Shown: piece after piece, positions 1-64,000 of the stretch
Position numbering within the stretch: position 1 is the first letter of the stretch
Layout: every line of letters starts with the position of its first letter
Assembly: GCF_003946045.1 (NCBI RefSeq)
Contig: NZ_RHNW01000006.1
Coordinates: 1-64,000 of the forward strand
Length of the DNA stretch: 64,000 nt
Source of the DNA: Levilactobacillus mulengensis
GTDB lineage: Bacteria; Bacillota; Bacilli; Lactobacillales; Lactobacillaceae
Reading direction: 5' to 3'
Position numbers and translations under genes: made by a program
The notes under the pieces: generated by a model
Databases searched by the model: none
What the model was told of the DNA's origin: nothing
The model's input: the letters and a program-made list of their open reading frames with translations, nothing else

Positions 1-191
1 TGATGCTTGAATAGCTCATCGATTGTTGTTACTTTATTTGTTATAAAAGCGAATTGACTTCGCAAATATTGTTTGGGTTTGATACCAAGTATCAAACCGC
101 CCTACACATATTTGGTTTGTCGAAACAATGTTCAGTTTTCAAAGGTCTACCAAGTTGTCCTAAGAAGCAAGTGCTCCGTGACAACTTTTAA
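1..191 (-). ncRNA. rRNA operon 5' leader (16S gene lies outside the window)
   Basis: Read leftward, this follows a strong promoter and contains the TTTGAAAACTGAAC motif near 125-140, typical of Gram-positive rRNA leaders. A hairpin precedes it: AAGTTGTC near 180-187 pairs with GACAACTT near 152-160. A second inverted repeat (GTTTGATACTTGGTATCAAAC) lies near 78-99. No 16S sequence is present, so the mature rRNA should begin just beyond base 1. Identification rests on promoter strength plus the leader motif. Confidence 0.7.
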
Positions 192-220
192 AGTATATCA
201 TGCTGTCAAAATCATGTCAA
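192..220 (-). promoter_or_regulatory. rRNA operon promoter
   Basis: On the minus strand a consensus -35 box TTGACA (220-215) is followed after 17 bp by TATACT (197-192). An A/T-rich tract upstream (about 221-290), with TTGAATAAATATT repeated near 239 and 272, could act as an UP element. A second TTGACA at 209-204 is too close to the -10 to be used with it. Confidence 0.75.
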
Positions 221-239
221 CAAGTTTTTAAACATCTTT

Positions 240-565
240 TTGAATAAATATTGATGTTTGCTGCAACTAATTGAATAAATATTCTCAACAACGATTACTA
301 CTATATCAAGAATTGCCAAGACCGTCAAGCCTTTTTTTCAATTACTTGAATCTCGTTTCATCCTTGCCGATGCAACGCTTGTTTGCGTTTCTGACAACAA
401 AAAATAGTTTACCAATATCCACGCCATTGGTCAAGGGCAAAATGAATATTTACTGAAATTATTTTCATCCCCAGCTGCGTACCCCCACCACTTCCCCTAA
501 AACTCTCGGCCATGCCTCATCGATGTCACCCGAATCGGTCTACCCACGCACGACACCTCTTACAC
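240..565. other. intergenic region without a supported gene
   Basis: The stretch separates the rRNA promoter from the ltaS terminator. A short open frame here has no ribosome-binding site and odd composition, so I do not call it. Apart from the duplicated A/T-rich 13-mer near the promoter I see nothing. Confidence 0.5.
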
Positions 566-566
566 A

Positions 567-615
567 GAAAAAGAGTCCCAACCACACTCACTAGGAGTAG
601 TCGGAACTCTTCTAT
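567..615 (-). terminator. terminator of the LTA synthase gene
   Basis: On the minus strand AAGAGTTCCGAC pairs with GTTGGGACTCTT and is followed by a T run, just after the stop codon of the preceding gene. Confidence 0.75.
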
Positions 616-622
616 ATGAAGC

Positions 623-2680
623 TTATTTCAATTCTGGTGCGTCCGTCTTATACGTAGTCGTCTTACCCTTGTTCTTAGCCAAGGCACTCGTCTTCTCCTG
701 TTTTTCCGCCTCAGCAAGTTTCGCCATTGCTGGTTTGTACTTATAGGTAAAGTCGGTCTTGTTGACCTTGGTAAAGTTCTTTGGCGTGTAGAAACGCAAC
801 AGGTCGCCATAGATGACCCGGTCGGATAACGAAAGCTCCGTCGTCACGTGGTTCTGCATCTGATCGACAACCTTCTTCTGCGCTGCCGTCAACGTGAGGA
901 CTTTCCCCGTCTTCGTATCATAGACGGTCCCCCCTATCTTGGCATACTTCGGTGAGATGAAGTTTCCATTTCTAAAGGCGACGGTCTGATTGCGATTCTT
1001 CGCCAACAGATCTTGCCCAAACTGAATCGTATCGGTGTTCTTCACCCCGAGCAGATCCAATAAGGTTGGCAAGACATCGATTTCCCCACCGTACGTGTGG
1101 TTGATGCCACCCTTCAGTCCCGTCACGTGAATCATGAATGGCACCTTTTGGAATTGCGCCAAGTCAAAGTTCGTGACCTTACTCTTCCCCAGTAATTGCG
1201 CAATCGCTGGACGGTGATTGTTGGAAATCCCATAGTGGTCCCCATAGGTAACGATGACACTATTCTTGTACAGACCGACCTTCTTCAGGTACGTCAGGAA
1301 CTCAGCAAATGATTGGTCCAAATAGTGTGCCGTCTGAACGTATGGGTCCACGGTCTTATCCCCGGTTTTGGTTGCTGGGAAATCCGTGTTCTTCTTATCT
1401 AACTCGTACGGGTAATGGTTGGTCAGCGTAATCAGCTTAGCATAGAACGGCTGCGGTAACTGCTCGATGTACTTAGCGGACTGCTCAAAGAAGATCTTAT
1501 CCTTCAAGCCATACCCCACTGAGTACCCGGGCTTCTCCGTATAGTAGCTAGAGCTGAAGAAATACTGGTAGCCCCAGGACTTGTACGTGTTGTCCCGGTT
1601 CCAGAAACTTGGGACATCTCCATGGAATGCCGCCGTGCTATACCCAGCCTCTTGACTCAGGATAGCTGGTGCCGCCTGGAACGTGTTTTGCGTCCCGTAC
1701 GTCGTCATCGCCGACCCCTGTGGTAATCCAAACAGCGAGTTTTCCAGCATCATTTCAGCATCGGAGGTCTTCCCCTGGGCCACTTGATTATAGAAGTTAT
1801 CGAATGACAGGGTATTCTGGTTATGGTAGAACTTATTCAGCGTGGGGGTAACTTCCTTCCCATCGACCTTATAGTCGAGCAGGAACTGTTGGAAACTCTC
1901 CAAGTGAATCACAAACACGTTCTTGCCCTTTTCCTTGCCGTAATACGACACGTTGGGGCTCACCCGGTTTTGCTTCAAGTATTTCAGCACACTCTTCATG
2001 TCACTGGCATTGGCACTCGCTCGCGTGGCACTTTCCTTCTGCGTCTGATACCCGTTAAAGGCCGCATATTCATTCAGCCCCAGGTACTTGACGATGTAGT
2101 TGTTGTCAAATGTCCGCGTCAGCAGGCCAGAACGGTCCGCGTTGGCCATACCGAATTCGGCAAACATCAGTCCAAACGACAGCACCGTAATCGACAACGC
2201 ATACCGCCGTTTGAACGGCCGCGGGTCAATCCGAATGACGTGGGTCACCAACAACACAATTAAAACGATAATATCGATATACACAAAGAAATCATACAGA
2301 TGGGTAATCTGTGCCATACTCTTCCCCAAGTTGTTCCCAACATCACTCGACCCCTTCATGATCCCGAAGGAGAGGAAGTCTGAGAACTCCCGGTAATACA
2401 GCACGTTCGCAAATATCCAGGTCGATTCCAGGACATTAATGATCATCATTAGCCAATAAGCTAACCGTCCCCGGAAATACAGGGCAATGCCGAAAATCAG
2501 TAACGCCGCCGGAACGGGGTTAATGAACAGCAGAAACTGTTGGACACTCCCCTTTGCTCCCAGCGTGAACTCGGTTTGATAGGCAATGTAAGTCTTTACC
2601 CAAAATAGAACGATGGTCAACAGGAAAAAGCCCATCCGGGTGTTTATCCAGTTCATCTTTCGTTTAAAAAAATTCGCCAT
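623..2680 (-). CDS. ltaS: LtaS-type lipoteichoic acid synthase
   Basis: Membrane sulfatase-fold enzyme that polymerises glycerolphosphate from phosphatidylglycerol onto a glycolipid anchor outside the cell. The 685-residue protein has about five N-terminal membrane segments (residues 15-200), a linker, and an extracellular sulfatase-type domain (about 250-600). The catalytic threonine is Thr305 in the GKTSDAE motif. Metal-ligand motifs such as HGD and YGDHYG are visible. The C-terminus is lysine-rich. GGAGG lies 8 bp upstream of the ATG. A promoter (TTGAAA, 16 bp, TATACT) sits at 2742-2715, so the gene is probably monocistronic. The glycolipid glycosyltransferases a few kilobases away would supply the anchor. 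Confidence 0.9.
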   Translation of the reverse strand: MANFFKRKMNWINTRMGFFLLTIVLFWVKTYIAYQTEFTLGAKGSVQQFLLFINPVPAALLIFGIALYFRGRLAYWLMMIINVLESTWIFANVLYYREFSDFLSFGIMKGSSDVGNNLGKSMAQITHLYDFFVYIDIIVLIVLLVTHVIRIDPRPFKRRYALSITVLSFGLMFAEFGMANADRSGLLTRTFDNNYIVKYLGLNEYAAFNGYQTQKESATRASANASDMKSVLKYLKQNRVSPNVSYYGKEKGKNVFVIHLESFQQFLLDYKVDGKEVTPTLNKFYHNQNTLSFDNFYNQVAQGKTSDAEMMLENSLFGLPQGSAMTTYGTQNTFQAAPAILSQEAGYSTAAFHGDVPSFWNRDNTYKSWGYQYFFSSSYYTEKPGYSVGYGLKDKIFFEQSAKYIEQLPQPFYAKLITLTNHYPYELDKKNTDFPATKTGDKTVDPYVQTAHYLDQSFAEFLTYLKKVGLYKNSVIVTYGDHYGISNNHRPAIAQLLGKSKVTNFDLAQFQKVPFMIHVTGLKGGINHTYGGEIDVLPTLLDLLGVKNTDTIQFGQDLLAKNRNQTVAFRNGNFISPKYAKIGGTVYDTKTGKVLTLTAAQKKVVDQMQNHVTTELSLSDRVIYGDLLRFYTPKNFTKVNKTDFTYKYKPAMAKLAEAEKQEKTSALAKNKGKTTTYKTDAPELK

Positions 2681-2714
2681 GAGACAGCCTCCACAAAATA
2701 GTTAACATCACTAC

Positions 2715-2742
2715 AGTATAACGAATACCAGCGGGGTTTCAA
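2715..2742 (-). promoter_or_regulatory. promoter of ltaS
   Basis: -35 TTGAAA at 2742-2737 and -10 TATACT at 2720-2715 on the minus strand, 16 bp apart, about 35 bp before the ATG. Confidence 0.65.
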
Positions 2743-2871
2743 TCTGATTAAGGAACCTTTGAAAAAATTCAAGTTTTGCTCACGTTTCCATCACAACTTA
2801 ACGGGGTGCTCGTACCGTTCTGGGACCAACCAGTCGGTCGCTAGCCGTGTAACCGCCACCATATTTTTATT

Positions 2872-2906
2872 TAAAAAAAACAAAACTATGTTCACCATAG
2901 TTTTGT
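2872..2906 (-). terminator. terminator of ykuJ
   Basis: Perfect 11-bp stem, ACAAAACTATG with CATAGTTTTGT, loop TTCAC, followed on the minus strand by eight T residues. It starts three bases after the ykuJ stop codon. Confidence 0.85.
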
Positions 2907-2908
2907 TA

Positions 2909-3145
2909 TTAATTATCCGTCAATAAATCAAATAATTCGATAGCTACTAAATCAATGTTATCAAATTCAAAAGTCGTTTCCGGATTGTGTTCGGTTAACG
3001 TGTACGTGTGGGTCAATTGGTTAAATACGACCGTTGCCTGTTCCACGCCTTCTTTTTCAAAACGACGGGGTTGTGGCTCGTCGGTAGCATCCTCCTGCAT
3101 CGCTTTTAAACGATTGATGATGCCAATCAGTTGAGATTCTTCCAT
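2909..3145 (-). CDS. ykuJ: YkuJ-family small protein
   Basis: Conserved Firmicutes protein of 78 residues, matching the usual family length of about 80. The N-terminus (SQLIGIINRLKAMQE) and the C-terminal FDNIDLVAIELFDLL resemble Bacillus YkuJ closely. There is no signal peptide or membrane segment. Its biochemical role is not established. AAAGGGG precedes the ATG, and its own terminator suggests a single-gene transcript. The next leftward operon ends about 90 bp upstream. Confidence 0.8.
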   Translation of the reverse strand: MEESQLIGIINRLKAMQEDATDEPQPRRFEKEGVEQATVVFNQLTHTYTLTEHNPETTFEFDNIDLVAIELFDLLTDN

Positions 3146-3237
3146 GGTTGGTCCCCTTTCTAGCTTTCACTATGATTTTACCAAACTTAAGCCACTATGG
3201 CACGCCCTAATCGCGAAAAACTCAGAGTTTTCACAAA

Positions 3238-4257
3238 TCAGTTCTCTTCGCGCACCTTATCTGGGCGAATCACCATCGCCACCAGACCGGCTAACATCCC
3301 CAAGTAGTAGGTCAGGAGCCGCCATAAAATCATGGCCAGCACCAATTTACTATTCGATGAGATATAGCTACGGAAAATCATTTCAAAGCTGTATTCGGCG
3401 CCCCCAGAGCCCCCGGGAATCGGGAACAGGGAGATCACCATGACAATGAGAATATGGAGACTCGTGACCATGACGATGTTCGCCGTCGTGTAGCCCAGCG
3501 CCAGCATGATGAAGTACGGAATCAAATAGTAGAACATCAGCTGGAAGAAGGTAATCACAAAGACGCGCAGCATCAGCTTCCACTGCCCACTGATGCGGAC
3601 ACTTTCGGCGTAAAAGGAATCGATTTTCCCGTTCACGTTGGCCGACATCCGCTCGAAACGTTCGGCCTTCATGAACCACCCCATGGGTTTGAGAATCACG
3701 CCGACCGCCTTCTTGGTGAACGCATGCCAGAACATGATCATCAGAAGCCCCACGATGACGGCCAGGTGAATGGAAAAGCCAAACACGACCAGCCAGACTA
3801 AGGCGTGGAGTTTGTCCTGAATGTCGTGAAACCCAATGACCAGGGCAAACAAAAAGTTGATGACAATCATGGACTGGTAGACGACGAACTTCATTAGAAG
3901 AACCGAGCTGGCCTTCCCCGCATCGACCCCCGTTTGCATCAGGGCAATCAGTTGGGCCGGTTGACCACCAGATGAGAAGGGCGTGATGCCGTTAAACAGC
4001 TGTTCCACCATGGGAATTCGGAGGGCATCCTTAAAGGTGAAGCCTTCGATACGATCGGAGATGAACACCTTGACGATCCACGCCTCCAGCCCCAGATAGA
4101 TCACCATACACAAGATGGCGACACCGAACCACCAGAAGTTAATATTTACAAAATCATTGATTAAAACTGAAAATTTAATGTCACGGAGAGAAAAAGCAAA
4201 AATAGCGATCCCCAGGAGTAACATCAACGCTAAAACCCATTTATTTCGTCGTGACAT
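3238..4257 (-). CDS. YbhN/UPF0104-family membrane protein (flippase-like)
   Basis: Polytopic membrane protein of 339 residues with seven to eight hydrophobic segments. It matches the family named after the membrane half of lysylphosphatidylglycerol synthase (MprF flippase domain). Conserved features include EQLFNGITPFSSGGQPAQ in the first third and the glycine-rich PIPGGSGGAEY segment near residues 250-262. The start codon follows the stop of the preceding glycosyltransferase by 4 bp with GAGGGG between them, so translation is probably coupled. As third gene after two glycolipid glycosyltransferases it may move glycolipid across the membrane. That role is inferred from context. It lacks the catalytic domain of MprF. 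Confidence 0.8.
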   Translation of the reverse strand: MSRRNKWVLALMLLLGIAIFAFSLRDIKFSVLINDFVNINFWWFGVAILCMVIYLGLEAWIVKVFISDRIEGFTFKDALRIPMVEQLFNGITPFSSGGQPAQLIALMQTGVDAGKASSVLLMKFVVYQSMIVINFLFALVIGFHDIQDKLHALVWLVVFGFSIHLAVIVGLLMIMFWHAFTKKAVGVILKPMGWFMKAERFERMSANVNGKIDSFYAESVRISGQWKLMLRVFVITFFQLMFYYLIPYFIMLALGYTTANIVMVTSLHILIVMVISLFPIPGGSGGAEYSFEMIFRSYISSNSKLVLAMILWRLLTYYLGMLAGLVAMVIRPDKVREEN

Positions 4258-4261
4258 TCAG

Positions 4262-5284
4262 TTACCCCTCTTTTGCTTGCTGCGTATAGAACTCCCGCCA
4301 AATCTGCGCCAGATGTCCCTCGGAGTAGCGGTCAGCTGCCGCCAGGCTCCGTTGATGCCAATGTTCCAGCGCTGCTGGGTCCTGAGGTAACTTGTGTAAT
4401 TGCGCATTCATCGCGTCGTAATCGGCCGCTGGCTGATAGTCCCCCGCGATAATGGCCTGATACAGATCGAGATCCCGCAGTAAGACCGGGGTTCCCGTGC
4501 TAAACGCTTCCAGTACAGACATGGGGAAAAGTTCATTAAAGGATGGCAACAAAAAGAGGTCCGCCAGGTTATAGTAGTCGACCAATTTATCCCGGTCAAC
4601 GATACCTGGAAAACTCAGATTGGCCGGCGGATCATCCACGACCTTCTTGAGCGCCGCGTAACCATCGGTCATCCGTCCAAAGGAGAAGCCCCCGGCCCAG
4701 ATGAACTGCAGGTCCGGATTGTTCCGCGCTAATTTGATAAAGTCAAATAGGCCCTTGCGCTCCTGAATCTGACCAATGCCCAAGATTGTAAACCGCTGCT
4801 CATCGTAGTGGTACTGCTGGCGCAAGGCGCGTTTCTTCTCGGCAGCGACCGGGTAGAATTCCTTGCGACTCACAAAGTTGGGGATGTACGTGACCTTTTC
4901 GGCCGGAATCCCCGCCGCTACTAGCTTAGGAATGAACGTCGGGTTTACCACCACAATGTGATCCATCCGCTTGTAGAAGGCAATCACGTATTTATAAAAA
5001 ATGGACCGGAATGGTTGGGGAATCTTCAAGCTCCCCTCCAGAGTTTCCGGCAGAAAATGAACGTAGCCGATCTTTCGACCACGGTGCGGCATGAACGTTG
5101 ATAAGTAATAGGAAAAATTAATCGTGTGGTAATGAGTCAGGTCGACCCGTCGATAACTGTTTACGGACACGTCAAACTCCTGGTCCAACCGTGTCGCCAA
5201 CAGATTCATGAGTTCGTTGTAAGCACTCCCCACACCCTGACCCTTCACGGAATCAGCCGCAGAAAACATGTTGATTTTTAACAT
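4262..5284 (-). CDS. glycosyltransferase, glycolipid anchor synthesis (second enzyme)
   Basis: GT4-type GT-B glycosyltransferase of 340 residues. The C-terminal half carries the nucleotide-sugar signature: GIGQIQERKGLFDFIKLA near 170, and FLLPSFNELFPMSVLEAFSTGTPV near 255-280, with the E-x7-E-type pattern. No membrane segment is seen, as expected for a peripheral enzyme at the inner face. It lies 12 bp after a LafA-like gene, an arrangement typical of diglucosyl-diacylglycerol synthesis in lactic acid bacteria. By analogy it adds the second hexose (LafB role), but specificity cannot be read from sequence. AGGAG precedes the ATG. Confidence 0.8.
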   Translation of the reverse strand: MLKINMFSAADSVKGQGVGSAYNELMNLLATRLDQEFDVSVNSYRRVDLTHYHTINFSYYLSTFMPHRGRKIGYVHFLPETLEGSLKIPQPFRSIFYKYVIAFYKRMDHIVVVNPTFIPKLVAAGIPAEKVTYIPNFVSRKEFYPVAAEKKRALRQQYHYDEQRFTILGIGQIQERKGLFDFIKLARNNPDLQFIWAGGFSFGRMTDGYAALKKVVDDPPANLSFPGIVDRDKLVDYYNLADLFLLPSFNELFPMSVLEAFSTGTPVLLRDLDLYQAIIAGDYQPAADYDAMNAQLHKLPQDPAALEHWHQRSLAAADRYSEGHLAQIWREFYTQQAKEG

Positions 5285-5296
5285 CCAATAACTCCT

Positions 5297-6475
5297 CTAA
5301 TCGCTAAAGTCCGGGGTATCCTCGTGAGATTGCTCGTAGCTTGCCTGCGCATCCTGATAGAATTCCAGGATGTGCTGCCCGAAAGTATCCGCAGAAATTT
5401 CTGCTAACTTCCGTGCCAGCAAGTCTGGGTCCTGCTCGTCATCCCCATGAAGCAGGTAATCAACCACGTTCTCAACTAATTCGTCTTCGGTGGTAAATGT
5501 CACCCCGAGCGTCCGACTCGACAGTAGTTCATCGGTATACGGACTCGTCATGACCACGATTTTGGTGCCCGCCGCCAGCGCTTCAATGTACGTCAGCCCC
5601 TGGGATTCGGAATCCGAGGAGGACAGGAACACATTGGCCATGTGGTAGTAACGGAAGACCTCATCGTTATTGATTTCACCGGTAAAGGTCACGTGATCGT
5701 CCAACCCGGCATCCTTGGCTTGCGCCTCGAGGTCCGCTTTGGCTGGCCCATCACCTACAATCAGCAGCTGCGCATTCGGCACCTGCGCTAAAATGCGGGG
5801 CAGAGCCGCGATGCTGGCCTTAATATTCTTTTCATACGCCAAGCGACTCAGCGAGAGAATCACCGGGGTGTCGGGATCATACCCCAACTGCCGCCGTAAG
5901 TTAGCGGTATCCGGTTGCTCATACTGGTGCAGGTTGACCCCGGTTGGGATGACCCGAATCGGTGTCTTGACCCCATAATCGGTTAAGGTGGTCAACACCC
6001 GGTCGCTGGGAGCCACCACGCCAGTTAAGTGATAACAAAAGGCCAGTGTCCCCTGCTTCACGTGCACGGGCTTCAGAATCTTCCCGTTCGCCACGTAATG
6101 TAAATAGTCCTCGTACATCGTGTGGTAGGTGTGCAGACAGGGAATCTCTAGGTTCCGCGCCACAAACTTACCGATCCACCCCATGGAAAATTCCGTCTGG
6201 GTGTGGACCACGTCTAAATTTAACTCCTTGGCAATTTGGTAGGCCTGAAAGAGCCCCCGAACTGCAATTCGGCGGTCAGTGAAGGAGACGAACGGAATGC
6301 TTGAGAAACGAAAGACATTGCGTTCATACACGTTCTTCTCAACGTGCGGGTCGGTCGTCGTGAAGATGTAGACCTGGTTACCCTGTTTTTCCAACTGATC
6401 CCGCAACGTCTTAATGGACGTCGCGACCCCACTCACTTGAGGGAAATAGGTATCCGTAAATATGCCGATGTTCAT
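5297..6475 (-). CDS. 1,2-diacylglycerol 3-glucosyltransferase-like enzyme (first enzyme)
   Basis: GT4 glycosyltransferase of 392 residues. The N-terminus NIGIFTDTYFPQVSGVATSI is the signature of LafA/UgtP-like alpha-monoglucosyldiacylglycerol synthases. The donor site (SLSRLAYEKNI near 207-217, SSSDSESQGLTYIEALAAG near 285-305) is intact. I place the start at the ATG at 6475, with GGGGG 8 bp upstream, rather than the in-frame TTG six bases earlier. It is first gene of a three-gene operon with a good promoter at 6630-6602. The product probably starts glycolipid synthesis for the LTA anchor. Confidence 0.85.
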   Translation of the reverse strand: MNIGIFTDTYFPQVSGVATSIKTLRDQLEKQGNQVYIFTTTDPHVEKNVYERNVFRFSSIPFVSFTDRRIAVRGLFQAYQIAKELNLDVVHTQTEFSMGWIGKFVARNLEIPCLHTYHTMYEDYLHYVANGKILKPVHVKQGTLAFCYHLTGVVAPSDRVLTTLTDYGVKTPIRVIPTGVNLHQYEQPDTANLRRQLGYDPDTPVILSLSRLAYEKNIKASIAALPRILAQVPNAQLLIVGDGPAKADLEAQAKDAGLDDHVTFTGEINNDEVFRYYHMANVFLSSSDSESQGLTYIEALAAGTKIVVMTSPYTDELLSSRTLGVTFTTEDELVENVVDYLLHGDDEQDPDLLARKLAEISADTFGQHILEFYQDAQASYEQSHEDTPDFSD

Positions 6476-6601
6476 TGCCAATCCCCCTTGCGTCTTGTGT
6501 TTTGTCTTAAATGGCCCCGGGTCCCGTTTACCAACACCAACTCATTAATGCGAGTGGTCCAGACCGGCACCCAGCAGCCTTCATATTGTACAATCATCAC
6601 A

Positions 6602-6630
6602 ATTATATGGGTTTGCCTAAGTGATTGCAA
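6602..6630 (-). promoter_or_regulatory. promoter of the glycolipid operon
   Basis: Minus strand: TTGCAA (6630-6625), 17 bp, TATAAT (6607-6602), about 125 bp before the first start codon. Confidence 0.7.
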
Positions 6631-6714
6631 ACAACAACGGGGGTTGCTGGAAATTTAATGCGTGTTCACCACAACAACTCGTGACCGCTAAGGGGTTTCT
6701 TCACCGACAGTTGC

Positions 6715-6763
6715 ACTAAAAAAGCACCCACCAACCGATTATTCTCGGTCACGGGTGCTCACA
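6715..6763 (-). terminator. terminator of ptsHI
   Basis: Minus strand: a GC-rich hairpin, GAGCACCCGTGACCGA pairing with CGGTTGGTGGGTGC, followed by a T run. It starts about 14 bp after the ptsI stop codon. Confidence 0.8.
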
Positions 6764-6776
6764 GTTTACGTTAAGT

Positions 6777-8507
6777 TTAAGCCTGGGGCAGGTCCGGAAC
6801 TGCGGCCTGCACCATGGTAATCACGTCTTGACTGGTGTCGGCCGAATTCACGGCACTTTCTACCAGTCCTTGGAGGTCCTTGGCATTGAGCTGACTAATC
6901 AGCTGCCGCGTCTTTAAAATCGACCCAGCACCCATCGAGAACTCATCGAGGCCCATCCCCAATAACAGGGGTACCGCAATCGGGTCGCCAGCCATTTCGC
7001 CACACATCGCCACGGGAATTCCCGCCGCGTGGCCGGCCGTAATGATGCGTTGCACCAACCGCAAAATCGCGGGATGGTACGGCTGATACAGATAGGAGAC
7101 ATCCTGGTTGGTCCGGTCGGCCGCCATCGTGTAGCCAATCAAGTCGTTGGTCCCAATGCTCATGAAGTCAACCTCGTGGGCAAAGCGGTCCGCCAACATG
7201 GCAGCCGCTGGCACCTCGACCATCATGCCGACCTGAATCTTGCCCATGGGTACCCGGGCCGTGGTGAGCTTCGAGCGCTCGTCATCGTAAATGGCCTTGG
7301 CCTGACGAAACTCATCCAGCGTCGCAATCATCGGGAACATGATTCGCAGATTGCCGTAAGCCGACGCCCGCAGCAATGCCCGCAACTGACTGCGAAAAAT
7401 GTTTTGATGGGCCAGGCTCTGGCGAATCGCCCGCGCACCCAGAAATGGATTGGCTTCCTGCTTCTGATGCAGGTAAGGCAACGGCTTGTCCCCACCAATA
7501 TCCAGGGTCCGAATGACCACGGGGCGTGGCGCTAATTTTTCCAACACCTGCCGGTACGTGGCAAACTGTTCGTCCTCCGTGGGCAGTTGCTCCGAATCCA
7601 TATACAAAAATTCGGTGCGCATCAAGCCCACGGCCTCCGCGCCATTGTGCAAGACGTTCGGGATGTCACTGGCGGTCCCCATGTTGGCAGCCAACGTCAC
7701 CCCCACCCCATCACGACTCGTCGTGGTGTGATTGCGCAACGTCGCTAGTCGCTTCATGTTGGCGATTCGGTCCAGCATGGCCTGCTTGGCCGTGTCCAAT
7801 TCTGCTTGGTCGGGATCCATCACGACGCTCCCAGTCGACCCGTTGACGATGACTGAATCGCCATCCATCAACGTCTGGGTTCCCGTCTGCGTCCCCACAA
7901 CCGCGGGAATGTTCAGTGAGCGCGCCAGAATTGACGAGTGAGACGTCCGACCACCCAGGTCCGTGACGAAGCCCAGGATGTACTTGGACGCCGCCGAAAC
8001 CGTATCACTGGGATTCAAATCGTGGGTCACAACTACGACTGGCTCCTTCAGTAACGCCAAATTAGGTAAGTTCACCCCAAGTAAATGGGCGGTCACCCGC
8101 TTGACCACGTCGTGAACGTCAGACGTCCGTTCCTTGGTCAGTGCATTATCCGTCGCCAAAAAGCTCTGGGCAAAGTCGTTCATCACAGTGGCGAACGCGA
8201 CTTCCGCGTTGACGTGTTCCGTTTTGATTTTGGTTTCAGTCGCCGCAATCACATCTGGGTCTTGGAGCATCGCCCGATGCGCACTAAAAACCTGGGCGCC
8301 ATCAGCGCCCAGGCTTTTAGTTGCACGCGTTTCAATCGTCTCGACTTCTGAGACGGCTGCTTCAAGGGCCTGATGGAATCGATTTAATTCGTAATCAAGA
8401 TTAGTGATTGTCCGCTTTTTAACGGTGAGATCTGGCTCAACGAACCGGTAGACCCGGCCGCAAGCCACCCCATCACTGGCGGCAATTCCCTTGAGCATCG
8501 CTCTCAT
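6777..8507 (-). CDS. ptsI: PTS enzyme I (phosphoenolpyruvate-protein phosphotransferase)
   Basis: Transfers phosphate from phosphoenolpyruvate to HPr, the first step of PTS sugar uptake. Length 576 residues is standard. The active-site His190 sits in GGRTSHSSILARS. The PEP-binding half carries RTEFLYMD, FPMIATLDE and SIGTNDLIGYTMAADR, and ends with the MCGEMAGDP motif. The ATG overlaps the ptsH stop codon by one base (TAATG), so translation is coupled. A second in-frame ATG lies nine bases downstream, but the GAGGG at about 8521-8525 better fits the first. Confidence 0.95.
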   Translation of the reverse strand: MRAMLKGIAASDGVACGRVYRFVEPDLTVKKRTITNLDYELNRFHQALEAAVSEVETIETRATKSLGADGAQVFSAHRAMLQDPDVIAATETKIKTEHVNAEVAFATVMNDFAQSFLATDNALTKERTSDVHDVVKRVTAHLLGVNLPNLALLKEPVVVVTHDLNPSDTVSAASKYILGFVTDLGGRTSHSSILARSLNIPAVVGTQTGTQTLMDGDSVIVNGSTGSVVMDPDQAELDTAKQAMLDRIANMKRLATLRNHTTTSRDGVGVTLAANMGTASDIPNVLHNGAEAVGLMRTEFLYMDSEQLPTEDEQFATYRQVLEKLAPRPVVIRTLDIGGDKPLPYLHQKQEANPFLGARAIRQSLAHQNIFRSQLRALLRASAYGNLRIMFPMIATLDEFRQAKAIYDDERSKLTTARVPMGKIQVGMMVEVPAAAMLADRFAHEVDFMSIGTNDLIGYTMAADRTNQDVSYLYQPYHPAILRLVQRIITAGHAAGIPVAMCGEMAGDPIAVPLLLGMGLDEFSMGAGSILKTRQLISQLNAKDLQGLVESAVNSADTSQDVITMVQAAVPDLPQA

Positions 8508-8773
8508 TAGTCAGATAAACCCTCTTTTTTCAACGTTTCAGCCACTGCGTTCATGGCATCGGCTTCGTCGTCACCGTCAGTCGTGATGGTGATGCTGGCG
8601 TTTTGGCCAACACCTAAGGACATAACGCCCATGATAGACTTCAAGTTAACGGACTTGTCTTGGTACTGCAAGCTAACTTCAGAGTTGAACTTGCTAGCAG
8701 CCTGAACTAATAAAGTTGCGGGACGTGCGTGGATACCAGTTTCTGCAGTGACACGAAATTCGCGTTTTTCCAT
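8507..8773 (-). CDS. ptsH: phosphocarrier protein HPr
   Basis: 88-residue HPr. His15 (TGIHARPA) takes phosphate from enzyme I. Ser46 (LKSIMGV) is the regulatory site for HPr kinase in Firmicutes catabolite control. I use the ATG at 8773, preceded by AAGGAGATCGATCA. A longer reading frame extends upstream without family support. It forms an operon with ptsI through a one-base overlap. A weak promoter (TTGTAA, 17 bp, TATTCT) lies at 8910-8882. Confidence 0.95.
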
Positions 8774-8881
8774 AATTGATCGATCTCCTTTAAGCTTAGG
8801 TTGATTTCTTACCAAACACGACTCACCCTGACCTTGCGCATTGGCCAAACAACCATTTTGTGAGTCACGCCTACCTACTAA

Positions 8882-8910
8882 GAATATCAATCTAGCAGGC
8901 AAATTACAAG
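8882..8910 (-). promoter_or_regulatory. candidate promoter of ptsHI
   Basis: Minus strand: TTGTAA (8910-8905), 17 bp, TATTCT (8887-8882). It differs from consensus at several positions, so this is tentative. Confidence 0.4.
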
Positions 8911-8940
8911 CATTCATGAACCGCTTACATCAAATAATCA

Positions 8941-9141
8941 CTATTCGTCGTCTTTTTTGCCACCATCATCGTAACGGTAGATTAATTTGCCACCCTTGTG
9001 GGCCTGACCAATTACCCGCTTCCGGGTTTCAAAGGCCATGAAGGCTTTTTGAAAGGCGGGAAATTCTTCAGGGGTGACTTCGAATTCGTCTAGTTCCTGA
9101 TCTTTTAGTTGGTTCATTAGCGCGGTAAAATCTTTTGCCAA
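8941..9141 (-). CDS. small conserved-type protein of unknown function
   Basis: 66 residues, charged, without signal peptide or membrane segment. The C-terminus is lysine/aspartate-rich (GGKKDDE). The start is TTG, with a strong AAGGAGG about 9 bp upstream. I do not recognise a domain. It lies upstream of ptsHI on the same strand, separated by about 165 bp containing a promoter candidate, so it is probably a separate transcript. A structured repeat begins only 30 bp before its start codon and would be in its 5' untranslated region if transcription starts farther right. Confidence 0.65.
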   Translation of the reverse strand: MAKDFTALMNQLKDQELDEFEVTPEEFPAFQKAFMAFETRKRVIGQAHKGGKLIYRYDDGGKKDDE

Positions 9142-9170
9142 AAGTTTTTTCCTCCTTAAACAAGTTCGCT

Positions 9171-9372
9171 TAACGTTTCAGCATGCTGACCGTTTCCGAC
9201 GGCGGGTTCAAGCTGCCCTGCTGTGGGGCCCGGTTCCAGACTGAGGAGCGGTCTTCCACCTCGCTTTGAAGCCACGAAAACCACGTGTCTTCAAAGTCGT
9301 CCCATGCTCTAAACTGAGAAGGTCACTCAGTTAAGACCATCGACACAGCTGGTCACTCCCGTTGAAACGTTA
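9171..9372 (-). repeat. structured repeat R1 (type 1)
   Basis: Member of the dispersed family. Hairpins: AACTGAG/CTCAGTT, CTTTGAAG/CTTCAAAG and AGAC/GTCT, each differing in paired bases from other copies. The conserved CGACACAGCTGGTCAC is present, but about 22 bp beyond it are missing, as if lost between two GGTCAC direct repeats. Outer arms: TAACGTTTCA (9171-9180) and TGAAACGTTA (9363-9372), a perfect 10-bp inverted repeat. Strand is given for the reading that starts GTCAGTGACCAGAGGC. Confidence 0.85.
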
Positions 9373-9739
9373 CCTCAATCATGGCCAACCTTTTGCAATC
9401 ACCACGATAGGTTTGCTTCAACTATTGTGACAGATACTAGGGATATTTCAACAGGTTACTTCTGCGTTCCTCTTGTATTTACAAACGGTAATTAAATTAT
9501 CGCGCATCTCCAATTCAGAATCAAACGACTTATCGCGTCTCCTATATAGAGTTCGACAACCATTAGAGTAAGAATATAGGAGCACACACGATTTACTGCT
9601 AAACATCTAGTCGCATTCTATTGACAAATCTTAACAACTCATCAGCAAAACCTGTCTCCGCCTATTTCATCGGCCCACCAATAACACACATGTAAAGCAA
9701 TGCAACCACCACCGTCAGTAAAATTTGGTTCACCTTTCT
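9373..9739. other. intergenic region, nothing recognised
   Basis: A/T-richer spacer between repeats R1 and R2. I see no supported reading frame, RNA gene, hairpin terminator or clear promoter. Confidence 0.5.
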
Positions 9740-9900
9740 CAGTGACCAGAGGTGAGCCAAGCCAGACAGCTGTGCCGGTGTTCTTGGTTGGGGGCACTTC
9801 CCAACCTAGAACACGGGACGACCTATGAGACCGCTTTTCAGGCTCATAGGCGAGGCGGAAGACCGCTCCTCAGGCTGGCTTGAGCTCACCGCCGAGAATG
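9740..9900 (+). repeat. structured repeat R2 (type 1, internal deletion)
   Basis: Begins CAGTGACCAGAGG. Hairpins GGTTGGG/CCCAACC and CCTATGAG/CTCATAGG are covariant versions of the family stems. The segment normally holding CCACAGCAGG is deleted between CAGGCTGG and CTTGAGC. It lies 33 bp from R3 in the same orientation. Confidence 0.8.
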
Positions 9901-9916
9901 TAGCCGTCGACCGTAT

Positions 9917-10137
9917 AATTTGGTGCGTCTGTGTCAGTGACCAGAGGCGAATCAAGGTGCCCAGCTGTGTCGATGGCCTTGGCTGAGGTTCTTTCTCAGC
10001 CTAGACCATGGGGCAACCTTTGAGACCGCCCTATGGCTCAAAGTTGAGGTGGAAGCCCGCTCTCCGGCTGGAACCGACCCCACAGCAGGGAACCTTGAAT
10101 TCACCGCCGGGAACGAAACCCCAGCGCGCACCAAATT
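9917..10137 (+). repeat. structured repeat R3 (type 1)
   Basis: Full-length core at 9933-10114. Outer arms AATTTGGTGCG (9917-9927) and CGCACCAAATT (10127-10137) are a perfect 11-bp inverted repeat. It ends 43 bp before the CIRCE element of clpE and is read in the same direction as clpE. Confidence 0.9.
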
Positions 10138-10179
10138 TCACCACGGTTTGGGAAAAATAGGAGAAATCAGGAGTCGATT

Positions 10180-10206
10180 TTAGCATTCTACTACCGAGAG
10201 TGCTAG
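10180..10206 (+). promoter_or_regulatory. CIRCE element (HrcA operator) upstream of clpE
   Basis: TTAGCATTC, nine bases, GAGTGCTAG. This matches the CIRCE consensus TTAGCACTC-N9-GAGTGCTAA with one mismatch in each arm. HrcA represses heat-shock genes through such sites. Confidence 0.85.
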
Positions 10207-10266
10207 AATAAAATTGTTCGCTGGAAACGCCACGATTACCGCTGATTCTGTCGCGAAACAAATTAC

Positions 10267-10294
10267 TTGCACGGCAGGTCGAACGCGGTATAAT
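10267..10294 (+). promoter_or_regulatory. promoter of clpE
   Basis: TTGCAC (10267-10272), 16 bp, TATAAT (10289-10294), immediately followed by CtsR heptads. Confidence 0.8.
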
Positions 10295-10296
10295 GT

Positions 10297-10320
10297 GGTC
10301 AATGGTCAAGAAAGGTCAAA
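10297..10320 (+). promoter_or_regulatory. CtsR operator of clpE
   Basis: Three GGTCAAN heptads: GGTCAAT and GGTCAAG adjacent, then AAA, then GGTCAAA. The last two with the 3-bp spacer form a canonical CtsR box just downstream of the -10 hexamer, where repressor would block initiation. Confidence 0.85.
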
Positions 10321-10385
10321 ACTTTTCTCACACAGACCTGCGTGGGTTTCCCACGAGAATTCCAGGCAAGAAAGGAGACGACAAG

Positions 10386-12620
10386 ATGCTATGTCAAAAT
10401 TGCCACCGCAATGAAGCAACGATTCACCTTTACATGAGTGTAAATGGGCAGCGGCAACAAGTTGACCTATGCCAAAATTGTTATCAACTGCTGAAGCAGC
10501 AACAAAACGATTCTGGAAATGGAGGTGGCCGTATGGCACAAGATCCATTCGGCTTTGGTAACCTGGATGATATTTTCCGGGCAATGCAAGGCGGCAACAA
10601 CGACCAAGCTGACTACCGGCAATCCGGTGCGCAGCAACCTGGTCAGCCAACCCAACCTGCTGGTAACCAAGGAAACGGCAATGGCCTACTCAGTCAGTAT
10701 GGCTTGAACCTGACCAAACTGGCCAAGGACGGTAAGGTTGACCCCGTTATTGGGCGTGACAAAGAGACGGCTCAAGTCATCGAAATTCTCAATCGCCGGA
10801 CCAAGAACAACCCCGTTTTAATCGGGGAAGCCGGTGTTGGGAAGACGGCCGTCATCGAAGGCCTTGCGGAACGGATTGTTGAAGGCAACGTTCCCCAAAA
10901 ATTAGCCAACAAACAAATTATTCGATTGGACGTGGTTTCCCTGGTTCAAGGAACTGGGATTCGGGGCCAATTTGAACAACGGATGCAACAATTGATGAAG
11001 GAAGTTCAGAGCAATCCGGACATCATCCTCTTTATTGACGAAATCCATGAAATCATGGGCGCCGGCAATGCCGAGGGTGGCATGGACGCTGGTAACGTGT
11101 TGAAGCCAGCGCTTGCTCGGGGTGACTTCCAACTCATCGGGGCCACGACTTTAAATGAATACAGAGATATTGAAAAGGATCAAGCCCTCGCACGGCGGTT
11201 CCAACCCGTCACGGTTGATGAACCAAGTGCCGATGAAGCCGTCAAAATTTTACAAGGCATCCAAAAGAAGTACGAAGATTACCACCACGTTCACTACACG
11301 GACGACGCCATTGAGGCCGCCGTTCGCCTGTCCGACCGTTACATCCAAGACCGGTTCTTACCGGACAAGGCCATTGACCTGTTGGATGAAGCTGGTTCAC
11401 GGAAGAACTTAACGATCAACGTGGCTGATCCCAAAGCCATTGATGAAAAAATCAAGAGCTCTGAGGATCAGAAGCAGGCTGCTTTGAAGCAGGAAGACTA
11501 CGAAAAAGCCGCCTACTACCGTGATCAAGTCACGAAGTTAGAGAAGTCTAAGGAAAACGCCAAGACCGCTGACCAAAATCAGTCGGCCACGGTTACCGTC
11601 AAGGACATGCAGGACATCGTCGAAGAGAAGACGTCCATCCCCGTGGGTGAGTTAGCAGCCAAGGAACAACATCAACTGCAAAGCCTCTCCCCTGATTTGG
11701 AAAAGCACGTCATTGGTCAAAACGAGGCCGTTGACAAGGTTGCGCGGGCAATCCGCCGGAACCGTATCGGGTTGAACGGCACGGGCCGGCCAATCGGGTC
11801 CTTCCTCTTCGTTGGTCCGACTGGTGTCGGGAAGACGGAATTAGCTAAGCAATTAGCCAACGAACTCTTCGGCTCCCAGGAGGCCATGATTCGGTTTGAC
11901 ATGTCTGAGTACATGGAACCACATTCCATTTCGAAATTGATCGGGTCCCCACCTGGCTATGTTGGCTATGAAGAAGCCGGTCAGCTGACGGAACAAGTTC
12001 GCCGGCACCCGTACACCTTGATCTTACTGGACGAAATTGAGAAGGCTCACCCCGACGTCATGAACATGTTCTTACAAATTCTTGACGACGGCCGGTTGAC
12101 CGATTCTCAAGGTCGGACCGTTTCCTTCAAGGATACGTTGATTATCATGACCAGTAACGCCGGGACCGGCGATGCTGAAGCCAACGTTGGTTTCGGTGCC
12201 GCTGCCGAGGGTACGACCCACTCCGTTCTGGGCAATTTGACCAACTACTTCAAGCCAGAATTCTTGAACCGTTTCGACGACATCATTGAATTCAACTCTC
12301 TCAGCAAAGAAAACTTGATGCACATTGTTGACTTAATGATTGGTGACGTCAACCAGATGCTTGCGGGCCAAGGCCTCCACATCCACGTTACGGAACCCGT
12401 TGAAGAACAACTCGTGGCGAAGGGCTACAACCCAGCAATGGGCGCTCGGCCATTACGGCGAGTCATTCAAGAAGAAATCGAAGACCGGATTGCGGACTTC
12501 TACCTTGATCACGCGGACGTGAAGAACCTCGTGGCCAAGATTGAAGACGGCAAGATTGTCTTAGCCGCTGACACGGATACTGCTAAACCAGCAGCCGAAC
12601 CAACGACGGATAAAAAGTAA
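10386..12620 (+). CDS. clpE: ATP-dependent Clp protease ATPase subunit ClpE
   Basis: HSP100 chaperone of 744 residues that unfolds proteins for ClpP during stress. The N-terminal zinc finger (Cys3, Cys6, Cys29, Cys32) distinguishes ClpE from ClpC and ClpL. Two AAA+ modules follow: Walker A GEAGVGKT near 157-164 and GPTGVGKTE near 475-483. A UVR-type coiled segment (about 355-390) lies between them. I chose the ATG at 10386, with AGGAG 8 bp upstream, because the zinc finger begins there. CIRCE and CtsR sites upstream indicate dual heat-shock repression. The C-terminal tail is acidic and alanine-rich. Confidence 0.95.
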
Positions 12621-12633
12621 AGTCCATTTTTAA

Positions 12634-12668
12634 CGGCGATTCGCAACTTGCGGGTCGCCGTTTTTTGC
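12634..12668 (+). terminator. terminator of clpE
   Basis: ACGGCGA pairs with TCGCCGT around an 11-base loop and is followed by six T residues. Confidence 0.85.
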
Positions 12669-12795
12669 TGCCTAACGTCCCCACGACCAATCTCTGGAAG
12701 CGTTTTGCAAAAGGACCTGCAACGCACCGCCAGAATGCGGTATACTGTATGCTATAGACTAATATTTTAATGGAAACTTCAGGAGGTGAAGGGAC

Positions 12796-13896
12796 ATGGC
12801 TTTTTTTGACTGGTTACGACGGGTGATCGAACCGAATCAGGCACCCAAGCGGCGGCCGCGGCACGCCCAAGCACGGCGACGGCCAGCCCCCGCGCCGGTT
12901 GTGCCAGAAACACCCGAACCCCGGGCCACGACCCTGCCCTTAGCCCCAACACCCGTCTCACCGACACCGCAGGCCGCACCCCAACCGGTTGCGAAGGCTG
13001 CTCAGGTAGCGGCTACCCTGGTCGTCCGCTTAGTGGATGACCAAGATCAGCCGCTGCAACCCGCATTGGTCCTCACGGGCGCCCTCAACCAGCCGGTCAA
13101 CTTCCGCTTTCCTAAAATTCCGGGGTACGCGCTCCGTGATGTCCACGGGTTCACTCAGGATTACATTTCAGCATACGGACTGACCACCCTGGTCTACGTT
13201 CGGCACTGGGGGCAACCCATCATTAGCTACCTGGTCGATTACGATACCGGCCGGTTACTAGAGCTCCCCGGAATTCTCCGCGGACGCCTGGGAACGGCCT
13301 TCTCGTTGACCCCCCCAGCCGTTGAAAATTACCACATTTTTCAGGCTCAGGGCCAACAACGTGGCACCTTTAGCCAGCACCCCGGCCAGGTCGTTTACTA
13401 CTACCGGCGGGATTCCTGGCAAATGGTCCAGCGGGTCCATCAATTTGTCTTTCTGCAGGCCGACCATCAGGTTTTCGATGGTCCCAACGGCCAGGCTTAC
13501 GGGTACCAGTTCCCCACGGACTCTTTGTGGCGGCTGTTCATGATCATCACCCTGACCAACGGCGACGTTTGGTACAACCTCGGTGGCGAGCAGTGGCTCT
13601 CGGCCAAGGAAACCGTGCGCCGGGAGCACCAGTTCATCGACCTCGGCTTGCCCGAACCCGACCGGTGGCATCCCGAACCCTTTGAACGCATTGGCACCGT
13701 CGATTACGTGCCGGGCAAGGCCGTGTCCATTTACCACGAGCCTTATGGCGAAACGGCCGGTCAGCTCGACCATGGTGAGGCCCTGGATATTCGCGGCCGC
13801 GTCGTGGATGACCAGCAGTTGGTCTGGTATCAGATTGGGCCGGATGCTTACATTAATGCGCGCTACGTCCGCCTCGCCCTCGTCGCTTACGCTTAA
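12796..13896 (+). CDS. MucBP-like domain protein
   Basis: 366 residues. The N-terminus has a short hydrophobic stretch and then a basic, proline/alanine-rich region (to about residue 75). Two tandem beta-rich modules of about 65-70 residues follow. They carry the MucBP-like pattern VxLVDxxxxPL..GYxLxxV and VYYYRR (about 76-210). The last third resembles a bacterial SH3-type fold. There is no signal peptide or sortase motif, so export is not evident. AGGAGGTG precedes the ATG. The gene stands alone between clpE and a convergent ATPase, and its stop codon overlaps the left arm of repeat R4. Function is unknown. Confidence 0.65.
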   Translation: MAFFDWLRRVIEPNQAPKRRPRHAQARRRPAPAPVVPETPEPRATTLPLAPTPVSPTPQAAPQPVAKAAQVAATLVVRLVDDQDQPLQPALVLTGALNQPVNFRFPKIPGYALRDVHGFTQDYISAYGLTTLVYVRHWGQPIISYLVDYDTGRLLELPGILRGRLGTAFSLTPPAVENYHIFQAQGQQRGTFSQHPGQVVYYYRRDSWQMVQRVHQFVFLQADHQVFDGPNGQAYGYQFPTDSLWRLFMIITLTNGDVWYNLGGEQWLSAKETVRREHQFIDLGLPEPDRWHPEPFERIGTVDYVPGKAVSIYHEPYGETAGQLDHGEALDIRGRVVDDQQLVWYQIGPDAYINARYVRLALVAYA

Positions 13897-14126
13897 TTCG
13901 AACTCGGTTCTCAGTGTTCGTTCCCGGCGGTGGGCTCAAGCTGGCCTGCTATGGGGTCGGTTCCAGCCTGATTCTCAGGCTTCCACCTCGACTTTGAGCC
14001 CGAGGAGCGGTCTCAAAGATCGTCCCATGGACTAAGCTGAGTGAGAAACCTCAGCTAAGACCATCGACACAGCTGAGCAGGTTGATCCGCCTCTGGTCAC
14101 TGACACTGATCATACCAAGTTCAATT
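13895..14126 (-). repeat. structured repeat R4 (type 1)
   Basis: Core 13918-14104. Its third hairpin is a perfect AGCCTGA/TCAGGCT. Outer arms AATTCGAACTCGGT (13895-13908) and ACCAAGTTCAATT (14114-14126) are an imperfect inverted repeat. The left arm begins inside the stop codon of the preceding gene. Confidence 0.9.
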
Positions 14127-14193
14127 GCGCTGGTTCCTGTGGTTAATGTGTGTTCAGCACAATTACTAAGCGCTGAATTATATAAACCTAAAC

Positions 14194-14240
14194 AAATAAC
14201 GGTCACCTTTTCATTTTTGTTGAGAGGTGACCGCTATTTT
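14194..14240. terminator. terminator hairpin between convergent genes
   Basis: ACGGTCACCT pairs with AGGTGACCGCT, followed by a T run on the plus strand. It can serve the rightward gene at 12796. A/T content on the other side may allow use by the leftward ATPase gene. Confidence 0.75.
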
Positions 14241-14415
14241 TGTGTCTAACCGATTCATACGTTGCGGCGTATGCTTTAGGTTTAGCTTGCTTGCCGAATG
14301 TGGCTTGCCATGACCCCCACGCGCTTCCAAACGTCTCCGTTTACTCCTCCAAGCAATCGTCAAGTTATTGGTCGCGTGAGTGTCTTGGCTCGACCCATTC
14401 AGTTACGGTGTTGCC

Positions 14416-17025
14416 CTAGTCAATTTCTGCGACCCACGTGTTCGTGGACCGTCGTTGCCAGCGCTTGGCAATTTCTAACACAATCGTTGGAACAAACATC
14501 CCCGGAATCACGATTGCCCAGGCCACTGCTGGCAAGCTTACCAGGCCGAACATGCTTTGTAGGCCCGGAATCGTGGCGATAGCGATGACCAAGGCTACGG
14601 CCAGGAGCATCGCCCCGTTTAACACGGGATTACGCATGAGGCTTTGCCGTGTCAGCGGCTGACGGTCCTTGATAGCGTAGATGTCGACCATCGAACCAAC
14701 CGCGAGCACCAGGAAGACCATCGTCATCCCCATCGTGGCTTGCCCCGCGGAGAGGCCGAACCGGCCAATCGCGTAGATGCCTAGCGTCAGGAAGGTAAAC
14801 GTGACCGCCCGGATTGCCAAGCGACTACCCAAGCCTCTGGCAAAGAGACTTTCGTCGTTAGCCACCGGTGGCTGTTCCATGGCTTCCTTTTCGCCCGGTT
14901 CACGGGAAATGTAGAAGCCGGGAATCCCATCGGCTAACACGTTGATCAACAGGAGTTGTTCCGCCAAGAGCGGTGCGCCCCAGCCCATCAGGACCGCGCC
15001 CACCATCAGGAAGATTTGGGCAAAGTTAACGCCCACTAGGAATTCAACGGCCTTCAAAATGTTCTGGTAGACCGTCCGACCTTCCCGGACCGCGGAGATA
15101 ATCGTGGCAAAGTTGTCATCCGTCAGGACCATGTCGGCGGCTCCCTTAGAGACTTCCGTTCCGGTAATTCCCATGGCGATTCCGACATCGGCGGCCTTCA
15201 GGGCGGGAGCATCGTTGACCCCATCCCCGGTCATGGCCACGGTCTTGCCGGCATTTTGCCACGCCTGCACGATCCGAATCTTATCCGTCGGCGATACCCG
15301 CGCATAAACCGCGATATCTTGAATCTGTGCGGCGAGCTCGTCGTCCGTCAGCGTCCGGAGCTCGTCCCCTGACATCACCAGTTGTCCCGGCGTCAGCAAA
15401 CCGATTTCCTTAGCGATGGCTTCAGCCGTCACCATGTGGTCCCCGGTGATCATCACCGGCTTGATCCCCGCACGTTTGGCTTCCCGAATCGCCGGAATCA
15501 CTTCTGGCCGTGGCGGGTCAATGATGCCCACCAGCCCCGCAAACGTTAAGTCCTTGGTCAGTTCCGTCCAGTCGTGCGTTGCCGTCGCTGGCATCACCTT
15601 GTAGCCCACCGACAGGACCCGTAAGGCCTGCTGGCCAAATTGATCGTGAACAGCCTTGGCTTGGGCGAGGGCTTGTGGTTGCCACGCCACTGGTAACCGG
15701 TCGAAGGCGCCTTTCACGATGACCAGCTGTTGGCCATCCGCTAACCGATGGACCGTCGCCATCGTTTTTTTCGTGGAGTCAAATGGATCTTCCGCCAGTC
15801 GCGGTGCTTGCTTTTCAAACTGTTGCCGACTCTTGTCGTGTCCCTTTAACCAGCGCACAATCGCCAGTTCCGTGGGGTCACCCATCGTCTGTTCCTGACC
15901 CGCGACCTCCTGAATTTCGGCGTTAGTCGCCAATCCCAGGTAGCGCATCATCTTTTCACCGGCCGGCGTTAACGTGTCCGCCGCCATGGCGTTCTTCGTG
16001 TTGGGTGTCCAGTAACGGGTAATCGTCATCTGATTTTGCGTCAGCGTTCCCGTCTTGTCGGAGGCAATCACGTCGACGCCCCCAATCGTTTCCACCGCGT
16101 TGACCCGGCGCATGATAGCGTTGCGTTTAGCCATCCGCTTCACCCCGTGTGCCAAACTAATGGTCACGATGATCGGCAGCGTTTCTGGCACAGCCGCCAC
16201 GGCCAGGGAAATCCCAATCATCAGGCTGTCAGCCAGCCCCTGATTTTGCATCCAAATGCTGAGGGCAAAGATGGCCATCCCGCCCATCACCGCAAAGGTC
16301 GTCAACCACGCGGATAGCTTGTTCAACCGGCCTTGCAGTGGCGTAGCCCGTTTCTTGGTCTTGTTCAACAAACCCGCGATTTGACCCAGTTCCGTCGCCA
16401 TCCCGGTCGTCACTACCTGAACGATGGCCGTACCTGCCGTGACGGCGGTTCCGGAAAAGACCTGTTGCGCTTCCGTTGCGCCATCCGGGTCAACGATTTT
16501 TTCCTTCGTGACCGGCACACTTTCACCGGTCAAGACGGCTTCGTCCACGGCTAAATTGGTGCTTTGGAGCACGATACCATCGGCTGGTACCTGGTCACCA
16601 GCTTTTAGCAGAACCAAGTCCCCCGGCACCACGTCTTTAGCCTGAATCGTCTGGGCGATGTCGTCCCGCCGAACCGTGGTCGTGGGCAGACTCATGGACT
16701 GTAACGCCGCCAACGCCTTTTCCGCCGAGGCTTCCTGGTACAGACCGATGATCACGTTGATCACCAGGATAGACCCAATCACAATCGTCTTCGTCCAGCC
16801 GCCACCCTGAAAGAGCGCCATGTAACTGGCTAAGCCGACGGCAAATAATAGCACAAGTGAGGAAACGTCGCTCAGGTGGCGCGCTACCTGCTGCCACAGC
16901 GCGGGTTTCTTTGCGGCGATCAATTCGTTCGCCCCGGTCGCAGCCAGTTGGTCTTGGGCCTGTTTCGCCGTCAACCCCTGCTGCGCCGTTAAGTTGATTT
17001 TTTTCATCTCTTTTCTCTTCATCAT
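14416..17025 (-). CDS. cation-transporting P-type ATPase (type IIA/calcium-like)
   Basis: Membrane ATPase of 869 residues. It has the actuator motif TGESVPV near 170, the phosphorylated Asp323 in DKTGTLT, the nucleotide-binding KGAF motif and the hinge MTGDGVNDAPALK near 600. Four membrane segments precede and about six follow the catalytic domains, with typical N-terminal and C-terminal cation ATPase regions. The fourth segment reads VAAVPETLPIIVT, close to the PEGLP of calcium pumps but with T for G. Calcium or manganese export is likely, and specificity is not proven. GGAGG precedes two adjacent ATG codons, so the start may be 17022. Confidence 0.85.
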   Translation of the reverse strand: MMKRKEMKKINLTAQQGLTAKQAQDQLAATGANELIAAKKPALWQQVARHLSDVSSLVLLFAVGLASYMALFQGGGWTKTIVIGSILVINVIIGLYQEASAEKALAALQSMSLPTTTVRRDDIAQTIQAKDVVPGDLVLLKAGDQVPADGIVLQSTNLAVDEAVLTGESVPVTKEKIVDPDGATEAQQVFSGTAVTAGTAIVQVVTTGMATELGQIAGLLNKTKKRATPLQGRLNKLSAWLTTFAVMGGMAIFALSIWMQNQGLADSLMIGISLAVAAVPETLPIIVTISLAHGVKRMAKRNAIMRRVNAVETIGGVDVIASDKTGTLTQNQMTITRYWTPNTKNAMAADTLTPAGEKMMRYLGLATNAEIQEVAGQEQTMGDPTELAIVRWLKGHDKSRQQFEKQAPRLAEDPFDSTKKTMATVHRLADGQQLVIVKGAFDRLPVAWQPQALAQAKAVHDQFGQQALRVLSVGYKVMPATATHDWTELTKDLTFAGLVGIIDPPRPEVIPAIREAKRAGIKPVMITGDHMVTAEAIAKEIGLLTPGQLVMSGDELRTLTDDELAAQIQDIAVYARVSPTDKIRIVQAWQNAGKTVAMTGDGVNDAPALKAADVGIAMGITGTEVSKGAADMVLTDDNFATIISAVREGRTVYQNILKAVEFLVGVNFAQIFLMVGAVLMGWGAPLLAEQLLLINVLADGIPGFYISREPGEKEAMEQPPVANDESLFARGLGSRLAIRAVTFTFLTLGIYAIGRFGLSAGQATMGMTMVFLVLAVGSMVDIYAIKDRQPLTRQSLMRNPVLNGAMLLAVALVIAIATIPGLQSMFGLVSLPAVAWAIVIPGMFVPTIVLEIAKRWQRRSTNTWVAEID

Positions 17026-17215
17026 GAAATCCTCCGTTAACTAAATGAATCATCGCATCAATTACTATAATCTTATTATGACGAAAAGTTTTGCGTAGAC
17101 TTTGAGAGAAATGTGAAGATTTATAGAGTCTTGACGTTTTATATTATAGACTTGTTTTAAAGTGGTATCTGGCAGTCGTTAGAAGCCCGCTTATCTCCTA
17201 TCTGAGGACAAATAA

Positions 17216-17262
17216 ATAGAGCGTATCTCACCAGACGGATTGTCCAGGAAGAGACGCTCTAT
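17216..17262. other. inverted repeat upstream of the P-type ATPase
   Basis: ATAGAGCGTATCTC pairs imperfectly with GAGACGCTCTAT around a loop of about 20 bases. No clear T run follows on either side, so its role (operator, attenuator or old terminator) is open. The rest of 17026-17345 shows no gene. Confidence 0.45.
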
Positions 17263-17345
17263 AGATAGTTATTTTTAAATCAGTCCAGCTAAACTTGTGA
17301 ACCAAAACCAGGCCGTAGAACCAGTAACGCCACAGACGCCACCAT

Positions 17346-17531
17346 GTCAGTGACCAGAGGCGAGCCAAGACGGCCAGCTGTGTCGATGGTCTTAGCTGAG
17401 GTTTTCCACTCAGCTTAGTCCATGGGACAACCTTTGAGACCGCTTCTCAGGCTCAAAGTTGAGGTGGAATCCTGAGAATCAGGCTGGAACCGACCCCACA
17501 GCAGGCCGTCTTGAGCCCGCCGCCGGGAACG
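17346..17531 (+). repeat. structured repeat R5 (type 1)
   Basis: Full-length core. The closing helix is CAAGACGGCC with GGCCGTCTTG, a fully compensated variant. Hairpin TTAGCTGAG/CTCAGCTTA is intact. No convincing outer arms were found by eye. It ends 28 bp from the stop codon of the leftward dipeptidase gene. Confidence 0.85.
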
Positions 17532-17559
17532 AACTGACAAACGCAAGCCCTGAACCGTC

Positions 17560-18996
17560 TTACAGATTCTTGTCCATGTTGAAGGTCAAGTGTGACAGCG
17601 TCAGGCCCTTTTCAATCAAGTCATTGGTCAACTGCGTCGTGACCTTCCGCATGTCGGCGACCACCTGGTGATTTTGGTCCGTCAGGTAGGCGGTCAAGGC
17701 ATCACCAGTCAGGTCGTTAGCACCGGCCAAGGCCGTGGCCACGTGGGTCCGTAAGTCCTGCTTAGCGGCCGTCACGTAGTCCGTATCCTGTTCGATGAAC
17801 TGCACATAATGGGATTCCACAATCATGGACATCTTGCGGTACATCCAGTAAGCACTGACGTCATCCAAGTGGACCGGCGTCTGGCTGTACGACGGATCCG
17901 TATCGGTGGCGTTGGCAAAGAATGGTACGTAAGGACTGAAGGCAGGCACCCCAAAGTTCAACCAGAAAATGGCTGAGCGGTCAGCCGGCACGTCGTTTCG
18001 TAACTGGAGCACGTGAGAATTTTGCGTCCGGTTCATGGCAATTGGCCGGAATTTCAGCTTGTCCGCACCGTCGCCAGGGCCCAGTGGATCGTATTGGGTT
18101 TCATTATAGTGGGAACTCAAAATGTATTCCACGTCTTCCACACTGATCTTGTGGCTGGTCCGGCAGATAAATGGCAGGTCGCTGGATTGGGGATCCTGTT
18201 CAATTTCAGGATTCAATACGTGTTGGCCGAACCAGACCCGTGGCGTGTTGTAATGCCGGTCTTTTTCGGTGCTGGTCCCAAAGATGTGACGGAAGTTCCA
18301 GCCGTCCTGGTCTGGGTTCAAATGGTTGGTCGTGACGAATTCTTGGATGCCTTCGGAGTACATAAAGTTGTCTGGATCATCGAAAGTCACCTGTTGGATG
18401 GCCACTTGGTTCGCGGTCACCGCGTAGGCGTCGTCCGGAATCCGTTGGGCAACCCAGTGATGTCCCGTGACGATTTCCATGTACCAAACTTCGTCGTGAT
18501 CGGAGAAGAGCACGCCGTTACCTTCTGGTGAGCCGTATTCCTTGATCAGGTTCCCCAGGTAGCGCACCCCGTCGCGAGCGGAGTTAATGTAAGGGAGCAC
18601 CATCGTTTGCAGGGAGTCTTCGGCCAGACCATTGGCCACCAGCGGATCGAAAGCTAAGGCGGCAGGATTGCCGTAAACACTTTCGGTAGCGCTCATCGCC
18701 ACGTTCTTTTCGTTGAACCCGCTTTCGGCGTAGACCCCTTCCTTGTCGACTTCGACGTTGGGCGTTGCCATGTAGCGGTAACCGTCGCTAGGAATTGGTG
18801 CCGTGAAGCCGTTTTGGTTGGAGACCCAGGTCCGCTTAGGCTGATCATGCTCTGCGGGATGGACGTAGAACCGTTGGGGCGTTAAGGGTAAAAAGGTATC
18901 GTCGTTTCTAGCAATCAGCGTGGACCCATCGACCGTGGCGGCTTTACCGACCAAGACGGAGGTGCAGGCTGAGAGATGCTTGGCTACTTTTGACAT
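17560..18996 (-). CDS. C69-family dipeptidase (PepD-like)
   Basis: Ntn-hydrolase dipeptidase of 478 residues that takes part in final peptide breakdown. The start ATG at 18996 has AAGGAG 11 bp upstream and puts the nucleophile at Cys11 (SACTSVLVGKAATVDGS), as expected for the family whose short propeptide is removed to expose the cysteine. The following IARNDDT motif is conserved. There is no signal peptide. An in-frame extension to 19041 lacks a ribosome-binding site. Monocistronic, and divergent from the NADH oxidase gene. Confidence 0.9.
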   Translation of the reverse strand: MSKVAKHLSACTSVLVGKAATVDGSTLIARNDDTFLPLTPQRFYVHPAEHDQPKRTWVSNQNGFTAPIPSDGYRYMATPNVEVDKEGVYAESGFNEKNVAMSATESVYGNPAALAFDPLVANGLAEDSLQTMVLPYINSARDGVRYLGNLIKEYGSPEGNGVLFSDHDEVWYMEIVTGHHWVAQRIPDDAYAVTANQVAIQQVTFDDPDNFMYSEGIQEFVTTNHLNPDQDGWNFRHIFGTSTEKDRHYNTPRVWFGQHVLNPEIEQDPQSSDLPFICRTSHKISVEDVEYILSSHYNETQYDPLGPGDGADKLKFRPIAMNRTQNSHVLQLRNDVPADRSAIFWLNFGVPAFSPYVPFFANATDTDPSYSQTPVHLDDVSAYWMYRKMSMIVESHYVQFIEQDTDYVTAAKQDLRTHVATALAGANDLTGDALTAYLTDQNHQVVADMRKVTTQLTNDLIEKGLTLSHLTFNMDKNL

Positions 18997-19165
18997 TAAA
19001 TTAGTCACTCCTTCAAATAAGTCCTGTCCGTGAGTGGCCAACGCGGCGTGGTTCTGTCACCCGTGTTCGCCACTGAACTTACAGGTAAATCTACGCTCTA
19101 TAGTTTACCGCTTTTCGCTAAGCAAGACTAGTTTCGGGTTCAATCCCCGTTGTCAACAAAATGGT

Positions 19166-19185
19166 AACACTTTCAGAAAAGTGTT
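19166..19185. promoter_or_regulatory. candidate operator in the nox promoter
   Basis: Perfect 8-bp inverted repeat AACACTTT-CAGA-AAAGTGTT whose right arm overlaps the -35 hexamer. Its position suggests a repressor site. The regulator is not identifiable from the window. Confidence 0.5.
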
Positions 19186-19211
19186 GACATTCTCGATGAA
19201 TTGTCTAAAAT
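19184..19211 (+). promoter_or_regulatory. promoter of the NADH oxidase gene
   Basis: TTGACA (19184-19189), 16 bp, TAAAAT (19206-19211), about 85 bp before the chosen start codon. Confidence 0.7.
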
Positions 19212-19295
19212 AGAGTTGTAATCAATTGAAAAGGATTTCACATGGACGTGTTTGTGAAGGACTCTTCAAAAAATCTTGTTTTGGGAGGCACCACC

Positions 19296-20651
19296 ATGAA
19301 AGTCACAGTTGTTGGTTGTACACATGCAGGAACCTTTGCCATTAAGCAAATTTTAGCGGAACACCCCGATGCAGAAGTCACCGTTTACGAAAAGAATGAT
19401 AATATCTCCTTCTTATCTTGCGGAATCGCCCTGTACCTCGGCGGCAAGGTGGCGGACCCTCAAGGGTTGTTCTACTCTAGCCCCGAAGAACTAAAGGGCT
19501 TAGGCGCTAACGTGCAGATGGGCCACAACGTTTTGGCCATCGACGCCGACCAAAAGACGGTCACGGTTGAAGACCTGGCGACTCATGCCCAGACCACTGA
19601 AAGCTACGACAAGCTGGTCATGACGTCCGGTTCATGGCCCATCATCCCTAAGATTGACGGGATTGACGGCGACCATGTGAAGCTTTGCAAGAACTGGAAC
19701 CACGCCCAAACCTTAATCGAAGAAGCCAAGCACGCTAAGCACATCACGGTTATCGGTGCCGGCTACATTGGTGCCGAATTGGCCGAAGCTTACTCCACCA
19801 CCGGTCACGATGTTACCCTGATCGATGCCATGGACCGCGTCATGCCGAAGTACTTTGACCAAGAATTCACCGACGTCATCGAGCAGGACTACCGGGATAA
19901 CCACGTGCAATTAGCGCTGGGCGAAACGGTGCAAAGCTTTACGGATACCGGTGACGGTGTGACCATCAAGACCGACAAGGGGAGCTACGATACCAATTTA
20001 GCTATCCTCTGCATCGGCTTCCGGCCCACCACCGGCCTGCTCAAGGGGCAAGTTGACATGGCTAAGAATGGCGCCATCATCACGGATGATTACATGCGGT
20101 CATCTAACCCCGACATTTTCGCTGCCGGCGATAGTGCAGCAGTTCACTATAACCCGACCCACCAAAACGCCTACATTCCCCTGGCAACCAACGCGGTTCG
20201 TCAAGGTATCTTAGTCGGCAAGAACCTGGTTAACCCCACCGTTAAGTACATGGGGACACAATCTTCCTCTGGTTTAGCCCTTTACGGTCGGACCATCGTT
20301 TCCACCGGACTGACCTTAGCCGCCGCCAAGCAACAGGGCATCAACGCCGAACAAGTTATCGTCAAGGACAACTACCGGCCAGAGTTCATGCCAACGACGG
20401 AACCCGTGCTGATGTCCCTGGTTTACGATCCAGACAGCAAGCGGATTCTCGGTGGCGCTTTGATGAGTAAGTACGACGTCTCACAATCGGCGAACACCCT
20501 GTCCGTCTGCATTCAAAATGAAAACACGATTGATGACCTGGCCATGGTCGACATGCTGTTCCAACCAAACTTTGACCGGCCATTCAACTACCTGAACATC
20601 CTGGCGCAAGCCGCTCAGGCGCAGGTAGCCACCTTAGAAACCACTAAATAA
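19296..20651 (+). CDS. nox: NADH oxidase (water-forming type), FAD-dependent
   Basis: Flavoprotein of 451 residues that reoxidises NADH with oxygen, which matters to heterofermenters. The N-terminal FAD fold (VTVVGCTHAGTFA) is followed by redox-active Cys42 in SFLSCGIALYL, the hallmark of Nox-2/Npx enzymes. The NAD-binding motif GAGYIGAELAEAY lies near 155-167, and the second FAD motif IFAAGDSAAV near 275. The ATG at 19296 has GGGAGG 7 bp upstream; an earlier in-frame ATG at 19242 does not fit the family start. Water rather than peroxide as product is inferred. A palindrome over the -35 hints at regulation. Confidence 0.9.
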   Translation: MKVTVVGCTHAGTFAIKQILAEHPDAEVTVYEKNDNISFLSCGIALYLGGKVADPQGLFYSSPEELKGLGANVQMGHNVLAIDADQKTVTVEDLATHAQTTESYDKLVMTSGSWPIIPKIDGIDGDHVKLCKNWNHAQTLIEEAKHAKHITVIGAGYIGAELAEAYSTTGHDVTLIDAMDRVMPKYFDQEFTDVIEQDYRDNHVQLALGETVQSFTDTGDGVTIKTDKGSYDTNLAILCIGFRPTTGLLKGQVDMAKNGAIITDDYMRSSNPDIFAAGDSAAVHYNPTHQNAYIPLATNAVRQGILVGKNLVNPTVKYMGTQSSSGLALYGRTIVSTGLTLAAAKQQGINAEQVIVKDNYRPEFMPTTEPVLMSLVYDPDSKRILGGALMSKYDVSQSANTLSVCIQNENTIDDLAMVDMLFQPNFDRPFNYLNILAQAAQAQVATLETTK

Positions 20652-20686
20652 CCCCGCATCCCCCTTTTGAAAAAAGTTGTGGAAGC

Positions 20687-20727
20687 AAAAAAGTTTCGCC
20701 ATCCTAATCGATTGGCGAAACTTTTTA
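20687..20727. terminator. bidirectional terminator between nox and the zinc-ribbon gene
   Basis: AAAAAGTTTCGCCA and TGGCGAAACTTTTT form a 14-bp stem with A and T flanks in both directions. Confidence 0.85.
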
Positions 20728-20738
20728 TTTGTTCATCA

Positions 20739-21860
20739 TTAAGGTTTCCGCGGCTTAAACGCGGAGATCAGGGCGAAGATGGTCAGCACGGCACAGCCAC
20801 CTAGTGAGACCCAGGCGCTAGGACCGAAGCCCGCATCGCCAAACGTCCCAGAATAGCCACCACCGATACCGTTGTAAATGGACCCGAAGACCGTCCCAAA
20901 GATCAGATCGACCACAATGGCCACCACAACATTGATGATTCGGGTCGTCCGGCTAGGTAAGACCGCCAAGACCAATGCAACGATTGGCGCAGCGGTTAAG
21001 GCCACGAGCCACACCCCGGCACTAGAGTCTTGACCGAAGAATTCCGAAGCCGAACTCCCTAGCTTGAGCAAATTGGCCAGGGTCAACCCGGCAGAGGAAT
21101 CAAAGAACGAGGCGGAGGCCTGCAGGTAAGGCCCCACGTAAACGGATCCCAACGCCGCCAACGCACCCAAGATGACCATGACTTCAGTCACGCCCATGCC
21201 CAGGTGACCCTTGGCAATTGGCGCGGTCGTGGTCGATTGGGCCGTTGGACCAGCGGCGGGTTGTTCCGTGGCAGCCGCGGACGTTGCTGATTGCGGCATA
21301 GCCTGCTTAATGGCCGAGGCCGTCTTGGCCTGCAGATCACTCTGCTTGGCCTTTAGGTTTTGGTTCACATTTGACCGGTAATCCTGGTCACGGTAATACC
21401 GGTTAACCTTTCGTTCAAAGCTGGTGGCGTCGGTCCCATAACTGCCGGCAATCAGGTAAATCAAGACCAATAATAGCAAAATCGTCCACCAGGCAACGTG
21501 GGCCGCCGCAAACGTGAAGAGCAGGAACAGCAGGAAGACGCCAATCCCGGTCGTCACTAAGTTGTTGCGAATCCAGACGCCAACGTGCTCCAGATTCTCC
21601 CAGTTTAAAATCAAATTCCGATTACCACTGTGGTGGGCCGTCTCCGCGTGCGCCGTCCGTTGTCCCGTCGTCGAATCGTTATGCGTCGCGCGTGACTGAC
21701 TAGCGGGCGTCACGGGTGCCTGTGGCTGAATCGCCTGCTTGGCGCCAGCCGGTTGGGCCGCTTGCGTAAGTGACTGCCCACATTGCGGACAGAACTTGCC
21801 GTGCTCGACATTTTCCCGACCGCACTTCGGGCAAAACCGTAATGTCTGTGTGTCTTCCAT
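20739..21860 (-). CDS. zinc-ribbon membrane protein of unknown function
   Basis: 373 residues. The N-terminal zinc ribbon CPKCGRENVEHGKFCPQCG (about 9-28) is followed by a glutamine/alanine-rich linker. A pair of membrane segments (about 98-140) comes next, then a second charged linker, and four more hydrophobic segments in the C-terminal half. Such zinc-ribbon plus membrane proteins are common in lactobacilli, with no settled role. It is convergent with nox and shares its terminator. It is preceded by the lectin-like gene about 170 bp upstream on the same strand. Confidence 0.7.
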   Translation of the reverse strand: MEDTQTLRFCPKCGRENVEHGKFCPQCGQSLTQAAQPAGAKQAIQPQAPVTPASQSRATHNDSTTGQRTAHAETAHHSGNRNLILNWENLEHVGVWIRNNLVTTGIGVFLLFLLFTFAAAHVAWWTILLLLVLIYLIAGSYGTDATSFERKVNRYYRDQDYRSNVNQNLKAKQSDLQAKTASAIKQAMPQSATSAAATEQPAAGPTAQSTTTAPIAKGHLGMGVTEVMVILGALAALGSVYVGPYLQASASFFDSSAGLTLANLLKLGSSASEFFGQDSSAGVWLVALTAAPIVALVLAVLPSRTTRIINVVVAIVVDLIFGTVFGSIYNGIGGGYSGTFGDAGFGPSAWVSLGGCAVLTIFALISAFKPRKP

Positions 21861-22035
21861 CTAACATCTACCCCTTTTATACGTAAAATAATTAGTGCCT
21901 TTCCAGTATAGACCACGCCTAGCTGGTTTAGCCACCTTTTATTTTCCTACCGGGACATTTTGCCAAGTTAAGGGATTGGCCGCCATAAAAATAAGCGCCA
22001 CGACCACTGTCGTCACGCTAGGTGTGCGTCCTTCA

Positions 22036-24165
22036 CTATTCGGGCACGTTATGCAATGACCAGGTGACCGTTCCACTGTACTTGCCTTGCAGGGCCGCCG
22101 AATTCACTTCGAGCAACAGCCCGTTATCCTCATCCCAGTCATCAACCACGTTCGTCAGGTCATCGTTACCGGTCGCTTCCCCCTGGCTCACCGCAATCGG
22201 CGTGTCGCTGATGGGTGTGCGGTCATCCCCATCATAGTAGCTCAGGGTGCCCGCCAATTTCTGACCGTCTGCTCGCGTGAAGTCCGTGCTGGTCACCTGT
22301 AAGGCCCACTTAGCACCGGCTTCCCGCGTATCCAAAATTTCGACCTGCCAGTCCAGGGTTCGTTTGACCTTCTGCTGGGTCCCGGTCAGGGTCGTGTCCT
22401 CAAATGAGCTTTTCTCGGCGACCGTGTTAAAGACCAGCTGCCGGTTAACGGTGATCGTATACGTCACGGCGTTAGACACGTTGCCGTAAGGGTCCTCTAC
22501 CGTGGTCACCAGTGTGTTCTTGCCGCTCTGCAGGTCCGTGGCCGCCACGGTCACATTAAAGCGACCACTGGACGGGTCCGTGCCATCCGGGATCTTAAAA
22601 TCGGTGCGCGCCTTGCCGTTGAGCGTCGAATGAATCGTCATGTCCCGGTTGGCCAGGTCGACCCCCTCCGGCACCACCACGAGGCCCTTCATGGTCGCAG
22701 CTTCGCCGGGTTCCACTTGACCGCTGCTACCGGACAAAGAGGCCGCCAGTAGTTCTAGCGTCGGGTTCAGCGTAAAGACCGTCGTCTCCGCCGAGACCAC
22801 GCCGTTGACGGCACTGAAGCCACTCGCCGCAGCGTCCACGGTGACCGGCACCGTTAAATTGGCCGCCTTCCCCGTCAAGGTCACGTGGGCCGTTTGATTG
22901 TTGGCCGACAGGGCCTGGGTCAATTTGACCGTTAACTGGTTCGCCGTTAATTGGCTAACATCCACCACCGTTGACGTGCCGTCGGCGTAAGTAATCTTCC
23001 CGGCCGTCACGTCCAGGTATTCGGGCACTTGCAAATGCGCCTGCACATCTTGCCAGGACTGCTTACCCGTCAGGTAATCCAATTGGTAGTCCAATTTAAA
23101 ACTGTCCTGCCCCTTCATCACGTCGCCGTCACCAATTTCTTTGCCGGCGGTCGTGTCCGTCAGGGTCGCCGTCGCCTGGGCATCGACCAGCCCGGGCACC
23201 TCTTCCATCACGACCAGGTTGTTTTCATAACTGTCCCCCGTCGCGCCGGTGAAGCCCCACCGAACCTGCCCCGTCCCCTGGGGGTCGATCTCGGTCAGGT
23301 CGAGTTTGGCCGACTCACTGGCACCGGTTTGAGCCTTCCCGGTGACCGGGTCCTTGTCATTAAAGGTGTAGGTCAGCTGCTGCGACTTGGCCTGCCAGTC
23401 CAACGTTAAATGGTGCCACGAGCCGTTGGACAGTAGGGTGTAATCCCCCTTCAACACGCCAGCGTGGTCCTGCGTGGCGTAGTAGCCGACACTGTAAATA
23501 GGCAGTAAAGTGGAGGTCCGCACCATTTGGTAGCTATCCACGGCCGCGGGATAGTTGTTGGCAATGTGCGGACCGGCAATCCCGACGTCAAAAGAGTCCG
23601 CATCCCCGGTGTTGCCGTAATTGGTGGACGTGTTTAAATGCGTGTCGAACTCCAGCGCCCAGCTGTTTTGAATCGCCGTCGCCGCCAACTTATCCGGCGT
23701 GGTCTGCTTCTTATCGGTATCCACGCCCCACACGCCCAGCGTTTCCCCGGAGATAGTCTTGCCAAACGTTGGTGTGGCCGCTAAGCCCTTGTCATCGTTC
23801 TGGAGCACAAAGGCCATCCCATCAGCGGCCTTCTTGCCCGTGTTTCCAAAGTACAGCCACATGGACGCGGATTGATTGCGCGTCAAATCGAAGACGTTGT
23901 CCGTCGTGGACCAGAGCGCGCCAAATTGCTTCTTGCCGTTATTGATCTTCGCCGCCTGCGTCCCCGTCACAGTCGGATTCGTTGCGGTCACCACGGATGC
24001 CTGGTTATTACTCGTCGTCCCCGGTGTAAAAATGTTATCAAGCGAAATCCCCTGCGGTGCCGTCTTCAAAGCCTGGTCATAATCCGCATCGGCACAACCG
24101 GTAATCCCACCCACGCCGAGCAAACTCAGCCCTAAGAAAAAACCGAACCATCTTCTGAACTTCAT
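22036..24165 (-). CDS. lectin-like domain surface lipoprotein
   Basis: 709 residues from the ATG at 24165, with GAGGAG about 8 bp upstream. The signal peptide ends in a lipobox-like LLGVGGITGCA, so the cysteine near residue 22 would be lipid-anchored after cleavage. Residues about 60-330 resemble an L-type lectin fold (LWSTTDNVFDLT, GMAFVLQND, WALEFDTHLN, WHHLTLDWQ). The rest consists of beta-sandwich repeats with the YTITVN segment of bacterial Ig-like domains. A surface-binding or adhesion role is likely but the ligand is unknown. No sortase motif is seen. Further in-frame codons upstream of 24165 have no ribosome-binding site. Confidence 0.75.
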   Translation of the reverse strand: MKFRRWFGFFLGLSLLGVGGITGCADADYDQALKTAPQGISLDNIFTPGTTSNNQASVVTATNPTVTGTQAAKINNGKKQFGALWSTTDNVFDLTRNQSASMWLYFGNTGKKAADGMAFVLQNDDKGLAATPTFGKTISGETLGVWGVDTDKKQTTPDKLAATAIQNSWALEFDTHLNTSTNYGNTGDADSFDVGIAGPHIANNYPAAVDSYQMVRTSTLLPIYSVGYYATQDHAGVLKGDYTLLSNGSWHHLTLDWQAKSQQLTYTFNDKDPVTGKAQTGASESAKLDLTEIDPQGTGQVRWGFTGATGDSYENNLVVMEEVPGLVDAQATATLTDTTAGKEIGDGDVMKGQDSFKLDYQLDYLTGKQSWQDVQAHLQVPEYLDVTAGKITYADGTSTVVDVSQLTANQLTVKLTQALSANNQTAHVTLTGKAANLTVPVTVDAAASGFSAVNGVVSAETTVFTLNPTLELLAASLSGSSGQVEPGEAATMKGLVVVPEGVDLANRDMTIHSTLNGKARTDFKIPDGTDPSSGRFNVTVAATDLQSGKNTLVTTVEDPYGNVSNAVTYTITVNRQLVFNTVAEKSSFEDTTLTGTQQKVKRTLDWQVEILDTREAGAKWALQVTSTDFTRADGQKLAGTLSYYDGDDRTPISDTPIAVSQGEATGNDDLTNVVDDWDEDNGLLLEVNSAALQGKYSGTVTWSLHNVPE

Positions 24166-24404
24166 CGCAATCGCTCCTCTCCATCCCCCAAACGATTGTG
24201 GGGCATCATCAATTTTCAAGATTATTATTTCGTTTATAGTGTAACAGAACTGAATTTATGACGGGGCTTTCACGCAAAATCCGAAGAGAATCCTTCGAAA
24301 AATGAGGAGGTAACGGCGGAAATGCTGATTTGCTAGGAATAGTCGTGGGTTTAGACTAGACCGATTGGGGACGTCACAGGCGGTGAACTGACCGTTAAAA
24401 GGGA

Positions 24405-24865
24405 CAAAAAAGCTCAGCCCCCTCACAATCGAAATGGATGAGCTTCACTTGTATTTTAATTTAAATGGCCTAGGCCACCAGTGAACATTGCCGAACGGGC
24501 CAAACCCGTGTCAGCCGCTGGGCTGGGAAAATTGACCACCAATGTCAGTGACCTTGGCAGAACCTTACTAAAAAATCCCCACCACTTCAAATGATGAAAT
24601 GGCAGGGATTCACTAGTATTTAACGTTAATTAGCACAAGTCACCGTTGACCACTACCGAACGGGATAAACCCGTCCGTGTCAGCCGCAGGGCTGAGAAAA
24701 CTGGGCCCAGCTAGGTCGTTGTTAGTGACCAGAGGCGAGCCAAGGTGCCCGGCTGTGTTAGTGAAATTGGCAGAATTCTACCAAAAAATCCCAACCACCT
24801 CAAATTATGAAATGGCTGGGACACAATAGAATTTAAAAGTAAACGACACAAGTCACCGTTGACCA
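24405..24865. repeat. tandem-like array of minus-strand hairpins and repeat arms
   Basis: Three diverged units follow one another. Each has a hairpin preceded by an A run (near 24413, 24571 and 24783), so on the minus strand they look like terminators. The second and third share AATCCC, CACCTCAAAT or CACTTCAAAT, and TGAAATGGC. Each is followed by the element arm GAACGGG..AAACCCG..GTCAGCCGC (near 24482, 24650 and 24870). Units two and three are direct repeats of about 135 bp. No gene is present. Confidence 0.7.
24650..24757 (+). repeat. structured repeat R6 (type 1, left part only)
   Basis: Contains the outer arm GGGCTGAGAAAACTGGGCC, then GTTAGTGACCAGAGGCGAGCC and CGGCTGTGTTAG, and stops there. 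The three core hairpins are absent. It is a truncated copy inside the array. Confidence 0.7.
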
Positions 24866-24870
24866 CTACC

Positions 24871-25093
24871 GAACGGGATAAACCCGTGTCAGCCGCAGGG
24901 GCGGTGAAAATAGACTCAGCCGTGGGAGTTGCCTTAGCGGGTTTCCCGCTTAGGCAACTGCTATCTTTGAGACGTGTTCTGCGGCTCAAAGTAAGTCTGG
25001 AGACCGCCCTTCGGCTCCAGACGTGCGCCCACAGCATCACGGTCTATTTTCACCGACCCGGAGGCGTAGGCAACGACCCGTTTAACCCGTTTA
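24871..25093 (+). repeat. structured repeat R7 (type 2 variant)
   Basis: Same three-hairpin plan as type 1 with different sequence: AGTTGCCTTAGCGGG with CCCGCTTAGGCAACT, CTTTGAG with CTCAAAG, and TCTGGAG with CTCCAGA. The inner arms GGTGAAAATAGAC and GTCTATTTTCACC are perfect complements. The outermost arm GAACGGG..TAAAC pairs with GTTTAACCCGTTTA and overlaps the prfC stop codon. Confidence 0.85.
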
Positions 25094-26668
25094 GAGCTTG
25101 GAAGTCAGTTCAACGTCTGGGTACTTGTCCTTGAACCACCGTTCAGCGAAGTGGTTTTCAAACAAGAACAACGGCTCGCCATGGTTGTCCTTGACCAGCA
25201 GGTTTCGGGACGAAGACATCCGTTCGTCCAATTGGTCAGGGTTGATCCAACGAGCAGTTTTCTTGCCCATGGGTTCCATGATAACTTCAGAATTGTATTC
25301 ATTTTGCATCCGGAATTGGAAGACTTCAAACTGCAGTTGCCCCACGGCACCCAGGATGTAATCCCCGGTGGAATAAGACGTGTACAGTTGAACGGCCCCT
25401 TCTTGAACCAGTTGGTTGATTCCCTTGTGGAAGGACTTTTGCTTCATCACGTTCTTCGCAGACACGCGGACGAACAGTTCTGGCGTAAATTGGGGCAGCT
25501 TTTCAAATTTAATCTTGTTCTTCCCGGTGTAAATAGCGTCACCGATTTGGAAGTTCCCAGTATCGTACAGCCCGATAATGTCCCCAGCCACGGCCGTTTC
25601 CACGTTTTCACGCGTATCAGCCATGAACTCGGTCACGTTGGACAGCCGTAATTTCTTCCCGGTCCGTTCCTGAATGACGTCCATCCCCCGGTCAAATTCA
25701 CCCGAGCAAATACGCACGAAGGCAATCCGGTCCCGGTGATGTGGGTTCATGTTGGCTTGAATTTTAAAGACAAAGCCAGAGAATTCGGGGTCGGTTGGGG
25801 CCACGTCGGTATCCTGTTCAGTATGGTGACTGGCAGGCTTCGGCGCGTATTCCAGATACGTTTCCAAGAATGTTTTAACCCCAAAGTCGGCTAAGGCAGA
25901 CCCGAAGAACACGGGCGTTTGGTCCCCACTGGCGATTTTGGCTTCGTCGAATTGATTCCCGGCTTCGCCAATCAGCTCCATGTTGTCGCGCGCATCCTGG
26001 TACCAGCCGTCTTCTTCCAAGTCGTTGTGTTCGGCCAGCTCACCATTGGCCTGCAGTGGCAGGTATTGGTGGTCCTCGTCATCGGGCCGGAACAGGGCAA
26101 CTCGGTTGTGATACCGGTCGTATAACCCCTTGAGTTCCTTCCCCATCCCGATTGGCCAGTTCATCGGGTAACCTTCGATGCCCAAGACATCTTCCAGTTC
26201 GGCGATAAGGTCCATTGGATCCCGACCATCCCGGTCAAGCTTGTTCATAAAGGTAAAAATGGGAATGCCCCGCATTTTACAAATTTGGAACAGTTTCTTG
26301 GTTTGGGGTTCAATCCCTTTGGCAGAGTCAATCACCATGACGGCGGAGTCGACGGCCATCAGGGTCCGGTAGGTATCTTCGGAGAAATCCTCATGCCCAG
26401 GGGTATCCAAAATGTTGATCCGCTTGCCTTGGTAATCAAATTGCATGACGGAACTCGTTACGGAGATCCCCCGCTTCTGTTCAATTTCCATCCAGTCGGA
26501 CTTGGCAAAGTTGCCACTCTTCCGGGCCTTAACGGTACCGGCCTCACGCACGACGCCCCCAAACAGCAGTAACTGTTCGGTAATCGTCGTCTTCCCGGCA
26601 TCGGGGTGAGAGATGATGGCAAACGTCCGGCGCTTATCAACCGCTGACGCTAAAGTTTTTTCACTCAT
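25091..26668 (-). CDS. prfC: peptide chain release factor 3
   Basis: GTPase of 525 residues that recycles RF1/RF2 from the ribosome. The G1 motif SHPDAGKTT (about 20-28), switch region [10 protein letters not shown]3 [14 protein letters not shown] and G4 [12 protein letters not shown] are intact. The long insert after the G domain and the C-terminal half ([13 protein letters not shown]) are RF3-specific. The start ATG is at 26668. It is transcribed alone. Its stop codon lies inside an arm of repeat R7. Confidence 0.95.
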
Positions 26669-26807
26669 TAGTTTTCCTCACAAAAGTTATTTTATATTTT
26701 AAGTTATCGTTTTTTAATGTAAACGTCACAGCTAGTAATTTTAACACATTTAGGCCGACAATTCACGGTTTGTTAGTCGGCTGCGCGAAACCACGACGCA
26801 ACCCGCC

Positions 26808-26997
26808 GCTCCCGACGGTGGATTCAAGTTCCCCTGCTGTGGGGCCCGGTTCCAGCCTGAGAAACGGTCTTCCACCTCGCCTTGGAGCCTGGAAAACCAC
26901 CAGTCTCCAAGGTCGACCCATGCCCTAAGCTGAGCAACCCACTCAGCTTAGGGCATCGACACAGCCGGGGAACTTGATCCACCTCTGGTCACTCAGA
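26808..26997 (-). repeat. structured repeat R8 (type 1)
   Basis: Full-length. It shows the clearest pairing: hairpin GCCCTAAGCTGAG/CTCAGCTTAGGGC is perfect over 13 bp, the second is CCTTGGAG/CTCCAAGG, and the closing helix is TCAAGTTCCCC/GGGGAACTTGA. Flanks (CGCGAAACCACGACGC and GCGCTGCGATTTCGTG) form an imperfect outer arm with about 11 of 16 matches. Confidence 0.9.
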
Positions 26998-27248
26998 CTA
27001 GCGCTGCGATTTCGTGACCGATTATCTCCCCCAATCAACCACCCACACAACTGACCATCATCCGAACCCTCTACTCCGACAAATACCCCCGTACCCGATG
27101 ACTTATCGCCTAAAATAATCGTGCTTTAACTTAACTCCCCCTTAGCGTGTGGTATCATAGTAGATATGCCATTAATGTTTTAATGGACGGCCTGTTTAAC
27201 CGGCCACAACTAATTTTAGAACGAACTTATTTAGAAATGGGTGAAACT

Positions 27249-27803
27249 ATGTCGGCGTCTACTGAAGCCATGCTTATTAAAATTGTCTTTGCCGTGGGAG
27301 CCCTGGTGGTTTTGGGTGGTTTGGTCGGCTTATTAGTCGCCCGAAACAAGCGCCAGCCACTGCGACCAACCATGTCCGTTATCCTCTGTGGGGCCGGACT
27401 GGCCGTGATTGCCCTGCTCCTGAACAATCTGTTGTTTCTGAGCTACGATCACGTGCAATTAAAAAAGAATCAATACTACGAGGTCACCAGCCTGACCGCC
27501 AACATGAAACAGTCGTTGGCCAGCAGCCGCACGGCCAATCAACCGGTCAGTCCGCAATCCAAGAAGGCCAGCAAGAACGTGACCTACCTGGTTAAAAATT
27601 TAAAGCAATCCGCCTCTGCGAAAAAGGCAGCCCAAAGTGCCCAGCAACAATTGGTTCACACCAAGCGGCCTGATTTAAAATTGGTTCACCGCCAGTACCG
27701 GATTATTTTGCAGCACTACTTTGACAGCACGGGGATCACGGCGGAACAGGCCAATCGTTTGACCGCCCACGCCTACCACCAAGCCACCAGCTACGGCAAA
27801 TAG
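27249..27803 (+). CDS. small membrane protein of unknown function
   Basis: About 184 residues. Two adjacent hydrophobic segments (about 8-32 and 42-66) form a hairpin, followed by a basic, lysine/serine/glutamine-rich extracytoplasmic or cytoplasmic domain of about 110 residues that looks largely helical. I do not recognise a family. The ribosome-binding site is weak. ATG codons at 27237 and 27249 are both possible, and I prefer 27249 because GGGTGA lies just upstream. A possible promoter -10 (TATCAT) is near 27153. It is followed by a strong hairpin at 27964. Confidence 0.5.
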   Translation: MSASTEAMLIKIVFAVGALVVLGGLVGLLVARNKRQPLRPTMSVILCGAGLAVIALLLNNLLFLSYDHVQLKKNQYYEVTSLTANMKQSLASSRTANQPVSPQSKKASKNVTYLVKNLKQSASAKKAAQSAQQQLVHTKRPDLKLVHRQYRIILQHYFDSTGITAEQANRLTAHAYHQATSYGK

Positions 27804-27963
27804 TCAGCTGCTTCGCCTGCCTGATACTTATTCTACGAGTCAGGTCACGTAAACATTCTGCCCACACGGCATCTATTTTTGACCACCCTCTCGGCTCCTA
27901 TCGTCTTAGTCCGTAGCCATGTAGCTTTCTCTGGCCACTAACCTATTTTCCAACATAACTTTT

Positions 27964-28010
27964 AGCTGAATGCCCTCACCTAACGTGGTGAACGCATTCA
28001 GCTTTTTTAA
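27964..28010 (+). terminator. terminator upstream of the alpha/beta hydrolase
   Basis: AGCTGAATGC pairs with GCATTCAGCT, followed by a T run. The same 10-bp stem recurs after the next gene at 29011-29051. It lies about 160 bp after the preceding gene, and the space between them shows nothing else. Confidence 0.8.
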
Positions 28011-28028
28011 TTCAGTCTAATTTCATAA

Positions 28029-28067
28029 GTAACAATTATTGATTTTTGTTACCACATGCGGTACACT
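28029..28067 (+). promoter_or_regulatory. promoter with inverted-repeat operator for the hydrolase gene
   Basis: GTAACAA (28029-28035) and TTGTTAC (28046-28052) are a perfect 7-bp inverted repeat with a 10-bp spacer. It covers a -35-like TTGATT (28039-28044). A -10-like TACACT follows after 17 bp (28062-28067). The arrangement suggests repression by a dimeric regulator that is not encoded nearby. Confidence 0.5.
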
Positions 28068-28123
28068 CACCTTAATCACAAATCGAAAATCTGTTACTAA
28101 ACCAAACGGGGGACCTGCTCATC

Positions 28124-28960
28124 ATGACTTCATACATTGACACACCAACGAAAACACTCGTCACACCGGAAAATAAAACCTTTGCGTACCGTGTAATCGG
28201 CACACCTGCCACCGTCCCAGTCATTGGCTTGATTCACCTGTCAGGTAATCTCGACAACTGGGATCCGACCGTCGTGGATGGCCTGGCCCAAGAGCATCAA
28301 CTGATTCTCCCCGACTATCAAGGTGTCGGCGGTTCCGGCGGTAAAGCTGCCCAGTCCATCCAAGGCATGGCCCAGGAGATTCGCGAATTTATCCACGCGC
28401 TGGGCCTCAAACAAGTCGACCTGTTTGGCTTTTCAATGGGTGGTTTCGTGGCGCAAGAAGTCATCAACCAGGAACCGACCCTGATTCGGCGGGCTCTGCT
28501 AACGGGAACTGGCCCTCGTGGCGGCCAAGGCATTGGCGATGTGACCAAGATTTCTGACCGTTCCCTGGTCAAAGCCATTTTCACCTTCAAGGATGTGAAA
28601 ACCTACCTCTTCTTCACCCGGACGGCCAACGGCAAGCAACAAGCTGCCAAGTTCTTAACCCGCATCAAGGCCCGGCAAACCAACCGTGACCGTTCAATCG
28701 GCTGGAGCGCCTACCGAACCCAACTGAAGGCCATCAACAAATGGAGTACGGAGTCAGCTATCGATTTCTCCCAGCTGGACTTGCCGGTACTGGTTGCGAA
28801 CGGTGATCACGATGCCATGGTCCCCACTAAGCCAAACAGCTACAACCTGGCCAAAGCCTTCAAAAATAGCGAGCTCGTCATCTACCCAGACGCAGGCCAC
28901 GCCGGTGTCTTTCAATTCAACGATGAATTTGTCAAAAAGGCCAACGACTTTCTACGTTAG
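28124..28960 (+). CDS. alpha/beta-fold hydrolase
   Basis: 278 residues. The nucleophile elbow GFSMGG (serine near residue 106) is conserved, as are an oxyanion-loop segment IHLSGNLDNWDP and the catalytic Asp/His pair in VANGDHDAMVP and YPDAGHAGVF. It resembles the haloperoxidase-like or 3-oxoadipate enol-lactonase-like branch. The substrate cannot be told. There is no signal peptide. GGGGG precedes the ATG. It is a single gene bounded by two near-identical terminator stems, with a candidate operator in its promoter. Confidence 0.8.
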   Translation: MTSYIDTPTKTLVTPENKTFAYRVIGTPATVPVIGLIHLSGNLDNWDPTVVDGLAQEHQLILPDYQGVGGSGGKAAQSIQGMAQEIREFIHALGLKQVDLFGFSMGGFVAQEVINQEPTLIRRALLTGTGPRGGQGIGDVTKISDRSLVKAIFTFKDVKTYLFFTRTANGKQQAAKFLTRIKARQTNRDRSIGWSAYRTQLKAINKWSTESAIDFSQLDLPVLVANGDHDAMVPTKPNSYNLAKAFKNSELVIYPDAGHAGVFQFNDEFVKKANDFLR

Positions 28961-29007
28961 TCAATTGCTTAGCTACCAAATCAATGATCAAAATTTCAAT
29001 CAAACGA

Positions 29008-29056
29008 AAAAGCTGAATGCCCTCAACCATAATTGGCGAGTGCATTCAGCTTTATT
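29008..29056 (+). terminator. terminator of the alpha/beta hydrolase gene
   Basis: AGCTGAATGC (29011-29020) pairs with GCATTCAGCT (29042-29051), followed by a short T-rich run. The stem is the same as at 27964. Confidence 0.8.
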
Positions 29057-29153
29057 TATTTCATTTTAAAATTCACAGCCAGTTAACCTGACCACTTCGG
29101 CAAAACCCGCACAAATCTAGTCGCCCCAGCTACCGCAAAAGAACCGCCAGCTG

Positions 29154-29456
29154 GCGGGTTAAACCCGCGTCAGCCGCAGGGCTGGGGAAAACTGGGCCCA
29201 GCTAGGTCGTTGTTAGTGACCAGAGGCAGATCAAAGTGACCGGCTGTGTCGGTGGTCTTGGCTGGCGTTCTTTGCCAGCCTAGCCCACGGGGCGACTTTT
29301 GAGACCGCTCTTCGGCTCAAAATCGAGGTGGAAGCCCGCCTTTTGGCTGTAACCGACCCCATAGCCGGGCACTTTGAATCTGCCGCCGGGAACGGAAACG
29401 ACCAGACCCAGTTTTCAACAGCCCGGAGACGCGGACAACGACAGGTTTAGCTCGCC
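29154..29456 (+). repeat. structured repeat R9 (type 1, long arms)
   Basis: Core 29212-29394. The closing helix CAAAGTG/CACTTTG is compensated. The arms are long: GGCGGGTTAAACC pairs with GGTTTAGCTCGCC, and GGGCTGGGGAAAACTGGG with CCCAGTTTTCAACAGCCC. The right arm ends 4 bp before the stop codon of the leftward tagF-like gene. Confidence 0.9.
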
Positions 29457-29460
29457 AAAG

Positions 29461-31485
29461 CTAGACGTTCTTTTCGATTTGTTGAACGACGTAGTTGACG
29501 ATTTTCAGGGAACTGAGCCCATCATCAATCGCACAGAAACGCCGGTAGAAGTCCATAAACTTCTGATTACCGCTCATGTCCGGCGTCTTCAGTTTGTCGG
29601 AAACCAAGTCCAACAACTGATGCTCGTTGTGGGCAATTTCACCCGGCAAGTCCTTTTCGTAATCGAGGTAGAAGCCCCGCAGTTCGTCCTTGTACATGTG
29701 GTAATCGTACGGGTAGAACAGGATTGGCCGCTTGAGGTAAGCGAAGTCAAAGAAGACGGACGAGTAATCGGTGATCAGCATATCTGAGATCAGGTACAGC
29801 TCGGAAATATCTGGGTGGTTGGAGAGGTCAAAGACGACACCCTCGTAGCCACTGATATCCAGGGCATTGGAAATCAAATAGTGCATCCGCAGAACCAGAA
29901 CGGCATCCTGGCCGAATCGCTTGCGGAAGTCATCCAGGGAGAATGGCAGCTCGAAGGTGTACTTCCCCTTCTCAGCGAACTGGTTGTCCCGGTAAGTTGG
30001 CGCGTAGAGCACGACCTTCTTATCGAGCGGAATCCCCAGCCGTTCCTTCAGCGCAGTCACGTCTTCAGGCGTACTGTTGATCAGTTCATCATTTCGCGGA
30101 TAACCGACCTTTAAGATCTGATTGTTAAACCCAAAGGCTGACCGGAAGATCCGCGTCGAGTAATCGTTAGGTGAAACCAACGCATCCCAGCGGTTGGCTT
30201 CACGAACGAAGTTGGCGTGGTACTTGGCCGTCGTTGTGCCGGGCATGGAGACATTTTCAATGTCCAGGCCCAACTTCTTCAACGGCGTCCCATGCCAGGT
30301 TTGGATGTAGGTCACGTAGTTTGGCTTGCGCACCCAGGATGGGAACCGCGCGTTACTAATCCAGAAGCTGGCCTTTTCTAGCGTCCGTACCCACTTGGAC
30401 GTCCGCCGAATGACAAATGGAATGTCATTTTCCTTACAGAACTTCTTCTGTTCCCGGTCGATCGACCAGACAAAGTTGAAACCAGGATAGAGTTGGACGA
30501 ACAGCCGGTAAATGGCGTATGGCGAGTCACTGACCTGCCGCCCACCAAAACTTTCGAAGATGATGGTTGGTTGCTCAAATGCCCGGTGACCGCGCTTGAA
30601 TAACCGGCGCATGTATGCCAAATTGACCTTGTCCATTAACATGGAGAACAACTTGGTGACACCACCGACTTTGCTAGAGGCATTCGCCACGCGTTGTGGC
30701 AGCGTTGGTGCGGCCATTTCCCGCACCCGAATTCCGTTGTCAAAGCGCTTTTCAACGACGACCAAGCGATGCCCTGGCGTCACCGCCTGGGTCACTTGCC
30801 CAGCTAACGACTTGGCCAATACGACCCGTTGTTCCAGGTCCTGACCAGCCACCGTTGAGCGGATAAACAGCTGTTGCTTGGTGTCTTTGACCAAGTCCGA
30901 CAGCGGAATCGACGCCGTGAAGAGCCCATGTAGGCTCATGTGCGCGATTGGCCATTCCGCAGAACTATCCTGTTGCTCATTCTTTAAGACCAGGCGTTGG
31001 TTCTCGATGGGTTGCCCGTTGATGCGGCTTTGCCCGATAACCTGTAACTGGTCATCCTGCAAGTTAATCGCGCTAATCGTGAATTCAGTCTCCGCCTGTT
31101 GGGTGTGCATGTTAAACAGCGCCATCCCCTCGGCATCACTATTCACTTGGTAATAACTGGTCAGGGTAAATTGGTGCCGGTCACTCAGGTATTCACTTTC
31201 GACCTGGACCAAGCCCCGCGTATTCTGCTGGCGAATGTTTAAATACAGTTCCCAGCTAAATTCACTCTGGCCTTCTGCCGCAAACTGCAGCGCATTGGCA
31301 TCCACCCGAATCTGCACGACCTCGGCGCTGACTACCTTGCTGATGGGCACGGTGATCGACGCCTGGGTGTTCTTCTCCAAGAAGGTTACCGCCAGATCAT
31401 CGAAGGGTTCCGGCACGTCGATCAATTCAAGTTCCAGTTCTTGTAAATTCTTTTTATGATGTAATCCAGATAAAATCGCACGCAC
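29461..31485 (-). CDS. tagF: CDP-glycerol glycerophosphotransferase (TagF-like)
   Basis: 674 residues. The C-terminal half (about 290-670) is the glyphos_transf domain that polymerises glycerolphosphate from CDP-glycerol in wall teichoic acid synthesis. It has the motifs QTWHGTPLKKLG, VLYAPTYRDN, LITDYSSVFFDFAYLKRPILFY and the final GLSSLKIVNYV. The N-terminal 270 residues are a beta-rich region common in lactobacillar homologues. No membrane segment is seen; peripheral attachment is expected. It is the last gene of the tagD cluster, 14 bp after the preceding gene. Confidence 0.85.
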   Translation of the reverse strand: MRAILSGLHHKKNLQELELELIDVPEPFDDLAVTFLEKNTQASITVPISKVVSAEVVQIRVDANALQFAAEGQSEFSWELYLNIRQQNTRGLVQVESEYLSDRHQFTLTSYYQVNSDAEGMALFNMHTQQAETEFTISAINLQDDQLQVIGQSRINGQPIENQRLVLKNEQQDSSAEWPIAHMSLHGLFTASIPLSDLVKDTKQQLFIRSTVAGQDLEQRVVLAKSLAGQVTQAVTPGHRLVVVEKRFDNGIRVREMAAPTLPQRVANASSKVGGVTKLFSMLMDKVNLAYMRRLFKRGHRAFEQPTIIFESFGGRQVSDSPYAIYRLFVQLYPGFNFVWSIDREQKKFCKENDIPFVIRRTSKWVRTLEKASFWISNARFPSWVRKPNYVTYIQTWHGTPLKKLGLDIENVSMPGTTTAKYHANFVREANRWDALVSPNDYSTRIFRSAFGFNNQILKVGYPRNDELINSTPEDVTALKERLGIPLDKKVVLYAPTYRDNQFAEKGKYTFELPFSLDDFRKRFGQDAVLVLRMHYLISNALDISGYEGVVFDLSNHPDISELYLISDMLITDYSSVFFDFAYLKRPILFYPYDYHMYKDELRGFYLDYEKDLPGEIAHNEHQLLDLVSDKLKTPDMSGNQKFMDFYRRFCAIDDGLSSLKIVNYVVQQIEKNV

Positions 31486-31499
31486 GATGGAAAAACTCC

Positions 31500-32384
31500 T
31501 TAGTAATTAAAAATCAGCTGGTTCGGCATCTGTGGGGATAACTCGGCGTTAACGGCCAAGTCCACGTATAGCTGGGTGTCCGGTGTCAACAGGTGACTCA
31601 ACACGGCTTGATAAAAGGTATACAAATTATCAAAGCGCCGGTAGTTGGAGTACGCCAGAACCCCATAATAGGTTTCGGTGGTCGACACGATTGAGGTGTG
31701 GTCAATCGTTGCGGCCTCGGCCTTACTCCGTTGTCGCTTGGTCATGTTGGCCGTCGCCGCGTTTTGCTTAGCATCCGCAAATTCCGTGGCTAACATTGCT
31801 GACGAATTGCTCAGGTTAAAGACCTGATCGACCGGCCGTTCATGCCGGACAAACCGCAGGACAGCTTCTCCCTTGGCGTTTAAGATGTAACTGGTCTGGG
31901 CAACCTCATCGGCAATCTTTTCGATGCCCACAACGTTCCCGTCCAATCCATAAGTATCGATTTGTTTCAATTGGTCTGCTTGATATTGCCGCAAGACCAT
32001 TGGCGTTTCGTCGTTCAATTGGCGTAATTCCGCCACTAAATGACCCGCGTCTAAGTAGCGTTTCACTTGTTCTTCATTGTCAGCAAAGAGTCGTTCGTCA
32101 AAGTCCGTCAGTACCGGCTCGTTGCGTTCCCCACTGGTCAGCTTCAACCCTTGTTCATCCTGATACAGGTCGGCCAACGTGATTAAATTCACGTTTTGCA
32201 CATCGGGGTTCTTTTGAGCCAAGCGATTCAGGTAGTCCCGGACCTGCCAAGTCGCTTCAAAATCAACTAGCGCGACCAAGACACTGACCGGCACCCCTTT
32301 CCGCACGGCCTGTAACAACTGCTGTGAGAAGTTTGGTTTGTGCATCCCGTTTAAGGACGTCACTAGAAAAATAATCTGTTGCAT
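31500..32384 (-). CDS. unknown protein in the teichoic acid cluster
   Basis: 294 residues from the ATG at 32384, with GGAGG 8 bp upstream; a longer in-frame start lacks such a site. The first segment (IIFLVTSLNGMHKPNFSQQLLQ) resembles the start of a GT-B glycosyltransferase. The middle (IDTYGLDGNVVGIEKI, SYILNAKGEAVLRFVRHE) recalls the beta-sheet region of TagE/GtfA-type enzymes. The usual C-terminal donor-binding domain is missing, so it may be an accessory or partner protein. This likeness is my reading of short segments only. It lies between tagD and tagF on the same strand. Confidence 0.55.
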   Translation of the reverse strand: MQQIIFLVTSLNGMHKPNFSQQLLQAVRKGVPVSVLVALVDFEATWQVRDYLNRLAQKNPDVQNVNLITLADLYQDEQGLKLTSGERNEPVLTDFDERLFADNEEQVKRYLDAGHLVAELRQLNDETPMVLRQYQADQLKQIDTYGLDGNVVGIEKIADEVAQTSYILNAKGEAVLRFVRHERPVDQVFNLSNSSAMLATEFADAKQNAATANMTKRQRSKAEAATIDHTSIVSTTETYYGVLAYSNYRRFDNLYTFYQAVLSHLLTPDTQLYVDLAVNAELSPQMPNQLIFNY

Positions 32385-32410
32385 TCGTTTGCCTCCGTCT
32401 ACGCTCTCTA

Positions 32411-32441
32411 AGAAAAAATCCCTAGTCAACGACTAAGGATT
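32411..32441 (-). terminator. internal terminator between tagD and the next gene
   Basis: AATCCCTAGTC pairs with GACTAAGGATT, loop AAC, with six T residues after it on the minus strand. It begins about 10 bp after the tagD stop, so read-through must occur or a second promoter exists for the two downstream genes. Confidence 0.75.
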
Positions 32442-32451
32442 ATCACCAACA

Positions 32452-32868
32452 CTACTCTTTTTCCTGCCAGTCTTTTTCGTCTGAAAGGCCTAAGTCGTGC
32501 TTAATTTTAGTCGTGGAGATGCCTTCCGTCCGTGGTAAGTAAATAACTTCACAGTAGTCCTTCAAGAAGTCAAACTTCCCCTTCCAGTCGTCACCCATGA
32601 CGAAGATATCGATGTCATTTTCTTGAACGTCGCGAATCTTTTGGTCCCAAGTGGTTTCAGGAATCACGTGGTCCACGTACTTAATGGCTTCCAAGATGTA
32701 CTTACGGTCTTCGTATGACGTGTAAGCCCGCTTGCCCTTTTCGGCGTTAAATTCGTCGGAAGACACGCAAACCGTTAAGTCATCGCCTAAGGCCGCAGCC
32801 CGCTTCAATAACCGAATGTGACCCTTGTGCAACAGATCAAACGTTCCGTACGTAATTACTTTTTTCAT
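32452..32868 (-). CDS. tagD: glycerol-3-phosphate cytidylyltransferase
   Basis: Makes CDP-glycerol for teichoic acid polymers. The 138 residues are the normal length. The nucleotidyltransferase motifs GTFDLLHKGHIRLL (residues 8-21) and the C-terminal RTEGISTTKI (ISSTxI type) are intact. It is cytosolic. AGGAG precedes the ATG, and a good promoter lies at 32976-32949. It is first gene of the tag cluster, but a terminator follows directly, so its expression may exceed that of tagF. Confidence 0.95.
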   Translation of the reverse strand: MKKVITYGTFDLLHKGHIRLLKRAAALGDDLTVCVSSDEFNAEKGKRAYTSYEDRKYILEAIKYVDHVIPETTWDQKIRDVQENDIDIFVMGDDWKGKFDFLKDYCEVIYLPRTEGISTTKIKHDLGLSDEKDWQEKE

Positions 32869-32948
32869 GTAGATTCTCCTACTTTATCTGGTTAATTTCC
32901 CTCGATAGTCCCTGAGGGGGTCGCTAAAAAATTCCAATAACAATCTAA

Positions 32949-32976
32949 ATAGTAGCATATTCAGCGGTGACGTCAA
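32949..32976 (-). promoter_or_regulatory. promoter of the tagD cluster
   Basis: Minus strand: TTGACG (32976-32971), 16 bp, TACTAT (32954-32949). Confidence 0.65.
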
Positions 32977-33021
32977 CTTCAAACCGCAAACGTTACACTT
33001 TTCTTGAGAAATTTTGCCCCG

Positions 33022-34134
33022 CTAAAGGGCTTTGCGCTCGGAATGCTCCAGGCGCCAAATACTGTAAAGATACTGAACAATCGTCTTAACCACGGCATAG
33101 AATGGGATAGCTAAAATCATACCCAACAGCCCGGCAATATTTCCCGCGGCCAACAAAATAATGATGATGGTCAACGGATGAATTTGCAAACTCTTGCCAA
33201 TAATGTTGGGGTAAACCAGGTTGCCATCGATCTGTTGGACAACGACCACCACGATGATCACGTAGATCACCAGGCTGGTGCTACTGGTAAATGCCACGAT
33301 CAACGCTGGTAAAATCCCAATGTACGGGCCCACGTAAGGAATCAAGTTGCACAGGCCCGCGAACAATCCCAACAACAGCGCATATTTTTCACCCACGAAG
33401 AAGTACCCAATGGCCGTGAAGCTCCCGACGAAGACACATTCAATAATCTGACCACCCACGTAGCGGGCAATCGTCGTGTTCATCCGGCTCAGCAGCTCCG
33501 CGGTCTGGTCGCCGTGCTTGGTTGGCAGCCACTTGCGAATGGCCGGCATCAGCTTGTCGCCATCCTTAAGCATGTAGAACAGCATGACAGGCACTGTAAC
33601 GGCTGTTACGGTCACCGTGGTCACTGTCCCAATAATGGCACCAATTCCGCTGGTAAGGCCGCTCATGAAGCTCTGAGCGTATTTGGAGAGGGCCGACTGT
33701 AGTTGACTCAGATATTTTGAGAAATCGATGTTCTTAAACGCCGGCTGGTCAATCACCTTGCGCAGAACCCCCTCGGTCGACTTGGCAAAGTCAGGGATAT
33801 TGCTCACCAGCGTGGTCACCTGCGTCACCAGCCGCGGAATCAGCCACATGCCACCCGCAACTAGAATCAGGACCAGGAGTAAGAACACCAAGGCCACAGC
33901 CCCGGTCCGGTTAATGTGAAATTTCTTCCAACGGACTTTTTCCAAAATTTTGACCAACGGGTTCAGTAAGTAAAACAGAATTCCCGATAAGAGTAGTGGT
34001 GCAAAGATGGTTGAGAGAAAAATGCCAATTGGTGAAAACAAAAAACTAATCTGCGTGCAGACCCAAATCAGTGCCGCCACAATCAACAGTTCTAGTGACC
34101 AAAACATGATTTTTGAATTCGCGACCCATTTCAT
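33022..34134 (-). CDS. AI-2E family transporter
   Basis: Polytopic permease-like protein of 370 residues with about eight membrane segments. The family signature is visible in the pair of segments around LFAGLCNLIPYVGPYIGILPA (about 258-278) and in the C-terminal IIGKSLQIHPLTIIIILLAAGNIAGLLGMILAIPFYAV. Members export diverse substrates (autoinducer-2 in TqsA, Na+ or H+ in others), so the substrate is unassigned. The start is preceded by GGAAGGGG. The arm of repeat R10 begins only 18 bp upstream, so an upstream transcript would carry the repeat in its leader. Confidence 0.85.
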   Translation of the reverse strand: MKWVANSKIMFWSLELLIVAALIWVCTQISFLFSPIGIFLSTIFAPLLLSGILFYLLNPLVKILEKVRWKKFHINRTGAVALVFLLLVLILVAGGMWLIPRLVTQVTTLVSNIPDFAKSTEGVLRKVIDQPAFKNIDFSKYLSQLQSALSKYAQSFMSGLTSGIGAIIGTVTTVTVTAVTVPVMLFYMLKDGDKLMPAIRKWLPTKHGDQTAELLSRMNTTIARYVGGQIIECVFVGSFTAIGYFFVGEKYALLLGLFAGLCNLIPYVGPYIGILPALIVAFTSSTSLVIYVIIVVVVVQQIDGNLVYPNIIGKSLQIHPLTIIIILLAAGNIAGLLGMILAIPFYAVVKTIVQYLYSIWRLEHSERKAL

Positions 34135-34152
34135 CCCGGTTGCCCCTTCCTG

Positions 34153-34442
34153 GTTTAAACTAGTGTTCTTGCAGTGCCTCCGGGCTGGTGAAAATGGCCT
34201 TCGTCGCGTCCGTTCCCGGCGGTGAGCTCAAGCGGCCCTGCTGTGGGTCCGGTTCCAGCCTGTAAAGCGGGCTTCCACCTCAACTTTGCGCCTAAGGACC
34301 GGTCGCAAAGGTTGTCCCGTGGACTAGGCTGGGAAAATGCCCCAGCCAAGGCCACCAACACAGCTGGTCGGCTTGGCTCACCTCTGGTCACTGCCACGAC
34401 TGGCCCATTTTCACCAGCCCTGCGGCTCACACTAGTTTAAAC
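34153..34442 (-). repeat. structured repeat R10 (type 1, complete with long arms)
   Basis: Core 34211-34394, hairpin GGCTGGG/CCCAGCC. The arms are about 40 bp. The outermost GTTTAAACTAGTGT (34153-34166) is mirrored by ACACTAGTTTAAAC (34429-34442), and GGCTGGTGAAAATGG by CCATTTTCACCAGCC. No target-site duplication is seen outside the arms. Confidence 0.9.
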
Positions 34443-34648
34443 CGCAATGATTATGTACTTTTTGTTTTTGTTGTTACTGTTTATGTCTAACCGTCGATGA
34501 CTCTGACCATGTGCAGTCAATTAATTGATAAAACAGCGTCGGAACCAAACACCGTGTTACATTCCTTTGCTATGCTCACTGATACAATTGTATTCGTTTA
34601 ACACAAATTTAGCCTACGGACTAGAAACACAATATCCTGAACCCATTC
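34443..34648. other. intergenic region between R10 and R11
   Basis: A/T-richer spacer without a supported gene, terminator or convincing promoter. Confidence 0.4.
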
Positions 34649-34873
34649 GGATACGGGGCTAAACCCATGCCAGCCGGAGGGTCGGTGTAAATAGGCTCAG
34701 CCGTGGGAGTTCTCTTAGCGGTTTACCGCTTAGAGGACTGCTATCTTTGAGACGTGCTCTTCGACTCAAAGTAAGTCCGGAGACCGCCCTTCGGCTCCGG
34801 GCGGCGCCCACAGCGTTCCGGCCTATTTTCACCGACCCGGAGGCGAAACCAACGCGCAATTCGCCCCGTATCC
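34649..34873 (+). repeat. structured repeat R11 (type 2 variant)
   Basis: Closely related to R7. Hairpins CTCTTAGCGG/CCGCTTAGAG, CTTTGAG/CTCAAAG and CCGGAG/CTCCGG. The outer arms GGATACGGGGC (34649-34659) and GCCCCGTATCC (34863-34873) are a perfect, locus-specific inverted repeat. Confidence 0.9.
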
Positions 34874-34938
34874 CAATTTAGAAAAAAGGAGCGAGCCACG
34901 AATGGACTTGCTCCTGGTGGTACGGAAGACAACTCTTA

Positions 34939-35493
34939 CTAATCATTCGAGCGCCGCAGCAGCTCCTGATACCGTTGATACCAGAGATCGACATAGGCTT
35001 GGGAAAAGGGGCCCTTGTGATGATTAATCCAATCGACCAAGGTCAACACGTTGGCCTTTAAAATGCGATCGGTCTCTTCGCCGTAATGCCACCGTTGGCT
35101 GAAATCTTCATACTCGTCAACGTCGAGCAGGCGTTTTTCACCATCCGGAAAGACCTTCACGTCGAGATCATAATCAATGTATTTGAGCGCTTCTTTATCC
35201 ATCACATACGGGGACGCCAAATTGCAGTAATACGACACCCCGTTGTCCCGAATCATCGCAACAATGTTGAACCAGTAATGCTTGTGAAAATAAACGATTG
35301 CGGGCTCTCGTGTCACCCACCGCCGCCCATCGTCTTCAGTGACCAACGTATGGTCGTTGACGCCAATGAGGGCGTTTTCGCTTGTTTTGAGTACCATAGT
35401 GTCGCGCCAAGTTCGATGCAAACTTCCGTCGTGCTTGTAGCTTTTGATCGTAATGAAGTCGCCTTCCTTAGGTCCTCTAGCTTCGCGCGTCAT
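34939..35493 (-). CDS. DUF402 / UPF0374 nucleoside tri- and diphosphate phosphatase
   Basis: 184 residues, the normal length of this Gram-positive family. Members related to Staphylococcus Sa1684 hydrolyse nucleoside di- and triphosphates with a metal ion. Visible signatures are [20 protein letters not shown] at the start, YYCNLASP and [14 protein letters not shown], the acidic cluster that binds metal, and LDVDEYE. No signal peptide. A -10-like TATAAT lies near 35551-35546 on the minus strand. It is transcribed alone. Confidence 0.85.
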
Positions 35494-35650
35494 GTATAAA
35501 CCCTACTTTCCAAAAGTAACGGGTAACTATAAAAATTCACTCAACATTATACCAGATTTGGCGCTCTTTGAATAGGTTCAGACCGATTATGCACGACAAA
35601 ACCTGTGGAATGGCACCTGCCCCCAGTAAAATTAACTTAATCAACTGCAT

Positions 35651-35917
35651 CACCTCCGGGGTGGTGAAAATGGGCCGGGACGCGGTATTGGCCGTTCCCG
35701 GCGGCGGGCTCAAGGTTCCCTGCTATGGGGCCGGTTCCAGCCAAAAGGCGGGCTTCCACCTCGACTTTGAGCCAAAAATCGGTCTCAAAGGTCGTCCCAT
35801 GGACTAGGCTGGAAAAGAACTCCAGCCAAGACCATCGACACAGCTGGTAACCTTGGCCCGCCTCTGGTCACTGACATTGTCCTAACCAACCCATTTTTAC
35901 CAGCCCTGCGGCTGACA
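35651..35917 (-). repeat. structured repeat R12 (type 1)
   Basis: Core 35693-35875. The arms GGTGAAAATGGG (35663-35674) and CCCATTTTTACC (35890-35901) pair with one mismatch. The closing helix is CAAGGTTCCC with GGTAACCTTG, and GCTATG sits opposite CACAGC. Confidence 0.9.
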
Positions 35918-36125
35918 CTTGTTTCTCCCGGCCACACTCTGCTCTCATCAGTTGTGTCATGTGAACACCAATTACAGTAACCATTTTCTACTCACCGACA
36001 CAGATTTTCCTTTCTTCGCCAACTCACCTCGACCCCTGCCGCCAACCATCCCCTCACCCAACAATGCTATACTAATGCCAATCAGAAACTCGCACCACCC
36101 AATTTATTAAACGAGGTGAACACTT

Positions 36126-36284
36126 TTGGCTCAAGCTCCCCTTAGTACCTTTGAACCCATGATTCCACAAGTCGCCGAACTGTTGGCCGAGGATACCAAG
36201 CAACGCCACATCGCGGACATGCGTAAGCTTCTCGCCGCTGGCTACAAATCCAAGCGGGCTTACGGCAGTCGGCCTAAAGCTTAA
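36126..36284 (+). CDS. small basic protein, 52 residues
   Basis: Starts with TTG, with GAGGTG 8 bp upstream. The product begins MAQAPLSTFEPMIPQVAELL and ends in a basic tail (SKRAYGSRPKA). It is a helical, soluble-looking protein without membrane segment. I do not recognise the family. Support comes from the good ribosome-binding site, a -10-like TATACT near 36068 and a strong terminator right after the stop. Confidence 0.6.
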   Translation: MAQAPLSTFEPMIPQVAELLAEDTKQRHIADMRKLLAAGYKSKRAYGSRPKA

Positions 36285-36297
36285 CGGTTGCCGACCC

Positions 36298-36350
36298 AAC
36301 GTCAAAGGAGCTGACGCCCACTTCTGGGCAGTCAGGTCCTTTGACGTTGC
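36298..36350. terminator. bidirectional terminator
   Basis: AACGTCAAAGGA pairs with TCCTTTGACGTT over 12 bp, and an inner stem GCCCA/TGGGC extends it. It lies between the rightward small gene and the leftward serine hydrolase. T runs are poor. Confidence 0.6.
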
Positions 36351-36356
36351 GTTCAG

Positions 36357-37538
36357 TTAGTGATTCAATTGGCCCGCCTCTAAGAGGTTCCAAATCTGAA
36401 TAGCTGGCGTCTGGGACAGTTGGTTCGCCCGGTAGTAATTACTCAGGAGAATCACGCCGTCCTCGCCGTCCTTGCTGACGAGGGCCGTCGCCTCGTACCC
36501 GTAGGCCAGGCCGTGGACCCGGATGTACCCGGGGTAAACGTAGGCGCCCCCGCCGTACATCGAGGCCGTCCCCGGTGCCAGCAAGACGTTGACGTCACTG
36601 GCTGGGTACAGCTTACCCAGTAACATGTTCCGCTCACCAACGAAGAGGTCGTGGGCCGACATGTAGACCTGGCCCGTCCCAAATTGATAGAACATCGATG
36701 CCCGGGATTCGGGGTATTTGGCGTCGTAGTTGGTATCAACGTCCGCCTGGTTATTGTTTTGATACCCCTGAGAAAAGGCTCGGCGGTGGGCCATCTTAAA
36801 CACAAAACCCGTGTGCTTCAGGTTCCACGGTTCAATGATATTTTCCGTGAAGTATTGACGGTAACTTTCCCCACTGACCTGCTGGATAATTCCCGCCAGC
36901 AACATAAAGTTGACCGGTGAATAGTTCCACTTGCCAATATCTCGCGGCTGACTAATGATATTGGACAAAATAAATTTGATCATGCCATTTTCCGAATTCA
37001 AGGTATCCGGAAAGGCCTCCAGTGTCAGCCCGCTCTTCATATCCAGCATGTCCCGCAACGTGATGCGCTTGGACCCCTTGATCTGCGGGTAGTATTTGGA
37101 CAGCGGATCCGTCAGTGAGAGTTTCTGGGCCGCGGCTAATTTCATGATCAGACCGGCCGTAAACGACTTCTGCACGGATGCCAGCTGGTACACGCTGTTG
37201 ACGCCGTTCTTTTTCTGCTCGCCGGCATCCGCGTAGCCCATCCCCTGCTGGTAGATGACCTTGTCCCCGTGCATGACCAGTGCGGTCCCCACGAACCGGT
37301 TGGCCCGTAAAATGGCATCGATTTCTCGGGAGGCCGCTGTTTGCTTGGGTGCCGTCTTTTTCTTGGCCGGCTTCTTTGGTTGCGGCTTGGGCTTCGGCTT
37401 AACCACCGAAGAGCTACTGCTAACGGCTGCGGGCTGCGGATGCGTCTCCGCCAGCCCGTTGAACCACCACGCGAGGCCACCCCCGATTCCCAAAACCATG
37501 CCAAATGCCACCAAGGCCCCTAAAGTCTTCTTGTGCAT
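36357..37538 (-). CDS. beta-lactamase-family serine hydrolase (class C-like)
   Basis: 393 residues. One N-terminal membrane anchor (about 8-28) is followed by a serine- and lysine/proline-rich linker (to about 65), so the enzyme domain faces outside. The catalytic SVQK (S-x-x-K) is near residue 126, and the Y-x-N motif is YSPVN near 210. A clear KTG motif is not evident. Such proteins act as DD-peptidases, esterases or cell-wall modifiers, and the substrate is unknown. It is followed by the terminator at 36298, and recX precedes it by about 45 bp on the same strand. Confidence 0.8.
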   Translation of the reverse strand: MHKKTLGALVAFGMVLGIGGGLAWWFNGLAETHPQPAAVSSSSSVVKPKPKPQPKKPAKKKTAPKQTAASREIDAILRANRFVGTALVMHGDKVIYQQGMGYADAGEQKKNGVNSVYQLASVQKSFTAGLIMKLAAAQKLSLTDPLSKYYPQIKGSKRITLRDMLDMKSGLTLEAFPDTLNSENGMIKFILSNIISQPRDIGKWNYSPVNFMLLAGIIQQVSGESYRQYFTENIIEPWNLKHTGFVFKMAHRRAFSQGYQNNNQADVDTNYDAKYPESRASMFYQFGTGQVYMSAHDLFVGERNMLLGKLYPASDVNVLLAPGTASMYGGGAYVYPGYIRVHGLAYGYEATALVSKDGEDGVILLSNYYRANQLSQTPAIQIWNLLEAGQLNH

Positions 37539-37581
37539 CTCAACATCCCCTTACTCCTAGTGCTTGGTTGTTGCCTAAAAA

Positions 37582-38382
37582 CTACTCGGCCGATTCCCCT
37601 AAATCAGCCAGCCACTGACTAATGTCGTCGAGCTGAAATCCCTTGCGATACAGGACCTGTTTCGTTTTATACTTGCGTTCCGATGGGCTGAGCGTCCGGT
37701 AACGGTGCCAGACCTTTTCACCCTGTTTGACCAACAACTCGTGCTGCTGGTCGACGTCTGGTGTTAGGTCCAGCGATTCCAGCATTTGCCCAATCTCATC
37801 GTTGTTAAAGCCGCGGCTCATCAGCCCCTGGCGAATCTTCTGTTGCTGGGTGCCAAAGGCCTGGCGGTGATACCGTTTCGCCAGCTTCTGGGCCACGGCC
37901 GTCCCCACGGTCAAGCGGTCCTCTGGTGTGTATAGGAGCAACGCATCGTCGATCAGCTTCTCGCCGACTCCTTTTTGCCGTAAATGCTGGCGAATCACGC
38001 GGGGACCCTTGTCACCCGTGTGCATCATGGTTCGCACGTAGCTCGCCGCGTAATGGGCATCGTCTAGTAAATGCAACTCGCGTAATTTTTTAAACGTCGC
38101 GTCAATCGTGGGTTCCGGAATCTCTAAGGTGACCAGCTTGTCGTGCACTTCTTTTTCCGTGCGCAGCTGATTCGACAGATAATCCAGCGCCCGGTTGTAG
38201 GCCTTGGACACGTTATCGGCATCCACCAGCTGAGATTTTAATTGCTGGTCAACTTCCATGCCCTTGAATAGGCGAAAATCGATCAGCACGCCTTCACTCA
38301 CCGGAAACGCGTAAGCGCCGTCAATGTAAATATTATACCGGCCACTACGTTTTTGGGCCTCAATCATGGTAATGACGGCCAT
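37582..38382 (-). CDS. recX: regulatory protein RecX
   Basis: Modulator of RecA filaments. The 266 residues match the long Firmicutes form with three or more three-helix RecX repeats. Signatures are ALDYLSNQLRTEKEVHDKL, the LDDAHYAASYVRTMM segment, GPRVIRQHLRQKGV and GLMSRGFNNDEIGQML. It is all-helical and cytosolic. The start is an ATG with GGATG upstream. recA itself is not in the window. Confidence 0.9.
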   Translation of the reverse strand: MAVITMIEAQKRSGRYNIYIDGAYAFPVSEGVLIDFRLFKGMEVDQQLKSQLVDADNVSKAYNRALDYLSNQLRTEKEVHDKLVTLEIPEPTIDATFKKLRELHLLDDAHYAASYVRTMMHTGDKGPRVIRQHLRQKGVGEKLIDDALLLYTPEDRLTVGTAVAQKLAKRYHRQAFGTQQQKIRQGLMSRGFNNDEIGQMLESLDLTPDVDQQHELLVKQGEKVWHRYRTLSPSERKYKTKQVLYRKGFQLDDISQWLADLGESAE

Positions 38383-38556
38383 TAACCCTCACATCCTTTT
38401 CTCAATTTCAGAAACATTTTGCTGTTCTTGGCATTATTTTACCAGTTCACCGGGGGGTGTGGGAAGCAGAGCGACAGATTTGTTAGTCAATCATCTTTTC
38501 GCGGCAATCACGGTTGGCCGCCACAACGATTCCTAGTCACCATCGCAGTGACCTGC

Positions 38557-38562
38557 TATAAT
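38557..38562 (+). promoter_or_regulatory. -10 box of the flavodoxin gene
   Basis: TATAAT with a poor -35 (TAGTCA, 17 bp upstream), 65 bp before the start codon. Confidence 0.45.
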
Positions 38563-38626
38563 TGGGACAACTTGCTGGCGGTCCCAACCGATTGACCAGT
38601 CGATCTAAAAATAAGGAGTGAGCGCT

Positions 38627-39085
38627 TTGGTAACAGCACAAGTGGTCTTTGCCACCATCACCGGCAATAACGAAGACGTTGCGGACATCGTCACGGAAAA
38701 AATGGAAGACCTGGGATGTCAGGTCACCGAGACAGAGATTTCACAAACGGACGCTGCCGAATTTGAAAACGTCGACATCTGTGTGGTCTGTGCCTATACC
38801 TACGACGAGGGCTCCCTCCCCGACGAAGGCATGGACTTCTACGAGGACCTCCAAGCCATCGACCTGACCGATAAAATTTACGGCGTGGCCGGTTCCGGCG
38901 ATACCTTCTATGGCGAATACTACAACACCACGGTGGATCACTTTGACGCCACCTTCCAGAAGACTGGCGCCATTCGCGGTGCAGCTCCCGTTAAAATTAA
39001 CTTGGCACCGGATCAGGCCGCTATCGACCAACTCGACGCCATGGCCCAACAGCTCGTGGACACCTACCACGCTAAACACAGCTAA
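38627..39085 (+). CDS. flavodoxin
   Basis: FMN electron carrier of 152 residues. The phosphate-binding loop is FATITGNNED near residues 8-17, and the isoalloxazine loops CAYTYDEGSLP and GSGDTFYGEYY follow the short-chain flavodoxin pattern with an acidic surface. I choose the TTG at 38627, with AAGGAG 8 bp upstream. The GTG at 38618 would overlap that site. It is a single gene. The last codons and stop lie inside the left arm of repeat R13. Confidence 0.9.
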   Translation: MVTAQVVFATITGNNEDVADIVTEKMEDLGCQVTETEISQTDAAEFENVDICVVCAYTYDEGSLPDEGMDFYEDLQAIDLTDKIYGVAGSGDTFYGEYYNTTVDHFDATFQKTGAIRGAAPVKINLAPDQAAIDQLDAMAQQLVDTYHAKHS

Positions 39086-39293
39086 CTTTTTCGTTCCCGG
39101 CGGCGGGCTCAAGGCGCCCTGCTGTGGGGCCGGTTCCAGCCTAAGGAACGGGCTTCCACCTCAACTTTGAGCCTGAGAATCGGTCTCAAAGGTTGTCCCA
39201 TGCTCTAAGCTGAGAAAAAATCACTCAGCTAAGACCATCGACACAGCTGGTCACCTTGGTCCGCCTCTGGTCACTGACGTTTGTGGTCTTTAG
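39072..39293 (-). repeat. structured repeat R13 (type 1)
   Basis: Core 39092-39279 with hairpins CTTTGAG/CTCAAAG and AGCTGAG/CTCAGCT and closing helix CAAGG/CCTTG plus GCTGTG/CACAGC. An imperfect outer arm starts in the end of the flavodoxin gene (CTAAACACAGCTAAC) and pairs with GTTTGTGGTCTTTAG at 39279-39293. Confidence 0.85.
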
Positions 39294-39388
39294 GCGGCTT
39301 TGGTGGCTATCCACGAATTGCTGGTCTTTGTTTTACTTTCTATCCGTATTTGATTCTATGTCTCACAATTATATTAATACGCACAAAT

Positions 39389-39426
39389 AAAGCCTCCCAC
39401 CGACAAACTTGTTGGTAGGAGGCTCT
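39389..39426 (-). terminator. terminator of the YihY-family gene
   Basis: Minus strand: GAGCCTCCTACCAACAAG pairs with TTTGTCGGTGGGAGGCT, then TTATTT. Confidence 0.75.
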
Positions 39427-39430
39427 TTGC

Positions 39431-40351
39431 TTATTTCTCTTTGTTTTTTAAATGATATTTTCGATACCTTAACAGGTTGGGGATGGCCAACGCCTTTTGT
39501 TCCTCGATAGCCCCCACGATTAACTCCTGGATGGCCGCGTTCAACACGGCCCCAAACATCAGGATCAATCCGGTGAAGTCTAACCAGAACATTAAGAAAA
39601 TGAACGTTCCAATTGTTTTGTAGCTATCAATATTGTGGACGAAGTATTTCACATAGATGGAGAACGCCTGCGAGAGGAGTAACCAACCCACCGTGGCGAC
39701 CAGAGCCCCGGGCCACACGAACCGCCATTTTAACTTAGCGTTGGGCACGAAGTAAAAGAGAATCATCAACACGACGAAGACCACGAAAAACGTAAAGGGC
39801 CATTTCAACGCGTTAACGTACGCCAGGATTGCCCGTGGCAGGTGAAGTAACGGTGTCAGCTTTTCCAACACGATTTGCCCGAAACTAAAGAAGATCATGA
39901 GGGCAAACAGAAAGGCAATCAGCACGACCATCCAGAAAAATGCTACGACCCGATTGACGAACGCGTTTTGATTCTTCGCGACGCCATAGGCCCGGTTGAC
40001 GGTTCGTTGGAACGCCGCAACCGCCCGGGAGGATGACCAGATGGACACGATAACCCCGATGGACAGCACGCCCCCGCTCCGATTATTCAGGAACGAATGG
40101 ATAATGGGCTCCAGCATGTCAAAAATGCTTTCGGGCACCATCGGCTCAATGCTATCCAGCACCGTCGATGTTTGAATATTTAAATAAGGTAGAATACTGG
40201 CTAGCACCAGCAGGGCTGGGAATAGCGACAGCAACGTATAATAGGCCAAAACGACGGCGGAATCGGACACGTTGGCCATCGTGTAGTGCTTCATGATGGT
40301 TCCGTAAACGTGCTTGAGTTGCGCGCCCCGTTTGCGCCACTGAATGGTCAA
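39431..40351 (-). CDS. YihY/BrkB-family membrane protein
   Basis: 306 residues with six hydrophobic segments, matching the YihY family. The motifs YTLLSLFPALLVLASILPY, SIGVIVSIWSSSRAVAAFQRTVNRAYG and FMFWLDFTGLILMFGAVLNA are characteristic. The start is TTG at 40351, preceded by AAAGGAGG at 10 bp. The open frame continues upstream into repeat R14, which would add about 50 non-homologous residues and should be rejected. The role is unknown; RNase BN is a historical misnomer. Confidence 0.85.
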   Translation of the reverse strand: MTIQWRKRGAQLKHVYGTIMKHYTMANVSDSAVVLAYYTLLSLFPALLVLASILPYLNIQTSTVLDSIEPMVPESIFDMLEPIIHSFLNNRSGGVLSIGVIVSIWSSSRAVAAFQRTVNRAYGVAKNQNAFVNRVVAFFWMVVLIAFLFALMIFFSFGQIVLEKLTPLLHLPRAILAYVNALKWPFTFFVVFVVLMILFYFVPNAKLKWRFVWPGALVATVGWLLLSQAFSIYVKYFVHNIDSYKTIGTFIFLMFWLDFTGLILMFGAVLNAAIQELIVGAIEEQKALAIPNLLRYRKYHLKNKEK

Positions 40352-40372
40352 GGTGTTCGAACCTCCTTTTTC

Positions 40373-40603
40373 TAGAAGATGGGTTGGTTGGTATCCTTCG
40401 TTCCCGGCGGCGGGCTCAAGGAGTCCTGCTGTGGGGCCGGTTCCAGCCAAAGAGCGGGCTTCCACCTCAACTTTGAGCCTGGGGTGCGGTCTCAAAGGTT
40501 GTCCCATGCTCTAAGCTGAGAAAAATCACTCAGCTAAGACCATCGACACAGCTGGTCACCTTGGCCCGCCTCTGGTCACTGACACTGACCAAACCATCTT
40601 CTA
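40373..40603 (-). repeat. structured repeat R14 (type 1)
   Basis: Core 40399-40583. Outer arms TAGAAGATGGGTTGGT (40373-40388) and ACCAAACCATCTTCTA (40588-40603) are a 16-bp inverted repeat with one mismatch. The arm touches the ribosome-binding site of the leftward YihY gene. Confidence 0.9.
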
Positions 40604-40786
40604 TTTGTGTCTCGAATTGTTTTCTGTTGGTAATCTATTTATCGTCAACTTGATTGTCCACAAAATCAATCACTATACCCAATCGTAACTTGTCCCAGTA
40701 ATTGTGACTGCGACTTATCAGTTTACCAATTCTCCAACTATCTCGCAATAGCCTATTGGTCCCATTCTAGCTAAAGATCATCGCCA

Positions 40787-41644
40787 CTAGAATGAGCCGT
40801 AATCCTCGGCGAACTTCAACGTGCCAATCATCTTTTCCAGCGTCTTACGGCTGAAGCGCACGCGCTTGGCCTGACGGAACGATTCGATGAACGTGGCTAA
40901 ATCGTCGTAATTGGCGACCGCCGTACAGTTATACGCGTCGTGGGCGTTCAGCTTGGTCTTATTCCCCACGACCAGCGAATTGGTCCGGTCGTAACGATCG
41001 TAGTAATTATAATAGACTAACGGCTTCACAAAGTCGATGATCCGGTCATTTTTGTTCTCCAATTGCTTGTGCATCGTAATTTCACTATTAATGTAGCGCA
41101 CTAACAATTTCGACGAGAGTTCGGCCTGCGTGGCGGGGTTACTGATGCCCGTGTGTAGCGTGATTGAACGTTGCCCACGACCCTCTTGTTCCAGGCTCAT
41201 GGTGTAGCCCTGCGTCAGCGATTCGTTTTCTTCCGATAAATTTGGTAAGAAGAATCGGTCCAAGCGGTTAGTCAGCGCTGCAGCGGTATCCTGGTCCTTC
41301 TCGCGGTTCTTGAGATTGACCGCCGAGAAGTCGTCCAGACTAGACGAAAAGATTTCTTCGGAGAGGTCATGGAAAATCATCCCCCGCCAATACTTGCTTT
41401 CCACGTTGATGACACCAAACGAGGTCACTAGTAAATTATCAATTTGCATGACCCGCCAGGAATCACCCTCGTTCATTTCCTGAGTCACGGGATTCTTGAC
41501 CTTGTTGGCAAAGTGCACGTTGCGCAAGATTTTATAATCAAAACGTTCGTTGTGCTTCTTCGCGGCCTGATGAATATCCCGCATAATTTCTGACAACTGT
41601 TCCGTGGTCTTGATTTCGGCCCGGTCATAAGCCGTCTCAGCCAT
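40787..41644 (-). CDS. NERD (nuclease-related) domain protein
   Basis: 285 residues from the ATG at 41644, with GGAGG 8 bp upstream. The NERD signature, an endonuclease-like core, is seen in QIDNLLVTSFGVINVESKYWRG (about 70-92) with the D..E-x-K triad in the form ExSK. The C-terminal half is helical and charged. The start overlaps the end of wecB by 8 bp, so the two are translationally coupled, an unusual pairing. Nuclease activity is not certain. There is no signal peptide or membrane segment. Confidence 0.7.
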   Translation of the reverse strand: MAETAYDRAEIKTTEQLSEIMRDIHQAAKKHNERFDYKILRNVHFANKVKNPVTQEMNEGDSWRVMQIDNLLVTSFGVINVESKYWRGMIFHDLSEEIFSSSLDDFSAVNLKNREKDQDTAAALTNRLDRFFLPNLSEENESLTQGYTMSLEQEGRGQRSITLHTGISNPATQAELSSKLLVRYINSEITMHKQLENKNDRIIDFVKPLVYYNYYDRYDRTNSLVVGNKTKLNAHDAYNCTAVANYDDLATFIESFRQAKRVRFSRKTLEKMIGTLKFAEDYGSF

Positions 41645-42776
41645 TTGCATTTCCTCCATTGATGGTCGTTTCGATTGCGGCCAAAATTCTTTCTGACGCG
41701 TGACCATCGCCGTATGGGTTCTTGGCCTGCGCCATTTGATCGTACGCCGCCTGGTCAGATAGCAAGTTTTCCATCGCTGCCGTGACCTTAGCTGGATCGG
41801 TGCCGACCAACTTCAACGTTCCGTTCGTGACCCCTTCCGGCCGTTCCGTGGTGTCCCGCAAAACTAGAACCGGCTTGTTCAATGAGGGGGCTTCTTCCTG
41901 CACGCCACCGGAGTCCGTCATGATAAAGTAGCTCCGCGCCGCCATGTTATGGAAATCCACGACGTCCAGGGGATCAATCAGATGAATCCGATCCATGCCG
42001 CCCAGCTCTTCGTGAGCCGCCGCCTGAACCACCGGGCTCAAATGGACCGGATAAACGACTTCCACGTCCGGATGGGCTTCAACGACCCGCCGCACGGCTT
42101 TGAAGACGGCATGCATGGGTGCACCCTGATTTTCCCGCCGGTGCATCGTCAGCAAGATCATCCGATGATCCGGGGCAACCTGAGTCAGGACATCATGCTG
42201 GTAATTAGCATCAACCGTCTGCTTGAGCGCATCGATGGCCGTGTTGCCGGTCACATAAATGTGGTCGTCCGGATGGGCCTGCTTTAACAGGTTCTGTCGG
42301 GATAATTCCGTGGGGGCAAAGTACAGGTCACTTAAAATATCCGTCAGTTGCCGGTTCATTTCCTCGGGGTACGGGGAGTACTTGTCCCAGGTCCGCAAGC
42401 CGGCCTCCACGTGGCCCAGTAGCGTCTGGTGATAAAAGGCACTCACACTGGCAGCGAAGGTCGTGGTCGTGTCCCCGTGGACCAGCACGATATCTGGCTG
42501 GGCCTCGGTCATGACATGATCCAAATGGGTCAAGACCCGCGTGGTGATGTCACTGAGCGTTTGCTTGGGCTTCATGATATTTAAATCATAATCAGGTTTA
42601 ATTTTAAAAATTTCAAGCACTTGATCCAGCATTTCCCGGTGTTGAGCCGTGACCACGGTAATCGGTGTAAATTCTGCCGGCCGTTGCTGCATCGCTAAAA
42701 TAATTGGGGCCATCTTAATGGCTTCTGGACGGGTACCAAACACCGTCATAACTTTAATCGGTTTTGTCACAAACAT
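41637..42776 (-). CDS. wecB: UDP-N-acetylglucosamine 2-epimerase, non-hydrolysing
   Basis: Converts UDP-GlcNAc to UDP-ManNAc for the teichoic acid linkage unit or wall polysaccharide. The 379 residues match the family. Visible motifs are the N-terminal VFGTRPEAIKMAPI, the GDTTTTFAAS segment near 95, the catalytic-region GHVEAGLRTWDKYSPYPEEMNRQ, TMHRREN near 210 and TDSGGVQEEAPSLNKPVLVLR near 290. AGGGAAA precedes the ATG. The gene ends by overlapping the NERD gene. Confidence 0.95.
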   Translation of the reverse strand: MFVTKPIKVMTVFGTRPEAIKMAPIILAMQQRPAEFTPITVVTAQHREMLDQVLEIFKIKPDYDLNIMKPKQTLSDITTRVLTHLDHVMTEAQPDIVLVHGDTTTTFAASVSAFYHQTLLGHVEAGLRTWDKYSPYPEEMNRQLTDILSDLYFAPTELSRQNLLKQAHPDDHIYVTGNTAIDALKQTVDANYQHDVLTQVAPDHRMILLTMHRRENQGAPMHAVFKAVRRVVEAHPDVEVVYPVHLSPVVQAAAHEELGGMDRIHLIDPLDVVDFHNMAARSYFIMTDSGGVQEEAPSLNKPVLVLRDTTERPEGVTNGTLKLVGTDPAKVTAAMENLLSDQAAYDQMAQAKNPYGDGHASERILAAIETTINGGNANG

Positions 42777-42867
42777 TTCCCTCCAAAGTGGTGTTGATTA
42801 GGTCAATTATAGCAGAAGCGTGTCGGGCATGTTATTAATTCCGGTTTTTCCTCCCAAATGCTACACT

Positions 42868-43080
42868 GAGCGAGAACTGGTTCCGCCTGCGACCGTCAGC
42901 CACTTCCGTCTGTGGGGAACGTCCGAAGCCAAAGGGCGGTCTTCGCACTCGCCTTTCAACCTCACCCAACCCGTGAGTTTAAAAGGACGTCCCGTCCTGT
43001 AAGGCTGGAAGCCCACCGGTCTAACAGGACCGTCACAGATTTCCGCGGCTGACTGTCTCCGAATCCACCAGTTCTCGCTC
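42868..43080 (-). repeat. structured repeat R15 (type 3 variant)
   Basis: Diverged member. Hairpins: GTCCTGT/ACAGGAC with extended pairing, and CCTTT..CTCAC with GTGAG..AAAGG. The outer arms GAGCGAGAACTGGT (42868-42881) and ACCAGTTCTCGCTC (43067-43080) are a perfect 14-bp inverted repeat. The type 1 end motif GGTCACTGAC is absent. Confidence 0.8.
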
Positions 43081-43129
43081 ACTTCTCTGTCTTTTTCATT
43101 TCTGTCTGGCAGTCCTTGACTTACCGGAC

Positions 43130-43310
43130 CGGAACGCTTGGGCGGCCGTCCGAAGCCAAAGAGCGGTCTTCGAACTTGCTTTGAACCTCAAAAAACGAGT
43201 TTCAAAGACACCAGTTCTCTAAGCAACCCAGCCCGTTGCTAAGAGAACTCCCACGGCTGAGTCCATTTTTCCCGCCCTCACGGCTGACTGTAGAGCCAGT
43301 TCTCACTCAC
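43130..43310 (-). repeat. structured repeat R16 (type 2-like, diverged)
   Basis: Reverse orientation of R7 and R11. Contains AGTTCTCT..GCAAC with GTTGCT..AGAGAACT, CTTTGAA..TTTCAAAG and the conserved CCACGGCTGAG. Boundaries are approximate. CCAGTTCTCACTCAC near 43308 resembles the right arm of neighbouring R15. Confidence 0.65.
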
Positions 43311-43602
43311 CGCTCACGTCTGTCTCTACTCCTCACCCTCAATTCTCTTCTCTACCTACTGTTCTCTCTTCAGCTTCAGCTAACTAAATCATCCGGTAAG
43401 TTACGTATCCGAAAATTGTTTTCAACGCCACTTAATTTGCCCCACTGACCATTAAACCCAATTTACTTCACAACTGTAAGCGGGTTCACCCAACTCTTGC
43501 TCGTGTCATTGTGGCGTTGTCACCCACTTTTAAGCGAATTGTCATGGTCAGCCCCGGCCTTTTGAGGTAAGATAGTAACGTTGTGTGAAAGGAATGTCTA
43601 CG

Positions 43603-44544
43603 ATGAAAAAGTTAAGTCTGGTCGTTCCTTGCTATAACGAGGAGGAGTCTATTCCCTTATTTTACCGAACCGTTAGCAAGGTGATCGATTCAATGAACAC
43701 CCCTACCCCGACGGTTGAGCCGGAGTACATTTTCGTGGATGATGGATCAAGTGACCACACCCTTAAGGAAATGAAAGAATTACACCAAAATCATCCCGAA
43801 ACGGTCCATTACCGGTCGTTCTCGCGGAACTTTGGGAAGGAGTCAGCCCTCGCAGCCGGGCTACAAGCCACCACTGGGGACATGGTCGCTGTGATGGACG
43901 TTGACTTACAAGATCCACCCGAATTATTACCGCAAATGGTCGAGCTCATTGAAAACGACGACTACGACTGTGTCGGGACAATTCAAAAGGAACGACGCGG
44001 CCAAAGCAAGTTACGGGCGTTTCTGTCCAGTAGCTTCTACCGCGTGATCAATAAGATTTCGGACGTTCGCATCGAACCCAACGCTCGGGATTACCGGTTA
44101 ATGACCCGGCAGTTCGTGGATACGGTCACGTCACTGCCCGAGTTCAATCGGTTCTCCAAGGGAATCTTCAGTTGGGTCGGGTTCAAGACGACCTACCTGA
44201 CCTACGAGAGCCAACCCCGCGCGGCCGGCACCACGCACTGGAACCTGCGTCAACTGTTTGCCTACTCTATTGAAGGCATCATCGACTTCTCCAATGCGCC
44301 GTTGCGCCTAGCGACCTGGGTCGGCAGTATTTCCTTTTTCCTGTCGATCATTGGAATCATCTTCGTCATCGTTCGCGCGTTGACCGTGGGTGGCGCCGTT
44401 GCCGGTTGGCCATCCCTGGTCGCTATCATGCTGTTTATTGGTGGGATTCAATTGTTCTGCCTCGGCATTTTAGGCCAGTACATCAATAAAATTTATCTTG
44501 AAACGAAACACCGGCCAAAGTACATTGTCCGGGAAGAAGAATAA
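43603..44544 (+). CDS. family 2 glycosyltransferase, GtrB/DPM1-like
   Basis: 313 residues from the ATG at 43603, with GAAAGGA upstream. The GT-A domain has LVVPCYNEEESI, VDDGSSDHT, DVDLQDPPELLP and GLQATTGD, typical of undecaprenyl-phosphate glycosyltransferases. Two C-terminal membrane segments (about 230-295) anchor it. Such enzymes charge the lipid carrier with hexose for decorating teichoic acids or other surface polymers. The flippase and second transferase usually found with GtrB are not adjacent. Confidence 0.85.
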   Translation: MKKLSLVVPCYNEEESIPLFYRTVSKVIDSMNTPTPTVEPEYIFVDDGSSDHTLKEMKELHQNHPETVHYRSFSRNFGKESALAAGLQATTGDMVAVMDVDLQDPPELLPQMVELIENDDYDCVGTIQKERRGQSKLRAFLSSSFYRVINKISDVRIEPNARDYRLMTRQFVDTVTSLPEFNRFSKGIFSWVGFKTTYLTYESQPRAAGTTHWNLRQLFAYSIEGIIDFSNAPLRLATWVGSISFFLSIIGIIFVIVRALTVGGAVAGWPSLVAIMLFIGGIQLFCLGILGQYINKIYLETKHRPKYIVREEE

Positions 44545-44607
44545 ACTTAGAGGCTTGGCACACGTTGTCGGGCCTTTTTGTCATCCCAGAAAGGTGGTAA
44601 CTCCCCC

Positions 44608-45072
44608 ATGCTGATTCGTCCATATCGCGCCACAGATTTCGCGGAAATTCGCCAGTTATTCAAACAAACCATTCAAACGATCAATGCGAAAGACTACACG
44701 CCGGCACAGCTAGCCGTTTGGATTGGTCCCGACGATGCCCTGACTCGAGCGCGTTGGCAAACATCTTTGGCGGCCCACACAACCCGTGTTGCCTGCCAGT
44801 CGGGACAAATAGTGGGCTTTGCTGACATGACCGCCACAGGATATTTAGATCGATTATACGTTCATGCCCAGTGCCAACACCAAGGCTTTGCCCACGCCTT
44901 AATTGCCACCCTGGAACAAGCGGTTTCCGCTGACCGGTACACCACCGCCGCATCCATCACCGCCCGCCCCTTCTTTGAACACGAAGGTTATCGCGTTATC
45001 CGCGCACAACAGGTGGAGCGGGACGGCATTCACCTAACCAATTACGTTATGGAAAAAGACATAAAGAGCTAA
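44608..45072 (+). CDS. GNAT-family N-acetyltransferase
   Basis: 154 residues. The GNAT fold is visible in LIRPYRATDFAEI at the N-terminus, YLDRLYVHAQCQHQGFAHALIATLE (acetyl-CoA loop, Q-x-x-G-x-A form) and the final FFEHEGYRVI. The substrate is unknown. AAAGGTGG lies about 9 bp before the ATG at 44608. It is 63 bp after the glycosyltransferase gene on the same strand, possibly co-transcribed, although a weak hairpin with T run (44552-44580) lies between. Confidence 0.85.
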   Translation: MLIRPYRATDFAEIRQLFKQTIQTINAKDYTPAQLAVWIGPDDALTRARWQTSLAAHTTRVACQSGQIVGFADMTATGYLDRLYVHAQCQHQGFAHALIATLEQAVSADRYTTAASITARPFFEHEGYRVIRAQQVERDGIHLTNYVMEKDIKS

Positions 45073-45082
45073 AAATGCGCGT

Positions 45083-45126
45083 AAAAAACCCCCGTAGCCA
45101 CGTTAACCATGGCTGCGGGGATTTTA
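45083..45126. terminator. bidirectional terminator
   Basis: CCCCGTAGCCA pairs with TGGCTGCGGGG, flanked by A and T runs. It serves the GNAT gene and the convergent gluconate permease. Confidence 0.85.
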
Positions 45127-45146
45127 ATCAATAGCAATAACTTGTA

Positions 45147-46502
45147 TTAGTGAATAATCATGTTCATTAAGAGCACCATTAACAACCCAACCACGGAGAT
45201 AACGGTTTCCAGTGTCGTCCAGACTTGGAACGTTTGCTTAACGCTCAGGTCGAAGTACTCGGAGAACATCCAGAAACCAGCATCGTTCACGTGGGAAGCC
45301 GCTAAGGAACCGGCCCCGATGGCTAAGGCAATCATGACTGGGTCAGCACCCAGTGAGTGCATCAATGGCATGATCAGCCCGGAAGCCGTCATCCCGGAAA
45401 CCGTGGCGGAACCCAGGGAAATCCGTAAGATAACGGTAATCAGCCAAGCCAACAGGATTGGTGAGAACGTGGAGTTCATCATCAACTGTTGCACGGCCTT
45501 ACCGACCCCACCGTCAATCAGAACTTGCTTGAAGGCAGAACCCCCAGCAATGACCATCAGTAACATGGCGATCGACTTGATGGCGTCTTCCAGCGTGCCA
45601 CTGATTTCCTTCATGGAGCGACCACGATGGAAACCCATGGACCAGATGGCAAAGAGTAAGGCGACGACCATGGCGATGACGGGGTTCCCCAGCATCGTGA
45701 TGACCGCATCCAAACCGTGCGGATTCTTCGGCGCCGTTCCGCCATTGACCGCCATTTGATAAATCGTTGCCAAAATCATGAAGACAACTGGGAATAAGGA
45801 GGTGAAGACGGACAGACCGAAGCCTGGCGTTTCATCCAAATCAAATTCCTTCACTTCACCAAAGGCTGGTAAAGACTTCTTAACGACAAACAATTCTGGA
45901 TTAAACCGACGGATCACGCGGGTCCAAACTGGCCCAGCAATGATCACACAGGGAATGGCCACAATGATTCCGACCATTAACATTTCCCCAACGTTAGCCC
46001 CTAAAGCCGTCGCAACGGCGGTTGGGGATGGTTGTGGTGGTAAGAATCCTTGGGTCGCAGACAGTGCGGCCGCCATGGATATCCCCAGATACAGGAATGG
46101 GACATCGGCTTCCAGCGCAACCGCAAAGACGATTGGCGTTACCAGAACCAGCCCAACTTCAAATAACAGGGAAATCCCAATCAGGAAGGACGCCACCACA
46201 ATGGCAACTTGAAGGCGTTTCTTCCCAAAAATCTTGATCAACGTCCGGGCAATTCGGTAAGAACCCCCAGCGTCAGACACCAACCGACCAATCATGGCCC
46301 CGAACCCAAAAACGATAATCAGTTCGCCCATTGAGCTGCCAATACCGTTTTTGATGGAATCCGCAATACTTGCGGGGTTCATGCCTAAGCCAAGCGCTAC
46401 CAAAATAGACGTAGCGATTAATGAAACGAAGGTGTTTAACTTTACTCGAATGATTAAAAAGAGTAACAGTAAAATACCCAATAATAAAATCACGAACTGC
46501 AT
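45147..46502 (-). CDS. gntP: gluconate:H+ symporter, GntP family (first copy)
   Basis: Membrane permease of 451 residues with about twelve to fourteen hydrophobic segments. The motifs GFGAMIGRLVSDAGGSYRIA, QGFLPPQPSPTAVA and SHVNDAGFWMFSEYFDLSVKQTF match the GntP family. It is a clear paralogue of the permease at 56546, with strong similarity along the whole length. Its promoter spacer holds TGAAAAATATTTTCA, similar in form to sites upstream of gnd, suggesting control by the same RpiR-type regulator. It is transcribed alone. Confidence 0.85.
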   Translation of the reverse strand: MQFVILLLGILLLLFLIIRVKLNTFVSLIATSILVALGLGMNPASIADSIKNGIGSSMGELIIVFGFGAMIGRLVSDAGGSYRIARTLIKIFGKKRLQVAIVVASFLIGISLLFEVGLVLVTPIVFAVALEADVPFLYLGISMAAALSATQGFLPPQPSPTAVATALGANVGEMLMVGIIVAIPCVIIAGPVWTRVIRRFNPELFVVKKSLPAFGEVKEFDLDETPGFGLSVFTSLFPVVFMILATIYQMAVNGGTAPKNPHGLDAVITMLGNPVIAMVVALLFAIWSMGFHRGRSMKEISGTLEDAIKSIAMLLMVIAGGSAFKQVLIDGGVGKAVQQLMMNSTFSPILLAWLITVILRISLGSATVSGMTASGLIMPLMHSLGADPVMIALAIGAGSLAASHVNDAGFWMFSEYFDLSVKQTFQVWTTLETVISVVGLLMVLLMNMIIH

Positions 46503-46580
46503 ATTTCTCTCTCTTTTCTTATGCTCGATTCTGATAAAACCAGCCTGCCGCAGCCAGAATTATCTTGTCGCATAAGAACC

Positions 46581-46609
46581 ATTGTATGAAAAATATTTTC
46601 AAGTTGCAA
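46581..46609 (-). promoter_or_regulatory. promoter and operator of the first gluconate permease gene
   Basis: Minus strand: TTGCAA (46609-46604), 17 bp, TACAAT (46586-46581). The spacer contains TGAAAAATATTTTCA (46587-46601), a perfect 6-bp inverted repeat around three bases and a candidate repressor site. Confidence 0.65.
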
Positions 46610-46662
46610 GGGGGTAACTGAATATTATTTACAGTTCGTTTGTGAAAACAGTCATGAAAACG

Positions 46663-47115
46663 CTATCTGACAATCATTACGGAAACTGGAGAATATTTTG
46701 CCATGTAGGCCGCTTGACTCCCAAAGTATTTCCGCACGCCAGATTGTGAAAGTGACCCCACAACTAGCAGGTCTGGTTCAACCTCGGGGATAATCTTTTT
46801 CACAATCGTCTCCCCAGGGTCCCCTTCGCCGATAATAATTTTCACCTTGGTGATGCCAAACCGCCGCGCTAATTTTTCATATTCCTGTAAATGCGCTTGT
46901 AAATCACTGCGTTGACCATGCACGTAATCCTTGCTGAGAGCTTGGTAGATATTCATGTTGTCAGATTCCAGTACGGAACAAATCACTAACTCAGCGTCGT
47001 CAAACTTCGCCCGGTTCATCGCGTAACGAAAGGCCAGTTGCGCGTCCGGTGAGTCATCCACCCCAACTAAAATTCGGGTAAACTTCTTTGGGTCCATTGA
47101 TCCGGTAGTGTCCAT
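46663..47115 (-). CDS. universal stress protein UspA family
   Basis: 150 residues from the ATG at 47115, with GGAGGAG 6 bp upstream. The fold starts ILVGVDDSPDAQLAFRYAM. The C-terminal VVGSLSQSGVRKYFGSQA segment partly matches the ATP-binding G-2x-G-9x-G pattern, so nucleotide binding is possible. An in-frame extension runs about 95 codons upstream through repeat R17 and is not part of the gene. It lies 160 bp from the first gntP gene on the same strand, with that promoter between them. Confidence 0.85.
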   Translation of the reverse strand: MDTTGSMDPKKFTRILVGVDDSPDAQLAFRYAMNRAKFDDAELVICSVLESDNMNIYQALSKDYVHGQRSDLQAHLQEYEKLARRFGITKVKIIIGEGDPGETIVKKIIPEVEPDLLVVGSLSQSGVRKYFGSQAAYMAKYSPVSVMIVR

Positions 47116-47228
47116 TGAAAACTCCTCCTCACTTTTCTTAGCTACGTCCATTATAACGGAAAACGGTTCCATTGGGGAGCCGAAAGCTATGAAACTTAGG
47201 TTGGTGCTTTGCCGCCTTCGGCTGACAG

Positions 47229-47372
47229 GGATTACGCCTGCTGTGAGGGACGCTTCCAGCCAAAGAACGGGCTTCCAGCTCGCCTTGAAGCCGAAGCCCT
47301 CGTCTCCAAGGTCGCCCCCTGCTGTAGGCCGGGAAAGAACCCCGACCAACACCAGCGACACAGCTGACTCCA
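47229..47372 (-). repeat. structured repeat R17 (type 1, degenerate)
   Basis: Retains TTCCAGCC, the hairpin CCTTGAAG/CTCCAAGG with one mismatch, and CGACACAGCTGACTCC. The end motif is missing. It abuts the start of the universal stress gene. Confidence 0.7.
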
Positions 47373-47463
47373 TCCCTGTCCTCCTACGGCTTTGCAGCAA
47401 CGCCTAACTTCCAAGAGCTTCTGCCCATTTATGGCATTAGGCTTTCTCTTTCCCAACGACCCC

Positions 47464-47516
47464 AGCCTGAAAACGGTCTGGCAACACAGCTGGCCACCTT
47501 GATTCGCCTCTGGTCA
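47464..47516 (-). repeat. structured repeat R18 (type 1, terminal fragment)
   Basis: Only the end AACACAGCTGGCCACCTTGA..GCCTCTGGTCACTCAC remains, followed by CACCTATTTTCACCAGC, an arm sequence also seen in R10 and R20. Confidence 0.7.
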
Positions 47517-47634
47517 CTCACACTGGTTCACCTATTTTCACCAGCTAAGTTTCCCCCTTACATCATCCATAACTAAAAATGGGCACCACCAGTCAGTAGT
47601 CCCCATCCAAACCTAACTTTTTAAATTCTCTAAG

Positions 47635-47907
47635 TTACTTAACCCGATCCCGCTTTCGCAACCAATTGTTTAACCGCAAGAAGAAATAGATAATCGCAAC
47701 CAACAGACTCCACGCAATCAGTGCCGTGACGACCATGATACCTAGCGTCGACAACGAATGGCCCGTCTGCCACCAATCTTCGACGAGCTCCCAGATTCTG
47801 ATGCCTGAATGGTGGTGTAGCAAGAAGCTCAGTGGCGCAAATATCAAATCTAAGACGACACCCAGTGCAATGAATCCCCAGGCCTCTTTCATGGCTCGTT
47901 TGAACAT
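47635..47907 (-). CDS. small membrane protein, 90 residues
   Basis: The ATG at 47907 has GGAGG 9 bp upstream. Two hydrophobic segments (about 8-26 and 48-74) are separated by a histidine-containing loop, and the C-terminus is strongly basic (RLNNWLRKRDRVK). I do not recognise the family. It lies downstream of tRNA-Arg on the same strand. Confidence 0.6.
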   Translation of the reverse strand: MFKRAMKEAWGFIALGVVLDLIFAPLSFLLHHHSGIRIWELVEDWWQTGHSLSTLGIMVVTALIAWSLLVAIIYFFLRLNNWLRKRDRVK

Positions 47908-48001
47908 GTGACCCCTCCTCCAAGTTCGCGTGAGCATCCAGCATCCCCATAGCTTGACCCACGCTTATTCCCTCTTTTAGTTTAGCATATCCCTCACTGT
48001 A

Positions 48002-48039
48002 AACAAAAAGCGCGCCGGATTGGTTTCCGGAACGCTTTG
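48002..48039 (-). terminator. terminator after tRNA-Arg
   Basis: Minus strand: AAAGCGTTCCGGA pairs with TCCGGCGCGCTTT, followed by TTTGTTT. Confidence 0.8.
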
Positions 48040-48055
48040 ACTGATTCATTTCTAA

Positions 48056-48128
48056 TGGCCCCACCCGGACTCGAACCGGGATCATTCGCTTAGGAGGCGA
48101 GTGCCCTATCCAGTTGTGCTATAGGGCC
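48056..48128 (-). tRNA. tRNA-Arg (anticodon CCU)
   Basis: 73 bases. The acceptor stem GGCCCTA pairs with TGGGGCC (one G-U), discriminator A. The anticodon loop CTCCTAA carries CCT, which reads AGG. The T loop GGTTCGAGTCC is canonical. CCA is not encoded. A hairpin ends about 6 bp before the 5' end. Confidence 0.95.
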
Positions 48129-48133
48129 ATATT

Positions 48134-48168
48134 AAAAGATCCGTTATTAATTTTCACACGGATCTTTG
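48134..48168 (-). terminator. hairpin between the helicase gene and tRNA-Arg
   Basis: AAAGATCCGT pairs with ACGGATCTTT, loop of about 13 bases, then TTTTAAT on the minus strand. It looks like the helicase terminator but lies just 6 bp before the tRNA. Confidence 0.65.
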
Positions 48169-48181
48169 TAATTGTAAAGCG

Positions 48182-49531
48182 TTACTTCGCTTCGTCGTGG
48201 TCGCGCCACTTCTTGTGCATCCCTTTATTCTTGGTGTGCCGGTTCTTGTGCTTCTTTTTCTTGCTCGGGTTAGGCGTCTCCACCTTGACCGTTGGCTTCG
48301 CACCACCACTGGTTTTCACCTTGGCGCTGGCCTTGGTCCCATCCTTAGCCTTGGCCGTAGCGGTTGGTTTCGCCGTGGCTTGACGTTCGGCCTTGGCCGT
48401 TTCGTTGGCCTGTACGGCGGCAGCGGTTGGCCGTTCCGTCCCCAGGGCCCGCCCGTTAAAGTAGAGCGGAACCAGCTCGTAGTCCGTTTCCTTCAGGAGG
48501 CGCTTCAAATCACGTAAATCGTGGTCGTCCCCTAAACTGATTACCTGACCCGGTTCACCCATCCGGCCAGTCCGACCGACCCGATGGACGTATTCGTTGA
48601 CCTTATCTGGCAAATCGTAGTTGATGACGGCTGGCAACTTGGGAATGTCTAATCCCCGCGCCGCAACGTCCGTCGTCAGTAACAACCGAATTCGACCTTG
48701 ACGGAAATCTTGTAAGGCCTTTTCCCGTTGGACCTGCCGTAAGTCACTGGTCAACCCGGCCGCAGACACGTGGTCGTGGTAGAAGCGTGTCGCCGTCTTG
48801 TGGAGCGTGCTCGACTGCTTAAAGAAAACCAGTGCCCGGAAGTTCGGGATGGCCAGCAACCGTTTCAACATTTGGTCACGCTTGTTCATGCCGACCTGTA
48901 GTAAGCCGTGGCGTACTTGGCCCTGCGTGTTGTCTTGGTCCCGGACGTCCACCCGTTCAACGTTTTGGCCGAACCACTTGTCCAGCTCGTGCAAAATTGG
49001 GGTATCGGTGGCGGAGAAGAAGCCTAACTGCACGTCGGCCGGCATTGACTGGGCTATTTCACGGACAGTGTCTAACGTGTCTCCCGTTAACAGGTCATCG
49101 GCTTCATCGACAATCATCAGGGAAATCAAATGCAGCTTGAGCTTACGGTCATTGACCAGGTTCAAGACCCGACCCGGCGTGCCGACGATGATTTCTGGCC
49201 GCTTCTTCAAGCGCTCCGTTTGGCGTTTCACATTGGCCCCACCGGTTAAGGCGGCGACCTTTAAGTCGAGTAACTTGGCCCAGTCACGCATGACCCGGCT
49301 GGTCTGAATGGCCAACTCTTGAGAGGGTTCCAGAACAATCAGTTGAATCCCATCCCCCGGCAACAGGTTCGCCAGTGCGGGCAGCGTGAAGGCGACCGTC
49401 TTACCGGACCCCGTGGGTGCTAGTCCCAGGACGTTTTGGTCCCCGACCATTTTGTCATAAACGGCCGTTTGAATCGCGGTTGGTGCCTCGTAACCTAAAT
49501 CTTTAAAATGTTGTTCAAATTGTTTTAACAT
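48182..49531 (-). CDS. DEAD-box RNA helicase
   Basis: ATP-dependent RNA helicase of 449 residues. In order: Q-motif region FKDLGYEAPTAIQ, motif I APTGSGKT (about 38-45), motif II DEAD (VDEADDLL, about 142-149), motif III SAT, and in the second RecA domain HRVGRTGR (about 315-322). The C-terminal tail (about 365-449) is basic and low in complexity, suiting RNA binding. Its role in ribosome assembly or cold response is by family analogy. GGAAA precedes the ATG. It is 12 bp downstream of the oxidoreductase gene, so the two are probably co-transcribed. Confidence 0.9.
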   Translation of the reverse strand: MLKQFEQHFKDLGYEAPTAIQTAVYDKMVGDQNVLGLAPTGSGKTVAFTLPALANLLPGDGIQLIVLEPSQELAIQTSRVMRDWAKLLDLKVAALTGGANVKRQTERLKKRPEIIVGTPGRVLNLVNDRKLKLHLISLMIVDEADDLLTGDTLDTVREIAQSMPADVQLGFFSATDTPILHELDKWFGQNVERVDVRDQDNTQGQVRHGLLQVGMNKRDQMLKRLLAIPNFRALVFFKQSSTLHKTATRFYHDHVSAAGLTSDLRQVQREKALQDFRQGRIRLLLTTDVAARGLDIPKLPAVINYDLPDKVNEYVHRVGRTGRMGEPGQVISLGDDHDLRDLKRLLKETDYELVPLYFNGRALGTERPTAAAVQANETAKAERQATAKPTATAKAKDGTKASAKVKTSGGAKPTVKVETPNPSKKKKHKNRHTKNKGMHKKWRDHDEAK

Positions 49532-49543
49532 GCTGTTTCCTTT

Positions 49544-50548
49544 CTAGTCGTTCTCATCAGCTGGGAAACGCAGGTTGGCGCTGACCCGTAAGCTGTAGAG
49601 CACCTGGTTCACGGTTGTGCTCCACTGTAACCAGCGGCGATAATCCGCTTGGTTCTGGGGATCAGTTGGGGCATCAAGTACCCGGGCAAAATCGTTCACT
49701 TCTGGCAGCATCGGGTTGGCCAAAGCCGGTTGGCTGAGATCCGTGACGTTCCCCGCTGCATCGCGTTCGGACACGTGCGTCAGCTCACCCGCACTGTCCA
49801 GTGAAACCGTTTCTTTCAAGCCATAGATTTCGGATGGTGCGTAGGAGTTGCTGGTCTTCCCAAACGAAACGGTGATGTCAAAGCCAACGTAGCGCAAGAC
49901 TGCCAGCCCCTTGCCATCGGCCCCGGTCGCAATCAACGTTGGGTAATACTGCACGTGCTCCGGCTGGCCAAAGAGCGCCACGGCCAAATAAATGGGATAA
50001 ACCCCCAAGTCCTGCAGCGCCCCGGCAGAAAATTGGCGGCTGAACACGTTGGGGACGTCGCCGTCCAACACCAGGTCATAACGTGACGAGTATTTCATGT
50101 AGGTCAGCGCAGCCCCTTGAATCGTGGGCAAGCCCAGTAAGGCCTTCGACAACGCCTGGAAATTAGGGGTGTGCACGTGCCGAGCTGCCTCGAAGAATTT
50201 CACCTCAGGATGTTGGGCCAAAGCCGCCTGAATCGCCACCATTTCCTGGCGGTTACTGAAGGCTGGCTTCTCCACCACGATAGAAATATCATGAGCAATC
50301 GCGGCCATGGCCTGATCAAAGTGCAGACTGTTAGGCGAGGCAATGTAGACGGCATCCAAATCGGCCTGCGTCAGCATTTCCTCGTAGTCCGTGTAACTGG
50401 TCTGCGCCTGGTTCTTGGCTGCGAACGCATCGGCGGTGTCTTGGTGCCGGGAATAAACGCCAGCCAGTTCATACCGGCCACTCAGCGCCAACGCCTCGAC
50501 GAATTGTTGCGTAATCCAATTGGTTCCTACCGTCCCCATACGAATCAT
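49544..50548 (-). CDS. Gfo/Idh/MocA-family oxidoreductase
   Basis: NAD(P)-dependent sugar-type dehydrogenase of 334 residues. The Rossmann start IRMGTVGTNWITQQFVEAL is followed by VYIASPNSLHFDQAMAAI and the conserved EKPAFSNRQE (E-K-P motif, about 94-103). A second alpha/beta domain starts after residue 120. The substrate is unknown. The start ATG has GGAGGG about 7 bp upstream. Repeat R19 lies close upstream. Confidence 0.85.
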   Translation of the reverse strand: MIRMGTVGTNWITQQFVEALALSGRYELAGVYSRHQDTADAFAAKNQAQTSYTDYEEMLTQADLDAVYIASPNSLHFDQAMAAIAHDISIVVEKPAFSNRQEMVAIQAALAQHPEVKFFEAARHVHTPNFQALSKALLGLPTIQGAALTYMKYSSRYDLVLDGDVPNVFSRQFSAGALQDLGVYPIYLAVALFGQPEHVQYYPTLIATGADGKGLAVLRYVGFDITVSFGKTSNSYAPSEIYGLKETVSLDSAGELTHVSERDAAGNVTDLSQPALANPMLPEVNDFARVLDAPTDPQNQADYRRWLQWSTTVNQVLYSLRVSANLRFPADEND

Positions 50549-50606
50549 GCGAATCCCTCCAAAATTGTTTGAATTATTTTGATTTTTGTTAAATTGTGCT
50601 TAATTG

Positions 50607-50792
50607 CCGTTCCTGACGGCGGGCTCAAAGCGCCCTGCTGTGGGGCTGGTTCCAGCCTAAGGGGCGGGCTTCCACCTCGACTTTGAGCCTGAGAAACGGT
50701 CTCAAAGGTCGGCCCGTGGGCTAGGCTGGGTAAGAACCCCAGCCAAGGCCACCGACACGGCTGAGCACTTTGGCCCGCCTCTGGTCACTGAC
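50607..50792 (-). repeat. structured repeat R19 (type 1)
   Basis: Full-length core. The closing helix CAAAG/CTTTG is compensated relative to CAAGG/CCTTG copies, and the GGCTGGG/CCCAGCC hairpin is present. The outer arm is only weakly visible in A/T-rich flanks. Confidence 0.85.
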
Positions 50793-51110
50793 ACTGATGA
50801 CTCACTTTACTATTTCTATAATTGAAACGCAGGTGTCGTGCCATTGCATAATTCTTCTAATCATTGTCAGCCAAACACAATCAACCTATATTGCGCTTGC
50901 ACAGCCTTGTAAAGTCGAATCATCACCACAAAACACGCTTACCTTCAAGTTTACCATGCCCGTGCGTGAAAACCCGTGACCAGCACTCGGTGATTACTGG
51001 GCGTGTCGCTGGCATTTCTCTTGCCCAGCCAAGCGCTAATCCCATTTTAACAGTCCCCGTGGTCTGGCGATAGCTTTCGGATTAATTTTCTGAAATCTGA
51101 GGGAAATAGT
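50793..51110. other. intergenic region, nothing recognised
   Basis: No gene, terminator or repeat is supported here. A -10-like TATATT near 51133 may serve the next rightward gene. Confidence 0.4.
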
Positions 51111-51175
51111 ACAGGTTTCCCGGTCAAAAATGTTATATTGTAGGAAGAAACTTAAATTCAAGGGAGGGATTACCG

Positions 51176-51553
51176 GTGAAAGGTCGAGACATTGCCTTAT
51201 TTGGAATTTCACTGGTTGCCGGATTGACTGGCGGCTTTTCGTTGCGCAAGAAGAAAGACCCACAACCAAGCACATCGCCACTCTTTTACGTTGGCACGTG
51301 GCAGTTTATTGACCCCCACAACCAGCGTCGCCACCGGCTCGAAATTAGTCCTAATCTTGACGTGCAGATTGATGATCACCAGCTTCAAGTCCGGGTTCAG
51401 GACCTCAATGAACAGCAATTGACGTTCCAGGATAAATTCGGTTATCACTTAACCATTCACGCCAACGAACGCCAACCAATTTCATTTTTTGATGAAGCCG
51501 ATGATTGTACCTACACGATGCAACCTATTTCGCCAAATAAAGATGACGCCTAA
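51176..51553 (+). CDS. DUF4828-type small protein
   Basis: 125 residues with GTG start; GGGAGGG lies about 7 bp upstream. The N-terminus has a short hydrophobic stretch (about 6-22) followed by RKKK, perhaps a membrane anchor. The rest is a beta-rich domain beginning FYVGTWQFIDPHN and ending FFDEADDCTYTMQP, which I recognise as DUF4828 of lactobacilli. Function is unknown. A strong terminator follows at 51562. Confidence 0.75.
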   Translation: MKGRDIALFGISLVAGLTGGFSLRKKKDPQPSTSPLFYVGTWQFIDPHNQRRHRLEISPNLDVQIDDHQLQVRVQDLNEQQLTFQDKFGYHLTIHANERQPISFFDEADDCTYTMQPISPNKDDA

Positions 51554-51561
51554 TCATAACT

Positions 51562-51596
51562 AAGGACCTGGGATACTTGACCCCAGGTCCTTTTCA
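51562..51596 (+). terminator. terminator of the DUF4828 gene
   Basis: AAGGACCTGGG pairs with CCCAGGTCCTT, followed by TTCAT. It is symmetrical enough to serve the convergent gene as well. Confidence 0.8.
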
Positions 51597-51607
51597 TATG
51601 CCTAAAT

Positions 51608-52363
51608 TTATGGCGCGTATTTCGCCCACGCTCGCTGGTTCCCGTTGAACACGGACCGGGCCACGGGCTGGTCCTGACCATTCTGGGTCACACTGCCATC
51701 CGCATCATATTCGATCAATTTGACCTGCGAATCGTGCCCCGCTAACTTGCCCCCGGCAATCCAATAATCCTCGCTGGGTAAGACCGGCCGAACAAATTGG
51801 GTCAACACCTGTTTGTTGGCGAAAATAATGACCCCTTGATGGTACCATTTCAGACGACTGACCAGCGTTTTGAGCTTCTGACCCTGTGCCGCCATGTCCG
51901 TATTACTACTATTATATTTACCATAATAACTGACCGCCACCATAATTGGTAAGGTCCCGGTATCCTGACCGACCGTTTCGTGGAAGTGACGGTACTGTCG
52001 CGCAGCCGAGCTGGTAAAGCTGAATGTATGCGCAACCCCCACCTTGAGGTCGGCCCCCTGCGACCGCGAATAGTTATCGCTGAAGTCGTCATCGGTATAG
52101 GTCGCCCCGGACGTCGCCTGCAGGTAAACGAAGTCCGTATGTTTAGCCAGCTGTTGGAAATCCAGGTAGCCACTGTCCTGGTTAATCGTCATCCCCCGCA
52201 CCGGGTAGTTCTCCAACTGCCGCTTCTGGTGCGCCTGCCACTGACTCCAGCCAACAACGGCGACGACCAACACCAGCAAGAGGCCGAGGCCCCACCACCA
52301 ACGCCGATGATGCCGACGGCGGTACGTATTTTCATAAATTGGTTTGTACTCAGTTCGTTTCAC
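51608..52363 (-). CDS. GH25-like protein lacking the usual catalytic residues
   Basis: 251 residues with GTG start. A basic N-terminus is followed by one membrane segment (about 22-40), so the domain is extracytoplasmic. The fold follows GH25 lysozymes: DFVYLQATSGATYTDDDF, GADLKVGVAHTFSF, DYWIAGG. The first strand, normally GIDVSxxQG, reads GMTINQDSG. The catalytic D-x-E after the HxF strand is replaced (IMVAVSYYG). It is therefore probably a binding or scaffold protein rather than an active muramidase. The ribosome-binding site is distant (AGGAGA), so the start is uncertain. Confidence 0.7.
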   Translation of the reverse strand: MKRTEYKPIYENTYRRRHHRRWWWGLGLLLVLVVAVVGWSQWQAHQKRQLENYPVRGMTINQDSGYLDFQQLAKHTDFVYLQATSGATYTDDDFSDNYSRSQGADLKVGVAHTFSFTSSAARQYRHFHETVGQDTGTLPIMVAVSYYGKYNSSNTDMAAQGQKLKTLVSRLKWYHQGVIIFANKQVLTQFVRPVLPSEDYWIAGGKLAGHDSQVKLIEYDADGSVTQNGQDQPVARSVFNGNQRAWAKYAP

Positions 52364-52529
52364 CGTCAGTCACCGTTTCTCCTTTAGCCATCGCACCACC
52401 TTACCCGGCACTAGTAGCCACTAAATTTAACTTTTATTATACCATGCCGGCCGCCAGAACCTAACCCACGGCGCGATGTCCCTGGTTTTAATTTGGTCGT
52501 TGGCTTCTTCACTTTAGTTGACTGCGTGG

Positions 52530-52565
52530 ACGTCAAAGGAGCCGGGAAAAACTCCCGGCCCCTCT
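52530..52565 (-). terminator. terminator of the RpiR-family regulator gene
   Basis: GGGGCCGGGAG pairs with CTCCCGGC around a short loop, with a modest T run (TTTGAC) afterward on the minus strand. Confidence 0.5.
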
Positions 52566-52577
52566 GCATTTAGCTAT

Positions 52578-53402
52578 TTAATCTTCGTGCCGGGTCTGTT
52601 CGATCACATCACGGACCTTGGTCAGCGTTTGATCGGTTCGTGAAGAGATTCGCAACACGGTCATCATAAACAGGCTATCGAGAATGGCCAACTGGGAAAG
52701 TAACGAGTACATCCCCTCCGAGCGGTAGTTCACTTCATCCGTCAATGATAGGAAGGAAACGTCCGCGGCCTGCGCCAATGGTGACCCACTATAACTGGTG
52801 ATGGCAATCATCGTGACATCATTGCGCTCTAGCTCTTCCGCAATTTTCAACGTTTCATGATTCCGGCCAGAATGGGAGATGATAATGGCGACGTCATCCT
52901 TTCCCAACTTAGCGGCCTGCATCAGTTGGATATCGTAATCCGGATAGTACGCCACGTTCAGTGAGGTCCGCAAAAACTTGTGAAAACCATCTAATGCGGC
53001 AATCGAGGACCCACCAAGGCCGAAGAACGTGACCGAGTTGGCATGAATCAATTTGAGGACTGCCCGGGCCAGCTCGTGTTCACTCAACGCCTCGTTCGTG
53101 GCTTCTAATGAATGAATCGTGTAATGAAAAGTTTTGTTCGCAATGGTCGACAGGGAATCCCCCTCGCCCAGTTCTGGAAAGGAACTGATTTGGGGCGTGT
53201 CTTCGATGGCCAAATGAGCCAAGGCCATGGTGAACTCCCGGTAGTTAGCGTAGTCCATGCGTTTCACAAATCGTGAGATGGTGGCCGTGGAAACCCCGGT
53301 GGCACTGGCCAACTCCTTGATGGTCATTTCACTCACAACGCTGGCGTTGTCCAGTGCCAGTGTCGCCACCTTCTTTTCCGTTGGAGAGAGTTGATCATAC
53401 AT
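52578..53402 (-). CDS. MurR/RpiR-family transcriptional regulator, likely of gluconate genes
   Basis: 274 residues. The N-terminal HTH_6 domain (about 1-78) includes ELASATGVSTATISRFVKRMDYANYREF. The C-terminal SIS domain (about 105-245) senses phosphosugars (TFFGLGGSSIAALDGF, AIIISHSGRNHETLKIAEEL). It is divergent from gnd-gntK-gntP, which strongly suggests it controls that operon and binds 6-phosphogluconate or gluconate-derived effectors. Candidate operators lie at 53667-53687, 53790-53804 and 53820-53836. This assignment is by context. Confidence 0.85.
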   Translation of the reverse strand: MYDQLSPTEKKVATLALDNASVVSEMTIKELASATGVSTATISRFVKRMDYANYREFTMALAHLAIEDTPQISSFPELGEGDSLSTIANKTFHYTIHSLEATNEALSEHELARAVLKLIHANSVTFFGLGGSSIAALDGFHKFLRTSLNVAYYPDYDIQLMQAAKLGKDDVAIIISHSGRNHETLKIAEELERNDVTMIAITSYSGSPLAQAADVSFLSLTDEVNYRSEGMYSLLSQLAILDSLFMMTVLRISSRTDQTLTKVRDVIEQTRHED

Positions 53403-53660
53403 TCCCCGAATCTTACCAATGGTTGAGCGTGCGATGATCGCCGACCCCTTTCTTCGATACCCTTATTTTAAAACTTATTTTATCTACAATAGACGGTCTA
53501 ATCTATAAGCCGGTTACCCACTTAGGTATCCAGCACCCGGACGATTGACCGATTGAATCGCGGCGGCAAGTAAGGTCAGTCACCCAACCAGGAATCCCCA
53601 TCCCCTGCCGGTTGCCAATCCCTGTCTGATCCCGGTATGCTGACAGCGACGTTGAACTTT
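53403..53660. other. leader side of the RpiR gene, nothing further recognised
   Basis: The region upstream of the regulator contains A/T-rich promoter-like stretches (TTTTAAAACTTATTTTATCT near 53465-53485). No gene or repeat is supported. Confidence 0.4.
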
Positions 53661-53666
53661 TTAGCC

Positions 53667-53687
53667 AATTTTGTGAATCACAAAATT
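53667..53687. promoter_or_regulatory. 21-bp palindrome, candidate RpiR operator
   Basis: AATTTTGTGA and TCACAAAATT are perfect 10-bp arms around a single A. A second element, AAAAAAGTTTCAC at 53695-53707, is the exact complement of GTGAAACTTTTTT at 53821-53833. Confidence 0.6.
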
Positions 53688-53789
53688 TTTTGGTAAAAAA
53701 GTTTCACTGTCGTAAATCGCCGAAATCCCGCGGTGTAAAGCGATTACCATTTTAAAATCTGCCACGTGGCAACAACTTATTTCACTTTT

Positions 53790-53804
53790 TGTAAACATTT
53801 TACA
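53790..53804. promoter_or_regulatory. palindrome upstream of the gnd -35 box
   Basis: TGTAAA-CAT-TTTACA, perfect 6-bp arms. It resembles a cre site (CcpA) but lacks the central CG, so it may instead be an RpiR-type operator. It lies 31 bp (about three helical turns) from the palindrome in the promoter spacer. Confidence 0.5.
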
Positions 53805-53813
53805 TCAAAAGCC

Positions 53814-53842
53814 TTGAAATGTGAAACTTTTTTACATATAAT
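53814..53842 (+). promoter_or_regulatory. promoter of gnd-gntK
   Basis: TTGAAA (53814-53819), 17 bp, TATAAT (53837-53842). The spacer carries TGTGAAAC-T-TTTTTACA, an imperfect palindrome where a repressor would block polymerase. Confidence 0.8.
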
Positions 53843-53886
53843 AGCGTTGTCAGAAAAATTTCGCATCATGCAAAGGAGATTATTTC

Positions 53887-54792
53887 ATGAAACTCGGATT
53901 AATTGGTTTAGGTAAAATGGGTCTTAGCCTCGCAGAAAACGCTATGGATCACAACCACGAAATCGTTGGTTTTGATTTAAACAAGGATTTTGTCGACAAG
54001 GCAGTTGCTGCAGGTGCTGAAGGCGCCGATAGCTTAGAAGACATGGTTTCCAAGTTACCTTCACCTAAGATTGTTTGGGTTATGGTTCCAGCCGGCAAGC
54101 CAACCGACTCCACGATTGAATCATTAAGCACGTTGCTCAGCAAGGGCGACATCTTGATTGATGGTGGGAACTCTTACTACAAGGATTCTCTTCGTCACAA
54201 CGAAATCTTGAAGGCCAAGGGCATTGACTTCTTTGACTGTGGGACTTCAGGTGGTATGGAAGGTGCACGTTCACACGGTAACTTCATGATTGGTGGGGAC
54301 AACAAGGCTGCTTTCGAAACGATTCGTCCATTATACGACGACATTGCTGAAAAAGACGGTTACCTTTACACCGGCCCAGCTGCTTCAGGTCACTACTTGA
54401 AGATGGTTCACAATGGTATCGAATACGGCCAAATGCAAGCCATCGCTGAAGGTTTCGAAGTTCTCGAAGCTTCCAAGTTCGACTACGACAACGAAGCCGT
54501 TGCTAAGGTTTGGAGCCATGGTTCTGTTATCCGGGGCTGGCTCATGGAATTGGCTGAAGAACAATTCGCCAAGGATCCTGAACTTAAGAATATCGCCGGC
54601 CGCATGCATGCTTCTGGTGAAGGCCAATGGACTGTTCAAGAAGGTTTGGACAGCCATGTACCTACGCCAGTTATCGCTTTGTCATTAATGATGCGTTACC
54701 GTTCTATGCAAGATGACACCTTCACTGGTAAAGTTGTTTCAGCTTTACGTAACGGTTTTGGTGGCCACGCCATGGACAAGGCTGGCAAATAA
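53887..54792 (+). CDS. gnd: 6-phosphogluconate dehydrogenase (decarboxylating), short NAD-type
   Basis: Oxidises 6-phosphogluconate to ribulose 5-phosphate, feeding the phosphoketolase pathway. At 301 residues it is the short form (YqeC/GntZ type) rather than the 470-residue enzyme. Rossmann motif GLIGLGKMGLSLAEN. The second strand ends in Asp30 (VGFDLNKD), which favours NAD over NADP. The conserved DGGNSYYKDS and DCGTSGGMEGA (about 92-120) and KMVHNGIEYGQMQ with the catalytic lysine are intact. Codon usage is biased as in highly expressed genes. AAAGGAG precedes the ATG. Confidence 0.9.
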   Translation: MKLGLIGLGKMGLSLAENAMDHNHEIVGFDLNKDFVDKAVAAGAEGADSLEDMVSKLPSPKIVWVMVPAGKPTDSTIESLSTLLSKGDILIDGGNSYYKDSLRHNEILKAKGIDFFDCGTSGGMEGARSHGNFMIGGDNKAAFETIRPLYDDIAEKDGYLYTGPAASGHYLKMVHNGIEYGQMQAIAEGFEVLEASKFDYDNEAVAKVWSHGSVIRGWLMELAEEQFAKDPELKNIAGRMHASGEGQWTVQEGLDSHVPTPVIALSLMMRYRSMQDDTFTGKVVSALRNGFGGHAMDKAGK

Positions 54793-54824
54793 TTTTTAAT
54801 TAGCGACACGAAAGGAAGAGCTCT

Positions 54825-56381
54825 ATGGACTACATGATTGGGGTCGATATTGGTACGACCAGTGTCAAGACCGTATTATATGATACTGCGGGTAAGATGC
54901 AAGGTTATTCAAACAACCTGTATCCCCTCTATCAAGATGTGCCCGATATGGCTGAAGAAGATCCAGATGAGATCTTCTCTGCGATGATCGATGGGTTAAC
55001 CACTGTTATGCGGAAGGCAGATTTGAAGGATGGCAAGTTACAAGGTGTCTCCTTCTCCGCTGCTATGCACAGTCTGATTCTCTTAGATGAAGACCACAAG
55101 CCGCTGACTCGGGCAATTACCTGGGCTGATAACCGGGCAGTTAAGTATGCAGATGAATTACGCGAAAACGGTGTGGGTAAGCAACTTTACGAAAAGACCG
55201 GGACGCCAATTCACCCTATGACACCGCTCAGTAAATTAATTTGGTTGCGCAATGACCAACCGGACTTGTTTAACCAAGCCCGTTGGTTCGTCGGTATCAA
55301 GGAATACGTCTTATACAAGTTATTCGGCGTGCTCCAAGAAGACTACTCTATTGCCAATGCCACTGGTCTCTTTAACATCTTTAAGATGGACTGGGACGAC
55401 CAAGCCTTGGAAGTTGCTGGGATTACCCGTGACCAATTACCTAAATTGGTCGACACAACTGACCAAATCACTGGCATGAAAGCTGATTACGCTGGTGTTA
55501 TTGGTATGGACCCACAAACTCCCTTTATCATGGGTGCTTCCGATGGTCCCCTCGCCAACTTAGGCGTTAACGCCATCAAGCCTGGTGTTGTGGCTGTTAC
55601 CATCGGGACGTCCGGTGCCGTTCGGGTCGTCACTGATAAGCCGAAGATTGACCCTAAGGGCCGGGTCTTCTGCTACTACCTTTCTAAGGATCACTGGGTT
55701 GTCGGTGGACCAGTCAACAACGGGGGGATTGTCTTCCGTTGGGTCCGTGACCAACTCTTTGCTCCAGAAAAGTTGACCGCTGAACAAATGCACGTTGACT
55801 CCTACGATCTCTTAACTGAAATCGCATCGAAGGTCCCTGCTGGTTCCGATGGTCTGATTTTCCATCCATTCTTGGGTGGCGAACGGGCCCCTATCTGGGA
55901 CGCTAACGCACGTGGCTCCTTCTTCGGTTTAACACGGACCCACTCACGGGCTCACATGGTTCGGGCCGCCCTCGAAGGGATTGTCTACAACCTGTACACC
56001 GTGATGTTGGCCCTCGAAGAAGTTGTTGGCAAGCCATCTAGCATCCAAGCTACCGGTGGTTTCGCCCGTTCAGCTCTCTGGCGGCAAATGCTCGCTGATA
56101 TTTTTGAACAAGACGTTACCATCCCAGAAAGTCCTGAAGGGACTGCCCTGGGTGCCGCAACGCTTGGGATGTATGCCTTAGGGATGATTGATGATCTCTC
56201 CGCTGTGAAGAACTTCATCGGTGTTTCTAACGTGCACCACCCTAACCCAGAAACGTATGACGCTTACCGGGCTTTGGTTCCGATTTACATTCGCCTTAGT
56301 CGGCAATTACAATCAGAATACAAGAATATCGCTGAGTACCAACGGACTCACGTTCACCAACAAGACACCAAGAAAAAGTAA
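54825..56381 (+). CDS. gntK: gluconokinase (FGGY family)
   Basis: Phosphorylates gluconate to 6-phosphogluconate, the substrate of the gene just before it. 518 residues. The N-terminal phosphate loop MIGVDIGTTSVKTVLYD is followed by SFSAAMHSLILLD and ITWADNRA, and the C-terminal FGGY signature region is AVTIGTSGAVRVV plus ATGGFARSALWRQMLADI. AAAGGAAGAG precedes the ATG, 32 bp after gnd. Same operon, same promoter. Confidence 0.9.
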   Translation: MDYMIGVDIGTTSVKTVLYDTAGKMQGYSNNLYPLYQDVPDMAEEDPDEIFSAMIDGLTTVMRKADLKDGKLQGVSFSAAMHSLILLDEDHKPLTRAITWADNRAVKYADELRENGVGKQLYEKTGTPIHPMTPLSKLIWLRNDQPDLFNQARWFVGIKEYVLYKLFGVLQEDYSIANATGLFNIFKMDWDDQALEVAGITRDQLPKLVDTTDQITGMKADYAGVIGMDPQTPFIMGASDGPLANLGVNAIKPGVVAVTIGTSGAVRVVTDKPKIDPKGRVFCYYLSKDHWVVGGPVNNGGIVFRWVRDQLFAPEKLTAEQMHVDSYDLLTEIASKVPAGSDGLIFHPFLGGERAPIWDANARGSFFGLTRTHSRAHMVRAALEGIVYNLYTVMLALEEVVGKPSSIQATGGFARSALWRQMLADIFEQDVTIPESPEGTALGAATLGMYALGMIDDLSAVKNFIGVSNVHHPNPETYDAYRALVPIYIRLSRQLQSEYKNIAEYQRTHVHQQDTKKK

Positions 56382-56479
56382 TTGGTCTAGTCTTTTCAGA
56401 AAACTAGCCAACGAAATTTAAATTTTTGAAACTTTATGGTATACAAATTGGGTTTTATAACGTACAATGTGTGTACTTA

Positions 56480-56518
56480 CATTGAAAAGCCAACGGATCA
56501 TGCGTTGGCTTTTCAAAA
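56480..56518 (+). terminator. hairpin between gntK and the second gluconate permease
   Basis: AAAAGCCAACG pairs with CGTTGGCTTTT around GATCATG and is followed by a weak T run. It may end part of the transcripts, so gntP could be expressed below gnd-gntK. Confidence 0.7.
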
Positions 56519-56545
56519 TTCAATCAATGAAAGGGCTTACTTCCT

Positions 56546-57904
56546 ATGGAACTACTAGCTTTGCTTATCGGGGTCATCTTCTTATTGGTCCTCATTATTC
56601 GTTTCAAAATCAACACCTTTGTTTCCCTGATTTTAACTTCTGTCTTAACAGCCATTCTGTTAGGCATGAACCTCACGACAATCGCCACGACGATTGAATC
56701 CGGGATTGGGAGCCAGCTTGGCGAACTCTCCTTGGTCTTTGGTTTCGGGGCCATGCTGGGTCGGTTAGTTGCCGACGCCGGTGGGGCTTACGTGATTGCC
56801 ACGACACTGATTGACAAATTCGGTAAGAAGCGCCTCCAATTAGCTATTATGCTTGCTTCATTTATTTTAGGTATCGCGCTATTCTTCGAAGTTGGGATGG
56901 TTCTGTTAATTCCTATCGTCTTTGCCATTGCCGTTGAAGCTGATGTGCCAATCCTTTACTTAGGGATTTCCATGGCAGCCGCTTTGTCCGTTACCCACGG
57001 GTTCTTACCTCCTCACCCAGCACCAGTTGCCATCGCGCAAGTCTTGGGTGCCAATGATGGTAAGGTCCTCCTGTTCGGTTTAGTTGTTGCGATTCCTGCA
57101 GCCGTTATTGCCGGGCCAATGTTCACCAAGTTAGCTCAGAAATTTGCACCAGAAGCCTTTGCTCGTAAAGGGAACTTGTCTTCCTTGGGTGAAGTTAAGA
57201 CCTTCAAGCCTTCCGAAGCACCTAGTTTTGGTCTGTCCGTTCTGACTTCCCTCTTCCCAGTTATCCTGATGGCCATCACGACCATCTACAAGATGACGGT
57301 CGACGGTGGGGCAACCCCTACCAAGAACGCCTCCATGTTGGACCAAATCGTTGCCTTGATTGGTGACCCAGCCATCGCGATGTTAATCTCCCTGATGGTT
57401 GCAATGTTCACCATGGGCTGGGGTCGGAAACGTAAGACCTCAGACATCATGGCAACCTTGGAAAACGCGGTTAAGTCTATCGCTATGCTGCTGTTAGTTA
57501 TCGGTGGTGGTGGGGCCTTCAAGCAAGTCCTCATCGACGGTGGTGTTGGTAAAGAAGTTGCCAAACTCTTCATCGACTCTAACATGTCCCCACTGATCTT
57601 AGGTTGGTTAGTCGCCGTTGTCCTCCGTGTGGCTTTAGGTTCCGCTACGGTTTCTGCTTTGACCGCCGCTGGTATCGTTGCCCCATTGATGGCCCAATCC
57701 GGTGTTGACCCTGCCCTCATGGTTCTGGCCATTGGTGCTGGTTCCTTAGCTGCTTCTCACGTGAACGATGCCGGGTTCTGGATGTTCCGTGAATACTTCG
57801 ATTTGACTGTTAAGCAAACGCTGAGCATTTGGACCGTGCTGGAAACTGTGATTTCCATCGTGGGTATCCTGATTGTTCTGTTGCTGAACATGGCGTTCCA
57901 CTAG
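56546..57904 (+). CDS. gntP: gluconate:H+ symporter, GntP family (second copy)
   Basis: Membrane permease of 452 residues with about twelve to fourteen hydrophobic segments. Motifs: GFGAMLGRLVADAGGAYVIA, THGFLPPHPAPVAIA and SHVNDAGFWMFREYFDLTVKQTL. It is the third gene of the gluconate operon, supplying substrate for GntK. A paralogue stands alone at 45147. AAAGGG lies about 12 bp before the ATG. A hairpin separates it from gntK. Confidence 0.9.
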   Translation: MELLALLIGVIFLLVLIIRFKINTFVSLILTSVLTAILLGMNLTTIATTIESGIGSQLGELSLVFGFGAMLGRLVADAGGAYVIATTLIDKFGKKRLQLAIMLASFILGIALFFEVGMVLLIPIVFAIAVEADVPILYLGISMAAALSVTHGFLPPHPAPVAIAQVLGANDGKVLLFGLVVAIPAAVIAGPMFTKLAQKFAPEAFARKGNLSSLGEVKTFKPSEAPSFGLSVLTSLFPVILMAITTIYKMTVDGGATPTKNASMLDQIVALIGDPAIAMLISLMVAMFTMGWGRKRKTSDIMATLENAVKSIAMLLLVIGGGGAFKQVLIDGGVGKEVAKLFIDSNMSPLILGWLVAVVLRVALGSATVSALTAAGIVAPLMAQSGVDPALMVLAIGAGSLAASHVNDAGFWMFREYFDLTVKQTLSIWTVLETVISIVGILIVLLLNMAFH

Positions 57905-57936
57905 AATTTTTCTGACAATTAATTCGAGCGTCACTT

Positions 57937-57969
57937 GGTCCGCTGCCCCCTGGGGTGGCGGACCTTTTT
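57937..57969 (+). terminator. terminator of the gluconate operon
   Basis: GGTCCGCTGCCCC pairs with GGGGTGGCGGACC, followed by TTTTTG. Confidence 0.9.
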
Positions 57970-57973
57970 GTCT

Positions 57974-58253
57974 GGGCTAAAGCATTCGCCTCCGGAATGG
58001 TGAAAATATACTGGTTACCTCCGTTCCCGGCGGTGCGCTCAAGGTGCCCTGCTATGGGGCCGGTTCCAGCCGAAGAGCGGGCTTCCACCTCAACTTTGAG
58101 CCTGAGGTACGGTCTCAAAGGTTGTCCCGTGGGCTAGGCTGAGAAAGAACCTCAGCCAAGACCACCGACACAGCTGGGCACCTTGGCGCACCTCTGGTCA
58201 CTTCTCTAACAGGTGAATTTTCACCATCTCTGCGGCTGACACGTGTTTAGCCC
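57974..58253 (-). repeat. structured repeat R20 (type 1, complete with long arms)
   Basis: Core 58022-58202, with a perfect closing helix CAAGGTGCCC/GGGCACCTTG. The arms GGGCTAAA (57974-57981) and TTTAGCCC (58246-58253), plus ATGGTGAAAAT and ATTTTCACCAT, form an outer stem of about 40 bp. The arm begins directly after the operon terminator. Confidence 0.9.
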
Positions 58254-58540
58254 GGTACAAACGGTATTGTAGTTGGTATAACTGTAACGTTAACCATCCC
58301 CAACCAGTGAACCCTGCCTATTCACCGCCAATGCAGTCACTAACAATTCGATTTCACTGTCAGATAGTATTCACCTAATCATTTCGTCTGCCATGACTAC
58401 TTGCCCCTTAAATATTCCCACAAAAGTATAACTGCTTAAATACCCCCTCCCTGCTCGTCTAATCGCTTTCTCACCGTCGTGACATCCTTTCACATATCTC
58501 TGCTTCAACTGCACACAACGCTAAATTTAAGTGCTATAAT
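58254..58540. other. intergenic region, nothing recognised
   Basis: Spacer before the amino-acid permease gene. A -10-like TATAAT lies at about 58535. No other feature is supported. Confidence 0.4.
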
Positions 58541-58581
58541 GGTAAAATCAGTCATTTGAGAGAAGAGAGGAGTCTAAGACT

Positions 58582-59904
58582 TTGGCAAAAGAACTACGTC
58601 GAGAAATCGGCACGTTTACTGCCCTGGCAACCGTGATGGGAACCGTGATCGGTGGTGGGGTATTCTTCAAGACCGCTAGCGTGGTGGCTGCCAACCACTC
58701 CGCTAACATGACGCTAGCTGCTTGGATTTTGGGTGGGATTTTGACCATCTGTGCGGGTCTGACGAGTGCCGAACTCGCCGCCGCGATTCCCCGCACCGGG
58801 GGCGCCATGCGTTACCTGGAGTACGCCTACGGCAAGCCTGTGGGTTTCTTAATGGGTTGGGCGCAGCTATTGGTCTATTACCCGGCAAACATCGCGGCCC
58901 TCTCGATTATTTTTGGGACGCAATGGGTCGCCCTATTTCATCTGAGTAGCGCCTGGCAGTTACCGGTCGCCATTCTGTGTGGTCTGAGCATCACTGGCTT
59001 AAACTTTTTAGGCGCTAAGGTCGGCGGGTCCGTTCAGTCGATTGCCCTAATTTTTAAATTGATTCCTATTATCGTCATCGTCGGGATCGGCCTGTTTGCG
59101 CCGGCCAACGCCACGATTCACCTCTGGCCAATTACCACCGGTGACCACCTCAACTGGGGCAGCGCCTTCAGCTCCAGCCTGTTGGCGACGATGTTTGCCT
59201 ATGACGGCTGGATCAGCATCGGGAACATCGCCGGGGAAATGAAGCATCCCGAGCGCGACCTGCCCCGGGCCATCATCATTGGCCTGGCCGGTATCACCCT
59301 AATCTATACGCTGGTCAACCTGGTGTTCTTAAAGACGTTGCCCATCGATCTGATTGCGGGTAATCAAAACGCTGCGGCCGATGCATCCATGAAACTGTTC
59401 GGCCAATTTGGCGGCAAGCTGGTCACGATTGGCATCTTGATTTCCGTCTACGGCGCCATCAACGGCTACACGCTGACGGGGATGCGAGTACCCTTCGCCA
59501 TGGCCGAGGAAGATAGCCTGCCCTTTTCCAAATACTTCCGCCAATTATCCCGGCGGACCTACGTGCCCTATTTTGCGGGGAGCGTGCAGTTCGTCATCGC
59601 CCTGATCATGATGTTTATGGGGAGCTTTGATCTCTTAACAGATATGCTGGTGTTCGTGATGTGGGTCTTCAACTGTCTCATCTTCATCGCCGTCTTCAAA
59701 TTACGGCGGACGGAACCCGAGCTCAACCGGCCTTACCGGGTCCCAGGTTATCCCGTGATTCCGCTGATTGCGCTGGTTGGGGGGATTTTCATCCTGGCAA
59801 CCACGCTGATCACCGAAACGGGCCTCGCCGTCACCGGGCTGCTCCTCACCCTGATTGGCCTGCCAATTTATTTCTGGCACCAACGTCATAAAACCACTAA
59901 TTAA
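58582..59904 (+). CDS. APC-family amino acid permease
   Basis: 440 residues with twelve hydrophobic segments. The N-terminal signature VMGTVIGGGVFFKTASV (about 15-31) and the FAYDGWISIGNIAGEMKHPERDLPRAI segment near 205-232 match the APC superfamily, close to serine/threonine exchangers or SteT-like transporters. The substrate is not determinable. The start is TTG, with GAGAGGAG about 10 bp upstream. A bidirectional terminator follows. It is transcribed alone. Confidence 0.85.
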   Translation: MAKELRREIGTFTALATVMGTVIGGGVFFKTASVVAANHSANMTLAAWILGGILTICAGLTSAELAAAIPRTGGAMRYLEYAYGKPVGFLMGWAQLLVYYPANIAALSIIFGTQWVALFHLSSAWQLPVAILCGLSITGLNFLGAKVGGSVQSIALIFKLIPIIVIVGIGLFAPANATIHLWPITTGDHLNWGSAFSSSLLATMFAYDGWISIGNIAGEMKHPERDLPRAIIIGLAGITLIYTLVNLVFLKTLPIDLIAGNQNAAADASMKLFGQFGGKLVTIGILISVYGAINGYTLTGMRVPFAMAEEDSLPFSKYFRQLSRRTYVPYFAGSVQFVIALIMMFMGSFDLLTDMLVFVMWVFNCLIFIAVFKLRRTEPELNRPYRVPGYPVIPLIALVGGIFILATTLITETGLAVTGLLLTLIGLPIYFWHQRHKTTN

Positions 59905-59950
59905 ACAAAATGGCTCACGCAAGCGCTAAACTTGTGTGAGCCATTTTTCG
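59905..59950. terminator. bidirectional terminator
   Basis: AAAATGGCTCACGCAAG pairs with CTTGTGTGAGCCATTTT, with A and T flanks. It serves the permease and the convergent gshA. Confidence 0.9.
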
Positions 59951-61474
59951 TTAGTTTTCGTAATGTAAGGGCGCTGGTAACGCCGGTAAATCAGGGAACA
60001 GTTGTCGCAAGCGGGCCTCGGCGTCGGGCACACGAGTATCCCGGTCCTCCAACACCTGAGTGATGCCATCAAAGGTAAACATCAGGAGGTCGGCGCCATT
60101 TTCGTCACGCACCTGGTAAAAACGGATGCCGGCTTGCAAGGCGGTCATCACAAATCGTTGCGCGTGATCAGAGAGTTGCTGAAGCTGTGGCAACAAGGCC
60201 GGCGTATTGATGCGGTCGTGATACCATTTGCGTGCCACGGCTTGCCCAAATTTCATCAGGCTACCATTCTCCACGTGGGTCAACAACTTGGCTGCCGGCG
60301 TTAACTCGGGATGCGTCAGGACTTCCTCAAGGTCGTCGATGATGTCCCACTGCTCAATGTGCGTCTGTAGGGACTGGGCCATCTCCCGCATTTCATGGAA
60401 GATCTGCTCCCCCTCCAGCTGATACTGCGTGGCCGTCAGGGGGTTCTCCAACGCGACCGTCTGGTTCTTGGTCCGCGCAGCCGCCAGCGTTTCTGCTAGA
60501 TTTTCCGGCTCCGGTTGGGTCAGCAGGTACAACATGAAGATTTTCAGGAAGTACATCGCGTGGCGACTGACCCCGTTGGGTGTGAACGGCGTGTTGTCAA
60601 AGTCTCTGAGTTCCAGGTATTGGATGCCCCCGGTCAAGAAGTCACGCGCGTTGGCCCGTCCCTTGAGCCGCACCGGCCCATAAAATTCGTGGGCAGAGAA
60701 GTAAGTGCCCTCGTCGATACGGTCCTGAAGTTGCGTTAAATGCGCCGTCAGTGAGGCATAGGTCACCTGTTCTTGTGGAAAATTGACGAAACCGTAAGGA
60801 CTGTTACGAATACTACGCACGGGTTCCTGTAAATCCGCCGGCACAGTCTCGAAGAAGCCCTTTTCTGCGATGGGACTGGCCCCGAACAGGTAGGTCAACA
60901 ACCATTGGTAGCGCACAAAATTTTGGGCGACCCGGAAGTACAACGCATTTTTAAAGGCAACCAGCGAACTGAATTCGGTGGTGTAATGGCTGTACAACCG
61001 ATGAATGACGGGGTCCGGCAAGCTATAGTTGACGTGGACTCCGGTCAAACAGCCGTGTTGCAGGCCGTACTTCTTGACCAAGTACTCCCGGTACGGTCGA
61101 ATCGCCGGGCGGTCAAAGTGATCCGCAATAAACTGTAGATCCGTGTCGTCCACCACCGGCGGCATGCTCAACGGCCAGATGCGGTCGTCGCCCTCCAGTG
61201 AGCGGTACGCCACCGTTTGTAACGTATCGAGTTGGTCCAACGTTCCCCCGATATTGGGGTTGGGGTCGGTGATGACCTCCAACTGACTTTCGGTGAAGTC
61301 CGTTTGAAAATACGGATGGAAAGTCCGGGACCCCAGTTGGCTAGGGTGTGGGCGGCGGCTCAACCGGCCATGCTGGTCGATTCGCTGCTCTTCAATCTCT
61401 AGCCCCACTAGGCTGTGATAAAGCTGTTCTGATAAGTTTTCTTCGCGAATAACCGCTAATAAGTTGTCCAGCAT
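59951..61474 (-). CDS. gshA: glutamate-cysteine ligase
   Basis: Catalyses the first step of glutathione synthesis. The 507 residues match the GshA module of Gram-positive bacteria without the C-terminal ATP-grasp domain of bifunctional GshAB. The family start VGLEIEEQRIDQHGRLS is followed by FHPYFQTDFTESQLEVITDP (substrate-binding acidic residues), GVHVNYSLPDP near 160 and YLELRDFDNTPF near 290. There is no signal peptide. Whether a partner gshB exists elsewhere is unknown; alone it would give gamma-glutamylcysteine. Confidence 0.9.
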   Translation of the reverse strand: MLDNLLAVIREENLSEQLYHSLVGLEIEEQRIDQHGRLSRRPHPSQLGSRTFHPYFQTDFTESQLEVITDPNPNIGGTLDQLDTLQTVAYRSLEGDDRIWPLSMPPVVDDTDLQFIADHFDRPAIRPYREYLVKKYGLQHGCLTGVHVNYSLPDPVIHRLYSHYTTEFSSLVAFKNALYFRVAQNFVRYQWLLTYLFGASPIAEKGFFETVPADLQEPVRSIRNSPYGFVNFPQEQVTYASLTAHLTQLQDRIDEGTYFSAHEFYGPVRLKGRANARDFLTGGIQYLELRDFDNTPFTPNGVSRHAMYFLKIFMLYLLTQPEPENLAETLAAARTKNQTVALENPLTATQYQLEGEQIFHEMREMAQSLQTHIEQWDIIDDLEEVLTHPELTPAAKLLTHVENGSLMKFGQAVARKWYHDRINTPALLPQLQQLSDHAQRFVMTALQAGIRFYQVRDENGADLLMFTFDGITQVLEDRDTRVPDAEARLRQLFPDLPALPAPLHYEN

Positions 61475-61603
61475 GGCGGTAACATCCCCTAACCTTAAGA
61501 TGACTGATTTAACCTAAAGTGTAAACAAAAAAGGGGCCCGTGTCACTGATATTGGCTAACTTTTTTCAAAAAAATTTAGTGAGTAACCCATCCACCGGGA
61601 TAA

Positions 61604-61838
61604 TGAAAATACGTGTTGTCCCTTCGTTCCCGGCGGCGGGCTCAAAGTCCCCTGCTGTGGGGCCGGTTCCAGCCTGTAGGGCGGGCTTCCACCTCAACTT
61701 TGAGCCTGGGGGGCGGTCTCAAAGGTTGTCCCATGCTCTAAACTGAGAAAACCACTCAGTTAAGACCATCGACACAGCTGGTGACTTTGGCCCGTCTCTG
61801 GTCACTAACACGGACCACCTATTTTCAACACGTTTGGA
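61604..61838 (-). repeat. structured repeat R21 (type 1)
   Basis: Core 61625-61809. The closing helix CAAAGTC/GACTTTG is a compensated variant. Arms TGAAAATACGTG..GTCC and GGACCACCTATTTTCA pair imperfectly. It lies upstream of gshA on the same reading strand. Confidence 0.9.
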
Positions 61839-61950
61839 CCATCATTCACGTAAAGTTTTCCGCAGCCCTAGTTCTTCGGGAATACCAACTACTCATGCTA
61901 TTTTCCAATAGCTATGACAACCTTACCAGCTGCCTTTTAACCACAGTCGG

Positions 61951-62328
61951 TCCCAACAATCACTCAAGCAAGGAACCGATACTAGTTCAGAGACGTCAAC
62001 CAAAACTGTCAGTACCCGCATCATCACCCACTACCCTTGCCAGCCGGCTCTTTCAGCCGTTGTTAGCGACCAGAGGCGAATCAAGGTGACCTGCTGTGTC
62101 GATGGCGTTAGCTGAGGTCCCTCACTCAGCTTAGGCCATGGGGCGACCTTTGAGACCGCTCCTCAGGCTCAAAGTCGAGGTGGAAGCCCGCTTCTCAAAC
62201 AGCGGTTGTTTCCCACAATCACTCAAGCAAAGAACCGATGCTAGTCTAGGGACGGCAGCCACGGCCGTCAGCACCGGCATCAACCTCTGCCAGCCGGCTC
62301 TTTCAGCCGTTGTTAGCGACCAGAGGCG
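61951..62328 (+). repeat. direct duplication flanking R22
   Basis: Segments 61951-62078 and 62211-62328 are diverged direct copies of about 120 bp. Both contain CAATCACTCAAGCAA, GAACCGAT and GCCAGCCGGCTCTTTCAGCC and run into the start of a repeat. The unit of about 260 bp includes R22. No gene is present. Confidence 0.8.
62061..62200 (+). repeat. structured repeat R22 (type 1, truncated)
   Basis: Begins TGTTAGCGACCAGAGGCG. It retains hairpins AGCTGAGG..CTCAGCT and CTTTGAG/CTCAAAG, then stops after GTGGAAGCCCGC, losing the closing-helix partner. Confidence 0.8.
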
Positions 62329-62511
62329 GTTTCGCGGACGCAGCTGTGTCGGTGGTGTTAGACCGAGTGCTTTTTCTCGGCCTTACACCACGGGACGACC
62401 TGGGAAACTCGCGCCCCTTGGCGAGGTTTCTAGGCGAGACGGAGGACCGCTTCTCAGGCCGCAGTCGTTCCCCACAGCAGCGGTAGCGAAGACCGCCGCC
62501 GGGAGCGGACC
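62311..62511 (+). repeat. structured repeat R23 (type 1, diverged)
   Basis: Full-length but diverged in sequence. Hairpins GACCGAG/CTCGGCC and CCTGGGAAAC/GTTTCTAGG (with G-U pairs). It ends CCACAGCAGCGG..CGCCGCCGGGAGCGG. It lies next to the pdp terminator. Confidence 0.85.
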
Positions 62512-62518
62512 CCAACAA

Positions 62519-62557
62519 CAAAAAAGAGCCAGCCGACAAGGAACGCCGACTGGCTCG
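62519..62557 (-). terminator. terminator of pdp
   Basis: Minus strand: GAGCCAGTCGGCG pairs with TCGGCTGGCTC, followed by six T residues. Confidence 0.9.
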
Positions 62558-62580
62558 TAGGAGATGAAGCGCGGTTCTGA

Positions 62581-63879
62581 CTACCGAACCGTTTCGTGAA
62601 TCAGCGTAATTGGTTTAGCTGAATCGCTAATTTCAATGTTCTTGTAAAGCATGTCCTTGATGTCATCAACATCTTCACGGTTACTGTAGATGGTCAAGAG
62701 CGTGTCGCCGGTCTTAACGGCGTCACCGATCTTCTTGTTCATCATGATACCAACCGCGTAGTCCAGCTTGTCGTCAGCCTTTTGCCGGCCACCACCGAGT
62801 AACATCCCGGCGATACCCATTTCATCGGCTTCAACCTTGCTGACAACCCCGTCAGACTTGGCTGGCAAGTCAATCTTGTATTTGGCTTGTGGCATGATTT
62901 CTGGGTGTTCGATGACACTCCGGTCGCCGCCTTGGGCTTCGATCATGTCGCCGAACTTCTTCAATGCGGAGCCGTCTTCGATGGTCTTTTCACACATTGC
63001 CCGGGCCGTCTTCAAGTCGTCAGCCTTCCCAGACATGACAACCATGTGAGACCCTAACGTCAAGACTAAGTCGGTAATGTCGGCTGGTGCTTGGCCCTTT
63101 AAGAGGTCGATGGATTCCTTGATTTCCAAGGCGTTCCCAATGGCGTTCCCCAAAGGTTGGTTCATATCGGAAATGATGGCCATGCAGTTCATGCCGACCC
63201 CTTTACCAATACCCACTAAGGCTTTGGCCAATTCACGTGAGTCGTCCAAGGTCTTCATGAAGGCACCCGCACCGGTCTTAACGTCGATAACTAAGGCGTC
63301 GGTCCCGGAAGCAATCTTCTTGCTCATGATGGAACTAGCAATCAACGGAATGGAGTCAACCGTGTCGGTGACGTCCCGCAGCGCGTAGATTTTCTTGTCG
63401 GCGGGGGCAATGTTCCCAGTAGCCCCAACGATAGCCAAACCTTGGTCCTTCACTTGCTTCTTAAATTCGTCTTCACTGATTTCAACTTTGTATCCTGGAA
63501 TCGCTTCCAATTTATCCAAAGTACCACCCGTGTGACCCAGGCCACGGCCAGAGATCATTGGAACGGGAATTCCTAATGCGGCAACGATTGGCGCCAATGG
63601 AATACTGGTCTTGTCACCCACACCACCGGTCGAGTGCTTGTCGACTTTAATGCCAGGGATGCTGGATAAGTCCAAATGGTCCCCGGACTTCATCATGGCC
63701 ATGGTCAGCTCTGAGCGTTCAGCGTCGGTCATGTCGTTGAAGTACGTTGCCATCAAGAAGGCACTGGTTTGGTAATCTGGAATTTCACCGGAAACTACCC
63801 CATCAACGAAGGTTTGGATTTCTTCCTTAGTTAATTCGCCACCGTTACGTTTCTTATCAATAATATCTACCATTCTCAT
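62581..63879 (-). CDS. pdp: pyrimidine-nucleoside phosphorylase
   Basis: Splits thymidine, uridine or deoxyuridine with phosphate during nucleoside salvage. 432 residues, standard length. N-terminal helical domain [21 protein letters not shown]; phosphate-binding [13 protein letters not shown] (about 81-93); [15 protein letters not shown] near 110-124; and [11 protein letters not shown] near 190 are intact. It is cytosolic. GGAG lies about 10 bp before the ATG. The next leftward gene ends only 37 bp upstream, consistent with a nucleoside catabolic operon. Confidence 0.95.
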
Positions 63880-63916
63880 GTTTCAGCCACTCCATTTCTA
63901 ATTGGGATAAACGTCG

Positions 63917-64000
63917 CTACTGTTTCGGCGTGTCCTTAAGTAGTTGTGCTGCTGCGTGTTGATCAATAATGAGGCAATTCGGGTAGCCGCCCAGTAAGGC
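63917..64000 (-). CDS. C-terminal end of an unidentified gene (cut by the window edge)
   Basis: The last 27 codons before a TAG stop are open to the window edge (ending in HAAAQLLKDTPKQ). It is on the same strand as pdp and 37 bp upstream, so probably in the same operon. Too little remains to assign a family; nucleoside-catabolism partners are the natural candidates. Confidence 0.5.
   Translation of the reverse strand, partial: ALLGGYPNCLIIDQHAAAQLLKDTPKQ

Follow-up and report, generated by a model that had tools for sequence, protein, structure and literature searches.

Intergenic, non-coding repeats that fold are well known in bacteria, such as BOX, RUP, ERIC, bcr1 and NEMIS, and mitochondria carry dispersed, protein-free double-hairpin elements. 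Where paired bases change together, such covariation is the usual proof that an RNA fold is functional. As reported in the cited part of PMC2267715, stem-loop repeats were clustered in 40 genomes, including that of Lactobacillus johnsonii. The cited part of PMC2817692 describes REP/BIME palindromes with RAYT transposases, and that of PMC8794818 (Monttinen and Loytynoja 2022) describes template switching, which gives compensatory multi-base changes in one mutation.

In this study, we analyzed a cloverleaf-shaped repeat in a stretch of 64,000 nucleotides of the Levilactobacillus mulengensis genome, hereafter the window. Similar to the REP/BIME palindromes in the cited part of PMC2817692, the repeat occurs in more than 100 intergenic palindromic copies per genome, in species-specific sets and in inverted pairs, whereas each cloverleaf is about 190 nt long. 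It resembles the template-switch hairpins in the cited part of PMC8794818, in which reverse-complement copying makes and repairs perfect stems; in contrast, theirs lie in RNA genes, while ours belong to a dispersed repeat and include copied coding ends. IS4-family MITEs are alike in that no coding region was seen, in the inverted ends and 6-9-bp target repeats (in the sister genus g38 and in two g4 copies) and in an IS4 partner that shares these ends (g38). Unlike them, the units carry one or two covarying cloverleafs that are absent from the insertion sequence, no such ends were found for the Levilactobacillus copies, and the arms of these copies are often copy-specific. Compared by description, the mitochondrial elements are organellar and smaller than the cloverleafs; the BOX-like repeats were likewise compared by description, and the window copies have no Rfam match. 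This comparison with Rfam, proposed in the earlier note, gave no family at the window copies even at E ≤ 1: at the gathering thresholds and at E ≤ 1, the window returned only tRNA and a sub-threshold ncr1175, and three loci of other genera returned tRNAs, a sub-threshold T-box and others, none of which overlaps a match of our covariance model.

Our preferred reading, with a probability of roughly 0.56, is that these are old cruciform elements, MITE-like in kind, which fold-back template switching has rewritten. The family would be non-coding, MITE-like mobile DNA built around a DNA cloverleaf of 180-200 nt, often in inverted pairs. As the common ends suggest, the IS4 transposase of g38 would have spread the cloverleaf units. 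In the window's genus, the copies would be old and their DNA rewritten in place, with cores swapped for those of other copies. We propose that stems grow and remain complementary because the nascent strand folds back on a hairpin, so that one arm serves as template for the other; at times the copying would also take in a neighboring gene end, inverted. The copying step is deduced from its products.

The earlier note had placed copies at 23 sites of the window, and every one of these contains the element, whole or in part. A covariance model (R1), trained on 15 window copies, found 21 distinct copies in the window, at 21 of the 23 sites (Table 1). The other two, with noted starts 24650 and 47464, hold 3' remnants alone, according to BLAST, motif search and inspection by eye. 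The first of these fragments sits within a spaced set of outer-arm repeats. Because window copies trained R1, independent support comes from the remaining 800 kb of this genome and from other genomes. Diverged core types at 24887, 34668, 42882 and 43119 scored 37-68 bits. In contrast to the core of about 185 bp given earlier, outer arms carry the repeat past this length. No transposase was named in a Pfam scan of 40 window proteins, as the earlier reading had it; a ClpE-like ATPase gave weak AAA-domain cross-matches to TniB and IstB.

Table 1. Copies of the cloverleaf element, fragments and outer arms in the window
Feature	Position	Strand	R1 score or basis	Arm sequences
Copy, closing helix changed in 3' part	9189..9379	+	135 bits	
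Copy-specific outer arms of 9189 copy	9171-9180 / 9363-9372			TAACGTTTCA / TGAAACGTTA
Copy without part of 5' half	9737..9902	-	139 bits; alignment	
Full copy	9932..10117	-	200.7 bits	
Outer arms of 9932 copy			by eye	AAATTTGGTGCG / CGCACCAAATT
Full copy, 21 bp past ORF end	13917..14105	+	192.8 bits	
Full copy, 27 bp past ORF end	17345..17533	-	201.3 bits	
3' fragment (noted start 24650)	24719..24757, limits approximate	-	BLAST, motif search, eye	
Second core type, common outer module around	24887..25066	-	46.3 bits	
Full copy	26805..26997	+	189.2 bits	
Full copy; core unlike that of G015 ortholog, as if exchanged	29211..29396	-	202 bits	
Full copy	34209..34396	+	210 bits	
Outer arms of 34209 copy	~34152-34208 / 34397-34443			GGTTTAAACTAGTGT...ACACTAGTTTAAACC
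Second core type, inverted relative to neighbor 34209	34668..34845	-	37.7 bits	
Full copy	35691..35876	+	212.1 bits	
Full copy, 5 bp past flavodoxin ORF end	39090..39279	+	210.8 bits	
Right outer arm, imperfect inverted copy of flavodoxin coding end (~39046-39079)	39286..39324	+		
Full copy with outer arms	40397..40584	+	210.6 bits	TAGAAGATGGGTTGGT / ACCAAACCATCTTCTA
Diverged copy; site without copy in G029 and G015	42882..43065	+	67.7 bits	
Outer arms of 42882 copy	~42867-42881 / 43067-43081			TGAGCGAGAACTGGT
Second core type	43119..43286	+	37.1 bits	
Diverged copy	47211..47395	+	106 bits	
3' fragment (noted start 47464)	47484..47525	+	BLAST, motif search, eye	
Full copy	50606..50793	+	207.2 bits	
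Full copy; other core type in same outer module in G029	58020..58206	+	212.6 bits	
Full copy	61623..61810	+	209.7 bits	
Copy, 5' end altered	62061..62256	-	90.1 bits	
Diverged copy; outer arm resembles 3' arm of neighboring terminator (by eye)	62311..62509	-	150.5 bits	

Across 864 kb of the window's own genome (G000, Levilactobacillus), 149 distinct copies were found among the best 150 of 246 R1 matches. In contrast to the density of one copy per 3 kb stated earlier, these 149 copies give a lower value of about one per 5.8 kb over the 864 kb. The search of the whole genome and its relatives found matches in 33 of 35 genus genomes and 91 of 397 family genomes, the own genome included; per-genome numbers are those among the matches listed (up to 74 or 6 per genome, by search). 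G012 and G024, of the same genus, had no R1 match, and blastn with one copy gave no match in plasmids and phages, a search that diverged versions would escape. Between neighbors less than 500 bp apart, the orientations were +- 19, -- 12, ++ 3 and -+ 0 in G000 and +- 31, ++ 3 and -+ 0 in the other genera. Inverted pairs are therefore frequent, with 5' ends that face outward (+- 50 and -+ 0 in total).

The closing helix around three hairpins described in the earlier note is real. RNAalifold yields 58 pairs, and the paired bases do change together: 32 pairs show two-sided changes that keep pairing, and 52 do so among 74 copies from several genera. In these 74 copies, the covariation score is 0.619, versus 0.192 when shuffled and at most 0.105 when slid, and the fold is common to several genera. 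For the covariation test we used our own R-scape-like implementation, which is not R-scape itself, on 78 copies and with a tree-based null over 17,020 column pairs. Eight pairs passed at E ≤ 0.05, namely, seven structure pairs (of 58) and one further pair that we read as the continuation of a hairpin; the remaining 51 structure pairs fell short of this strict level. By eye, some unpaired bases also seem conserved across genera.

The earlier note took this covariation alone to mean that the fold is under selection, and three observations speak against that step. First, G-U wobble is barely favored over A-C at Watson-Crick-dominant pairs. With pairs below 50% or below 80% Watson-Crick left out, GU/AC is 1.31 (55 pairs) and 0.86 (48 pairs) in G000 and 0.77 (52 pairs) and 0.55 (43 pairs) in other genera; the tRNA-stem control (23 distinct tRNAs) gave GU 27 and AC 2. 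When all 58 pairs are counted, GU exceeds AC (304 versus 80) through five GU-rich pairs, which may reflect poor prediction or genuine RNA-like pairing. G-U is scarce where a pair takes three or four Watson-Crick states. Second, the two strands of one tested copy fold equally well, with energies of -85.5 and -85.3 kcal/mol. Third, some arms are complementary to unique host sequence, including conserved coding ends, and such arms do not arise from selection on a shared fold.

These arms are the products from which the copying step was deduced. Copy-specific pairing of the outer flanks occurs in 53 of 145 copies; in 29 of 78 and 24 of 67 copies, the single best partner proved to be the copy's own downstream flank, with about one expected in each set. 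Moreover, of 56 coding ends adjacent to a copy, 17 recur in inverted form in the flank on the far side of that copy, and the genes concerned include galT, galM and yqeY. We scanned eight proteins from these 17 gene ends, and in six the profile ends within seven residues of the C-terminus, reaching 487/487 in galT, 338/340 in galM and 146/148 in YqeY; a GGDEF protein, metI and pntB also have the profile near the end, whereas in the PerR-like and BCCT proteins it does not come within seven residues. Flavodoxin C-termini look alike in species where the site is empty. Against the preferred reading, flank copying, which is seen in Levilactobacillus, is not evident in the other genera (2 of 90).

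Comparison with two near species, G029 and G015, provides further evidence for rewriting in place. Most of the 39 copies compared lie at the same sites in both, and in 17 of 55 ortholog comparisons, the copy is closer by at least 0.03 to another G000 copy, a count that falls to 14 once two truncated rows and a flipped one are set aside. Between G029 and G015, one core of the second type has been inverted at its site. In ten ortholog triples (those more than 16% different were left out), Watson-Crick pairs changed to GU 6 times, to AC 13 times and to other mismatches 12 times by single changes and once by a double change. Coupled changes from one Watson-Crick pair to another numbered 8, against a chance mean of 0.79 (0 of 2000 as high), and may reflect partial conversion by other copies instead of template switching.

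Another explanation is that DNA cruciforms or single-stranded hairpins, spread before they gained a function, are kept by selection for a host protein (gyrase, nucleoid, recombination) or a replication step, as has been proposed for BIMEs. The lack of strong strand preference in pairing or fold energy and the persistence of most compared copies at their sites fit this explanation. Furthermore, in 30 low-divergence ortholog comparisons, paired sites changed at 98/3347 (2.9%) and unpaired sites at 211/2217 (9.5%); fourfold-site divergence, reported beside these comparisons, was 12.2% and 16.8%. However, selection on the fold leaves the arms that copy unique coding ends unexplained, single mismatches to AC and other states are tolerated in the triples, and two genomes of the same genus have no R1 match. 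We consider it unlikely. Of the selection reading in the earlier note, the compensatory changes, the cross-genus fold and the slower paired sites stand, while covariation by itself as proof of selection is unsupported.

That the element is a multi-copy RNA gene or a cis-regulatory RNA, the main reading of the earlier note, is improbable. Such an RNA would account for the strong covariation on a defined fold, for the tested copy folding better than its shuffles as RNA (z -5.6) and for the few pairs with common G-U, but not for a GU/AC near 1 where tRNA stems give 27:2, an antisense strand that folds as well, or the lack of an Rfam match at the window copies. Gene orientation bears on this reading in two ways. 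Among the best 78 copies of G000, the four classes of orientation to genes (16, 18, 13 and 17) are near random, and the 5'-side gene is co-oriented in 34 and opposite in 30 (31 and 20 in the rest), which leaves a 3'-UTR or terminator role in G000 unsupported. Of 67 copies in other genera, 46 share their orientation with the 5'-side gene and 21 are opposite to it. This bias leaves room for a transcript-linked role there, possibly that of a 3'-UTR or terminator, and it counts against the preferred reading, since a pure DNA parasite need not show one.

To return to old MITE-like elements rewritten by template switching, their proposed mobile origin is best seen in g38, where 15-bp inverted ends (TIR) and 6-8-bp target repeats bound the units that contain the cloverleafs. 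The ends are close to CTAAAGRTTGAAAGT, as are those of two g4 copies. Two g38 genomes contain 25 and 31 TIR matches, where the reversed pattern gives 1 and 0. Of 23 TIR pairs, 14 are bordered by exact 6-8-bp direct repeats (control, 1.2% of 502); a few of the 23 pairs represent a site shared by two genomes, and one locus is counted twice. In g4, the same TIR was found blind, with exact 8- and 9-bp repeats in 2 of 20 groups versus 0 of 80. In contrast, in the blind scan of G000 none of 105 groups had a TIR with an exact target repeat (control, 0 of 420), nor did matches to the g38 TIR exceed those to its reversed control (20 versus 20); the scans thus lend no support to mobility by this route in G000. 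The strict scan gave 0 of 14 groups in G295 (control, 1 of 56), although looser ends are clear there, and nothing in G093 or in G085/G383/G145. A 4.7-kb TIR pair in G374, considered as one unit, proved to be two separate elements around ordinary genes.

G220, a g38 genome, carries an IS4-family insertion sequence of 1565 bp that is bounded by the TIR on either side and encodes a 451-aa IS4 transposase. Its ends equal those of the cloverleaf units, and it contains no cloverleaf. The possibility raised earlier, that an ordinary insertion sequence has decayed into these copies, is half borne out: the g38 units are MITE-like with IS4 ends, but the insertion sequence lacks the cloverleaf. By eye, the exact repeat at the borders of the IS4 copy is just 5 bp, which counts against the preferred reading. 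Within the 864 kb of G000, the g38 transposase was seen only as a relic (57% over 119 aa), which adjoins the same end sequence, 0.2-0.3 kb from a copy. A Y1 transposase (PF01797) is present in 9 of 23 genomes and does not track cloverleaf abundance; Y1/RAYT was rejected as the mobilizer, with G029, G295, G093 and G085 rich in cloverleafs without Y1 and G012 and G024 empty with it. Ordinary MITE debris, whose compensated states would be old, derived from separate masters and spread by conversion with no special copying now, agrees with the TIR, target repeats and IS4 partner of g38 and with the core swaps, but is hardly probable, as it predicts neither copy-specific arms of host coding sequence nor the scarcity of G-U at pairs with three or four Watson-Crick states.

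Collectively, L. mulengensis and its relatives carry hundreds of small cross-shaped intergenic DNA repeats whose matching stem changes look more like DNA copying back on itself than like a working RNA. The repeats make up a sizeable share of many Lactobacillaceae genomes, and we found no description of this element in lactobacilli among open-licence PMC papers. This reading matters because matching stem changes are usually taken as proof of RNA; here, covariation is strong across genera, yet it comes with marks of DNA, namely, little wobble preference at Watson-Crick-dominant pairs, equal folding of the strands and arms of host coding sequence. If the reading is true, the repeats would offer a large natural test set for selection versus template-switch mutation. 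More tentatively, at somewhat less than even odds, they may form a self-editing repeat class, in which cloverleafs make replication fold back, arms are copied, inverted copies of genes are taken in and cores are replaced, giving RNA-like covariation without RNA; if so, each genome would hold hundreds of natural replicates.

All 23 starts of the intergenic element that the earlier note had listed in the window are accounted for, as 21 distinct copies and two 3' fragments. Applied to 864 kb of the 3.11-Mb genome (G000), R1, a covariance model built from 15 window copies, gave 246 matches at E ≤ 0.01, of which the best 150 occupy 149 distinct places. Since the two strands of the fold look much alike, many of the weak matches mirror a strong one on the opposite strand. 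Extrapolation by proportion gives about 536 copies per genome. Additionally, window positions 24405–24940 hold a unit of about 101 nt in three spaced copies (24431, 24596, and 24809), which adjoins the element copy at 24887 and carries a terminator-like hairpin and the elements' outer-arm motif. Self-comparison of the window revealed one gene-sized repeat, a pair of GntP-family permease genes on opposite strands (45147–46502 and 56546–57904). Positions 20664–20726 match the Bacillus sRNA ncr1175 below threshold (30.8 bits; gathering cut-off 60), and the PtsI encoded in the window shows 97% identity to that of Levilactobacillus lanxiensis; the genome is accordingly assigned to Levilactobacillus.

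Of 35 genomes in the genus, 33 (G000 included) contain R1 matches, as do 91 of 397 genomes in the family, where 9 of 40 genera are represented. Eight genomes from seven other genera gave 138, 145, 5, 17, 118, 124, 27, and 9 matches at E ≤ 1e-5, with at most 150 scored in each. Most relatives within the genus carry dozens of R1 matches; G012 and G024 have none and G004 has two, and these three genomes are natural controls for loss or absence. Among 395 genomes from the order, 24 were positive with R2, a broader model searched under stricter filters in samples above 40 genomes; 21 of the 24 lie within the family. In a class sample of 398 genomes, G000 alone matched. Three genomes from two other families in the order (G694, G706, and G695) gave weak R2 matches, which may be true distant members or chance. 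A blastn search of plasmid and phage records with one copy gave no match.

Joint alignment and folding of the 15 window copies yielded 58 pairs, of which 32 were kept through two-sided changes. Among 74 copies from several genera, two-sided changes occur at 52 of the 58 pairs, 89.5% of paired cells can pair versus 65.4% after shuffling, and the covariation score is 0.619, compared with 0.192 after shuffling and at most 0.105 when the structure is slid by 1–3 columns. In an R-scape-like test with our own tree-based null, 8 of 17,020 column pairs were significant; seven belong to the 58 structure pairs, the rest of which did not reach significance, and the eighth reads as the continuation of a hairpin. 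Shuffled versions of the copy at 39090 fold less well than the copy itself: z is −4.1 for DNA and, for the two strands taken as RNA, −5.6 and −4.7.

The earlier note had taken this covariation as a sign of selection on the fold, as RNA or as single-stranded DNA. The strong covariation is borne out. At Watson–Crick-dominant pairs, the GU/AC ratio is 1.31 in G000 (0.86 at pairs at least 80% Watson–Crick) and 0.77 in other genera (0.55), whereas tRNA stems from the same loci show 27 GU and 2 AC. Over all 58 pairs there are 304 GU and 80 AC, an excess due to five GU-rich pairs picked by a method that allows G–U. Gene orientation in other genera shifted the balance slightly from the DNA explanation towards the RNA reading. 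There, the gene on the 5' side points the same way as the element in 46 of 67 copies (loci L171–L190) and the opposite way in 21, whereas the best 78 G000 copies divide almost evenly (16, 18, 13, and 17 in the four gene-orientation classes, with 11 inside predicted ORFs and 3 at edges). In the other 71 G000 copies, this gene is co-oriented in 31 and opposite in 20. Inverted pairs between convergent genes would yield the bias of the other genera, which is still not explained away. Neighbours closer than 500 bp in those genera are +− in 31 cases, ++ in 3, and −+ in none, and those in G000 are +− in 19, −− in 12, ++ in 3, and −+ in none.

In Levilactobacillus, outer arms enclose the core; a consensus is common to some of these arms, and many are specific to one copy. 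For 29 of 78 and 24 of 67 Levilactobacillus copies, the single best complementary partner is the copy's own downstream flank, with about one expected in each set; in other genera, this holds for only 2 of 90. Furthermore, 17 of 56 adjacent gene ends have an imperfect inverted copy across the element (p ≤ 0.02 each; about one expected); 3' ends contribute 16 of the 17, out of 47. Among eight proteins with such ends that were scanned, family profiles leave at most 7 residues of the C-terminus uncovered in six (galT, galM, yqeY, a GGDEF protein, metI, and pntB), which marks the coding end as the older sequence there; they stop 13 residues short in a PerR-like protein and 39 short in a BCCT protein. 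The downstream side of the flavodoxin site was read in nine relatives: seven show a short gap that lacks a copy, and the other two, G025 and G005, hold other copies.

Over 160 kb, G000 is colinear with the near species G029 and G015 (fourfold-site divergence 12.2% and 16.8%), in which most of 39 compared copies occupy the same sites. Changes fell at 211 of 2217 unpaired and 98 of 3347 paired sites in 30 low-divergence comparisons, with 16 high-divergence and 16 gappy comparisons left aside. In 17 of 55 comparisons (14 once a flipped row and two truncated ones are removed), the core in the other species resembles some other G000 copy more closely than its own ortholog, by 0.03 or more, indicating that cores are replaced while the sites stay fixed. 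By eye, one second-type core has opposite orientations at the same place in G029 and G015, and a 132-bp loss between arms looks like a palindrome deletion. In ten ortholog triples, single-lineage changes led from Watson–Crick to GU in 6 cases, to AC in 13, and to other states in 12 single and 1 double; coupled Watson–Crick to Watson–Crick changes numbered 8, against 0.79 expected by chance. Coupled changes of this kind could equally arise by partial conversion from other copies, so the triples alone are no proof of template switching, for which the inverted host flanks are stronger evidence.

Marks of mobility are present in two genomes of the sister genus g38, where cloverleafs lie inside units with terminal inverted repeats close to CTAAAGATTGAAAGT. 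Exact direct repeats of 6–8 bp flank 14 of 23 end pairs (control 1.2%); among the 23, a few represent a site shared by the two genomes, and one locus is counted twice. The target repeat CTCAGAC is common to a 136-bp unit in G295 that lacks a cloverleaf and a 612-bp unit in G374 that has one (L219 and L212). A blind scan of sister genus g4 also recovered such ends, with 8- and 9-bp repeats. Moreover, a 1565-bp element in G220, another g38 genome, has these ends, encodes a 451-aa IS4-family transposase (NF049925, 481.6 bits; cut-off 250), contains no cloverleaf, and is bordered by an exact repeat of only 5 bp. Five G220 contigs (C20, C22, C28, C32, and C52) carry this end sequence close to their start (about base 60–77), as expected if the assembly broke at identical IS4 copies. 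Y1 transposases were rejected as movers, since their distribution does not follow the elements. Neither ends nor target repeats were found in Levilactobacillus, so the mobility route there is inferred from relatives.

Relic of an IS4-family transposase and its surroundings at one G000 locus
Feature	Position	Remark
IS4-family transposase relic	L005:13306-13772	Relic of G220-type transposase
Intact end sequence ACTTTCAACCTTTAG beside the relic	L005:13758-13772	Same end sequence as the IS4 element
Cloverleaf copy near the relic	L005:13946-14131	0.2–0.3 kb from the relic

The data establish the repeats, their fold, the pairing statistics, the flank copies, and the mobility marks in g38; transposition by IS4 and fold-back template switching would be the steps behind these elements. 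Collectively, the element is an old, family-wide, MITE-like cruciform, and the strong covariation of its stems fits a DNA-level explanation better than an RNA.
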